Part shown: positions 1 to 64,000 of the stretch, piece after piece
Layout of the letters: every line of letters starts with the position of its first letter
Numbering within the stretch: position 1 is the stretch's first letter
NCBI GenBank assembly: GCA_034620365.1
Contig: JAQGEQ010000071.1
Location: 5,022,001 to 5,086,000, forward strand
DNA: 64,000 nt
Source of the DNA: Pegea sp. RAD2-039
Taxonomy: Eukaryota; Chordata; Thaliacea; Salpida; Salpidae
Reading direction: 5' to 3'
Made by a program: the position numbers and the translations under genes
Notes under the pieces: generated by a model
Told to the model about the DNA's origin: nothing
Databases searched by the model: none
What the model saw: the letters and a program-made list of their open reading frames with translations, nothing else

Positions 1-1619
1 TTATTCTGGTACCTACACTATCAAGTTGATCCCTTGTACAACTCCAGCTCATGTAAAGTTCACTCCAAATGTTGTTTGTAATCCAAGAGACCCACTTAGT
101 TTTGAGATACCTATTAGGTTTCAACAGGTAATTGTTTGTTAAAATCTCGTTTTAAAGCTTTTTTCGGACTCAAGTTTCTTGTTTTAAGCTTTTAGTAATT
201 CGAAAATAGTTTAAGGTCGATTAAAAAGAATTTGATTGGCTGATTAAATTTGAAATAACTCTGATCATCATTTAAAACTTTTTGTTTTCTACAAACTCTA
301 AGATTTATTGAGACATAAAACCTTAAAAATGACATAAAAAATAATTGTAGTTATAAACATTTCATCGTTCTACAAGTTGGTTGTGGAAATGAAACTCTTT
401 TTTATTTGCTACAAATATTGAAACTGAATTTTGCTAAAACTAATTTTCTTTCACTCAAAGGTCAGTGATCCAGTTGCTGCACACTTTAGTCTCAACACCA
501 ACTTTTATCTACTAAGCAAGAAGTCCCTGTATATGTCAGATGGTTCAATGGGATTTGCTGAAGATAGTGATGCCGCTTTTGTAGAAGGTTTGATTTGAAA
601 ATTATTTTAGTTCTACTAATAAAATCTCCTCAATTATAGGTGCTGAAATATTCGGTCGAGTTGTAGTAGATCCAGTTCACAACCTCGGTAGCTCGTTTGA
701 TGCTAGTATTGAGAAAGTGTTTGTGTGTAGTGGCCATGATGGTTATGTCCCTAAATATGACCCAGAAAATGGAGAGTATGGGTGTTTAGCGGACACTTCA
801 ACACTTCGTCATCAGTTTAAAGTCTTGGTAAGATTTAAACTTTCAAATTAAAAATGATGGAAAAAACTTTAATGAATCATTTTTAGGATAAAGAGCAGCC
901 TGACACTCAGGATGTTGCTGCTGACTCTGTTAAGTTCAAAGCAAAACTTGCTTTAGATGATCCAGAAGCTTTTTCTCTTCGACAACAATCTGGAACCGAT
1001 GGCTTCCGTATGGATTCAGCTCCTTTATTCACAGTACGTTTAAACATTTTAAAAGTAACACAAGAGAAACCCTTGAACAACTTTATTGAAGGTAACAGCA
1101 GGCAGGGAATGGTATTTGCATACAATCTACACTGTTCGTGCCCTCGACAACCAGCGTATCAGAAGATCGATTGTACATCATGCTTTAAGACCAACCAATC
1201 ATCATTCCCTTCACAAACGCGAGTCGGACCAAGAACTTTCTGAATCAATTGGAGAAGAGCATAATCGTGGCACTCAAATGATGCATGTGAAATTAGTTCG
1301 CAAAGAGTCCAAAATGAGAATTAGTGGATACGGTGATGAAGAAGATGATCTTGTGAGCAGTGATGTTGGAAATAAATCCAGTTTCAACATCATACTTCCA
1401 GTAGTGCTTGGAGTTTTAGTTTTAATTGTTGGAAGCAGTGTTGCCATTTTTATTCTTCGTAAAAGTCGACAAACAGATACTGAATATATTGCTGGCAGAA
1501 AAGAAAAAGTTGAAAAGTATACTTCGAAAAATAAGCCCAAGGAAGTGAAAACTAGTATATCTAGCGCTGGCAGGACCAGTAGTAGTGGTTATAGTAGCTC
1601 CGACGGATCCGAAGTCTGA
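1..1619 (+). CDS. FRAS1/FREM2-like extracellular matrix protein, C-terminal part (5' end outside window)
   Basis: Five exons read in one frame: 1-127, 461-587, 640-827, 887-1033 and 1092-1619, ending in TGA. All junctions are GT-AG and phase-compatible. The product matches the membrane-proximal part of FRAS1/FREM2 proteins as I remember them, for example [12 protein letters not shown], the GYVPKY segment, EYGCLAD and [14 protein letters not shown] single transmembrane helix is encoded at about 1389-1457, followed by a short Ser/Lys-rich tail. The last residues are DGSEV, a class I PDZ ligand like the vertebrate FRAS1 tail that binds GRIP1. FRAS/FREM proteins are basement-membrane adhesion proteins carrying CSPG and Calx-beta repeats. 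Those repeats would lie upstream of this window. FRAS1 and FREM2 have similar C-termini, so the orthologue is not settled. Confidence 0.9.
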
Positions 1620-2140
1620 TTTTAAACCTATTTTTTAAACCATTCGCAAATATATTTTACTTTATTGATAAAAAGAAAGTTTTAAAAAAGGTTTTTAGTG
1701 TTACCAAACGCTTTTTCTAAATACTTTTTATTGAATTTGTTTATTTGGTATTGCGTCGTCTTCATGCTGACATGCCTTATAATATTGCTATCTATTGCAG
1801 TATTGATTGAAAAGGACACAATGTTTTGTATAAATCGAAATAACGTTTTTGCATGGCAATTTTTAATTAATTTTTTCTGACTTTTTGATATACTGTAGGT
1901 ATTTTATTTCAGCATATAACATAGCTGTCATAATTTTCTAGGTCTTTTGCTCACTAAAATGATGTATGACTTAATAAACTAATTTCAAGTATTTTCAAAT
2001 ACCTCGAGTGTTGTTGTATAAAACTTTAAGTACAAAAACTTACAGTACAAAAACTCTTTATGTAAAATAGTGATTTATGCTTGCGTATCGGTACAATAAA
2101 GTTAGGCTTTATCCCCAATAAAGTAAATTCAATAAAATAC
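1620..2140 (+). terminator. 3' UTR and polyadenylation signals of the FRAS1/FREM2-like gene
   Basis: After the TGA there is T-rich, non-coding sequence with AATAAA hexamers at about 1973, 2117 and 2131. Any of these could be the poly(A) signal of the upstream gene. The 60-codon open frame inside 1698-1880 has no recognisable content and is treated as chance. Confidence 0.5.
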
Positions 2141-5100
2141 ATTTTTCAGTCTAATGCTTCCTTAAATACTGGGGTTTATTTCTCATTGTTTATCTTAAGT
2201 TTCTTTAAACTTATTACACCGATTTATCCTTTGTTAAATTAACTTGCTGACAACTTTGTTATATTAAGATGTGAGTTCTTTAAAAAGAAGAATTGAACAT
2301 TTCAAATAATTATGATGAAGAACTGATTCAAAAAGTAGCAAACTTAAAATTTCAATATTCAATAAAAAATTAAAATATTTTTTGTAATCTACATACCACC
2401 AAAATTATCAGATTTGCTTAAAAAATGATGTTTAAATTGAAGTAGTTAAAAAGATAATATAAGATTGATTGATGTATCTTAAAGATATATATTTAAAGAT
2501 TAAATAACAGAAAAGGTTAAACAGTAATTTTTACTTTTCAAAAATGATATAAATAATAAATGTAATATCTAACATGGTTCTTCATTAATGCTTTTATACG
2601 AATTAGTAAAGTACTTATACGACCTTTTAACGTCAAAGCATGGTGTAATAACTATAAAATGAGTTGTTACTACTTTAAAGGCGTTTTTATTGAACGTTTT
2701 TATTAAGTAAATTTTATTACAAAGTATTTTGCATTAAAACTATAAAAACCTAACGAAATAAAAGCCTAAGCATCTTGGCTTAAACTTTCAATACATACTA
2801 GAAGATAAGAAGTTTGGAATTTTAATAAAAGTAAAAATGAGAATTCTGTTGCTGCCGTGTTTATCGATAAATTTATTCTATTCTATTTATTACAACAAAC
2901 ATGAAGAAAGGTGTCTGAAAAGAGTACCTCTCACTAACACACTTTTTCACAAATATTATATTTGTGATATATGATTGAGATGAAAATATGAAAAAATAGA
3001 TGTAGCACATAGCAGTTCAGGGTTTCCGAACAATATAACAGTGAAATATGTGGTAGTAGTGAAATAAAACAAATTTAGTTGATTGAATATGAGCTTGATA
3101 TGCTTCTAATTATTTTCCTTTCTTTATCACTTAGTTTAACTATTATCATTACAAGTAAAACCTTAAATTTTGTTAAACTGTTTTGTAAATATAAAGTAAA
3201 TATAAGTTGATATTTTAGAAAGAAAAGCAGGTAAAAATATTCGATGTTCTAAAAGTTACACAAAAGTTGAATTAATAAACTGAACTTGAATCATTCTAAA
3301 TATCTCTTTATATATCGACTAATGCATAGATCATTCAAAAAATTTTTGAGAGCGGCGTATAACTGTCAACTTGAATGAAGAAATCACTTATTCAATGGTA
3401 AGTAAAATTTATTTAAAAAAATCTAACAATCGCAACAATGAATTTTATAATTTTAATCCAACAAACATAGAAAAAAGCTTCCAAATATTCTGAAAACTTT
3501 CAATCTAGTAGGTTCATCACGTGCTACTAGTAATAAGAGCAATTATAGAAGAAGCGTGTCTTAACTTTAGCATCCAAATATCTTTTTCAGACTTCATAGA
3601 CTTCGTTTTGATAGTGAACCCTAAATCTTGAACAATGGACAGTTAAAAAATCGTTGATAAAACAAGCAAAGTTAATAAAACTAGTTTTTATCTAAGATTA
3701 AACATTTAACTACAAGTTTAAATAAAACTGATTTCTACAATAATAATACTTTTACTTTTAATTAATTTAAATATTTTTAAAATTGTTGATTTCATTAAAA
3801 TTATCTTTCATTGGTCAAAAATATGCTAAAAGATATTCATGTTTGACAACAAGTCATAAAAAACTTTAATAGTCTTCAAAACTGATTTGAAGAGCATATA
3901 CATTACCATAAGCACTATGCTGTGTTCAACTACGTTTAGCTGATCATATTCTTAGTACCTTCAAACACCAATTGCTAGTTTCTTCTGTAAAATAAGGTTA
4001 CTTAAGGTTGTAAAACCAATCAAACTGGCATTTTTTTAATGTTGCAGTCTGCGGTTTTCCCCAAGTTTTAAACCAGAGTCAGTGATTTTGGAAATCAAAA
4101 TTTTTGTCCTGTTATCAGAAAATAGGGCTTTTTTTTCCAAATTAGTAAAGCAAATTAAAATATGATTTTCAATTTTTTATAGTAATTGTTTTGCCTAAAA
4201 GATAATATTCGATGATTAAAAGCTTTTTAAAGATCAAAATATTTTGAATTTACAATTAAATATCCTATGTAAAAAGTTTAATATTAAAATAAACAATTAT
4301 AGAAGACTGCATTTTTTTTTAATTTCCTAGAGAGAAGTTTAATTCTTATGAATTTTATTCACAGTAACAACTTCTCGTGTAAACTCTAAATTTGTTTACA
4401 GGTGATCTATATTTAGTTTTTTACTGAAATTACAAGCAAAAATTTGTATGCTTAGCACCATAATAAACAATTTTGAGCACCAATAAAAAGCTTACTTTAT
4501 ATTGGGCGAAAAGGTTTTTTCCAGCTTAGATTTTGAATCTACATTAACGAAAATTAATCAACTTCTGATTTATGAGGAAATTAAATGTCAGTTTAAAAAT
4601 TTGAATAAATATATAAAATAAATGTTTCAAACACTTTTCTCTTAATTCTATTTTTTCTAAAAAAGGCAAATATCTACTAATTTATAGTATAATATAATAT
4701 AGTGATGAAAACTTTTAAATTTCTGTTGCAATTTTAAGTAGAATGTAACTAAACTATCTATAAAAGTGTTTTCTAGATTTTTATATTTTAGTGATCTAAA
4801 GAAAAAATAGTGATTTATTTGTTAAGTCTGCGCTTTTAAAGTATTTATTAAGAAAAACAAATTGATTAAAGTTTTCTTTTGTCAACACAGCTTGAATAAA
4901 CAGTCATATTTATTAAGTGAAATCAAATGTAACTAAAATACTTTAATAAAATATTTGAAATTACAATTTAGCTATTTTTTTTAACTTAAAATCAATTTAC
5001 TTTTCAGGAATAGAATTGTTACTTATTTACAACACTTATAGTGGAAACTAACTTGAACATTAGTTGATTGATATTTATTATAAATATCAGTAAACCTGAC

Positions 5101-6953
5101 TAAATTAGATTTCCAATCATTTGGCGAAAATGTTCGAAATGTCAGAGGGTTTAGATAGTTGGCGCTTGAAATGAACTGCATTTAAACTACAAGTTAAATT
5201 AATATAAACATTATGCTTAAAGTTTGGCAAATTGCGCATACTAAGTAAACTCCTTAAAGCAAAATAAAATCCAGACTTTTTTGTGGATAGCACACATTCA
5301 AATTTGGAACAAGAAACTCAGTAAAGTTTATTCAATTACTTATTCTAGTTTAATGGAAGACTAAATAAATCTAATTATGTACCCTGACCCGAATAGTCAA
5401 CTTAGTATGTAAGAATAATATTTGTTCTTAGCACTGATAGCTCACATAACAAATCGATTTATTTAATTGGACAAAATTTTTATAAGAAACTAACATAAAG
5501 TTGATTATGGCCAGTTTTTAAATCGCTATAGAATTTAGAAAATTATTAAAAAAATGTCTTGTTAAATGTTTATACTTTTTAGATTGAATGTTGGTCTTAT
5601 TTTCAATAAATAACTATCTGTTATAAAAAATTTAGCAAAAACACTTTACAACTTTGATATTTTTTAACTTTTTTTTTTGAAAAACCTTAGTCGGGGTGGA
5701 AGCACGTTTTACAAGACTACTATCAATTGACTTATTACTACCCATAATGTCAAGCTTTTATTTAATCGATATGCTTTAATAATTTTTAAATGATCTATAA
5801 AATGAATTTAAATGAAAATTTATACTTTAGTGTATAGTGTTTTGTTAAGAAGCAGCAATTTACTATCAAAATATTTGTTCCTTTGTGCAATTTTGTTCTT
5901 AGCACCTGTTATAGAGATTTTTATGAAGATATTTTTGCAAGACAATTTGGTTTTACAAATCAAAACTGGGTTTCATGCTTCTAAACAAACACCTTTTGCT
6001 TACGCACCTACTTTTAAATTTAAAGTAAACAATTGAATGAAAATGCCGCCAATGTCATTTTAAGAGATGATATTGGAAAGACTTGAAAGGAAAAATATTT
6101 GAAAAGTGACAACCTTTGCAAATAAATGTCATTTGTAAAATCTGTTATTTGTAAAAAAAAATGCTTCACAATTTATTATAGAAACATGTCTCTATATTCA
6201 TGATCTTAATAGTAATCTTATAAAGAGTAAATATTTGAAAAACAATGTTAATCGCTGTGAATAAAGATTATTCAACAAAAATTTGTATATATATATTTGC
6301 AATATAACTTTTAATTTATTTAATCATAACTTAAAAAAACTTAAATAATTGTATCTATCTATATAATTTTATGTGTTATTAGGTCTTATACTATACAAAA
6401 ATCTTGCATAAAAATTATATTTAGGATACTCTTATTTACTTCCGGGAGTAAAGATGACAATAATTAGAATGAAAAAGCCTCATTAAACATACAAACAGTA
6501 ATTTTCTGGTGTTCTTCATCTAGAGTAAATAATTTTATTTAAGTGATATCATTTTTGTGTCTCACAAAATCAGAATTTTGTTTTTAATCTTTCAACAAAC
6601 CGACGTTACTTCAGATAAAGGTAACAAAAAGTGTCTAACAAATAACTTCAAAAGAAAAATGATTCATCAGATACATGACATTCACAGAAAGTTATGACAA
6701 CAAAAATATGCTAAGTTGCTACGAATAAGCTGATTTGGTAAAGTTTTTGAGTAAATCTAATTTCATCATTTAAACCTTTATTCATTATGAAGAAATCTGA
6801 TGAATTGTCTAAATATTAATTAATCTAAAGCAAAGATTATTTTTCTCAAAGCTATCACTCAAATATAAAAAAGACTTTTTAGATGAAGCAAATTTATTTT
6901 GTTTTCAACCAAAAAAAGGTTTAAAAAATATAAGTGGTGGTAGAAAACGAGTG
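2141..6953. other. Long AT-rich intergenic region, no gene seen
   Basis: I see no exon chain or recognised protein here. Short open frames, such as 5812-6036, have low-complexity AT-driven composition and no splice context. The one recognisable item is the retroelement-end repeat near 2906-2960. Confidence 0.5.
2906..2960 (-). repeat. Dispersed repeat, probable LINE 3' end (copy 1)
   Basis: This stretch matches 37417-37470 closely over the core CTGAAAAGAG-ACCTCTC-CTAACAC, followed by a shared TTCTCACAAATA-like segment. At 37.4 kb the same sequence lies at the 3' end of a minus-strand LINE remnant next to a TAAATAAAT-type tail. Here an AATAAATAGAATAGAATAAAT-like tail lies at about 2853-2880 in the matching position. 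I infer a 5'-truncated LINE copy in the same orientation. Confidence 0.55.
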
Positions 6954-7355
6954 CTAACAACAGATAAGGAATGAACGAGTTAATTGTAGATTATTATGTA
7001 GTAAATAATATATAAGAAAATAAACTAATTGTTTCAAAGATAAGATTTTTGGAAAAGTTAAAATGGAAGAACATAAAGTTGATAAAGATTTTGTACTACT
7101 AATACAATCAAATCGACAAGAGTAACAAAATATAGAATATCTGAAAACTTGAGATTTAAATGATGCCAAAACGTTTCCAAGTTTACTTTCTATTGTATTC
7201 AAAAAATCAGTTGAAAATTTAATAGTTTTTTTTAAATCTTTAAATCGTCTTTCTGGAAATTCATTTATTTGGTAGAATTTTAATACGGTATAGGAGAGCA
7301 TATAAAGTAGATTAACTAAACGCAACAAAGATATGAAAATATCAATAAAATTCAA
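6954..7355 (-). other. 133-codon open reading frame of unknown status
   Basis: An uninterrupted frame of 133 codons is long for DNA this AT-rich. The product is rich in Leu, Ile, Phe, Ser and Tyr and shows no motif I recognise. It lies downstream of the stop codon of the minus-strand SH3RF gene (7982), so it may sit in that gene's 3' UTR or be chance. No convincing splice sites or start context were seen. Confidence 0.2.
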
Positions 7356-7981
7356 CTTCAGTTCAATTATCTGATCATCAGGTTGGTATACGAAGAAATG
7401 AGGCTTAAAAATTAGATATTGTTATAAGGACAAGAAAAGAAGTTTGAAAGGAACCAAAAGCAAATTACCATAGGTTTAGTAGCTCATAAAAGTTACAGAG
7501 GCCTTTTGGAAATTTGATGGCAATAGGTATGATGTAAGACAAAAAATAAATACAAAAAATAAAGTTGATTTAAATGGAAGTGACAACAAACTTCAAGAGC
7601 GTGATGCAGATTTGAAAGAGCATCCAAAACCACACTTGCTGCTTCGAAGTTGAACACATGTATCGTCAAAATTCATAATTAAAAGTTGAAAAACACAGCT
7701 TTGTCAGTCTTAGATATCAACCAATGAAATTATTGTCTCGTCAAACTTGATTAGTTGAACCATACATAGAATTAAATGTCGAAATATTAACTCGATATAT
7801 TCCGTGAAAAAAAATTTAAAAAATAGAAAAAGGCCAAAATAGTCGATATTGTTCAGAAGTCATTTGCAAAGTATGAGTATGAAAAGGCACCACCATTTAA
7901 TTTGCATCTTCTTTACAAGTTACATATGAAGTTAGTTGAACTTGACAAGACTGTTTGCATCAATTGAAACAAAGTTGGGGG

Positions 7982-10900
7982 TCACTGACCAGGTGGTATC
8001 GGTTCGACAAATGTAGAAGGGAAATGACCAATCTTGCCACTACGTAAATGTGTCCCACAAAACCATCCGTCCATTCTTCGCTCATGAACCACAATAACAT
8101 CACCTTCATGAAGATCTAACTCATCAGGACCATTAGCAGGATAACTCATCACTGCATAATATCTATTCAATTGAAAGATGAAGTTATTGATGAGTGAAGT
8201 TGTAAGCTTCAGTAGACAGTTATAATGAGGAGTGTTGACGAGGTGATACCCAAACCACTCTATACAATTCCAACCACAATAAAAATTAAATTCTGTTTAA
8301 AAAGATTTCAAGGGCACTTGAAATTTGAAGAGGTTTTCGACAGATTGAAATTCCTTCAATAGTCATCAATCAAATCAGAATTTTTACTTCAAAAAAAACG
8401 ACTACCTCAAGTTTACAGCAAGGGACCCGGTGACAATTCAAGAGTTGATAAAGATGTGAAAAGGATCGATTGAGATGATGAAATAGTGGAGGGAAAAAAG
8501 TGATATAAAAACGAGATTTGGGGTTTTTGAAGAAAAGGAAATTAACGAGGTTGAAAAAGAAATAATGAAAACCTGTCTCGTTGTCGAGTTGATTTGGAGT
8601 GAGATGAAGACGACGACGGGAAGAGTGATGTAAGATCAGGAGGTTGTGTAAGATCAAGCTCATAGTAAGGATTAGTAGGACTCCGTGACTTCTTATGAGT
8701 GATTCCGGGAACCATCTTTAGCAGCAGACTTCCTCCCTTGTCTCTTTTCTAAAAGATACTTTTGTTGAAGTGATAGTGGATGTATGGGGCAAACAGGGGC
8801 ACCTTGTCCTTAGTAGATCTTCGTTGTGCTGATTTACTTCGTGTGTGGGGAGGATTTTTATCGGATTGTTTACGAGTAGAATCATGTTGATGAAGTCTTC
8901 CATTGGAAGTGAAAGGTCGAGGTGAAGCGCTTCGACCTATGAAAAAAAGTTGATGGCAAGTGATGAAGATGTAACCAACTAACCGCGACTAGTACGCGGT
9001 CCTCTTCGCAACATCTCATCTTGATGTGTTACTTGTGTGAAGATCTTCATATCAGTAGGTGGGCGTGGAGGTGGTGATGGTTGTTTAGATGGATGTTGAT
9101 AGTCAGTTCCATGATTAAAAGGTCCTAGAGGTGATGACGAAGATGGTGATGACGTCATCGCTTCGTTGAGATGTCTGCAAAATAAGATTTAATGAGATTT
9201 GAAATTAGTGAGAAGTGATCACCTCGTATGTGAAGTGTTCTTGTGAGCTACATCTTGCTTGTTAGGATCAGATTTACTTCTTAAACTCTGTTTATAAAAA
9301 AACCTTTGATTAGCAATCACTATCTGACTTTCATCGTTTCGATATATTTGATGATGTATGTTTTGAGGTCATAGAAGATGATGTCTTTCAACTACTTTCA
9401 GTTACTCATAGCATTTTAGTAGGAGTAAGCAATAGTGCTGTATAATTTTATATATTGCTAGCTGGTGTAAGATCAAAAGATATCAAAACTGATATTTCAT
9501 TTGAAGCTTATACATTCAACTGAAAGATCAAACACATTTCCACTATATTTTGTTACTAGTCATCAGATCATAACAATATTAGTAAAACTTGGTTAAGATG
9601 GTTAGTCAGTAAAAGCATGCTTTCATGGAAGACTTTCATTAAAAAGTTATTTGATCTACCGACTAAAATAAGATTTCGAAATATTAAACTAAAATCAGTT
9701 GACGTGTTTTGATATTTGTTTTTAGGATAAAGTGTTTTAAAAGTAAGTTCTTAAAGAATTTTAAAAGTATAGAAAGGAAGAAAAAGAAAGATTACTTGTT
9801 GTCTGCTTGCTATATTACTACGTATACGCTGAAAAGTCGATTCGCAAGTATGTGTCTTTACATGTTGTTTCTTGTTCAGATCAATCTTTGAGTGATGCCC
9901 AATAGGACTGTTTGGTTGACAGTTTTCAAGATCGTCTACATCAGTTGCAACTGGGACATTATTGTTTCGACTACTTTGTAATTCCATTGAATGGCGATGA
10001 GCTATTAGTTTTTCTTCTGCTTTTAGATTGTTATTGGAATTAGCTGTAGATGTAAAAGTGTTTTGAGTAAAATGAATCAACTCTATTATTCTTAATTGAT
10101 CGAATAGACACCAAATAGATCTTAAGACATATTAAGCTTGTTGTTGGTGACATGAAAAGGTTTATCTGTGAAAGTGGCGACGAGGAAACATTTACAATCA
10201 TTCAAAATATTCTTAAGTAGCATACTTCAATCTAATACTTTTCTGGCTTTCAGCGTTAATGGCCGAGGAGTTTTACAAGTCAAGGCTAAACTGACAAAAA
10301 CTTACCGGAGTTATCACTGCTGTTACTACTTCCACCGAAACTGAACAACGGGAACGAATGACGTTGTTTGCCGTCGTGTGATTTGCCGTTGTGGCGGCTG
10401 TTAGCGATTCGTCTTGCTGCGGCACCAAAAAAAGATCCACGTGACGAAGAAGCCTCTGATTTAGAAGTGGATTTATCAGACACATTTGGTTTACTCATCT
10501 CATCTATCAACTTTTTAGCTGCAGCATTCATCTGTCGAGATAAAATCTTAAATAGGAGTTTTGTGAAAAAAAATTCTTTGTAATTTCTATTAGCTGGTTA
10601 CAAAAAAAATATTTGTAAACTTTAAAAGTTTTTTGTTGATTAGATTAATTAGTAAGAAATTGAAATATGTGTCTTTTTATTGTTTCTATCATCACTTGAA
10701 AATCTTACTTTAACAAAAGATAAGGGAAAGATTCCAACTTCATCACGTAAGACACCTTCTCCCCAATTGTTATCTACTCTTCTTAAAACAGCAATCATAT
10801 CATCCTAAAATTATCTCAACTTATTTTTGTACAAAACCAAATAGTGATGGAATAAAAGGTAATTAAATGTTTAAATGTTACTTTTAAGAAGATTAGATGA

Positions 10901-13900
10901 ATCGATTGGATTATATGGGGCGTAACAAAGAAGAAGACATTTAAGATGAATTTACAAGCTTTAATTTGATGAAAATTGGAAATTGATTTGAATCAATTAT
11001 GAAAAACGAATTATTTCGATAAAAAAGCTGGTTGGAATTGTTATTTAGTTGATAAAAACCTTTTTAAAGATCAGACAATCACGGTCTCGTTCGTTTTCTG
11101 TCAGTTTGAAATCATATAAAGCTCGACAAAAAGGTTTTTCATCGGGTAGAGGAACAATTACCTGTAAAACATTACAACACGTCAATTGAACACCTGGAAT
11201 ATATATTGAAAATTAATTCTTATGAAAACAACATTTATACTTTGAGTTTTAAAAGTTCTAAAAGTGAAAAATTAGAAGTAAAATTCAATAAAAGTCTTCT
11301 GTTTGAACATGGATAAAAGAGATTAAAGCATAGATGTAGATATGCTTAGTATACTGAACAATACAAAAACTTTGATGAAAATTTCATGAGTATCTTCATC
11401 TACTTAAGTTCCACTGCAAACAAAATCATGAAGAAATAAAATTATTAAAAGGATTTTCTACTGGAGGTTTATGAATAAAATTTCTGGTAGAGATTAAGTA
11501 CTTGAAAAGATTTCTGTGAAACACAAAGATTATTTCTCTTCTTTATAATCAGTAGAAGATTCTTATAAATTCAACTTGATCTGAATTAATTAAAATATTT
11601 CAGCCAAGTAAGATTCATTAAGTAGAAGATATTGGAATTTCATAGAAGAAATGAAGTTACTGAAAAATATTAAATTAAAAATTATAGAATGTCTTACAAG
11701 AGAGATGTTTTACAAAATTAGTGAAAACGACAAAAAAAGTTTTTAATTTCAAAATCTTTCGATTTTTAAAGTTGATATCAATTTCAAAATCTTTGAGTTT
11801 TATGAAACAAATTAAAAAGTTCTCAAATTTATCTAAAACTTTCAAAAATAACATCTGATGGAAACAGTAAAAATATAAAAGTTTGAATTAGTTGAAAATA
11901 ACAACATCATCAAAAACACGTTTGTGAGTTTTTGGATTTTTTTATAATTTTGTGACACTTTTAATGAAGCCAATTAACTTAACAAAACTGTTGAGAAATT
12001 TTCGACAAGCTAGTTCTAGTTCCAATTAAGTTGTTAAAACAATTTATCTAATTAAATAAAATCAGCAACAAACAGTAATTGAGAGCTTACATCAACATGA
12101 TTAGCGGGAAATAATCCAGTTCGTCCTCCGCACTCACCAGCCAACCAATTCTTATCAATCCATCGAATTAGAATGACTTTGTCGTCTTTTTTTAAGTTCA
12201 AATCTCTATTTTATAACAAGGTATTAATTTCATCAACTAAATAAACATTAAAATATTATTTTCATATTCAGTTCGTCTGCTTACAAATTGATGAAAATTT
12301 ATAAAAATTGTTGCAAGAAAGTTGATTTTAATTGAATTTTTTAGACATGTAAATGATAACAGGAAGTTGCTAGTTAAGATGGAATGGGAAGATCTCTAAT
12401 TGTTTAAGAGCTGTTTATTGAGAAAAATCTTTCAAACGTAAAGTTGTCTTCGAAGGTTTATCATCAACTTACATGGTTTAATGACTTTTAAACAATTCAA
12501 AAAATGAAAGATTACTCATTAAACATAAAAATGTTGAAAGTTAAACGAGTTTCAATCAAAAAAATCAAATTTAAAAGTCTTACAATCAACTTCATCTTAA
12601 AGGAACAAATCGATTAACAAAAACTCATTTACTGATCAAAATCTAACAAGTTGGTAGTTAATTTACTGTTGAATTTTAAGTCAAATAAAAAATCTTTAAT
12701 TCACTTTCGACTTACCCTTCGTGAACAGAAGAATAATCAAAAACCGCCTTTGCATAAGGTTGCTTAGATGTTGTCGAAATAATAGTCTGGAAACAGAGTT
12801 ATACTTTACAAAATATTTTGAAAATATAAAAGATAAAATGAAAATATATAAACCGATAAATTTTCTGGGCTACTGTGCATTCTTTCATGACCAGATTTAT
12901 GGGGCAGATGATAGTGATTTGTATTTCTATTTGATTTATTTTTTGATCCACTGATTGAACTTGATTCGCTTAGAATACCTTCAACTAAAAAATCACAAAG
13001 TTTTCAGAAACAACTTTTTTTATATACTTAAATGATTTGGTTATAATCCTATAAACGGAATAAATATATCGAAATCAAACAGATGATCACCTAAACATAT
13101 AAGAATATTGTATTTGTAAAATACTTCATGTAAAACATGTTGAGTTTTTCTAATTAATCTACCAGAAAAATATCTTTTAAGTTTGTATTTCTAAAGAAAA
13201 ACCTTCTTGAGAAGGATTTTAAAGAAAAATTTTATATTTTTGAGTAAACATAAAAAATTTTGTAGTTAAATTTTACTCAAATTCAGGTTAAATAGCAGAG
13301 AAGGATAAAAAGATTAAAAATAGGTGAAGGTCAACTCTAAGAGCTGATCACAGATTTTAGTATATATGTTTGAGCAACAATTTTAAAAATGTTTCTATCA
13401 TAATTTCAAAAATTATTTCTAATAACTAAGATGCCAAAAAATTAATAAAAGTAAAAATTAAGAATGAAATAAGTTTATTTTATAAACTATCTAAATCTTA
13501 TAAATAAATTATTCAAAAACATAAATAAATATTAAGAAAAATATTTACATATACCAATGTATATGACTTTTTAAGTTTAACATTGTGCCAATAAAACTAA
13601 CAGATCAAAGTATTGCTATGTTCATCAAAGTGATACTCAAACAATAATTTAATTAGTATCTAATAATGGAATAAATCATTAATAAGCCATAAACTTTCAA
13701 GTACATACCTGAGTGTCGTTTTTGGCTAACAGTGTTTTTTAATTAAGAATCATTCAGTAATTTTTGTTGATTTTTTAAGCCATCTAATAGTCTTATTAGT
13801 AGTACATTTGGAGGTAACTCATCAATACTTTTTTCAATTAAAACTCTACATTCTGGACATCTTAATTCTCTTTGGACAGCTACTATAGCTTCAAGACAAG

Positions 13901-14151
13901 GTTTGCAAAATGTATGTTGACAAGGCAAGGCCTAAAAATTCATAAGAAAATACAACTTGAAAAATTGATGAATACTTTTTAAAAATAAAGAAATTTATAA
14001 TTATTGAAAACTTAAAAATACATTTTATAATAAAATAATTCTAACTCAAAATGATTAAGAAATAATGCTATAAACTTACCTTATTATTTTCATTCAATGG
14101 CCTAAAGCAAACTGCACATTCTAAGATATCTCCTAATATAGTAGTATTCAT
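7982..14151 (-). CDS. SH3RF: POSH/SH3RF-like E3 ubiquitin ligase and JNK scaffold (RING + three SH3), with an in-frame TAA
   Basis: Fourteen exons on the minus strand: 14151-14080, 13931-13709, 12984-12854, 12786-12716, 12205-12091, 11161-11060, 10804-10709, 10531-10306, 10082-9796, 9287-9223, 9174-8984, 8936-8803, 8748-8573 and 8162-7982. They sum to 690 codons. A C3HC4 RING uses C12, C15, C28, H30, C33, C36, C49 and C52. SH3 domains lie at about residues 149-204, 213-269 and 630-686. The region before the last SH3 has a family-like [18 protein letters not shown] segment. POSH proteins ubiquitinate targets through the RING and scaffold Rac-JNK signalling through their SH3 domains. Two oddities: codon 87 (13745-13743) is TAA although the frame continues on both sides, and the third of the usual four SH3 domains is absent. 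Confidence 0.88.
13743..13745 (-). other. In-frame TAA inside SH3RF exon 2
   Basis: The stop follows the RING and the conserved [11 protein letters not shown] segment. The same frame then runs 11 more codons to a strong CAG|GTATGT donor at 13709. The donor leaves one G, which the next exon (from 12984) needs to continue in frame. Without readthrough the product is an 86-residue RING-only protein. Confidence 0.75.
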
Positions 14152-16169
14152 AATGATACAGCTCTCTTTTGTACACACATCTTATAGTTTTACAGAACTA
14201 TGTGAAATATATTTTTAGTGCCAAGACCTTTAAAAATTAATCAATTTTATATTTTAAATTAATGGTTTATTTTAGAGGCAAATAATATCTTTTAATAATG
14301 AAAGTTGTTTAACTAATTTATCAATTAATCAAATCAAAGTTTTTGTTATGATAGTTATAACCAAACATGGTAATCTTAAAATTATACTTTCACATAAAAT
14401 GCAAATTAAATATAGCTACAACTAAAAATTTAATAATAATCATAGTATAAAGTAATATAAATATCAAGGAATATTAAAAAAATTATTCATTTCAAACTAG
14501 CTAATAAATAACAATAATAAAATCATTTTAAAAAGTAGTTTAAATGTATCATAAATTAGTTTTAGAAAACAATTATTTCTTGATCATTTAAAAATATAAA
14601 AGTTTTATCAAAAAATCAGTTGAGTTTTACAAAAAGAAACTTAAGTATAATATTAAATTATATTAGTTAAAATATATTTTATAGATCGTCTCATGATAAA
14701 TATAAAAAAAATATAAAGCATTATCATTAAGCTTTAAAGTTGATATGAAAGATTTGATAACAATTACAAACTTTATAAGGAGAAAGGAAATAAGATTTAA
14801 TTTAGGAAATAGATTAGAATCATTCTAACGTAATTTCATAAAAATGACATCATTTAATCATAATTTAAACAAAAAATAATTATACATAATTTAATTTTAA
14901 CAAAACAAATCATTTTTGTTTGTTTAATTGTTGCCTATGAAAAATTGCTTTAAATAAAAAAACATTTATAGTTTCTTTATAAGTTCTTTAATTTTAAGAG
15001 AAAATTCCTTTTAGAGTTTATTTTCATTTAAAAAGCATGTGTTAAGTTATTTATAAAATGTATTTTAACACATCTATTTGTATATAAATAATGAAATAAT
15101 TTGTTGATCTTAAAATATTATAAAAACTTCAAAACTTTAAATAAAACAAAAATTAATAACAAATAAATTGTTATTTTATTCAGAAAAAAAATAATTTGAA
15201 TATTACTAATAATATAAATAATGTTAAAGTTACAACTTTTGTACTTGAAAGGTCAAAATATTTTTATTAAATGATTTCTTAAATATAATGTCTTATAACA
15301 AAAAGAAAAAAATATTTTCTAACATTTATCACAAAAAGACAAAATTTTAATGATAAACATAGAATCTTTAAATTTAAAGATCATCTAACTTTGTGGCTAC
15401 AACTTTACTTGTTCAAATAATCAGCTTTCAATAAAACTAATAATGATATATTAATATTAATTGCTATTTATAAGATCTTTGCACCATTTCAAAAATTTGC
15501 AAATCGAACGATATTACAGAGTGTTTACCACACGTAACTAGTGCCATAATGATAATCACTTTGGTAAAGTAACATAAAGTACTAATTTTTAATTGCTTAT
15601 CTCTTGACTATTGTTCATATTAAGTACTGCATACTTCTTTTTATCATAATGTGATTTTTAATATTTTTTTATTAAATTTGAACAATGAATAACACAAATA
15701 ATAAAGTAAGGACATTTAATAAACTATTTAGGTATAAGTTTAATTTTAAGTGAAAGTTAATATCAACTTTCAAAATAATTCTCTAAAAATAACCTTTTTT
15801 CAATATAGCTTGTATAAAATATAGTTAAATAAAACTACATAAACAATATAGATTACATCATTAAACTTCAAATTTGTTTATGTTGTAAAAAAACACATTG
15901 TTAAAGAGTTATGACTAAAACCTGAATTATCGTCACTTTTGTATATAATGTAATTATTTATTTATTAAACACATGGCTTCAAATAACAATCTATTCACTT
16001 CTTATAGCTAGTATAGAACAATATATAAAAAATATTGAGAGGTTTGAATTCCCACGGTTCAACATAAGTAATGTAAATAAAAAAATAGGAAGACTACAAA
16101 GTATACAAGTAAGAATACAATAAAATAAAAAGTAAGTAGGAAGAAAGAAGTAAATAGTAGTATTTGTCA
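14152..16169. other. AT-rich intergenic region, no gene seen
   Basis: This holds the probable 5' flank of SH3RF (ATG at 14151) and very AT-rich sequence without recognisable exons. The open frame 15991-16173 lies just past the 3' end of the LINE remnant that follows, and its hydrophobic product looks like retroelement 3' tail sequence. Confidence 0.45.
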
Positions 16170-16990
16170 GCAAACCACTTAAGTCAAACTACTTTAATAT
16201 ATTCTTAAGAAATGTAACAGAATTCGCTGCAGTGATGGAATTAGATAGATGTTTTAAACTGTGGTAACCATATTGGAAAAATTATTGATCCAAAAGTGTT
16301 ATTAAAGTTATTAATTGGATTAATTTGAAGCAATGATCCTGTGATGAATTATGAAAGATTGCAATACTTATAAAAATTATTAAAATAGAAATGAGAGAAG
16401 TCAGTAATTGCAACCATAATAAAAGGTTGAAGGCGTCGTCACTGTAGAGATTAAATATTAAACTTTGAAAGAGGAGAGAGATCTTTATGAGGAGAAGTGT
16501 ATCAACATCTAAGAAAATCTTTTCTAGTAAACGATTTTAAACTGATTCAAGTTAAAGAATATATTTCTTAAGGTCAGGACTCCATGCAGAAGAGTTGAAC
16601 TTTATTTTGGGGTATATATATGCAGTGTAAAGTTATAAAAATATCCAAATACTTCTGGTGAGACAATATTTAAGAAATTTGTATGAAGTAATTAAACAAA
16701 TTTTAGATAAGTTATTTATGTGGTGAGTTCATTTTAAGAAATGGAAGATGAAAATGCCTAGGTCTTCAGTGACACAACACTTTAAAATGTTATCGCTGAT
16801 TAAATATAAATCAGATAATGCTGGGTCAGAGCTTGAGAGTTTATTTAATAAAAGTCGAAAAATTGTCGATAACTAGCTCTAATTGTTTAGAGGTCAGTAG
16901 ATTCCACAGAAGTTTCAAAATCAATTTAGTCAGCCTTCCAGATATTATATTAAATCAGATAAATAAACATAAGCTTATGCTTTATATTAT
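16170..16990 (-). pseudogene. Degenerate LINE (non-LTR retrotransposon) reverse transcriptase 3' part
   Basis: Conceptual translation of the minus strand gives the C-terminal signature of LINE reverse transcriptases. In order I see a VTEDLGIFI block, an HHINNLSKI block, the LYTAYIYPKI...SAWSPDLKKYI block and an LESV-NRLLEKI block. A frameshifted NSITAANSVTFLKNILK end lies near 16210. At least four in-frame stops and frameshifts interrupt it, so it is inactive. The likely 3' tail is a TAATAAATAAAT run near 15958-15972. The catalytic YADD region and the endonuclease were not found upstream. Confidence 0.75.
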
Positions 16991-18359
16991 CCAACATTAG
17001 TAGTTTATTTAATTCAACTATGTATGACATATAAAATTACAATTTTATAATTATGTAAAGTAATTATAATGTATATATGATAATTATATATGTACACTTG
17101 TAAAAATCATTAGTATATACGCTTACAGTATCTTATATACTATAAAACAATATCATGTACAAATATTACGTAATGAAAGTATTGTACCTAAAAAATATAA
17201 AAATAAATGTTTAAAAAATGATAAGAATAATATCTACTACTTATAAAAAATTTGCTCACTTTTATTATTTAGAAATTGATTTATCTAAAACAATGTTTTG
17301 AACTAGGGTCAATCAGTTTAAATAAATCTGTAATGGACTTGAATAATTCCAAGAACACTGATTAATTTGCTAACTTTCAGTATTAAAATCAAAGAATTTT
17401 TAAAGTTAAAAATAATTAACTAAATATACCTGACAAAAATATGACTCACTTAATCTAACATTGTTGAAAGATAAATTCTACATACAATAGTATCTTTGAT
17501 TTAAGCAAAAATTAAGTCTATAGACCTTCTTATGAGCTAAAGAACCACTGATATTTACACCACGTGTTTATTGATGCAGTTAATAGTATAAATAATAAGC
17601 AAAATAAACCCATAAGTATAATTTCATATAGTTTTAATTACTTGTTTGTGGGATAAATAGAGATTAAAACAATTTAACTATGTATAAAAATAACACTGAA
17701 AATATATTTTTCAATTTAGAAAATGCTACTGTTTTTAAAATTGCTTAAATATAGTTTTTCTGACAAGCTTAAGATCTGTTAAAAAATAACTTTGATAGTT
17801 GAGGTGGTTACAAGCACCTGGCTTAACAGTTTGTCTACCTTATTTAAAAAATGATTTTGTGCAATTAGACATTTTCACTTAAAGATGCATACTACCTTCA
17901 TCACTACCATCGAAGATTTACTAAAAAAACACTATTTATGTCATAAGAAATTAAAATGTATATTAGCTTTGCTGTTCCTATCATTTATTAAAGATCTAAT
18001 TTTATGCAAGAAGTGACATTATTTTTGTATAAAATATAATTCAGATAGCTCTTTTTTTTAACTTAAAAAGAAAACTTTTATTTCTTTTATCATAAATATA
18101 AACCACGAAATAGTGCAGTTAGATACTGATGTGTAAAAAGTGTATTTAACGAGATGTTAGTAAACTGAAAAGATATTCAAGTTCAGATATATTATTACAA
18201 AGATTAAATAAATTAAAGTTAAACATCTCATCAGAAGCATCTTTGGAAGTATAATCGCGTGATTATCACTAAAATTTAAGTGATTCAAAATTTTTCAATT
18301 AAAATAAAATGTTTGGATAATTAAACTTTGCAAATAATTTATATAATTTTCAGACAACT
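16991..18359. other. AT-rich intergenic region, nothing recognised
   Basis: I see no coding exons or repeats. Part of it may be the more decayed 5' portion of the LINE at 16.2-17.0 kb, but no reverse transcriptase motif could be read. Confidence 0.4.
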
Positions 18360-20006
18360 TCAAAAGTTGGCAGCATCTCTATCAAGAACCCAGGTGAGAT
18401 TTCCATCTACTGGATTAACCATTCCAGCAGGTAAAGTTCTACCTTCTTCAGTTTTATACAAAATATTCTGCAAAAAAATAGAAATGAGTTTTTAGCATCA
18501 ATATGCTTCTGGTTGTCGACGCTAATTAGCGTCACAGAAACTATTTTCTAAAAGTTTTTTGAAGAAAATAAATAAGTTCAGAGAATTATTTTTAAGTTGA
18601 GAAAAGATATTTGAATAATTTTTAATTAATTATAATTGTTTACTTTTAGTGCTTCAGATTTACTTGATCCAGTACATATAAAGAAAATATTCTTTGCATT
18701 GTTGACGGTTGGAAGAGTCATTGTGACTCGACTAGCAGGAGGTTTAGGGGAGTCACTTATAGGAGCGATCCATAATGATTCTTCCTGAGGAAAACCATAT
18801 CATCAAAATATAGAAACAGAATTCAACAAACTAACTTTTAACAAGTTGTGACCAGGAAACAAAGAACAAGTGTGTCCATCAGGACCCATTCCAAGGAGAA
18901 GAAGATCGAACTTTGGGAAAGTCCCATTAGAAAAAATCACTTTAAGTTGTCTTTCATAATCTTCTGCACATTGATTCAAAGGTAAATCAGGATCAATAGG
19001 GAACCAAGAAGATGAAAACCCGTGCTTGCTAATAATTTTATCCTAAAAATGTTAAACAAAGACTATATGAGTGTAAAATTCTGGCAAACTTATCAATTGA
19101 ATTTTTAAATTTTAATTCTTTAAGCATAATTAAATGAGATATCAAAAATAAAGAGTAAAAATATAAGATTAGATATTAAAACTTATTCATCTTTTATTTA
19201 ACACAAACTTCTTATAATTAACCAAAAATAGAAGTTATAAGAAATTGGATTACTTATCAACTATAGTTTACTCAATTTTAGTGGATAAAAATAATAAAAA
19301 TTAATAAGTTAATTAATAAGTAAAAAGTTTAACCATGTGCTTTAAAAAAATTGGAATGTTTAACAAGAATTTATAAAATAATATTATTAATCATTATTAT
19401 AATTTGTCAATAATTATCATGAGGTAACATTAAAATTACTATCATAGTTTGAATTATCAAAAGTTAAACTTAAAAATTATATCTTGATAAAATGTATTAT
19501 CTTCACAAAACTTTTACCATTCTTACAATAAAAGTTTGATGTTATCATTTCATTAACAAAAATATATAAATATAAAGTATTATTAATTAAACTAACTTTG
19601 AACTGTCCATATGTGCTATCATTGTCTTTATATGAAACATATCTTTCATCACAAAAAAAAATCACCCATTTTGTCCACTTGACATCTTCATCATTTTCTA
19701 ATGCTTGAGCCAATAAATTGATTATACTTCCACCAGAAACTCCTGAAGAATTCTTAATTATTTAATCATAAAATAAAATCTTAAACACGTCAGTTATTTT
19801 TTAAAGATATCAAAACCAAAAGGTAATATATAGTATTTTGTATAAAGTATTTTGTTCATATTATAATATAAATTTTTTCAACACACTTTACCTAGAGTGA
19901 ATATACCATTTTCTTTTATAGCTTTAGAAGCAATTTCACGCAGATTTTTACTGATGAAATCAGAGATTTCATCTTTAGAATTGCAAACTTCTACTTCAGA
20001 CATCAT
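18360..20006 (-). CDS. PGLS: 6-phosphogluconolactonase
   Basis: Five exons: 20006-19892, 19742-19597, 19042-18836, 18784-18644 and 18467-18360. They join to 239 codons including the TGA stop, giving 238 residues against about 258 in human. The enzyme hydrolyses 6-phosphogluconolactone in the oxidative pentose phosphate pathway, normally in the cytosol. Family landmarks are SGGS near the N-terminus, the FFCDERYVS segment, STYG, and [15 protein letters not shown], which contains the family's signature catalytic region. A conserved [15 protein letters not shown] block and a C-terminal [10 protein letters not shown] complete the match. Two ATGs lie in tandem at the start. The first is used here. 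The gene looks intact. Confidence 0.95.
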
Positions 20007-23000
20007 TAAAAAGCTAAAAAATATCAAAATATATTTTCAAATATGACAAACTTACAAATATAAAACCAAATTACAAACAATTACATAATAATTAATATTA
20101 GTGATGCTAAAATCGTTGTTTATCTATATAGCTAATTTAAAAAAAACATCTTTGCATGAACACACTCTGTAAATATTCATTCAAAGAAGTAACAATATGG
20201 ACTTTCACTTTTTTTACAAATAATAGTAAAAAGTATAAGCTAAATAAATAAATGAGTTTACTTCTACCTTTGTTTTATAAAACTCTTTTACAAACCATTT
20301 AAAGCTTCTACCCCAGATAGTATAATATATGAAAGCACAAATATTTAAATCAAAAACTCTAAGCGGGTGTATAATTCTTTAGAAGATATTCTCTCAAAAA
20401 CAATGTGAATTCACTAATCATTAGATCAATATCATAAAAATAAACTACCTTATGAAAAATAAAAACGGTAAATTATTTTAAATCAAGAGCTATAATAAAG
20501 TGCTCTTTTTTCTTTTGAAGAAAATAATAAACAAATGCTCAAACATTATTCATCAAATACCCTTGTGTAAGTTGAGGTAGTCACATAACAAGTAGAACAA
20601 ATTTCTACTGAATAAAAATGTAGCAAAGTACTCTCTGGTAAATTAAAAAAGAAAATTAAAGATAATTAAGCCACATCAAAGCGTTATAGTACTTTTTGTT
20701 TACAGTTTACGAAGATAACTGCCATAAAAGTTTATAAAAATTACAAAAACTTTTGCTGCTCTCTATTAGTTCTGGGTTTCAAACATTTCCAATGAAAAAT
20801 TATCCTTTTTTAGGATAAAAAACATTCTTAGGGCTTTAATCCTAACTTTTCCTCTTTAACTAGCAAATTATTTCTTATTTTTTTAGATAAATTTTAAACA
20901 AGCTAATTTACAAATTTTTTATTTTTTCTGTAAAACATTTTTTGGTTCTTGAGTATCATGAAAACAACTTTTAGTTCAAATGACTTTTACGTGAAATAAC
21001 ATCAGCTTGATTGGGTTTCGGTCATCATTCATTGTACTTTGAAGTTTTGTTCCAACTAAACTTATTTTGGTATTTACAATTATTTAAAAGTAGAACAGAT
21101 TTTATTGAATAAATTTTCATTCTGAAATATAACTTTGAGGTCTTTTGAAAATTATTTAAGAATTATTTACTTTTTGGCGTAAACGTTTTAACGACAACTT
21201 AAATAAATAAACTAATATAAAAAATTAATGATTTATCTAACTTCATAAGTGAATATAAGGAAAATAATAAGTTTTTGGATAATTTAAATCAGAATTCCTT
21301 TAATAATGTTCAAAAAGTTATAAGTGTATCTAAACTTAAAAAATGTGTAATAAAACACACTGTTTTAAACGTTGATTGTAATAGGCCGGTGATCAAACAA
21401 AAGTTGGTTTATCTATTTAAAAACTGATTACAATTTTTTTCTATTATAAGTATTATTGTAAAGGCATCTCAGAACATGTTCAATTGTTTTATATGATGCG
21501 TGTACATCAAGATTTGACTTATAAATTTAAGTAATTAGCTACTTCAGACAAAATCAACATTCATTTAGATATTTGCGAGGCTTCTGATATGATTTATAAC
21601 ATCAGCTGAGTTACAACGACAAGAAAACTTTTCTTCTTTAAATTAAGTAATTTTATACAAAATAGTTATAGTTTTGACAAACTTTTGTATACTAATATTT
21701 TTCCAATGTATTTTGCATCTAGTCTTATTAATTGTGACTCAGGGGTACCAGGTAATTTTTCAAACTTATTTTATATCAGCAATGATTATACCGTCATCAG
21801 CAAGTTTTAATAACGTACCCTGATTATCATTTCTTAAGTTCTAATATCGAGTGATTAACTCCTCAAGCTATCTACAGAAATCAGACAAACTCTTGACAAG
21901 CAGATTTTGCTGTAGATTTTCGACGAAGTTTTCTGAATCTCAGGAATATTCAAGTCGTACATATTCGGCTTTCTTTAATTTTTGATGATTTCGAAGATTA
22001 ATACGGTTAGAAAATTACAAGATTAACAAGATTAAAACGATCAAAGTAATTTATTCTCTGACATTTTAAAAATAAAGTTAATACAAGTAAAAAATTTCAG
22101 ACAGTTGTTCATTAAATAACTAACTTTAAACTGTATACTTTTATCTTTTAAATGGATTTTTAATCATTAGGAAAATGGTTTTTAATACTTGTTTTCAAAA
22201 ATAATGGCGTTACAATTTGTCCAGAGTACAGAACGGAAGTTAGCCTTATTCTAGCCGTTAACAACACAATTACAATGAAATCAAGGCTTGTCTTAACTAA
22301 ATTCTATTCTTTGTACTGAAAATTTACATAAACTAAAAATTGTTATATAAAATTGTGTGTATTTCAGTCAAGCATGTATATAAAGGCCGCTCTTGTGTTT
22401 GAATTTTATAATTTGGTGCTATACATTATCAGATAAAAAAGTAAACCCAAATATGAATAAACATTGAAGTTATTAGTATAATAAACGAGTACTTCTTCGA
22501 ATAACTTCACTATATTCTTATTAAAAAGATTCAAGTTTTTATTTTATTTACTTTTAAAACTTTTTACAATAGTTTGTTTATTTGTTAGTAAAAATTTACT
22601 TTTCATTTGGATAAAATAATAAAAGAATTTCTCAATTAAATGAAGGAAAGAATTACTGAAATATTTCTTTTTGATTATTTTCTAATCGTAGATTTTTTTT
22701 TGTTAATGAATGTAATTTTTTTGAACTTGAGTAATTTTAGATTAATTTTTCCTGAATATTTAAAGTCATCCGCTTGAGTTGTTAACATAACCATGTTTTT
22801 AAAATAAATTAGTGTATTATAGATGTAAATGTGAAGTAAATAATAATTTAATATTAAGTAAATTTGTCTATATTTTTATTTTAAAATTATTATTGTCTGC
22901 CGTAGTGCTGTTTGCTGTTACTAAAATTTAACTGATTATTTTTTATTGAAAGTACTTAGTTTGAATAATGTATTTATTAAATGAAAGTTAAGTTAGGATT

Positions 23001-23489
23001 AGTAAATCAAATTTTTTGTAAATTATCTATAAATAAAATCTTAATTATCTTACAAAATTCTATTTATTTCATATCTCAAAAATTTATTTATTGTTTAAGT
23101 TTATTAACAGTGTTTATAATTCACATATTATATTAGATACATATTAACAATATTTGATTTAGTCTTTTCATTCAGGCATTGTTTCTAGGATATTTCTTAA
23201 ATTTAATGTTTAAAACTTCTAAACCTTTGAAGTAAAAACATGACAGTTAACCATGATTATCTTAAAGTGAGATACTAGTTTTAAATATCTTTCTTTCATA
23301 TATTATTAAGCTTATGACATTATAAGTTGGTGTTTACTAATTTTAAATATCTAACTTAAAAGTGACTGTATGATGATGTTATTACTCAATTATACTTATT
23401 TATTAATTTTGTAGTTATTATACATTGGCAGTATTTTAACTTTAAATCATATTTTGTTTAAATTTTTGTCATAAAGTTATATATTTGAT
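20007..23489. other. AT-rich intergenic region between divergent PGLS and CDC27
   Basis: PGLS (-) and CDC27 (+) face away from each other, so both promoters should lie here. I see no conserved exon. A TATAAAGGC-like sequence at about 22378 is isolated and about 1.1 kb from the CDC27 start, so I do not assign it. Confidence 0.4.
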
Positions 23490-26400
23490 ATGAATGCTTT
23501 TGTAAGTGATTATTTCATTTTAAAAGCAAGTGTTCAACTAAGTGATTATTTTAATATCAATTTAATTTTTCGTTTCTAGAATGAAGCCTGGAAATTTATC
23601 AGTGTTCAAGCCTACAGTGATGCATTTTTCTTGGCAGAATTATTAAATTCAGAAAGTAAATTTCAACTATTTCAATTTATTAATTAAGTTTACATTTTAT
23701 TAAACTTGTTTAAAGTATTATAGTTTAATTTGTTTTATATTTTATATATAATTGAGGTGGTGTTATTTGTTGACTAATGTTTAATTAAACATAGAACAAC
23801 TTTTTGTTTTGTTAAGTACAGTTTAATTTTCAGCTCCAACTGAAGATTCTGTTCTTCTTCTTGTTACAATACATTTTCATCTAGGAAAGTTTAAAGTAGT
23901 CAAAGGTTTATTTGAAAAGTATAATTTTACATCTCCAAGGTTATGTCTTTTATATGTACAATCCTGCATTAAATTACAAAAGTAAGATTTTTGTCAACTT
24001 ATTTTTATTGCTTTTATATAATTTTTATTGATTATAAGATTTATCTTAAGATTAGATAATTATATACTAAATTGTTGTTTAAACCAAAACAAATATTTTG
24101 TTTATTATTTTCAAAAATTAGAGGTTTTTTAAATAAATTTATTTAATAAATTCAATTCATTTTAACAAAATTTAGAAAAGATCTCTTTTATATTAATTTT
24201 ATTCAATTATAATTGATATTGTCTAATATTAATAATAATAATTGATAAATTGGTTTACTTTAAGCATAGTTTTGCTTTGTTTATTTGTATAATCTTGTTA
24301 AGCATTAAACTTTTTGGTAATTTATTTTTGGTTTTAAAATTTTATTTTTAAGAAGTTTCAATACAAAAAAATACTGAACTAATAGGTAATGAAACTCATT
24401 ACTTATCTAAAGGTACCCTGACGCTGAAAGAATTTTAGCAAGAAGTAATCTGAGAAATAAATCTTTGAGTTCAATCATTACCAACATCAAACTGAAATTT
24501 AAAGAATGGTCAAGTCATGCATTATCTGCTCTTGCAACAATATACATAGAAACTGAACAAAAAGAAAAAGCAGAAAAATGCCTCAGTGAGGCTCTCTTTT
24601 CTAATCCTTTAATGTGGACAGCGTTTGATAAACTATGCAAATTTGGTTAGTCAAATTTTAGTAATTAAATAAATGTAACATTTGATAGTTTAGTAAATGT
24701 TATTGAAGGTGATAAAAAGTAGTTTTTATAATTTCATCTTTACTAATTTTTTTAATTTTTCAATGAAATTTGTAGCTACTCCTAAATCAAAACCTAATCC
24801 TGAAGAATACTTTAAAAGAGCAGCGTTCCTACATCATCAAACTGAATCAGCAAAAGGTTATCTAATTATCTTCATATTTACATACTATTATATCAACTTC
24901 TATTTTCATCAGTGATAGCAACCTCTACCCCACACACAGACGTCAATAAAAAAAAGAACACGACTACTAATGTTCTTATGCCTATACAAGTTGGTCCTAA
25001 CCGAGAAACTGTAGACCCACCTCATGTCACTACTTCGGTACTTGTTTCAATGATTTCTTATTTCGATTTGAACGTTTTTATTTGTAGATTACATCTGAAT
25101 GCACCAACAAGTTTATAAATCCTCCTTCTCTGCACAAAGGTGGTGTTTCAGCTTTTGAAGGTTTGATTTCCATTATTAGGAAACTTTAAATATTTAGATT
25201 TTTTGGGTTTTATTATTTTCTATTTTAAATTGTTAATTTTATTTACAATATGATTTATTATTTTTCTATCTTATGAATGAATTTAAATATCTACTATGCC
25301 TCTGAGATATTATATAAAACTATTTGTTATTTAATTAGCTTTTTGTTTTACTTTCTAGACCATCCAGTAAAAATAGATTTAGGTAGGATGGAGTCTAGCC
25401 CAATTGATTCTAATATCTATAAAGTAAATTTGAATTTTTCATCCTGTTTTTGAATAAGTAGAAATTGTATTTAAGATTATGCTGAAAATGTTTGATCTTA
25501 AAGGGTTTACAAAGTAGAAATGTGAAATAAATATTAATTTATTTGTTTCAATTACTAATTGTAAACCCTTTAAAGCCTACAGATGATTGGGACATGTCAA
25601 TAGTAGCATCTGCTAGCGATACTTCCCAACATGTTGACCGCCAGCAAACGAGGACTCAGAAAAGAATCGCAAATAGTCTTCTACTCAATTCAACTGTAGG
25701 ATCATACGGAATAGAGTTAGTATTCGAGAAATATGTTTATTTTTCTTCTTTTTAATTGTTTATAACTTCATTTTATCAAACTTTTAATTGATTGGTTAGT
25801 AAACAAGTTAAATCAGAAAGTTGTAAATTTTCTAAATATTTTATTTCTAAACTCATCAATTTTCTGATCGACAGTTTGTTTAGTAAATGGAAAACTTGTG
25901 ATAATTCATTTATTACCAGTTAGCTTCTTTACTCGCTAGAGAATTGGCTTATTACCAGATGCTAATAAATTGTGAAATTTCTGACTGTAGTTTAATTTCT
26001 AGAACTTCATGAATTCAATTGATCATCACAACTAACCAATTTTACTGGTTGTTTACAACCAACCATTCTTACTGTTTGTTTACAACCAACCAATTTTACT
26101 GGTTGTTTACAACCAACCATTCTTACTGTTTGTTTACAACCAACCAATTTTACTGGTTGTTTACAACCAACCATTCTTACTGTTTGTTTACAACCAACCA
26201 ATCTTACTGGTTGTTTACAACCAACCATTCTTGCTGGTTATTTACAACCAACCAATCTTACTGATTGTTTACAACCAACCATTCTTACTGGTTGTTTACA
26301 ACCAACCAATTTTACTGGTTGTTTACAACCAACCATTCTTGCTGGTTATTTACAACCAACCAATCTTACTGGTTATTTACAACCAACCATTCTTGCTGGT

Positions 26401-29400
26401 TATTTACAACCAACCAATCTTACTGATTGTTTACAACCAACCATTCTTACTGGTTGTTTACAACCAACCAATTTTACTGGTTGTTTACAACCAACCAATT
26501 TTACTGGTTGTTTACAAGCAACCATTCTTACTGGTTATTTACAACCAACAAATTTTACTGGTTGTTTACAACCAACCATTCTTACTGGTTGTTTACAACC
26601 AACCATTCTTGCTGGTTATTTACAACCAACCAATTTTACTGGTTGTTTACAACCAACCAATTTTACTGGTTGTTTACAACCAAATATTCTTACTGTTTGT
26701 TTACAACCAAATATTCTTACTGGTTGTTTACAACCAACCAATCTTACTGGTTGTTTACAATCAACCATTCTTACTGGTTGTTTACAACCAACCATTATTG
26801 GTTGTTTACAACCAACTAATCTTACTGGTTGCTGCTTTAACTACATATTTTAACATTATTTGAATAAATGTTTTCAACTTTGATTGATCATTGACGTTTT
26901 TCAACATACTCAGCTGTATAAGTAATTTTGTTTTGAAACTTTTTCTAGTATATCTGGGGTAGCTCCTTTAGTGGATACATCTGAATCTGGTAGTGCAATC
27001 GTCTTTCCTATTGTGGTTTCTACTCCAACCGATACTATACGACCTTCATTACCAAAAATCGCTCCTAAAAAAGTAAGTAATTAACCTAATGACCTTGTTT
27101 ACTTCGTGCAGGTATTAGTTAAATAATAAATTCTTCTTTGTACACCAAGGGGGGAGGGTTTGAGGTTTTCAATCGCTACATAAGTTGCTCATACCTTTCT
27201 AATTCTATTATTAATATTTATTTATTCATTTTTATTTAAAAATCCTATTTTTTTGCTTTCACTTCACGTAAAGTTCACTTTTTATTTTCACTTCTATCAA
27301 TATTAATTGTCAAAACTTTTCTGAATATTTTCGGAAGGAAGCCACATTGTGCTGTCACGTGATCTTTATTTTTAATTAAAAGTTTGAACCAATTTTAATT
27401 GAACTAAGTTCCTTGTAAGATTTCAGCCAGTGGTTCTGTAGATAACTATTATCTACTTTTTCGTTTTTGAATGTAGAAATTTAAAAATTCCATTTGATTT
27501 TAAAGCCATTTTTGGCCAGTTTACCAGAAGCTCCATTATTTCCATAACAAGTGTTTTTATAAAGTAGTTTTCGACTAAATCGAGATGTTTTTCATTTCAG
27601 GCATTTTGTTTTTCACAAATCACATCATTTATATTGTAGATGGTGACCAGGCAGGCTAGAAAAGCCACAGATAAAACCAAAACACTGGCTAATTGTAAAC
27701 TGTCCTTCACAAGTACACCTAGTAGCAGTGATACAACAGTAACCACTCGACGAAGTTCTCGGATAGCTGGTTCACATAAGGTCAGTTGATTTGATTAAAT
27801 CTATCTATTAGAGATTTTTCTACAAATTTGAAACTTCAACATTGACATTCCAACATAACTATTAATTAGTTGTAGAAATTAGCAGAAGATGGTTTTGTGG
27901 CAAGCAAATAAAAACTGCTTGCTCGTGATATTATCAAATATGTTGTTTACAAAATTATCTTCACTTGTCCCTTGGTGGTAGTCTGTTATAAATTATCTAT
28001 AATTAATAAAAGTATTCAAGATTTGATTTATAGATTTTATTTTTGATAAGAGTGAAAAATTAGCAGCAACTTTTAAGATGTTACTTGACTAGTTTTGATG
28101 ACAAGATAGTTTTTAAAGCTAGTCATCTAATTTGCGATTTCTTCATAAAGTGTAATTTTTAGGAGAACACCAAAAAGACCTCCCGCCCCAAACTCTTCTC
28201 TCCCAGAGAAGTTATCAAGAAATCAAATCGTTTGAAAAGTAAGAAGATTTCTTTTTCTAGGATTGCATAATATTCGTGTCTTTCAACTAATCTTAGAAAA
28301 CGAAGAAGAATCCACAACTTCACTTTCATTTGACGAAACGAATCTAAGATCGAAAAATAATTCCACATTTGCTTCATTTTCATCAATAGGTAATCACATC
28401 TAATCTTCCATGTAAATCACTTCATATGATTTTCTTTTCAGACACAGTGATGTCAGTAATCTGTCAGATTGGACGAGCAACTGTCTCCATGTCTCGTTAC
28501 GATTGTAAAGAAGCCATTTCACTTCTTGAACAACTCCCAGAGAGCTACCTCAGTACACCAACAGTCCTCAGCTTAATAGCTCGTGCCTACTTCGAAATCA
28601 ACGACTACAGAAAGGTTGGTGACTAGTAGCTGGCATTCATCATCTAATCTTCTCTACATCAGGCCAAAACCACTTTCGAGGAAATTCGAAGCAAGCATCC
28701 ACACTATTTGAAAGGAATGGCGATCTACAGTTCGTGTTTATGGAAGTTACATGATCAGATCTCACTTTCTACTCTTGCAAGTGATCTCCATGAGTTAGAT
28801 CCGATGTCATCAGAGGTAAACATCTCTTCTCACATCTTCTATTCCTTCAACATCTAACTTCTAGACGTGGTGTGTCATCGGTAATTGTTTCTCACTTCAA
28901 CGTGACAACTTATCAGCAATCAAATTCTTCTCACGAGCCGTTCAACAAGACCCCACATACCCCTATGCAAGGACTTTACTTGGTCACGAATATTGCATAG
29001 TTGAGGACACAGACCGGGCCATGTCAGCTTACCAAAGTGCCACAAGATACGACCCGACCCATTACAACGCCTGGTCGGTTAATCTTACAAACTTACATCC
29101 TGTTTGATGCTTACACGCTCGCAGGTATGGAATGGGAATGTTACTTTATCGTCAAGAATCTTTTGATTTAGCTGAGAAGTATTTTGACATCGCGATTTCG
29201 ATAAACGGATCAAGTGCTACCTTGTTCTGTCACAAAGGTTGTATTGCTCGTTGCAAACAAAATCTGTGGGTTGAATGTTCACTTGTATGTAGGGATGACT
29301 CAATATGCGAAGAAGCAATCTCAATCAGCATTAAAAACATTGAAGCAAGCCCTCAAGTTGGAACCCCACAATCCTCTGTGTATGTTCAATCGTGCAAGTA

Positions 29401-29913
29401 TTCTCTTTGGTACTGATAGACTCGATGAATCATTAGAAGCTCTTCAAGAGTTAAAGAAGCTTGTTCCTAAAGAAAGTGTTGTGTATTTCCTCATCGGAAA
29501 AGTTAGTTGATCTTCAACTTCATCTTCTGTGATTGGTTGAATTTGTTCTTCCCAGGTTTACAAGCAACAAGGAGAACATCATCTTGCTACAATGAACTTT
29601 TCAAGGGCACTTGAACTTGATCCTAAGGGTTTAAACAATCACATCAAAGAAGCAATTGAAAATTGTAAACCAACCAACTTATCGCGTAGTAGTATGTCTT
29701 CCGTACTTATGAGTGATACAGCCGGTTTGCTGATTTGTGATTTGATCCTTTGCATCATCTTATCAGAATCTTTTTTCAGATTTGACTAACTCTGTAAATG
29801 TCGAAGACATAACATCAGTACTTCGAAGTGATCACGTGTTAACTCAACGAGAAGGATTTGAAGATGATGAAGAGGAGTTTGTAATCTCTGAAGACGAAGA
29901 TGACGATCTATAA
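23490..29913 (+). CDS. CDC27: CDC27 / APC3 subunit of the anaphase-promoting complex
   Basis: Exons: 23490-23501, 23580-23655, 23834-23981, 24413-24645, 24776-24856, 24913-25037, 25088-25160, 25359-25433, 25576-25715, 26949-27072, 27640-27780, 28163-28238, 28297-28389, 28442-28614, 28663-28815, 28865-29073, 29125-29237, 29293-29501, 29556-29724 and 29780-29913 (TAA). The product follows CDC27 from end to end: an N-terminal TPR block, a Ser/Thr-rich linker containing RRSSRIAGS, and a C-terminal TPR superhelix. Diagnostic stretches include AWCVIGNCFSLQR-like sequence, LLGHEY, HYNAWYGMGM, PKESVVYFLIGKVYK and DLDPKGLNN-like sequence. The tail is acidic. CDC27 is a scaffold of the APC/C ubiquitin ligase and receives the IR tail of CDC20/CDH1. 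The first exon, only 12 nt, was chosen by its strong donor and phase and is the least certain. Confidence 0.95.
26030..26832. repeat. 27-bp minisatellite, about 30 tandem units, in a CDC27 intron
   Basis: The unit is close to ACCAACCATTCTTACTGGTTG followed by TTTACA, 27 bp long. Two variants (CAATTTTAC and CATTCTTAC) alternate in the first part, giving a 54-bp higher-order period that later becomes irregular. Each unit contains GGTTGT-TT-ACAACC, a self-complementary hairpin, and also CAACCA...TGGTTG. Because 27 is divisible by three and the unit lacks stops in several frames, long artificial open frames arise on both strands. The array lies wholly in the intron 25716-26948. Confidence 0.95.
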
Positions 29914-32388
29914 CAAGCATGAACAATTCTATCGTCTATGAATTTAGTTTTTAATTCATCTGACATTTTTAATCACAATTTTGATTATCAATTTGATTTT
30001 TACTTTGGTAATTACAACTAGAAACAAGTTTACAAAATGAAGAATTATACTTGCTAGTGTTTTTCTTCATTGGTATTCCCTACTTTTTAACCTTTTTTTG
30101 TTTGTAAGATATGAAAGTAAAATAAAGTTTATTTATATATATTGCTTCTAGTGTTTGTTTCTTTTTAATTTTCCTCTGAGATAGATTATTATTTAATTTT
30201 TTTATGTTTTAGTTTTAACCACAAAATTCTTTATATATTTTTTCAAATTTGTTTTGAATAAATTCATTTGGCAATATTTACCTAAAAGTAATACGTTTAA
30301 ACAGATTTATTCATTATTACTGTGTTTTATCATCGGTTGACTAATGTGTATTTTATCTTTGTTACTACTTGTAAATATTTGACAAAATATATTTCTAATA
30401 CAAAAGTATCACAGTTGATATTTTTCAAAACAAACAAACTTGTGAGATATTGAATGTCGAGTTGAAGTAATTACAAGTTTCGTAATTTATTGACTTTTAA
30501 TAAGGATTCAAAGAAAGAATTTAATTTAGTAAATCTACATCACAATATTCATCTTAAGAACAAACATTTGTGGATCAGGTTTTTATATCTTGCTTTACAT
30601 ACAATTTTAAAATGAAGATAGAATCAACAAATTATTAAGACATTGTTGCTTAAACATAATCATAAGCTTTCAAAGGGAACGCAGTTCAAAAAGGGCATGA
30701 GCATTTGTATGACCCATTAAGGGTTTTATTGATGTATATAATTAACAAATGTATCCAAAGCTGAGTAAAGTGTCTTATAAATCATACGAATGTTTGCACA
30801 GCAAATATTTTGTTTTCATATTTCAATTATTAAATGATTTTTACAGTTTTAATCAGCAACATATTATCGGCTCTTTTATTGAGATGTATTCCTATCTACG
30901 ATTGCTATCTGCCAACTATTCATCATTCAACAAGTCTAATCTTCAACTATCATAGTTTATAGATTCCATGAAGATTTATGAACCTTGTACTTTTTAATGT
31001 TAATTGAACAAGTTTTTTAATAATTTTTATATCTCTATGGAACTTAATGCTAACATTTTAAATCAAACAGTAAAAAAGATAACTATTCTGAAAATATTTT
31101 TAGTAAAATTGAAATTATTTTTGTAGTTTATGTGGTATACAATAATATAAGAATGTGATATTAAGCAAACATTTTATAAGTTTTTTATATATTTCTAAAT
31201 GTTTCGGAATCAATCTTTTCAAAGTTCTCATACAAGATTTGTCGTTTCGAATTTTTAAATAGTTCTAAGAGTGTTTAAATCTAGAAAATTATCGATTATA
31301 TAGGTGATATGTGTTACAAGCAAATGTTAACTAATATTAGAAAGTTTTTTTATCATGAAATTTATCAATTAAATTTATCGGTTTTAATCAATTATTTTTC
31401 TACTCTAAGCAGAAAAATCTTTTATTTCAGTAAATCCACTTTCTTTAAAAAATTTTAGATAAAAGACTATTAGCGTCTGATCCAACCAATTTCTTCTTTT
31501 ATAAAGAATATTATTTAACTCAACTTTTCCCAAAATATAGCTTTCATTTTGATGATTCCTAATTTTGCACAAGATTATTTTCAAGGTGGATGAAACTTAG
31601 ATTTCAAAGTTAAGTTTTTTTCAGTTGTTGTAAGGAAATATTTTCAAAGTAGATTTTAACTTTCTCAATTAGTTATTTAAATATGGTTTTGTCTAAAGAA
31701 TTTATTACAAAAGTATTTAAAAATTGATTTTAATCTAAAAACTCTTCAAAAGTCCTCTAATTCTTCCTGTTGTAATAATAATTACATTCTGTTCTGCCAT
31801 CTAGTTTAGTGTTTTTTTAAATCAATTTCAAAGTTATCATTTGTTACTTTTATTGTTCCCAAATTTTATTTTTTCATGAATAAATCATTATAAAAGAAAT
31901 AGAAAAACGTTTTAAGAACATATAACTAGATTATGCTTGCTAAATACAAACTGATATAGATTATGCAGACAAACTAATAAAATAACTAAACAGTCTCAAT
32001 AATGTAATCAATTCTTTGGTGTCATAATTTTATCTGGACATTTGAGTTTTCACATCATCTTCATCTATGTAAATTGACAAAGTAAAAACGAAAAGTTCTT
32101 CAAAGTTCAATTATTTCAGAGGTTACTGATGTAGAAGCAGATAAATATAACTTTCCAATTTCCTTACTTCCTACTTAAATCTATTTCTGATTCTCAGATT
32201 GTTTATCGATTCTTAAAGCAGCTGAGAGAAAAATTGCTTTTGGTATCATGAAAATTTTAAATCGAATTTCATTAACTCACTTGCAAGTATTACCCAATTA
32301 TATAAATAAATTATCAAATTATTTTAAGATTAGAATCACATACCAGGTGATAGTTTTGAGTCTTACAGTAAAAATTGTAATTATTGAT
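29914..32388. other. CDC27 3' UTR and intergenic region
   Basis: An AATAAA at 30121-30126 is a plausible CDC27 poly(A) signal, about 210 bases after the stop. The rest, up to the end of the convergent PDE9-like gene, is AT-rich without recognisable exons. The open frame 30749-30955 shows no protein-like features. Confidence 0.55.
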
Positions 32389-34687
32389 TCATTTTTCACC
32401 TTTATATCGATGTAGAGACTCATTCAGCGGTTTTATGAAAACAGTGATGGCATCTTCATCAACTTTGGAAAGCTCTTTATACATTGGCAAAATAAAGCTC
32501 TCAATGAAATGAATTTGTGACTCAGTCACATTTATCTAGACAAAATAACTTGTTAAGTTGGACAGATTTTTTAATATAAATATGAACTTAAAACAGAAAA
32601 TTGTAAAATTAACAGAGATTATTTATCTAAATTCTTTCAATTATCAAAATTCTGTTTTTAAGATGAAATCAAATAAGTTTTGCTGCTTACTTTATTCTGA
32701 CAAATAATTGTAAATTTCAATTAGATTTAAAAATCTCCAAACTAAATATCTACCTTTTCAGTATTCATATAAGATGTTGGTGGGAGGTTTTCTAAGACCT
32801 CCCGATCATATTGAAGAGAATACTCCTCGAAAAGTCTCGTTACCCAAGGTGTTGCAACATGCTCTGGTCTTATCTCATTTGATATATCAGCGCATTTTAT
32901 AACAACTTTTAATAATCCTAGAATATGATCTCTACAAATGAAAAGTTGTATAATATCAAATTCAAGTAGTTGACGACTTTATTACAAACGATTTAAAGTA
33001 AGAGAATCAGCAAAATATTTGAGCTTTATGGTAGAAGATTACCCAGCCGCTTACGTAAATGTTATTTTCAGAGGTAATTTACAAGAGAATAAAGCTCCGT
33101 TAAAGTTAAAGTAAGCAAATAATTTCTCTACTTAACTAAATAAATAAGAAGTTAATAAGTGATGGTACTAACTTATTATCGTAACTGAAACCATTTTCAA
33201 AGTTATTTGCGTTTTTCAGCATTATTTCTCCATGTAATATAAGATCAGTAGAAATAATCAGCTCTCTGATCTTGCATAAAATGCTGTGAGAGTTTTCTAC
33301 ATCACGAAGTATGTTGGTTTCTTTGCTAGATAAAATGTTACATGTCACAGTAAAATGATGATTTTCTGAAATTATTCCAAAAAATAAAAAGATGACAAAT
33401 ATAGATGAAGCTTTATTTTATACCTAGAATATTATTGTTTGAGTATAAAAATGCTAAAGAAGATTTTGCATTTTTCTGATAAGTATTGTTTAGACCAGGA
33501 TGTTCTACATCATGACACAAAGCAGCAGTTAATAAAGCACCAATGTCATCTACATTCAACTTTACATCAAGTTTCAATTGCTTGATGATAGAATAAGTCA
33601 TCTAAAAAAAAACTTGTTTAATTTATTTCTTTTATATTAATAAAATTAAAAACAAAGTATTTGGAAATACTTTGGATATTTTTATAAAATCACCTGTACA
33701 ACACAAAAGCAATGCTGAAAATTGTGGTATGGATTATTTCTATAATGTTCTCTTATTCTGGCTAAAAATAGTCTCAGAGTAACTCGTCGAATTTTCCAAT
33801 GATTTACAATTTTTAAATCATAAAACATCAACCTTAAAATTCACAATCAAATCATCTCAGCACATTTTAACATCTTAATATTTTAATAAAAACATTAATT
33901 AAACATACTCGATGTAATTTAGTAAGGTATCCCTATCTGGTTTCCACATGTCTACATCTGGTTTGGATAACATCATCATAAAATCTTGACAGATAACTGC
34001 ATCCATACTTGGAATAGTTGAATCAAAACCTTCCTCTTTTTCTTCGCTGAAAACAAATTCAATTAAATAAAACTTAATAGAAAGTTATCTGTCTATTAAA
34101 GTTAATTTTCAAGACATTTTTTGCCTAGAGACATTTTTTTGTAATTCTACGGTAGCTTTCAGATGGTGACAGTAAAAAGTAATTTCTAATAACATGATAT
34201 TAAAACAAAATTAAGTTAATAGCAAAAAAAGAACCAATAAGATATCTTATACTATGTCAGCAAAAAGTATAATTTCTCTTGTGATAATTATTGATATAGG
34301 ATTTAACTGAATGATATTTTTGGAAACTGAAGTAAACATTAAGGTGTGATTCATATAAATGATAACAAAAGCTAAGAGAAAAGCTTTCTCTATAAGATAA
34401 ATGAATAATGAAAATAGCTTTTCATAAGCAACTTTTTTAACTTAACTATTTTAATTTTGGTTAATTTAAAAAATGATTTAAGAACTTGTTCTTAATAATT
34501 GTGATTTAATAAAATGAAAAATAAAAGTTTGATTGTAAAGATTTAATTCAATATTCAGATTTTCTAATATATATTTGTAAGTCAAACATATAAAATTAAA
34601 AGTTACTGACTCTTTTAAAACCGTTGATTTTAGATTTAATTTTGCTGCTTGATCTGATGTTTCAGCTTTTGTAAGTTTTTCTTCCAT
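32389..34687 (-). CDS. PDE9A: PDE9-like cyclic nucleotide (cGMP) phosphodiesterase
   Basis: Seven exons: 34687-34611, 34046-33909, 33832-33694, 33601-33424, 33365-33173, 32931-32754 and 32535-32389. They join to 350 codons with a TGA stop. The class I PDE catalytic domain is complete. It contains YHNFQHCFCV (first metal-binding His), CHDVEHPGLNNTYQ (the HD signature), LENHH, and CADISNEIRP (second Asp of the metal site). Order and spacing match PDE9A, a high-affinity cGMP hydrolase. The signature reads HDVEH rather than the usual HDLDH. The ATG at 34687 opens a short N-terminal segment. Human PDE9A isoforms are longer there, and an AG just upstream could mark an acceptor, so further 5' exons may be missing. 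Confidence 0.92.
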
Positions 34688-36760
34688 TATTCTCTTTTAA
34701 TTGAATCGATACGAATTTTTTAACAAAAAATAGAAGCATCAATACTAATAATAGCTATAACATACAAAAACTCTTTCTTTTAGTTCTACGATAATTACGA
34801 ATTTTAAAAATGATAGATAATAAATCTATAAGAAAAAAAAATTGAATAAGCTAAGTACCAACACTTAAAGAGTATATTTTGATTTAAAAATATACTTATG
34901 CGTTAAAATTGAGCACTTAAACAACGAAAATTTCAAATGAAATAAATACTTAAGACATTTACCAAAAGTAAAATGTTCACCAAAAATGCTTTTAGACATT
35001 TAATGATTCATTTTAAGCTGATATACACAACCAATTACATATACACTCTAATAGGGAGTAATCAAATTTGTTTAATTTTATTCCAAAAACATATTACCAT
35101 TAATATACATTGAAGCAATATAATAAGTTATGATTAGCATATCATATTTTTGTTTTTATTATATTTTATTTAATTATAAAAATATTATGCTATATAGTAT
35201 ACCTAAAAGTTTAACTAAAAGATTTATAAAAATTACTTTTATCTATTTAAATCAAAGTCACCTTTAAAAGTAAATATAAACTAAAGCAAATATTGTTTTA
35301 AACAATCTGAACCCTTAAAAACCTTTCCTTTTAAATTTTATTTCAATTCTTCCGATAAACTTGACAAGCTTAAAAATTTATAAAATCATGATTACTTTTA
35401 CAATATTTTTGACTTTAACGTAAGCGTTAAAAACATAAAGTTTTTTCTGGTGTAATTTAAAATAATAGCACCTAGTGACAAATTTGTCTAATAAATTTTT
35501 CAATAAAGCAAACTACCACACACCTTAGTTCTATTATCAAAAAAACCATTATAAAGATCAGCACAATACAAACCTATAACAAAGCAGAAATACTACTACA
35601 GAAATTCATTACTAAAATAAGTCAAGTGAAAAAAGCTCTGTTAGAAAAGTTCACTAATATTTCCTTGCTTCTGTAAATGAGTGAATTCAATTGATGATGT
35701 TGCAAAAGATTTCGAAATTTTAGAAAAAATATCAGAAATTATTAATTATAAAATTTTATTTTTTATTGTCACAATCAACAGTTCATAAATTGATAATTAC
35801 TCGCTTTATCATGAGCAACTTCTTCAATATAAGATTCAAAAACTAGATAAGCTGAAATAGAAAACTGGTTATTAGTATACAAAAATTAACATAGAAAAAG
35901 CTGCTTCACCTACAAACAATTTAATTAAATTAAATTTAGATTTTTCAATGCAACTTGATTTAAATATAGGTTTCTCCTAATAAATACATCAATAGGAAAA
36001 AATGCTGTGATTGTTTGAGCTTTTTTTAGTTAAGAACGTAAAACCTATGGAGCATTTTTCAAGTTAAGTAAATATATATTTTAAGAATAAAGCATTTCAA
36101 TTTTTTGGAAAAATTTATTTTTCTTTAGATAGTTTACAAATCTTTTAAAAAAACTTTTCCAAAAAAGTTATCATCAAATGTTTTGTAGCAATAATAAATG
36201 TTATTTTTTAGTTTAGAATATTTTCAGTTGTTTCTCTTTATTTATATTTTCAATAAAATTTATTTTTTTATAAGTTGTTGGTTTGAAATAATTAAGTTTT
36301 TTATTATTGCTGTTTACGAAAAATGACAGAAAAACTAAATTTTATTGACAAATCTTAAAAATATCTACAAAGATTTATTTTTCATCAGGATATTTGCAAT
36401 CGTATAGTACTTGTAGTAAATTATTTCTTAGCCTTGCTTTTATCAATGCTTATATAAAAAGATATGACAGAGTATTTTTAGTAGTTATTTTATATGATGT
36501 ACCTTGATGCTCTAAAAAGTTAATACTTGAAACTACTTGAAGTTTGTTAAGATAATTTTGTTTAACATTTCTTGTTAGGTTGAGTTGAAATTAAGAAGCA
36601 GTTTGCTTATGAAAGTTTATGAAAGCAAATCATAAAAGATTTTACAAGAAAATAATTGAAAATATTAAGTAAAGTTACAATCAAAAGTAAAATGCTGGTA
36701 CATCAGGTACTAAAAAGGTAATAAAGTAAGTTAATTGATTAAATTTTTCTAACCTCTTAC
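34688..36760. other. AT-rich intergenic region with two short exon-like stretches
   Basis: On the minus strand, a stretch after TTTCAG near 35857 reads YLVFESYIEEVAHDKA up to a GTAATT donor. Another after TTTACAG near 35668 reads KQGNISELF then TAA, in compatible phase. They could be downstream exons of the signal-peptide exon at 36819, but the phase from that exon does not join directly, so I leave them unassigned. Confidence 0.25.
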
Positions 36761-36819
36761 CATAAAGCAGTAAAAACAACCAAGGTAAGCGTCGCCGTAA
36801 CCAGAGATTTAAATTTCAT
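36761..36819 (-). CDS. Putative signal-peptide first exon of a small secreted protein
   Basis: ATG at 36819 is followed by 19 codons with a Lys-containing n-region and a hydrophobic core (MKFKSLVTATLTLVVFTAL), ending at a TG|GTAAGA donor. A motif shared with the secreted-protein genes at 40.8, 47.2 and 55.5 kb lies about 220-260 bp upstream, at 37035-37080. The exon is 59 nt, unlike the 52-nt first exons of those genes, and I could not trace the next exon. Confidence 0.35.
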
Positions 36820-37034
36820 TAGATTTAGTAAGACATTACTTTGATGTTAAAATAAGTATATGTATAATTTGTTATATTAAATACATGATAATATTTCTTA
36901 CTACTAAATACAGTTTACAAATGCTATTAGATAGACTGTTAAAAACATTACAACCGATTTTTATATTACCTTTTTTCAATAAAAAGCAAATCTATTTTGG
37001 AAAATGCAATAGCGGTAATAAGCTGAAACTCAAT

Positions 37035-37080
37035 ACCTTTAGGTAAGTTCATGACCTATTGCAGCCAAATTAGCAGCATT
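37035..37080 (-). promoter_or_regulatory. Shared upstream motif, copy at 37.0 kb
   Basis: On the plus strand it reads ACCTTTAGGTAAG ... CATGACC ... TTGCAGCCAAAT, then TAGCAGCATT. It aligns over about 45 bases with copies at 41033-41079, 47472-47517 and 55762-55807. Each copy lies 220-310 bp upstream of a minus-strand ATG that opens a signal peptide. I infer a promoter or enhancer element. Confidence 0.45.
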
Positions 37081-37379
37081 CTGACAAGAAATATTTTTCA
37101 AAACTTTAAAAAACTTCAACCGCAAGTGAAGTTTTATTAATATTTAAACATCATATAATTTGTATTGAAAATTTCAGTACTTTAATAATTACAAAGTAAT
37201 AGATATAAAATTGTAATGCTCTAAGGATTCAATTCATAACATTTCAATCACAGTTTGTTATTTTCTTTAAGATATTATATAAAAGATTCAATAAAAATTT
37301 GTATTTTGAAAAATCTCATATCATAATGTGTTTTACTATTGGGTTTTTCTAAATTTGCTTTTTAAACTCAATTATTAAA

Positions 37380-39000
37380 AAAAATTTGAAAATTTATTTA
37401 TTTCAATAAATGCGAAGGAGGGTTCCTGAAAAGAGCACCTCTCGCTAACACGCATTCTCACAAATAACATCTATTTAGCCAAAAATATAGAAAGTAAAAG
37501 ATGTAATACATGGTATTTCGATATCACTCAAAGTATATAACAGTAAACAATTACATGGAATGTTAATAATAAAAGAAAGAGAAAGAAAAATCACAGTTTA
37601 GAAATGACAATGTTGGCAATACTATAACGGTTCAACTTCTGCTTGAACAACGCGAGTGACAAAGGCATGACTTAGAAAGGGTGAATTAGTATTATCGCTA
37701 TCCAAGTTAAACGATTTTCCACTAAACGCTAAATTCGGGTTATTCCAATCAATTTTACCAAAATTAAAAAAACTTAGGTAGAAAGGTTTTGTTAGTGTGA
37801 TTAGTGACAACACTTCAAAGCGTCTGCAACGTCAGCCGGGCGCAGTTGCATCAGTTTAGAAGTGGAGAGTGGAATCCTGATGTGGAATCTAATGTGATAG
37901 AAGAATTGTCGTTTTGATGCTTGTGAGATTTGATGATGGGCTTCTGTAAATTGATATCTTGGGTATTAACAATTGTGCCCGGAGAGAGTTTGAAAAAGAA
38001 GATGTGGGTCCTGTGATTATTTGCCACTTCCGTTTTTTGAAAAAACCTTGACAATGGTGGACCTCGAACTTTGCATTTGAAATCAGTTGGTTGTTCCTTC
38101 TGATTTCGGTTATACGCTTCTTTTAGAAGACGCTTATTTTCTAAGCCACCATCTTCACACATATCATGTGATACTCTAATGCACTCGAATTTTTTCTCAA
38201 GCTTTAACTTATACAGCTTGGCAAGAAACTTGCGCTTGTTCTAATTTTTCTGAAAGGACACTTTCAACGGTCTTTGATGATCTGAACTTTTTTCTCCTAG
38301 TTTAGTCATTGATACCTTTAGAACGTCCACAGAATCAAGGCTTTGAGAGCACATTTGATTAAAGAACTTACTGTCATCATCTTTATCAGTCTCAGAGACA
38401 TTAAAGATGATGACATTGTCTTCTCTGTCCTCACGGTCTAAAGTGAGTTTTTAGTGCGTGTCGATGACCTTCTTGGCAAGAAGCTGCACCATGTTAGTAT
38501 TTTTGTCGGAACCGGGATCACCGACCACCGAGGCCCATGTGACTTGTTTCTTTGTAGAGGCATTCAGTTCGTCTATTGATTTAGACAATCTAGAAACTTT
38601 CTCATCAATCCTGCCAACATCTTTGGCAATATCCGATTTAAGTTTTACTAATTCAGTAGATACAGATTTGCTGATGTCCGATAATAGGTTTTCATCAGAA
38701 TTGATTGAGGGAGCTGTTCTGTTCATGGTTCTACATTTAATGCAAAACCATTTAAATTCCATTTGCTTCATCTGGTTTTTTTCAAACATATCATAAATTT
38801 TCTTGCTCACATCACTACAGGTGAGATGAAAGCAGGAGAGACATTTAAAACATTCTATTACCGGATCTTCACAAGAGCAAATTTTATTGCAAGATTGGCA
38901 ATTACCATTGCAATCTTGTTTTGATGAAGTTGGTTTATTAGGATTTTTTTTTTATTTGATCGTAAGGTCTTGGTAGTTCTATGTGTATCCACCATATCTT
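37380..39000 (-). pseudogene. Broken LINE: PHD-finger ORF1, endonuclease fragment and 3' end
   Basis: Reading the minus strand from about 38940, a cysteine/histidine cluster fits a PHD finger (CQSCNKICSCEDP ... ECFKCLSCFHLTC ... WFCIKC), then a coiled-coil-like segment to 38451. After a TAA the same frame continues as DNVIIFNVSE ... RPLKVSF, a LINE ORF1 signature, then a TAG at about 38239, and on to CKVRGPP and a stop at 37851. At 37813-37622 a FNFGKIDWNNPNL segment resembles the LINE endonuclease in ORF2. The remaining sequence is a short 3' region with a TAAATAAAT tail. Most of ORF2 is missing, so the copy is dead. Confidence 0.75.
37417..37470 (-). repeat. Dispersed repeat, LINE 3' end (copy 2)
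   Basis: Matches the stretch at 2906-2960 over the core CTGAAAAGAGCACCTCTCGC and beyond. Here it clearly lies at the 3' end of the minus-strand LINE remnant, before a TAAATAAAT tail near 37395. Confidence 0.6.
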
Positions 39001-39055
39001 TATAAAAGATTTTTACTGTCACCAAAATGTTTATAAGATCAAAGAAAAAGTTCAT

Positions 39056-40491
39056 GTTTTTTACAAATTAGCTAGTAGTACATTTGAACAAAAAATAACA
39101 AACGAAAAATATAGCGAAAAAGTTTCAATTAAATCAATCTAGTCATGATTCTTCTTTTTAGTCTTTAAATAAACTTGAAAAACAATTTCTGGATATTATT
39201 AGATTAAGACGTCATCATTAAAATATTACAATAAAGTTCTGACAACACTTTCAATTTAAAACAGTGATTCGGGTATTATATTTGTAGTTATCTGTAATTG
39301 TTTTGATATAATTATGTGCTTCCTCTAGACTAATTTCCAAGGATTTGAAAGTTACTTTATTTGATTATAGAAATCAGTTATTGATAAAGACTATAATTAG
39401 AATCATTAAAGTCAAAGTCAAAGGTGCCATGAGGGAAATAAACACAACAAAAAATTATTTTATTACACAAGATAAACTACAATGTCATTTCTTCAGACAT
39501 TTTCAGTTTTCAATTTTGTATGATTAAATAAACTAAAGTTGAAGTTAGAAACTGACGCACAAACCTTATAAAGTATGCACAGGGGTTAAATAAATAAGAA
39601 TAAAAATTATAGATTTCAAAAAGTGTTTGTATGATAACCATATACTAATATAAGTTCAAAAATCTATTTTTAGTAAGAATATTTTTGACTTGTTTGACCA
39701 GTAAAACTAAAATAGGCATTAAAGTAAAAAAAATAAAAAAAATATTCTTGTTTTTCAACTTTTCAAGAACATTTTAAAAGAAATTTGTTGTGGGAAATGC
39801 CCTCTGGGCCTCTATATACAGATAGATGAAAAATATTACTTTTAAGTCTGTCTATAACAATTTAGAACAACTGTAAACGTATTACCTCACCTAAATCATT
39901 ATAAATTTCTATATCATTTTTATCAGACTAAATTATGCTGGGTTTTTACATGCATTATATTCAAAGTGAAAAAATATATTTTATACATATTTCTAAAGAT
40001 GTGATTTAACTTGACACGATACATCTTAAAGAAATCACTAAGCTTTGAGAAACTATAAAAATTATTCAATTTTTGATAAAAGTCTATGAAGGATAACTGC
40101 TTTTCTGAATTGATAACACTGGCAACTTTATAATAATACTTTAAATAACAAATTTTGTTATGCATTATTTTATTTTTATTGAATATTTTAGATTCAATTA
40201 ACAAATTTTTATAGATGTACTCTGAGAAAATCTTGTTTAAGATTTGCTTCTTATGATGAACCTGAAAATTTGTTAAAATTAATGCTCAAAAGTTAATTAA
40301 AATTAGTTCAAATAATATTTCTAAAATTTTCGATCTAAAATTCTCAAGAGAAATTTTAATTTGTAATGTAGGTAGCTTTTACAACTTAACAATTAAAAAA
40401 TCAAATTAGAAAATCAAAGAGTAAATTTTAAATTAAAGTTTTTTGATAATTCAGCTCTACAAAAAAATAAATTAATTTGTTCTTACCTCAG
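39056..40491. other. AT-rich intergenic region, no gene assigned
   Basis: The 93-codon minus-strand frame 40204-39923 is rich in Tyr, Phe, Lys and Asn. It lies downstream of the secreted-protein gene at 40.5-40.8 kb. It could be 3' sequence of that gene's transcript, but it has no recognisable domain. Confidence 0.35.
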
Positions 40492-40786
40492 TTACCAGCC
40501 AAAAAGCAAGTTTGTTATTTTAGAAAAGTTTTCATTTTGTTCTTCAGAAGATGTTACATCTCCAAAGAATCCTGAAAACATATCTTCTGGAATAAAATCT
40601 CCAGAGCTTTCTGGAGGAGGACCAAAATCTTCATTTTCTTGAATAGGTAAACCTTTAAGGTAGTGAAATGATTATTTATGAGTCAATTTTAATTAGGCGA
40701 TTTATATATTATTGCAAAATCACTCATAACTTACCTTTAACAAAAGCAAGACACAACAGTAGAGCTAAACAAATTTCCACTCGCAT
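40492..40786 (-). CDS. Small secreted acidic protein (family member 1)
   Basis: Two exons: 40786-40735 (52 nt) and 40652-40492, joined in phase 1, encode 70 residues ending in TAA. The first exon gives a signal peptide, MRVEICLALLLCLAFVKG. The mature part is acidic, rich in Glu, Asp, Ser, Pro and Phe, with no cysteine, and ends NLLFGW. The exon 1 length and phase and the LALLLCLA core match the genes at 47208 and 55498. A shared upstream motif lies at 41033-41079. A further strong donor (GAG|GTAAGA) lies 5 bases past the stop. An alternative GGCTG|GTAACT donor would skip the stop, so a longer form is possible. I do not recognise the family. Confidence 0.6.
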
Positions 40787-41032
40787 TTTAATCAGTTTAT
40801 TTAACTTACAGAAAACAGAATTCCTGAAAATAAATTGTGAGAATTCTTTTTAAATAACTTTTTTAGAAAGTAGAACTAAATCCAAGTGGAAAAAAGTTTT
40901 CTTTAGAATATTTTTTACTAACTAATAGAGTTTAAATATCGTACAAGTTAGTATCTCTTGATAAATAAGAAATGATATTAAAAATGGAAATGTCAATGCT
41001 GGATTTATAAGTTATATCTTTATGAATAAAAG

Positions 41033-41079
41033 CCCTTCAGGCAAGATTATTATCTTAGCAACAAAAATTAGTAGCATTG
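41033..41079 (-). promoter_or_regulatory. Shared upstream motif, copy at 41.0 kb
   Basis: Reads CCCTTCAGGCAAG ... TTAGCAACAAAAATTAG, then TAGCATTG on the plus strand. It aligns with the other three copies and lies about 250-290 bp upstream of the ATG at 40786. A CTTATAAATCC sequence on the minus strand, just on the gene side, is a possible TATA element. Confidence 0.5.
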
Positions 41080-41154
41080 AGAAAAGACCAATGAGTCAGT
41101 AATTTTGTAACAGCTTAAAATTGGTAAATGTTCAAATACTTGCTGGGATGCTAG

Positions 41155-41532
41155 TAGTATAGCCAACTTTGGCCGAGAACGGCCATGTTGTAAGCTAGGG
41201 TAGAAGTTATGGGGACCCAGTTATTGCCCATGTAGTAGTATTTCATTCTCTACGCCAACAGCGGAATAGGACTGACCCGGTTACGCCCAGCTGGCGTCGC
41301 AGGAACTACCAGAAGGACACTGAGTACAGTGAAAAACTGCCTATAAGACCACAGCTCCGACTTTAAACTCGGAGTTTTGTGTCTCTTAGAAGTGTTACCT
41401 TAAAACAAACTAGCTTTTTTACCCGTAGTTTCTTATAGATTTTTTCTTGTCGCAAATATGTGTCTACCTAGACTCGAAGTCCGGTACCTTTTGTGTATTA
41501 GTTGGATGTGATAACCGGTACACTACGGAGAC
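41155..41532 (-). mobile_element. Probable tRNA-Val-derived SINE
   Basis: On the minus strand, 41532-41460 follows a eukaryotic tRNA-Val over its whole length: GTCTCCGTAGTGTA, then GGTTATCAC, AAAGGTACCGGA and TTCGAGT. The anticodon stem no longer pairs and the acceptor stem is only partly preserved, so it is not a working tRNA. Downstream (41400-41155) is a sharply GC-richer body with two clean hairpins, CTCCGAgtttaaagTCGGAG and TGGCCGttctCGGCCA. A tRNA head plus a structured body is the usual SINE layout. No second copy was seen in this window. Confidence 0.6.
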
Positions 41533-41539
41533 GGAATAC

Positions 41540-43145
41540 TAACAGATAGAGATATTAAATTCTTTAGATCTTAAAGAGGTAGATTTTTATTAGAAGATTA
41601 AAAAATTGCAGTCCTATCAAGTTCAACATTGCTTCAAAGTTTTGTAAACTTTCAAACCATTTTATGGTTTACAGAGACATCACCAACTGAAACCAATTAA
41701 AAATACTCAAAAATACCGACTTAATCGAAAAGTCTAACCACTAATAAGGAGACTTATAATATATTTCAGGTGATATTTATATAGTATCATGGTGTTTCAG
41801 TTACTGTTGAAAAGGATTTAAAAACACAGTATAATAAAAATAAGAAAAAAATAAATAAAAAATAAATAATCAACCAATTTTGTTTAATGACATTTAAGAT
41901 TTTATAATAAATTTGTATTTCTTTTTATTTGAGATCTTGTTCAAAATTGCTGCTGTAGTTCAACTATATCAATCATAAATATTAGTTTGTAAATTGCTTT
42001 AGTAATTTTGAAACTGTTTGATAAATAAATATGACATACTCTTTAACAGTATCTACGTGACAGAGATTTTATTTCAAACTTATCTTATTAAAAAAATTGT
42101 AACTTTTTTCAAGTTCATTTATGAGTTTGTCAGAAAGAATTAAAATTCTCACGAATGATTTGAGAGATTTAATAAAGAAATACGTTTGAAAAACATCAGA
42201 TATTATTTATTCATTAAAAAAATAAATATAAATGTGGCATCTGTATAAAGTAGATATTAAAGTATAAGTTTTAAAACAGAACTAAGATTTTTTTAAAATA
42301 AACAGGACTTTTTAAAAGGAAATAACAATTACTTAATCCAAAAAAAAGATTTGAATATTTTTATTTCAGGAGAGTAAACAGTTTCAGCCAATATCAACGC
42401 TACGATTTTGTGAAAAAAATCAATTTTTAAGTTTATAAAACTTTATTTAATCAGCTTTAACTAAGTAAGTTATAATAATTAAACTGTATAATAAAACATT
42501 GAGATTTTTTTACTAATGAAAGATGTAGTTACAGAAAATTGTCTTACAAACGATTAGGCTGACAGCACAACGAAGCAAGTACAATATTTTAGAATTATTC
42601 ATCAACAGATCAATGTTTCAAAAATTCTACATGATCTTGTGGTTAGGTGTGTCTGAGATGTTATCTCAAATAATTTAAGTTGTAGCAGCTACTTTTGCAC
42701 GAATAATTTATACATGATATCATCAAAACAGTTTATGTGTAAAAGTTTTCCTTAAGGCTAAAAATCGGTAAAAATATCACCAAAAAAATATTAAACAATA
42801 GAATTTAGAAAACAATTTCCTATAAATAGAACTCTTTTCTCGAACACAGCCAGATCTTATGTTGCTTGGATTTAAATTTTATGAGACTTCAAGAAAAATA
42901 TTTCTTTTTGTATAAACTTAAAAAAACTAATAATTAGCTCAGTTAAATCTAAATGAAATAACTGAATTCTTAGCTATATTTATTCTTCTATTACAAAACT
43001 TTCAATGAGTTGTTTTTTAAATTTATTATTTATTTTAAAAGCGTTAATTAGTCAAAGATATAAAATAACACCTAAAGTTTTAATATTTCCTTCTTGATAT
43101 CGTTTTGCCTGAATTTTTTAGGTCATTAAAAAAGACAGAAATAAA
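41540..43145. other. Intergenic region between the divergent secreted-protein genes, with ancient duplication homology
   Basis: The segment around 42620-42690 matches 48871-48950 and 57149-57228 over GATCTTGTG, TGTGTCTGAGATGTTATCTC and AAATAATTTAA. A second match includes TTAAGGCTAAAA near 42753. Thus the whole pair at 40.8/43.1 kb is an older paralogue of the duplicated units at 45.3 and 53.6 kb. No gene is seen inside. Confidence 0.55.
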
Positions 43146-43735
43146 ATGAAAATTGTTTTAATTTTAGCTCTGTTGGTGGTTTCCTGTTCAACTCAAGGTG
43201 AATATACTATAGATATAAGTATATACTCTAATTAATATTACTTTAAACAATGTTTAATTCAGTAGAATTCAATGTTTAAGTCTAAATCTCCGTGTTATAG
43301 TTAAACTATTGTCTTTAAAGTTTATGTTTTAACTGTTATAGGTGTTGAAGTAAAGAAAAATTTTACTCTGAACTTTTTTACAAACTTCTTGAAAAACAAA
43401 CCAGGGTTTAGAAAATGCCTTTTGGATTGTGTTGCTTCGGAAGAATGTAATCTTTGTCGAGAGTGTATTTATTTAAGATGTGGTTAGTTGAAATATATAT
43501 TTATTCTTCTATAATTTTTATTTTTTTAAATAATGTAAGTCTTCGAAAGTCAAACATCAATTGAAGCTTGGTTTTATCTTCAGAAAGATCACCTTTTCCA
43601 ATAAAGTGTAAAATTAAAGCTGCAGTTGGTTACTGTCGCAAAGATTGTGAAGGGCCTAACAAACAAAGCGAATGTATTCAATGTGTTTTTAAATGCTACA
43701 AGAAACCTAAATTCTCTACAAAAAGATTTGCCTAA
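43146..43735 (+). CDS. Small secreted cysteine-rich protein (family member 2)
   Basis: Three exons: 43146-43197 (52 nt), 43342-43482 and 43584-43735 (TAA), joined in phase 1 at both junctions, encode 114 residues. The signal peptide is MKIVLILALLVVSCSTQG. The mature chain has two cysteine modules, one in each of exons 2 and 3. Module 1 is C-x3-C-x5-C-x2-C-x2-C-x4-C. Module 2 is C-x3-C-x8-C-x2-C-x3-C. The tail is Lys-rich. Paired C-x3-C motifs can form disulfide-linked helical hairpins, but fold and function here are inference. AATAAA follows at about 43864. It is head-to-head with the gene at 40786. Possible roles include venom, mucus, matrix or antimicrobial peptide. None is shown. Confidence 0.75.
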
Positions 43736-45312
43736 TGACAACACAAACAAATGGAATTTTAAGGGTTATATATATATCAATGATTTATTGTTTTATCTAT
43801 TTAGCATACTAATAATAAAAGTATAATTATAAACTATTTATGTTGCTTAAATATTATTTGTTGAATAAATTTGTTAATACTGCAACTGAGTGATTTTTTA
43901 TCAGATTTTTGATTGGTTGAGTTTATTTTTGATATTTTGAATTAAGTTTCGTAAATCAATTCCTGAAAGTTTTTAAAAATTGTCCATTTTAAATAATTTA
44001 TTCAAATTAGCTGATGTGTTTGCTCACAAAAATATTTAGTCATTTACGATTTGCAGATTGAAAATTGTATAAAGGGGTTATCAGATAATGAAGAAATTTA
44101 AGAAAATTTGTAAAATGTTCGAATAATTTTTTTTAAATTGACTACTTTGCTAATGACACAAATAAGATTAACTTGGCAGAAAAGTAAAAAATGCTCGGTC
44201 ATAAGATCTTCAAATAAATATTGTAAGAGATTAACATTAGCCCTGAAGTTATTTTAACTTTACACAACTGTGAACATATTACTTTTCTTAAAGTTGTTTA
44301 GCAGCTTCTTCTATTGATTTTAGTTCTAAAGATTCTAAGTGGAAAGTGAAAACATTTTGATCTTACAAATTTCAACTATAACTCGACACAGAAAAATTAT
44401 CAAGTTGTAAAAAGTTTATCTGGTTTCTTTAGAAAGGTGATAAGAATTACTAATCTAACTGAGAAGGTGATATGAACAACTTTGGCATTACTTTAAAAAT
44501 TGAATTTTTTTATAGATCATTTTGCTGTTATTGAATATAAAAAATATAAAGACAATTCTACAAATTTTCATTTATATGCTTTGAATAAATCAACGAATAA
44601 ATTTTGAATTTACTTTATTTATAAATGAGGCTTTTGGTTCAAAGATTTCATAACTAAAAATTATAAAAAAGAAAATTAAATCATTTTAGACTGAACATAT
44701 ATAAAGTCTTGCTAAAAACAATTTAAAAGTGAAATATAGTTGGCCTATCAAAGTAAATCAAAGTGGTTTATACAGGCATTAGAAGATAATTTATGGTGAA
44801 ATATCAACGAAATAGTTGATGAGCAAGTTTCTACTTGTAACCACACAACTTTTTTTCAAAGTTTTACTTGCTGACAAGAATGTAGTTATATTGTTAGCTA
44901 GCACTGGAGTATTTTCCTCAAAAAGTAATTTTACATTAAAAAAGCAAACGTTGTTTTATTTTTTGAATGTCTTATGTGTCTGTTAGACTTCAAGAGAATA
45001 ACAAAGTTTTTTAACTGATTTCTAGATTATAGTTTGGTTATACATGAACGAATTACAAGATAGAATAGTTGAGAGAATTTTTAATCACATTTTGATCATA
45101 TTATCGGTTTCAAAAATAATTTGTGAAAAAGTTTAGTTATCTAAAAAAGTAAAAGCATTAAAAATAGAAATCAATTCATGTATAGCAACAACTGTTTTTA
45201 CATTTGAACAACTTCTTGTCTAAATCAATAACAAGATAAAGACTTTATAAAACACGATTATTTTCTTATAAATTCATTCAAACTTGAAAAAATAAATCTT
45301 TAAGTAACTAAC
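43736..45312. other. AT-rich intergenic region, no gene seen
   Basis: Contains the 3' end of the cysteine-rich gene and then AT-rich sequence up to the left border of the first duplicated segment. No exon with protein-like content was found. Confidence 0.45.
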
Positions 45313-46874
45313 ATGTAGTTTGGTTTTAGTTCTAAACTTATTTCCCTTATTCTATTAAACAAGTTTTAGGGAATTTAGTGTAGTTACTTCTGTTAATGAT
45401 TACTTTCAATATTTAAAGAAATAAAATCCTTAATCCTTTTGTTTTCAGTGTATTTATCAGCTACTAACTTATAATTGACTAACTAAAGATAAGTTTTAAA
45501 CTTTTTTGAATTCAATTTGAAAACAAAGCAAAGAAATAAAGATATAAAATTCCTCAATCAACACAAGTAGACAAACAGTAAGAAAAGGTACAAACACACC
45601 ACTAAGTTACTTGCATCTTCGAAAAGAGCCTCAAATTAATTAAATCTTATCTTAATCATTAGGTGGATTAAAATAAAGAGTTTAAATCTTCTTACTTATA
45701 TGAATAAACTTATCATAAATTTTTCAAGCTAAAATATGAAATCGATTATTCATTATTAATATAATTATGATATATTTGATTAATGTCAGTGTTTGTAATC
45801 TGCAGTGTAGAAAAAATTCATATATAAGTATAAAAAGTGTCAGAGACATTTTTTGCTTTTGGTTTTATCCATTTCTGGTATTTAAGATTTTTTTTCGTTA
45901 TATAAATTATAGGTTGTTGTTAATCCAGTTTCCGTTTACTGATATTTTAAATTCAACAAATGGCATAAAAAGCAATAATAAAAAAGTATCAAAAATTAAA
46001 TAAAAGAAATAACAACAATTTTAACAATGACTAACAACCAATAAAAGTTGTTAAGAACTGTTTTCTTTGGTGTGATCAGTTTTTATAACCTAAACGTTTG
46101 AATAATGAAAAGAATTTTACTTAACTCAACAAATAACATTTAAGTTTCTTTTTGGCTTAACTTATTTCATCAAAACCCTCAAGTCGATTTTGAAATAGAA
46201 GTTAGTCCTGTAGGCGTCTTAGTTCTTTTATATTTATCTCAATTTATTTAGAAGAGACAAAAACCTTGCCTAGTTAAGTTTCTTGTATTAATTTTATTCG
46301 TCTTCAGTTTCTCATATTTAAATTCTAAATTATAAGTAATAATGACAAGATTTATATGAAACGATTTAAATTAAGTTGATTCAAACATCTTTTGTGAAAC
46401 GTAGCATCTTAAGAACTTTCGATATCATTTGATTTCTAAAAAGTACTAAACAAAAATCACTTATTAAATTGCTAGCTTCATATTAATTTTTAATATTACA
46501 ATTTTTGTTATACATTTTTTTTATTGAATATATTCGATAAAAACATAATCTACAATTCTTCACTTAGTTTCTTTGAATATACCATTGAGCATTTTTCAGA
46601 AGTTGATTTTTAGGACTAAGCTTGAAGCTCTAAACAATTAATACTCAAAGTTAGTATAAACTAAATAATTGTATTATTGTGTTATAATTATTTATATTAA
46701 TCATTACTTTATTGTTTTATATTTGTAATTCTTAAAAACAACTTTTGATGAAAGCAGTTCGTAAAAACAAGTACCTATTTCAAGTAAATTGCACAAAAAC
46801 ATATAGTTAGATTTTAAATTAACGTAAAACTGGTATCTAAGCTCTAGTAATTAGATTAATTGAACTTTTCTTAC

Positions 46875-47208
46875 CTCTAGCCATGCACAAGTAGTAACAT
46901 GTTTTACAAGCTACGTAATTAAAAGGTGTTGTTCTACAAATAGCTTCGCACTCCGCCTTGCAAAGCTTTCGTTTATCTTCTATCTCTTCAAAGCCTTCTG
47001 GCCGGGTACCACCTGGTCCTCGTCCTGGTCCACCCCTTCCAGGGCCTCCTCTTCTTGGACCACCTTGTCCTGGGCCTCCTCTTCTGGGACCTCTTTGACC
47101 TTTTAGAAAAAAATTACTTTTAAGTTATTTCAAAAGTCTGACTTGTAATTTACTACCTTGAGCAACAGCAAGGCACAACAATAGAGCAAAAAGAACCACA
47201 AATCGCAT
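46875..47208 (-). CDS. Small secreted Gly/Pro/Arg-repeat protein with cysteine-rich C-terminus, copy A
   Basis: Exon 1 is 47208-47157 (52 nt, signal peptide MRFVVLFALLLCLAVAQG). After a 57-nt intron, exon 2 is 47099-46875. The mature N-terminus repeats (R)RGGPG(Q/R)GGP-type units for about 30 residues. The C-terminal part reads RKLCKAECEAICR and YVACKTCYYLC, a C-x3-C-x3-C-x9-C-x2-C-x3-C pattern. Exon 2 ends at a strong GAG|GTAAGA donor in phase 1, so a third exon is expected. A candidate at 46774-46704 (from TAG|GTACTTG, open to TAA) would give 115 residues. Unspliced, the frame stops after 14 more codons. Exon 2 is far richer in G+C than its surroundings. The repeat is not a strict Gly-X-Y collagen. 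Confidence 0.7.
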
Positions 47209-47471
47209 TTTTATCTGTTTATTTGTTTGAAAAATATTCAAATATCTAGAAACAAAATGTGGAAAAGTTTAAATTAACATTAATAAGAGAGCTGAATCTA
47301 ACTATAACAAGAAAAGTTCTACGAATAGTAAAACATTACTACTTTAATGTTTGAATAAAATGATAAAACATGGCTTGTTAGAATTAAAACCGAATCGTTA
47401 TATCACTCTTTATTCCAAATAAATTGTATTAAAGTTGAGTGCACCACTGCTTATATGAGCTACAATTGGTA

Positions 47472-47517
47472 CCCTGCGGCAAACCCATGATGTAATGCAG
47501 CAAACTTTAGCAGCATT
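47472..47517 (-). promoter_or_regulatory. Shared upstream motif, copy at 47.5 kb
   Basis: Plus-strand reading: CCCTGCGGCAAACCCATGATG, then TAATGCAGCAAAC, then TTTAGCAGCATT. It lies about 265-310 bp upstream of the ATG at 47208. A CATATAAGC sequence at about 47450-47458 on the minus strand may be the TATA element. Confidence 0.5.
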
Positions 47518-49376
47518 ACTTACAGCTTGATTTTACAAGCAACTTAATTGAACCACATTTAGTTCACCTTAAAGTACCTGGCAATTGTAAAAGCTAAGTA
47601 CTTGATTAGATACCAACAGATGCAAAGGTGATTATTTTCGGATTTGTTGTGGACATAGAAGCAAACTTGAGATAATTTATCCATAAAAGTGAACTTACAA
47701 AAAATTCAAATAAATAAATACTGTCAAATTTTACAAAAACCATCATTGCTTTTATTGGTTATGTTTTTTTTATCGCTTATCAAACTTATTTCAAATAAAG
47801 ATATAAACAACTAAAATAGGTTCAGAAAACATCAAACTTGTTTTGATAAATGTTTTGTACAACTTGTTGATAATTTATTTAGTTTTATTGCCACGAAATA
47901 ATGGCAGTTGAGTTTGAAGTGCTAATTATGTTCTTTAAGCTATTTGTAAAAGATATTTAAATAAATATAAAGTTAACATTTAATTCTATTTATCTGAAAA
48001 TTAGTTTCAAAGCAGGTTTTTAATGAACAAAACAGGTTTTTAAAAGTTAATATTAGTTTATATATTTTTTTTTGTATCTTTTTAGAAATTAAATCAAAAT
48101 GATAATTTTGTTCTGTCGCCCAGGGAAAGAGAATGTACCTGCTTAAGGAATTCACAAAATGTCCATTTTCTTAAAATCTACAATTTGAATAGCAACTAGT
48201 TCTGATGTATCTTCGATATCACTTTTTACAAATAAAAAAAAATCATAGCTTGCTTCTTTTCAGTATTTATATGAACAACATTTTTTATATTATTTAAAAA
48301 CAATAATCTTATTACTTGAACATTACATATGTTTGAAGTAAACGATCATTGAAAATATGATGATTAAAATTTGCTACTGTGGTAATTAAAATATTCAAAC
48401 AGTTTTATACTCTAAACTTTAAATACTGTTTACTTTTTAAAGAAATTTAGCGATGGTTTTGACTCTTGTTAAAAAACTCTTGTTAAGTTTTCTTAAATCA
48501 TAGCTTTTAAACTTTTATCAAATTTGTTTAGCTATTTTTACAATTAGTATTTTTGTCATCTATTAATTGTTTTAAGAGTTTAAAATTAACAGATTCTTTA
48601 TCAAAATTTCTTTTTGTAATAATTCATTTTAAACTTATTTTTAAGTATAACAAGATTTTACTTCTTTTTGCTTACCTTGTTGGTAATTGTTACTAAAGTA
48701 ATTCAAGATATCTATTAAATTTATTTAATAATTAAAATTTTTGAGTTTTTATAAGTAATCAATAACAACATGAAACTTAGTTTAAGCTTACTCAAAATTA
48801 TTTTGGTAGACTGATACTGCATTTGCAAAATGTTGCTAAAAATTATAAAATAATCTATCAATATTTTGAAAATTCTATATGATCTTGTGACTAGATGTGT
48901 CTGAGATGTTATCTCAAATAATTTAATCTGTAGCAACTACCACTGTTGGATTACATAAAACATATTATCTCTTTAAATAGTTATCAAGTAAAAATACAGT
49001 TTAGCTTAAGGCTAAAATTTCAATTCAAAATAATATCTTAAAAATAGATGTCATAATAATGTTAAAGTAGAAGTACAAAATTTGAAATTTAATTCTTTTA
49101 ATAACTAGAAAATATTTCGATATTTTTCAAGTTTCGTCAGCACCAGTTAAAATTGAGGGAAATTTTATCAATTAGATTATATGTGCTGTGAGTTTAATTA
49201 TAACCATAAAGCTGTTGACCTAGTTTACTTTTACTTAACATTTTTTTGATATGATTGATTTTTTGTGTTTATAAAAGATAATTTAGTTAATAATATTTAT
49301 TACTGACAAATGTTTTATTTGTTTTCTATCTTAACATCTTTTATATGAGATTTTCGATTATAAAAAAGACACAAAA

Positions 49377-49437
49377 TAAAAATTATTTTAATTCTAGGTA
49401 TGTTGATGATCTTTTGTTCAGACCGACATAAATATGG
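49377..49437 (+). pseudogene. Relic of the cysteine-rich secreted-protein first exon, copy A
   Basis: The sequence AAAAAGACACAAAATAAA then AATTATTTTAATTCTAG aligns with the ATG region of the gene at 43146 (AAAAAGACAGAAATAAAATG, then AAAATTGTTTTAATTTTAG). The ATG and adjacent bases are deleted. The remaining frame still reads a hydrophobic KIILILGMLMIFCS. No intact downstream cysteine exons were found, although a TTTGCAG|AAAGAGCAT near 49672 may be a decayed exon 3 acceptor. Confidence 0.6.
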
Positions 49438-50100
49438 TAACAATAAGTAATTTAATTTTAAATAATATTTAATGTGATAAACCTCAATATTTTAATCTAA
49501 TTCTCTATTCTGTAGTTTACATATTATTTGTGTTTAAACTTCACTTTTTAAACGTTATAACATCTGTCTTAAAGTAACAAGTTTACTATAAACTCTTTTA
49601 TAAGTAGCAAAAAAATAAAGCAGATGAAAATATCTTGTGGTTTGTAATGCCCCTTCTTGCATTATTTGCAGAAAGAGCATTCATGTGATCAGATGGAATA
49701 TAGAAGATCTCTTTCGATTTCATTGAAACCTCTGTTAAACCAATAAATTACCAACCCAATTTAGAATGTGAGAATAGATTTGTTTAAAAAATTCAGGTAC
49801 AAATAATATGAAAATAATTGAAACTCTGTTAACTAGATTTTTGGAAAATTTGCAATTGTTGAAATTTTAATTATAAACCAATTTTAGTTTCTGTAAATCA
49901 TCAAAAACACCAAAAAATTGTCTGGAAATATCAAGAAAGTTTCTATACACCTGAACTTCTAAACATTTTTTAACTATCTTTCAAATTTATACTGATGTGT
50001 ATCACTAAGAACAACTATTTTTGTAGCTGTAAAAATTTCGACAGGTAAAATATGCTAAAAGACTTTTATTAAATTAGAAAATAAAGCTTAATTAATAATT

Positions 50101-51145
50101 TTATTGGGAATTATGATTCTGACAATAAACACCCCAGAGCTGTTAATTAAATAAAAAAAAAACGATTTAGTAATTATATAAGTTTCTTAAATAAGGTATT
50201 TGTTTTAAAAAAATATTTTCTCTTTAATTTTCAGAAATAAGTAATATCTTATTTATCTCGCGTTTTATTTTAGAATGTAAATTTTGTAATTTTTTAGTGC
50301 TTTAAAACTGAGTAAGATATATGTTTTTTAATTTTCAGTACCAAGTCTTTTGAAGTTTTTCAGCAAATATAAGATCGAAATGTTAAAAAAATTTGTTGGA
50401 TTTTGAAACTATTTACTATCTGTTTGATTGTCTTAGACATGTCAATTTTATTCATGCTAAAAAAAATTACCAAACAATTTTGGCAGCGCTGATTTGCTTT
50501 TTAACTCCTCAAAAAATATTTGATTTTCCTATTTTAGACTTTTTAATGATATTGTAATTCTTTAGTATATTAGACCTTTTAAGCTAAATTTTCATGAACT
50601 AATAATCTTAAACAAGATTTGATTACAATTCTTATTCAATTTGAATTAATTTTTTATTAGATAAACTATTATCTGATTAATATATATATATTATTATAAT
50701 TAAATTATAAAATAAATTTTTATTAAATTTGTTTTATATTATTAACTGTAAATTAGTATTTATTATTTTTATAGAAAGGATTTTTTTATCAGTCTTAAGT
50801 TTTATCTATGTTTTCTAATGAACTTTACTGTTGACAAAAAAAGCCCATACAAGAATATCATCAGAAGTTGGTACCATCTTTACTTGTACATTACTGAAAT
50901 TGTTGAAGTGATTTAAGATGATAATTCGTAATTACCTATAGAAAAATTTCTTCACTTAAGATTGTTGGTTGAAAACTGAACATGATGAAAAGAACATTGA
51001 CAACAAAAGGACAATTTTATCTTCATCATCTATTTCATTTGTGATGGCAAAAAATATCAAAACAACGAAAAGTTTTGAATACCAACAAAAAATTACATTT
51101 TAAAAACAATATCAGTTGCTTCTTCTAAATCATCTTTGACATGAT
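50101..51145. other. AT-rich spacer between duplicated segments, nothing recognised
   Basis: No exon or repeat identified. AT-rich, including a TATATATA run near 50680. Confidence 0.4.
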
Positions 51146-52068
51146 TTTAGAGACCTTCGTTTGGTGATAAATCTGCCATACAAGAGGCATTCATCATCTC
51201 AACTTTTAATGACGTTGATGATGAATTTAGGGTCTCATTTTCTTTTTCAAGAACCATCGAATAGTTGAAGAGATTAAAAAGGATCTTGGTTGCTTATTAA
51301 CAAATACCTCTTCTAAATATTTCTTGGTTTCAGCCAGCTTGTGATTTGCATCAAGTACTTTGCTACTGAGATGAACATTCTTCTGAATTTGTTTATTCAG
51401 GAGTTGCTGGAAAATTCAGAATGTTTTCATTTGATTACTGATTATTATTGATACTTGATAATTTGGTTTTTTACTGAGTTTTTGTAGAAGTATTTTACAA
51501 ACAAACAAAAGATTTTAGAATCGAATCAACTCACTAAAAATCTCAACTCTTCTGTCTCTTCTATGATCACTGATTAAGGTCATTTACTGATAAAAATCAA
51601 CAGATTCATGAAGAAAAAAGTCCTATCCGAACCAAGAGAGGTTGAAATATGACTCTGGAGATATTGTTTGATGCAAGCAACCCTGAATAAGTTTCAAATA
51701 TAGATGGGAAAGAAAATTCATTTGATCTTAATGGTCTTGAATGTCTCGATTGATAAAGAAACAGATGGGCTGATCTACCTAATGAATTTTCTGGTGATAC
51801 TTTAAAGAACTATTTACTTAAAGATTCTAGCACAGATATGACACTTGCAAGGATAAACGCTGAAGTGGACACGAATATGATTTTTCAAAGTTCCACTTTC
51901 ATTGAAACTTTGTTGACAAATATCACACTGACATGGTTTTTCACCAGTATGAATTCGACTATGATTTTTAAGATAAGATTTTAAATTTAAATCTTTCTTA
52001 TATTGGATACATCTAAATAATTTTTTCTTAGAACTTGCTTCATTTTCGTTTTTCCGGGTTGCTGGCAT
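51146..52068 (-). pseudogene. Decayed C2H2 zinc-finger protein gene with C-terminal coiled-coil remnant
   Basis: From 52068 the minus strand encodes three C2H2 fingers. Finger 1 has lost its second cysteine (FRCIQY) but keeps NHSRIH and the TGEKP linker. Finger 2 is intact (CDICQQSFN ... LKNHIRVH). Finger 3 starts CHICARIFK and resumes one frame away as NSSLKYHQKIH after a stop and frameshift near 51814. Further downstream a Gln/Lys/Leu-rich, coiled-coil-like stretch (QQLLNKQIQKNVHLSSKV) reads from about 51414. A frame-shifted EKENETLNSSSTSLKVEM stretch then ends in TAA near 51149. I infer a dead transcription-factor-like gene or fragment. Confidence 0.6.
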
Positions 52069-53551
52069 TTCATTTATTTGAAGTTTTAAATAATTATTGA
52101 GTACTTTGAAAAGTTGAAGATTTTTTTATTATTCGTAAACTAATTTTAATCTACAACAAATTAATAAAACAAGAATATTCAAATTGAAAAAAAAACATGT
52201 CATACAAAAATCTATTAAAAAAAAGCTAAGTAAAGTTTAAGTAATCGAAACCAACTTTAAAAAAGTTTTAGATATGTAATTTAGCAAACAGACATTAAAA
52301 TTAGTTTAACAATATATTATATATATTTTTAATATTTAACAAATTTTTTGATTAAAGTTATTTAAAAATATTCAAAAATAAATAAATTTCGATTAAAGCA
52401 TTAGAAGACTGAAGATTGACACAAAAATAAAAAACATAATCTAACTTTTAGTAGTTTTAAGTCTAAAATTTTAAAAAATAAGTTTCTAGTGATAACAAAC
52501 ATGAAAAAAAGATTTTTAAATATATTTTCAAAAAATCAAATATAAAAGTTATAGAAATAATTTAAAAGTTTAATAAAGTTTTCAAGAATTTCAGATTATA
52601 ATGGAGAAATAATCAGATATAGATGAAAATAGAAATCAACTAAAATCAGGAGAACGCAAGTTTCAATTACAAAATTTCATTGCAGAAAATTGGACAATAT
52701 AAAAACTTGATAAGTAAAAAAAAGTTACATTATGGATAGATAGTATCACAAATATAATAATGATTTAGAAAAATTAAATTTCAAACTTATTACACCCATT
52801 AATCAGTAATTAAGAATAAAAATAGTTTTTGCGACAACGCACAGAAACACACAAAAGATCAGAAGCTTGATTAGTGATGTCACTGAAGTACAATTATGTT
52901 AAGAAATCTTCCACAAATGGCGCAATTGAGCTCATTCTAAGTTTATGATTACCCAATTGCAAAGAAGATTAATTAACATAACTATTTCCTATAAACTATT
53001 AGAACTAAAATATTCTTCTCTGTAATTAAAACAAATTTATAAAAAAATCAAAATATTGAACTTTGTAGATATTGTAAATATTAAAAGTTAATTCAACTAA
53101 TCTTTTAAAATTGTTAGATTTATATTAAACTAATGATGAAATAAAATAAATTACGTCGTGTCTTTCTTAAGATTTCTTTTGGTCTAAAAACTCGTTTCTA
53201 ACTTAAAAAATTATTTCAAGCCAATGTAACCAACGAGTATTGTATTATATATATTGAATTATATTTCTGATGTTGTTTATAACTTTGGTTTTGCACAGCA
53301 AACTCACATTATAATTTTGGTCAAAATTGTTGGTAACATTTTTAAATATTTGGTAACAAATTTGATCAGTTTATATTTAGGATTCTCATTAACGGGGATT
53401 TTGTGAAATTTAGTCTACATCACAATTAAGGTTTGCCGCGTTTTTTAAAACACTTATATTATAAAAAAAATTAATAGAGTTAATTTCCATTGTAAGATCA
53501 TAGCAAATAAGTTGATTTAGCTGATTTATTAGAATAAATATTAGTTTGGTT
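52069..53551. other. AT-rich spacer, nothing recognised
   Basis: No protein-like exon or repeat identified before the left border of the second duplicated segment. Confidence 0.4.
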
Positions 53552-54065
53552 TTAGTTCTAAAATTTTTCTTGAATTTATTAAACAAGTTTTAGGGAATTT
53601 AGTGTAGTTACTTCTGTTAATGATTACTTTCAATATTTAAAGAAATAAAATCCTTAATCCTTTTGTTTTCAGTGTATTTATCAGCTGCTAACTTATAATT
53701 GACTAACTAAAGATAAGTTTTAAACTTTTTAGAATTCAATTTGAAAACAAAGCAAAGAAATAAAGATATAAAATTCCTCAATCAACACAAGTAGACAAAC
53801 AGTAAGAAAAGGTACAAACACACCACTAAGTTACTTGCATCTTCGAAAAGAGCCTCAAATTAATTAAATCTTATCTTAAGCATTAGGTGGATTAAAATAA
53901 AGAGTTTAAATCTTCTTACTTATATGAATAAACTTATCATAAATTTTTCAAGCTAAAATATGAAATCGATTATTCATTATTAATATAATTATGATATATT
54001 TGATTAATGTCAGTGTTTGTAATCTGCAGTGTAAAAAAAATTCATATATAAGTATAAAAAGTGTC

Positions 54066-54153
54066 ATCAAATATAACTTAATTGTTAAAGGAATCAAAAT
54101 ATTTCAATATTAAAGTAATAAATGAATTTTTTCTATTGCTGGTCGTTCTGTTG
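54066..54153. other. Copy-specific insertion (or copy A deletion) of about 88 bp
   Basis: Copy A runs AAGTGTCAGAGACATTTTTT without a break. Copy B has AAGTGTCATCAAAT ... CTGTTGAGACATTTTTT. The extra AT-rich sequence has no inverted repeats and no coding potential that I can see. A short microhomology at the edges would fit a simple indel. Confidence 0.7.
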
Positions 54154-55164
54154 AGACATTTTTTGCTTTTGGTTTTATCCATTTCTGGTATTTAAGATTT
54201 TTTTTCTTTTTATAAATTATAGGTCGTTGTTAGTTCAGTTTTCGTTTACTGATATTTTAAAATGAACAAATGGCATAAAAAGCGATAATAAAAAAGTAGC
54301 AAAAATTAAATAAAAGAAATCACAATAATTTCAACAATGACTAACGACCAATAAAAGTTGTTAAGAACTGTTTTCTTTGGTGTGATCAGTTTTTATAACT
54401 TAAACGTTTGAATAATGAAAAGAATTTTACTTAACTCAACAAATAACATTTAAGTTTCTTTTTGGCTTAACTTATTTCATCAAAACCCTCAAGTTGATTT
54501 TGTAGCCGTCTTAGTTCTTTTATATTTATCTCAATTTATTTAGAAGAGACAAAAATTGCCTAGTTATGTTTCTTGTATTAATTTTATTCGTCTTCAGTTT
54601 CTCATATTTAAATTCTAAATTATAAGTAATAATGACAAGATTTATATGAAACGATTTAAATTAAGTTGATTCAAAACATCTTTCGTGAAACGTAGCATCT
54701 TAAGAACTTTCGATATCATTTGATTTCTAAAAAGTACTAAACAAAAATCACTTATTAAATTGCTAGCTTCATATTAATTTTTAATATTACAATTTTTGTT
54801 ATACATTTTTTTTATTGAGTATATTCGATAAAAACATAATCTACAATTCTTCACTTAGTTTCTTTTAATATACCATTGAGCATTTTTCAGAAGTTGATTT
54901 TTAGGACTAAGCTTGAAGCTCTAAAAAATTAATACTCAAAGTTAGTATAAACTAAATAATTGTATTATTGTGTTATAATTATTTATTTAATCATTACTTT
55001 ATTGTTTTATATTTGTAATTCTTAAAAACAACTTTTGATGAAAGCAGTTCGTAAAAACAAGTAACTATTTCAAGTAAATTGCACAAAAACATATAGTTAG
55101 ATTTTAAATTAACGTAAAACTGGTATCTAAGCTCTAGTAATTAGATTAATTGAACTTTTCTTAC

Positions 55165-55498
55165 CTCTAGCCATGCACAAGTAGTAACATGTTTTACAAG
55201 CTACGTAATTAAAAGGTGTTGTTCTACAAATAGCTTCGCACTCCGCCTTGCAAAGCTTTCGTTTATCTTCTATATTTTCAAAGCCTTCTGGCCGGGTACC
55301 ACCTGGTCCTCGTCCTGGGCCACCCCTTCCAGGGCCTCCTCTTCTTGGACCACCTTGTCCCGGGCCTCCTCTTCTGGGACCTCTTTGACCTTTTAGAAAA
55401 AAATTACTTTTAAGTTATTTAAAAAGTCTGACTTGTAAGTTACTACCTTGAGCAACAGCAAGACACAACAATAGAGCAAAAAGAACCACAAATCGCAT
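55165..55498 (-). CDS. Small secreted Gly/Pro/Arg-repeat protein with cysteine-rich C-terminus, copy B
   Basis: Exon 1 is 55498-55447 (52 nt) and exon 2 is 55389-55165 (225 nt), with the same structure as the gene at 47208. The differences I see in exon 2 are two silent changes in the Gly-Pro repeat and one codon change, GAG to AAT (Glu to Asn), just before the cysteine-rich part. All six cysteines and both splice sites are kept. The possible third exon is also kept open here, entered after GAAATAG at about 55055. Preservation of the frame suggests that both copies are functional. Confidence 0.7.
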
Positions 55499-55761
55499 TT
55501 TCATCTGTTTAATTGTTTGAAAAATATTCAAATATCTAGAAACAAAATGTGGAAAAGTTTAAATTAACATTAATAAGAGAGCTGAATCTAACTATAACAA
55601 GAAAAGTTCTACGAATAGTAAAACTTTACTACTTTAATGTTTGAATAAAATGATAAAACAAGGCTTGTTAAAATTAAAACCGAATTGTTATATCACTCTT
55701 TATTCCAAATAAATTGTATTAAAGTTGAGTGCACCACTGCTTATATGAGCTACAATTGGTA

Positions 55762-55807
55762 CCCTGCGGCAAACCCATGATGTAATGCAGCAAACTTTAG
55801 CAGCATT
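55762..55807 (-). promoter_or_regulatory. Shared upstream motif, copy at 55.8 kb
   Basis: Identical by eye to the copy at 47472-47517 and placed at the same distance from its ATG (55498), as expected from the segmental duplication. Confidence 0.5.
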
Positions 55808-57647
55808 ACTTACAGCTTGATTTTACAAGCAACTTAATTGAACCACATTTAGTTCACCTTAAAGTACCTGGCAATTGTAAAAGCTAAGTACTTGATTAGA
55901 TACCAACAGATGCAAAGATGAGTATTTTCGGATTTGTTGTGGACATAGAAGCAAACTTGAGATAATTTATCCATAAAAGTGAACTTACAAAAAATTCAAA
56001 TAAATAAATACTGTCAAATTTTACAAAAACCATCATTGCTTTTATTGGTTATGTTTTTTTTATCGTTTATCAAACTTATTTCAAATAAAGATATAAACAA
56101 CTAAAATAGGTTCAGAAAACATCAAACTTGTTTTGATAAATGTTTTGTACAACTTGTTGATAATTTATTTAGTTTTTTTTGCCACGAAATAATGGCAGTT
56201 GAGTTTGAAGTGCTAATTATGTTCTTGAAGTTATTTGTAAAAGATATTTAAATAAATATAAAGTTAACATTTAATTCTATTTATCTGAAAATTAGTTTCA
56301 AAGCAGGTTTTTTAAAGTTAATTTTAGTTTATATATTTTTTGATTATCTTTTTAGAAATTAAATCAAAATGATAATTTTGTTCTGTCGCCCAGGGGAAGA
56401 GAATGTACCTGCTTAAGGAATTCAAAAGATGTCCATTTTCTTAAAATCTACAATTTGAATAGCAACTAGTTCTGATGTATCTTCGATATCACTTTTTACA
56501 AATAAAAAAAAATCATAGCTTGCTTCTTTTCAGTATTTATATGAACAACATTTTTTATATTATTTAAAAGCAATAATCTTATTACTTGAACATTACATTT
56601 GTTTGAAGTAAACGATCATTAAAAATTTGATTTTTAAAATTTGCTACTGTGGCAATTACAATATTCAAAAAGTTTTATACTCTAAACTTTAAATACTGTT
56701 TACTTTTTAAAGAAATTTAGCGATGGTTTTGACTCTTGTTAAAAAACTCTTGTTAAGTTTTCTTAAATCATAGCTTTTAAACTTTTATCAAATTTGTTTA
56801 GCTATTTTTACAATTAGTATTTTTGTTATCTGTTAATTGTTTTAAGAGTTTAAAATTAAAAGATTCTTTATCAAAATTTCTTTTTGTATTAATTCATTTT
56901 AAACTTATTTTTAAGTATAACAAGTTTTTACTTCTTTTTGTTTAGCTTGTTTGTAATTATTACTTAAGTAATTCAAGTTATCTATTAAATTTATTTAATA
57001 ATTAAATATTTTGAGTTTTCATAAGTAATCAATAACAACATGAAACTTAGTTTAAGCTTACTCAAAATTATTTTGGTAGACTGATACTGCATTTGCAAAA
57101 TGTTGCTAAAAATTATAAAATAATCTATCAATATTTTGAAAATTCTATATGATCTTGTGACTAGATGTGTCTGAGATGTTATCTCAAATAATTTAATCTG
57201 TAGCAACTACCACTGTTGGATTACATAAAACATATTATCTCTTTAAATAGTTATCAAGTAAAAATACAGTTTGGCTTAAGGCTAAAATTTCAATTCGAAA
57301 TAATATCTTAAAAATAGATGTCATAATAATGTTAAAGTAGAACTACAAAATTTGAAATTTAATTCTTTTAATAACTAGAAAATATTTCGATATTTTTCAA
57401 GTTTCGTCAGCACCAGTTAAAATTGAGGGAAATTTTATCAATTAGATTATTTGTGCTGTGAGTTTAATTATAACCATAAAGCTGTTGACCTAGTTTACTT
57501 TTACTTAACATTTTTTTGATATGATTGATTTTTTGTGTTTATAAAAGATAATTTAGTTAATAATATTTATTACTGACAAATGTTTTATTTGTTTTCTATC
57601 TTAACATCTTTTATATGAGATTTTCGATTATAAAAAAGACACAAAAT

Positions 57648-57708
57648 AAAAATTATTTTAATTCTAGGTATGTTGATGACCTTTCGTTCAGACCGACATA
57701 TATATGTT
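57648..57708 (+). pseudogene. Relic of the cysteine-rich secreted-protein first exon, copy B
   Basis: Same decayed, ATG-less signal-peptide exon as at 49377-49437, with extra changes (ATGATCTTTTGT became ATGACCTTTCGT, which replaces Cys with Arg). Because both copies lack the ATG, the loss predates the segmental duplication. Confidence 0.6.
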
Positions 57709-58797
57709 AACAATAAGTAATTTAATTTTAAATAATATTTAATGTGATAAACCTCAATATTTTAATCTAATTCTCTATTCTGTAGTTTACATATTATTTG
57801 TGTTTAAACTTCACTTTTTAAACGTTATGACATCTGTCTTAAAGTAACAAGTTTACTATAAACTCTTTTATAAGTAGCAAAAAAATAAAGCAGTTGAAAA
57901 TATCTTGTGGTTTGTAATCCCCCTTCTTGCATTATTTGCAGAAAGAGCATTCATGTGATCAGATGGAATATAGAAGATCTCTTTCGATTTCATTGAAACT
58001 TATGTTAAACCAATAAATTACCAACCCAATTTAGAATGTAAGAATAGATTTGTTTAAAAAATTCAGGTACAAATAATATGAAAATAATTGAAACTCTGTT
58101 AACTAGATTTTTGGAAAATTTGCAATTGTTGAAATTTTAATTATAAACCAATTTTAGTTTCAGTAAACCATTAAAAACACCAAAAAATTGTCTGGAAATA
58201 TAAAGAAAGTTTCTATACACCTGAACTTCTAAACATTTTTTAACTATCTTTCAAATTTATACTGATGTGTATCACTAAGAACAACTATTTTTGTAGCTGT
58301 AAAAATTGCGACAGGTAAAATATGCTAAAAGACTTTTATTAAATGAGAAAATAAAGCTTAATTAACAGTTTTAGTTTAGATGACTCGTGTTGACATCTTT
58401 ATTATAAAGCTTTGTGTAGTACTAAGTAAAAAAGAAACATGATAAACCATTTGCTGGCTATTGATGGTATAACCAATCTATTAAAGTTTTTTGATGCAGT
58501 CAAGTTTATCATTTAATTATAAATTTAGAATTAAATAATTTGCAAAAATTTAAAAATTATAATTTTTCAAACTTTCTTCATCTTTTGCAAAACTATTGTG
58601 AAAAATATAAAATAGATTTTTTACAAACTTGGATTGATTCAATATGTGACATTTATTTCAAATTATTTAAAGTAACATTTATGAAATGAAATAATAAATG
58701 ACAATCAATACAAGCTAATCAAAAGTCAATTTAAAAACAGAGCTAAAACTAAAAAATTGAATGAAGTAGACTGCTGAGAAAGTTTTTAAGACCACAA

Positions 58798-61700
58798 CTA
58801 GCTATTGTGAGGTCCACTTACTGTAAGTACTAGTGAATCACGATTTGGACTTTTAAAAGCCCGCGCAATAGAAGCTACAGCAGCGTTGTGAGATAAACCT
58901 TGTAATGGTTTATCATTAACAGCATGAACTATATGACCAACTTGTAGCCTTGTACATTTATGAGAACAGCTTCCTTCCTGAAAATGAAACTTGCTAAAAA
59001 CTTTCTACCGTTTGGAAATTTATCTCCAATAAAAAATTAACAAATACTTTTAAAATCATTTCATTAAACTTTAAATTTTTGTTGAAAATCTACTTGTATT
59101 GCTCTGATTCTTGGTAAAGGCTGTTCAGTTCCAGCACCTCCTTCAATTGTTAATCCGAGGTTATTTGCCACTCGAAAAATTACCATCTTTTGTAGCTCTA
59201 TATCATCGTTTTCACAAGTCAAACTCTCATCATCTTTACAGAGGTCCTGACAATAAGTAGATTTAGCTTTACAAAAATGGCTAAAAGGCAGCAAAATACT
59301 GAAGTAGCAACTTACAGAAGATGGTTTTTCCATAGAAGTTTCAGGTGAATATTTGCTATGATTTGAAGAGCTTCTTGTTCAGATTTGAAAAATAAAAAAA
59401 ATCAATTTAAATATGAAAAGAAAACCAACAAAATGTTGGCAGCTGATGAAAAAAGAAAAGAAATAAAAACCTTTCATCAAAATCGCTTTTTTGCTCGACC
59501 TCATCCTGTATTCTCACATTTAGATTCTTCTTGTTTGTTGAAGTTGAAGAAGACTTAGAAGAATGAAATGAAATAGTTGGAGGAGTAGAAGTCCAACACT
59601 CCGGATCATTTGAAGTATCTTTAACTGGCGGTAAGCTGCTTGCACTTGACGAAGTTCGACTACTAGGACTCTCATCTAAGCTCTCTTTTTTCTCAGATTT
59701 AGGGGATGAAGATGAGTTCGGAGTAAACTGTATAGACTCCAGACTCTTTTTATTGTTCACCGCTTTTGTAAATCTTCCAATAGATATTCCAGACTTACGT
59801 TTTGGTGATAAAAGTTGAGAAGGTTTGAAGTTCTTATCAAAGCTGACAGATGTACCATTTGGTTTGTTAGATGCTGATCCATTAGATGAAAACAATCTCG
59901 GCGAAGATTCTTGACTGGATTCACTACTTTCTGGAGGAAAAAATTTAGCAGGGATCGAAAGAGGATTAGAAAGATCAGATTCTTCTTCACTTGGTTCATT
60001 GACATTTTCATTGATAACTAACTGAGATTGAGGCTGAGTAGAAACGCTGTAATCAGTTCGGTTCTTGATGTTTGTCTTGCGTTTAGGCTTCAACGGAGAA
60101 GGAATCTTCTTTTTCTTTGTTGTGATCTTTGAAAGAAGCTCTGTATGATGGGATATAGGAGGAGCAGGTGGGATTACAATCGGTGAATTTGTTATCGGAG
60201 GATCAAGACTAGGGGTTTCTTCTTCAATGCTATTTGATTGGTCTTCATTAATGATGTCTTTACTATGATCAGATGTGAGAGAGTCAAATTTATTAACATC
60301 TCTACTTCTGATGAGATCTCTGATGAGAGGTATGATTTTGAAGATCTAAAAAATGATCAAATTAGAACTGTAGAAGATTTAGAGAAAATCGAAGTCATAC
60401 ATCGTGATCAGTTGTTGATATTGAATTAAGGTAGTGTGTCAGCTCTTCCACTTCTAGATCACCGGAGGAGTATTTACAAACGTTATCTAGCAAGTTTTCT
60501 CGCCCAACAATCCAAGCTTTATTTTCACATTTGAACAACTTCATTTCCAGATCACTAACTAGATTTGATCCCAATCCATTTCTTGGTAAAGATGACGATC
60601 TTTGGTTTGAATGAAGAGTTTTTTTGAGAATCGGGACTTCATTTCTACCTCTTCGAGAGCGATATATCTCCTACAGGGGGACACGTGATTAAAATCTTAA
60701 ATTCGCATCAGTGATTTCACCTGAGGGATTTTCCCAGTGTACTTCACTGTCAGAATCAACATTTGAGATGATTTGATGACTTCAACAGCTTCTATATGAG
60801 AGATTCCTTCAAATCTGAATCCATTCACCTCAAGAATTTGATCTCCGATCTACAAAATTATAAATTTTTGAGTGTTTAAAATAAGCTCTGCAGTTGATTT
60901 TGTATTTAGTACTAATCTGGCCTTTTCAAATAATGGCCGAAAATGTTTTTTACTTTCAGTCCAGCATGATCAGCAACTGATCCTTTATCAACTCCGGTCA
61001 CATAAATCCCAATCCCATATTCTGATCCTCCTCTAATGAGTAGCCCAAACTTTTGATGCGGTTTAATTGAGATGTTGATCTGTAGAAGATATATAAAATG
61101 TTGGAACATTTTTTCCTCTTTAAGAAAAACCTTTCTTTCATCTGCTGCTGGAAGCCTCATTCTACTTCTACTATTATAACTTCTGACTCCAGATAATTTA
61201 GAACTTGTTTCATCGTCACTAGGTGGTGCTATTGGCTGACCTCCAGAAGCATCGATCCACGTGAAGCTTTTTGCTGTGTTCATCAACTTTTTTGCTCCTC
61301 CAGGAATAACTTTGATGCACAGATGTTTGGAAGACTTTAAAACCTTAAAATAATTAGTTTCGATAATTTGTGGCATTTGAATTTGATTCAAATGAAAAAA
61401 GAAATAATTTTCGGGAAGTTTGAATGTCAAAAAAGGTTTTTTAATTTGAAATAAAAACAAAAATAACAACTTATCACAAGAACGAAAGGAGTTTGTTGTA
61501 GTGAAGAGCTCTCAACTAGAATAGTTTTTGATAGTTGCAGTTAATGATAAGTACCTACTTGAAGTTAGACGTTTGCTCGTGTTAGTAAATTGGATTGAAA
61601 GAAGCAAACAATCGCTACTAACAGAACCAACTGTTTTGATTGTTAGTTAAAATAAAAATGAAGAAATTCTTGTAACTAGAGGAAATAAGACTTGATAACA

Positions 61701-63086
61701 ATTACAAACAACTTTTTTATATTTGAAAAATGAAAATTGATATATATTGGAGAAAAACTTAAATTTTAGTCGAACTTTATTCGAAGTAAAATAATAATTC
61801 AATTAATGATAGAAAAAGGTTGATTTTATATCTAAAAATGTACAATTGACTGAATGGTATGTAAAGAAACAGGAAAAAGTTGTTTCAACTCAGCAATTGA
61901 GAACTAATCAATATTTCATAAAGTCTTGAAACTGTTAGGTAGAAAAATGTAAAATTTAAACTTTCGAAATATTTGGAAAGTTAACAGCAGCTTTGTTTTA
62001 CTCATAGAAAAAATAGCTTGTCACATCTACCGTAAAAAACGTTTATATTCAGATATCCTTATTAAAAATACTTCAAATCTTACATATGTGAAACATTTTA
62101 GCTTTATAAGCAATAACAACAAAACAGTTTTAAATACTGATTTAAAAAAGTGATAATACTCAAAACTAATTACAGTAGCAGCCTCTATATGAGGTAAGTT
62201 GGAATGGAAAGCGGTTTTGTTCACTTTTATTATCATATCTCCTTGTTTTAATCCAGCTGTATCAGCAATAGAACCGGCTTCCACATGAGATATAAAAATT
62301 CCTAAAAATACCAAATAAAGACCAAGAAGTAGATAAAATATTAATTATGAATTTTTTGATGTTAAAAAACTAGAATTTTATTTATGAAGCCTTTTTTAGT
62401 GGAAACATTTAATTTGAAAATATTTTAACCACAAAAATATTAGATTTCAATTAGGGAAAGTTTTTATGTAATTAGAAGTACTTACCTGTACCCAGTTCCT
62501 TCCCGCCACCGATTATAAAACCGAGATCATTTTCTCTGATATCTTCTCTTACAAGATGAATTGTTGCGATGTTGTCACGCGACGTTGAACTCATTTCTAA
62601 AGAGCTCATCGGACTTCTAAAAGATAAAAGATGTTTTGTTAAGAATTTGTTCAGTTATTGAACTTTAAAAATAAAAGTAGAACTTTGGTTTCATTTTAGT
62701 TAAAGTAAAATTGAAGATATATTTAATAGGAAATCTCTAAAGTTCCTTAAATCTTTTATTAGATTAAAAAAATCAAAACTTTTAGGATTATGAGATATTT
62801 TTTGGTTAAATTAAGTTCTTTAGTTACACAGAGGTTATTTTGTTCAACGTAAATGAAGTTTAATAAAGCAAAAAAATATTAAGCAATTGGTTCATACATT
62901 TAAATTTTACACATTTTTCTAAACCACCTGGTATCAATGTTAGGCTTTTTTTTATTTTCTGTTGGACGTCTGTTCGCCTTTGAAGATTTCTTATCATTCA
63001 AAACTGCATTAACTTTTTTGCGTAAAGTCGACCCAAACTTTGTGGGTACGCGTTTTATTTTTTCCTCATTTGTTTGTTGGCTTTCA
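58798..63086 (-). CDS. WHRN: Whirlin-like PDZ scaffold protein (5' part outside or unresolved)
   Basis: Eleven exons: 63086-62928, 62616-62486, 62301-62174, 61343-61131, 61079-60954, 60849-60721, 60670-60401, 60345-59471, 59373-59316, 59246-59094 and 58977-58798 (TAG). They give 807 codons in one frame. PDZ1 spans 62616-61343 (LGFIIGGGKELGTGIFISHV). Next comes the whirlin-specific FTWIDASGGQPIAPPSDDE linker. PDZ2 is in 61079-60721 (LLIRGGSEYGIGIYVTGV, IGDQILEVNG). A harmonin-homology-like helical region spans 60670-60300. A long Ser/Pro-rich disordered linker follows. PDZ3 is at the C-terminus (LGLTIEGGAGTEQPLPRIRAIQ). Whirlin organises the Usher complex in hair cells and photoreceptors and has synaptic roles. 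A perfect GTAAGT donor overlaps the last codons, so an alternative C-terminus is possible. Confidence 0.93.
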
Positions 63087-64000
63087 CTAAACCAAAAATA
63101 CATTTTTAGTCCGAATATAGCTTAAAGTTACAATTAAGATAAGCAGATAATATAAAAATTGTTTGAAAGTAATGATGATGAATATTTTCAGCAGATGTCT
63201 TGCTATAAAGATAAACCCAAATGAATAAACGACCATTTTTACGTTTAGTTATAACAAATTATTACTAAAAGCACTAATAAGTAATGTAATAAAAAAAAAT
63301 ATAAAAGTTTAATAGTAAAAAAACTGATATATATTTTAAACTTAAATTATTTGTAGCACGATTTACATTTGTTGCTTACATGAACTGTTATTAAGTTTTT
63401 GATGCAAATGATTAATCTATTGAGTATTAAAAGCTAAAAATTCTCCATTCTCCAAAAATAACATAATTTAAACTAAATTAATGAAAGCTATACGAGATAA
63501 TACTTATTATATGATGAAAATATCAGTATAATATAGAAAATATCTGTTTAAAAAATAACACAATAGAAAGTACCATCATTAAAGTCAGCTAATTTGCAAT
63601 ACTAAAAACAGGCAATTTTTAAGCACTCTCGACTATAAATCACAAGGTTTGTTTAAAAGGTTTTGTGGGTAAAAACTCAGATGAATTCAAACACATATTT
63701 TTAAAAACTATTTGTAGTATGTGTGATTTAAAATATAAACATTGATCGGTGAAAATAAGATCAATATAAATGAATCAAAAAGTTGATACTTTTACATTTC
63801 ATTTCGTGAGAAACTAAATAAAAGTTTTTAAGACACAATTTGTAAAAGTAAAGACTCAGATCAAAATTCCAGTGAATATGACTAACTATAAATCAGAAAG
63901 ACTAGAAGATCGGGAGATTTGATGACTCTTATTCTTTACTCTTTCAATACTACGACAAAGCATTGAACCATCGCTATTTCGAAGTTCTGGAGAAGACCTA
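63087..64000 (-). other. Probable intron and upstream exon of the whirlin-like gene
   Basis: At the right edge (about 63905-64000) the minus strand reads RSSPELRNSDGSMLCRSIER, an open, Ser/Arg-rich stretch that could be an exon running off the window. No donor gives the phase needed for the exon at 63086. The next frame over does fit in phase at a GA|GTAAAG donor, but its product is not whirlin-like. Status is unresolved. Confidence 0.3.

Follow-up and report, generated by a model that had tools for sequence, protein, structure and literature searches.

The cluster raises the question of whether a few short reading frames, each opening with a hydrophobic leader, form a genuine gene family, and if so what kind of product that family supplies. 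Our tentative answer, with slightly less than even confidence, is that the genes encode secreted hairpin peptides of a family restricted to one lineage, which most likely serves defence and evolves by birth and death. Coordinates are numbered along the window, the 64,000-nt stretch of DNA that was analysed; background counts were taken from 264 kb (27.4% G+C), and genome searches covered the assembly of 105.7 Mb in 387 contigs. The neighbouring genes are of animal type, and the cluster lies between a phosphodiesterase gene and a PDZ gene. The bdelloid spliced leader was not found when up to 2 mismatches were allowed; Brachionus plicatilis is reported to lack a conserved spliced leader (PMC1925144). 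COX1 was not found either, in a search for which the control genomes giving a signal (8 of 14) are prokaryotic. The features discussed below are as follows.

40492..40786, minus strand: gene A; leader exon 40735-40786, exon 2 40492-40652
42609..42763, no strand: conserved element of pair 1, core 42648-42678
43146..43735, plus strand: gene B; exons 43146-43197, 43342-43482 and 43584-43735
44408..45090, minus strand: X, a dead gene related to A/C, with the remains of a leader at ~45074-45090
45316..50103, no strand: duplicated block with C and psi1
46704..47208, minus strand: gene C; exons 47157-47208, 46875-47099 and 46704-46774
48857..49017, no strand: conserved element of pair 2, core 48896-48926
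49376..49750 (end approximate), plus strand: psi1, dead partner of C, homologous to the leader and exon 2 of B
53542..58373, no strand: second copy of the block, with D and psi2
54994..55498, minus strand: gene D, recently copied from C, with exons 55447-55498, 55165-55389 and 54994-55064
57127..57287, no strand: conserved element of pair 3, core 57166-57196
57646..58020 (end approximate), plus strand: psi2, dead partner of D, copy of psi1

Inspection of the leaders bears out the preliminary description, which had given four genes a 52-nt first exon ending in phase 1. ATG leaders begin at 40786 (minus), 43146 (plus), 47208 (minus) and 55498 (minus), and in each case GT directly follows nucleotide 52, in phase 1; they were called by hydrophobicity only and are putative signal peptides. 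For gene C a donor at 55 is possible as well, and the D sequence is identical there. Hydrophobic 17-codon ATG leaders number 183 in the 264 kb, 10 of them with GT at position 52, and among all 183 only A and B have GTRA at that position. The leaders of C and D are identical at 51/52 positions and those of A and C at 39/52. The weaker link is that of B, whose leader matches that of C at 30/52 positions, the top score among the 183, and that of A at 27/52, a best score shared with one other of the 183. The leader would direct secretion of the products.

The mature part of A comprises 52 aa and is acidic (pI 4.05, net charge -10.2), with zero Cys; its exon 2 has a codon score of 0.40 against a background maximum of 0.26. 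B has a mature part of 96 aa with 12 Cys (pI 9.3, net charge +11.6), arranged as two cysteine domains in consecutive phase-1 exons, exon 2 and exon 3. C (pI 9.71, net charge +11.7) combines a Gly/Pro/Arg tail, the repeat of which extends over only ~30 residues, with seven Cys in the three-exon model, or six Cys if exon 2 is read through to a stop within 46837-46848. D likewise has a Gly/Pro/Arg tail and one cysteine domain. The computed pI of the cationic products is 9.3-9.8, with a charge of about +12 at pH 7. Codon statistics support exon 2 of C (0.61) and likewise exon 2 of D; it counts against our reading that one frame on the opposite strand of C exon 2 reaches 0.72, above the sense frame. 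Exon 3 of C (-0.34) lies within background, as do exons 2 (-0.14) and 3 (0.04) of B, which thus have no coding support from this score.

Comparison of B, C and D points to a common domain, described by the motif C-x2-[DE]-C-x(5-14)-C-x2-C-hydrophobic-aromatic-x(1-2)-C, which was formulated after viewing these domains. In six frames of the 264 kb it matches nothing but the two B domains (exons 2 and 3) and the single domains of C and D, and per 200,000 shuffles of their residues it is matched 17, 0 and 7 times for B exon 2, B exon 3 and C, respectively. A narrower 5-Cys motif is confined to C, D and the exon 3 domain of B, and 6 Markov-2 controls contain 0 matches to it. The Cys gaps are 3,3,9,2,3 in C and D, 8,3,8,2,3 in B exon 3 and 3,5,2,2,4 in B exon 2. 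BLOSUM alignment separates the domains poorly: of 2,000 shuffles, 50 reach the score of B exon 2 with B exon 3, 568 that of B exon 2 with C exon 2 and 356 that of B exon 3 with C exon 2. The mature parts had been said to differ completely, and the joining of a conserved leader to radically different mature exons had been taken as a hallmark of rapidly evolving secreted peptides. Both statements hold for A, whose mature part is acidic and Cys-free, and give way for B, C and D, in which the motif picks out versions of a single cysteine domain.

When modelled from single sequences, the C domain and B exon 3 each yield a two-helix hairpin (helix-turn-helix). Blocks of 10 residues in the C domain reach pLDDT 76-90, the mean pLDDT of B exon 3 is 64.7, and the pTM values are modest (0.43 and 0.40, respectively). 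Two helices per domain are predicted, and the cysteines would pair across the hairpin. Foldseek searches with the models returned zero matches at E <= 0.001.

Start-to-start distances within the divergent pairs are ~2.36 kb for A/B (pair 1), ~2.17 kb for C/psi1 (pair 2) and ~2.15 kb for D/psi2 (pair 3), the starts of psi1 and psi2 being placed via alignment. The three pairs described earlier at 2.1-2.4 kb therefore keep their spacing, but only two are independent because pair 3 was recently copied from pair 2. Positions 45316-50103 correspond to 53542-58373 at ~97.5% identity, with an insertion of ~86 bp in the second copy, and on this alignment pair 3 is a recent copy. Pairs 1 and 2 align with 223 and 82.5 bits, compared with at most 49.7 bits for a reversed control and at most 51.1 bits for five other regions; by these scores the two pairs are homologous. 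Minus-strand matches between pairs do not rise above control scores and so lend no support to an origin of the pair by inverted copying. Between 36.7 and 39 kb, a part of the originally proposed range, family members were not found above background, and Rfam gave zero matches in the whole window at gathering thresholds.

Two of the three plus-strand members are dead, as had been proposed: psi1 and psi2 lack an ATG where the alignment places the start, and the remnants are interrupted by stops. That is to say, both members are kept in only one of three pairs. Related leaders, phase-1 exons, dead copies and a fresh duplication together uphold the earlier view that these small proteins, which appear to be secreted, belong to a family in rapid evolution. 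A third dead member, X, had been overlooked; it gives matches of 71.1 and 59.7 bits against best controls of 52.5 and 58.3, and its tail resembles the tails of A and C.

The preliminary description had also passed over a non-coding element present in each pair. Conservation along the pair alignment is highest in this element, and the whole genome contains 3 copies, all in the cluster and one per pair. That it might supply A or C with a 5' exon was rejected, since inspection by eye revealed no minus-strand splice donor common to both pairs. An element found only thrice is a concrete candidate for a region that controls both divergent genes jointly, which is the role we infer for it.

Our preferred reading starts from what the sequence itself shows. 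The unit consists of two divergent genes ~2.2 kb apart with the element between them; it exists in two versions that have diverged, and a recent event copied one of these again. Of the three units, two have lost a working plus-strand gene, and a further minus-strand gene is dead as well. By the motif formulated afterwards, the cysteine domain is doubled in B and single behind the Gly/Pro/Arg tail in C and D. The leader would lead to secretion, the cysteines would bridge the hairpin and the element would serve both genes. By analogy with other Cys-bridged hairpin and tail-plus-Cys-domain peptides, the cationic products may act on microbes outside the cell.

Venom, glue and defence are indistinguishable from sequence, and charge, predicted fold and architecture lean towards defence. 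A structural or adhesive secretion (glue, eggshell or body-wall matrix) is unlikely; here acidic A would bind and cross-link with the cationic, Cys-rich B and C, all encoded by divergent pairs that share a control element. The opposite net charges of A (-10.2) and of B and C (+11.6 and +11.7), the Gly/Pro/Arg repeat and the divergent pairing around a conserved element fit such a role, but the products are short, the repeat covers only ~30 residues and a single pair of three retains both members. Peptides acting on other animals or cells, as venoms, hormones or mating signals do, are very unlikely: the products are small, apparently secreted, cysteine-rich and fast evolving, and passages of PMC7191063 place the alpha-hairpinin fold in some scorpion and cone-snail potassium-channel blockers as well, but a sequence match is absent.

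That the cluster is partly spurious is quite unlikely. Here A, C and D may be genes, whereas B would be a decaying copy like psi1 and psi2, its frames mere remnants; the background-level codon scores of C exon 3 and of both non-leader exons of B agree with this, as does the death of both relatives of B. Against it stand the three open phase-1 exons of B with their GT and AG sites, the motif of C and D retained in both B domains, and two adjacent Cys-dense frames, of a kind that makes up 21 of the 1,652 open stretches counted across the 264 kb. It is also very unlikely that the pairs represent a novel kind of animal peptide system. In it, a conserved element would control both genes of a divergent pair, one making a cationic Cys-hairpin and the other an acidic counterpart that keeps the first neutralised or stored before it is released; symmetric phase-1 exons would let the hairpin modules be reshuffled into single, doubled, tailed or lost forms. 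If expressed, the favoured family would extend the known cysteine-stabilised helical-hairpin peptides by a set without relatives. The locus could also serve to study the birth and death of such peptides, because single, doubled, tailed and lost forms co-occur with dead and fresh copies.

Searches of Pfam, of PDB, of a large collection of proteins and of the rest of the genome revealed no relatives at the sensitivity they had, and the C translation matched no Pfam family at cut-off. The cluster was likewise not found in the literature searched, which does not show it to be unpublished. Among known systems, the alpha-hairpinins are plant antimicrobial peptides of 4C and 6C classes with two antiparallel helices and a loop; for the C domain and B exon 3, a two-helix hairpin is predicted from single sequences, at the pTM values given above. 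Passages of PMC11591084 give the 6C motif as CX3CX3CX4-20CX3CX3C, from which C and D depart by one gap of 2 instead of 3. The 4C motif CX3CX4-20CX3C (X not Cys) is absent from C and from both B domains, each candidate stretch containing an extra Cys. Alpha-hairpinin disulfides are nested (Cys1-Cys4 and Cys2-Cys3); a sequence match to these peptides is absent, C and D add the Gly/Pro/Arg tail, and the source here is probably an animal instead of a plant.

Hairpin Loop Peptides (HLPs) are reported from fungi and some animals, including Rotifera such as Brachionus calyciflorus. As described in PMC13357843, they have a signal peptide, two helices and six cysteines in mirror-symmetric positions, are mostly hydrophobic with 0-2 charged residues and a pI of about 5.5-6.0, and possess a 15-residue loop and a mature part beginning with GP. 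The present peptides resemble them in a putative signal peptide and two predicted helices. The gaps between six cysteines of C are nearly symmetric, but the three-exon model has a seventh Cys. In contrast to HLPs, C is strongly cationic and hydrophilic, 9 residues separate its inner cysteines, and its mature part begins GQRGP or QRGP, depending on the cut.

Penaeidins, crustacean antimicrobial peptides, combine a Pro-rich stretch with a cysteine-rich domain and are cationic and secreted; the cysteine pattern of penaeidin/hyastatin-type peptides is not known to agree with that of C and D. The architecture of this type, with a signal peptide, a Pro/Arg/Gly-rich part and a Cys-rich domain, is present in both C and D, where the leader is judged by hydrophobicity. 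According to PMC4954822, the crustacean peptide SpHyastatin is likewise cationic and secreted and joins a Pro-rich stretch to a cysteine-rich domain.

The cluster extends from ~40.3 to 58.4 kb of the window, within a 6.1 Mb contig of a 105.7 Mb assembly, and comprises four predicted small secreted-peptide genes, A to D, in which all modeled introns are in phase 1. These form divergent pairs: A/B (pair 1), C with a dead plus-strand member (pair 2), and D with another (pair 3).

A, minus strand, exons of 52 and 161 nt
B, plus strand, exons of 52, 141 and 152 nt
C and D, minus strand, exons of 52, 225 and 71 nt each
X, 44408-45090, minus strand, remnant with a tail similar to those of C and A

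With the cut placed after residue 18, the mature part of A is acidic (pI 4.05) and lacks cysteines, that of B carries 12 cysteines (pI 9.3), that of C combines 7 cysteines with a Gly/Pro/Arg stretch (pI 9.71), and that of D has a pI of 9.81. The last exon of C is uncertain, because exon 2 may be read through (giving 6 cysteines and a stop within 46837-46848) and exon 3 has a codon score of -0.34. The training set for the codon scores was 20 open frames from the flanks, hand-picked as recognisable genes from a list pre-filtered by base composition. Exon 2 of A, C and D scores 0.40, 0.61 and 0.60, respectively, above all 90 background stretches (maximum 0.26); exons 2 and 3 of B, at -0.14 and 0.04, do not exceed this background. 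On the opposite strand of C exon 2, one frame reaches 0.72, above the sense frame.

The cluster proved real and richer than the preliminary description had it, but the claim that the mature parts differ completely did not hold for B, C and D: when B exon 2, B exon 3 and the C and D domains are aligned, five cysteines are invariant. Six-frame inspection of 264 kb with the motif C-x2-[DE]-C-x(5-14)-C-x2-C-hydrophobic-aromatic-x(1-2)-C returns these four domains only, a count that is descriptive since the motif was written after the domains were seen. The matches of a five-cysteine form are confined to C, D and B exon 3, and none of six Markov-2 controls has any; a looser four-cysteine form gives 9 matches versus 0 to 2 in such controls. 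Of 200,000 residue shuffles per domain, the motif survives in 7 for C, none for B exon 3 and 17 for B exon 2. Counting against this evidence, plain BLOSUM62 alignment is weak, with shuffles equalling the real score in 50 (B exon 2 with B exon 3), 568 (B exon 2 with C exon 2) and 356 (B exon 3 with C exon 2) of 2,000. For the C domain, a single-sequence AlphaFold2 model predicts two helices at a mean pLDDT of 70.6 (76-90 in the last four blocks; pTM 0.43), and the corresponding model of B exon 3 also has two (mean pLDDT 64.7, pTM 0.40). The B domain may have doubled when a symmetric phase-1 exon was duplicated.

Pairs 1 and 2 are homologous by alignment: 42463-43435 matches 48696-49650 (62%, 223 bits) and 39902-40893 matches 46275-47315 (58%, 82.5 bits), where reversed sequence reaches 49.7 bits and five other regions up to 51.1 bits. 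Pair 2 was recently copied to give pair 3, the ungapped identity being 97.4-97.8% over three stretches. Five codons separate C from D; three of these changes are synonymous and two replace the amino acid (on ~83 synonymous and ~265 other sites), a tally compatible with weak constraint but too small to prove it. The tail of X scores 71.1 bits against C and 59.7 against A (best controls 52.5 and 58.3, respectively), and its leader has decayed; dead members make up 3 of the 7 seen in the cluster. Between A and B, 41152-41536 is probably a repeat that inserted into pair 1. This interspersed stretch has copies ~130-140 kb leftward (70% and 69%, 182 and 101 bits). The stretch 53254-53591, right at the left boundary of the second copied block, has a 74% match ~153 kb leftward (212 bits), and between the two blocks lies a minus-strand frame with a zinc-finger-like stretch (~51900-52125, HTGEKP linker).

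B and the dead plus-strand members are each preceded, ~0.4-0.5 kb upstream, by a conserved stretch of ~155-160 bp that is 75% identical between pairs 1 and 2. In 40-column windows of the pair alignment, identity is 0.90 and 0.93 in its core, 0.78-0.80 in the B leader and mostly 0.4-0.7 elsewhere. A genome search with the element gives three matches, all inside the cluster, and the core of each copy holds the same motif once:

42655-42667, GAGAT-GTT-ATCTC
48903-48915, GAGAT-GTT-ATCTC
57173-57185, GAGAT-GTT-ATCTC

The motif contains AGATAA on the opposite strand, a GATA-type site. The simplest reading is a putative shared control element; its retention in units with a dead plus-strand gene would fit a role for the minus-strand gene.

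Neighbouring genes in the window and flanks are of ordinary animal type, and phosphodiesterase and PDZ exons flank the cluster.

FREM exons, left of the cluster
SH3 exon, near the cluster
6-phosphogluconolactonase-type exon, near the cluster
Phosphodiesterase exon, bordering the cluster
TPR, weak match, near the cluster
PDZ, weak match, right of the cluster

The FREM-type exons form two successive sets with near-identical peptides, from ~-75 kb to +1.6 kb of the window start (flanking loci L007-L016, window 1-1620), the second beginning with a Frem_N domain (L014:1277-2041); in the open-frame list, unaligned, they look as if a gene tens of kb long had been tandemly duplicated. Metagenome contigs carry a 91% identical relative of a CDK-inhibitor gene (L020:749-1585), which places a close relative of the source animal in sequenced environmental samples. 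A 27-bp tandem repeat of ~30 copies, with frames open on both strands, occupies 26028-26831. Minus-strand open frames with a cysteine-rich start (37851-38162 and 38451-38951) match no Pfam family at cut-off, and 37351-37630 has a 79% match 122 kb away; 37351-38951 may, at a guess, be a mobile-element remnant.

Taken whole, we tentatively read the cluster, with somewhat less than even confidence, as a lineage-restricted family of secreted helical-hairpin peptides for defence, evolving by birth and death. Defence is our best guess, with structural secretion ranked second. Secreted peptides that are clustered, lack known relatives and evolve fast form a familiar pattern; the divergent-pair unit, with a conserved element private to it, and the occurrence of one cysteine domain on both strands are less usual. 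Searches of Pfam, PDB, a large protein set and the rest of the genome found no relatives outside the cluster at their sensitivity, and the same searches miss known cluster members. We do not file the peptides within any of the following groups, although by analogy a cluster product would work like a cysteine-stabilised defence peptide. The spacing and predicted fold of the cluster domains resemble those of alpha-hairpinins, most of all their 6C class (PMC11591084), and of Hairpin Loop Peptides, which have been reported in rotifers too (PMC13357843). By strict definition they belong to neither group: one cluster-domain gap is x2 rather than the x3 of strict alpha-hairpinins, and C is strongly charged whereas Hairpin Loop Peptides are not. 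Hyastatin-type peptides have a tail-plus-cysteine plan similar to that of C and D.
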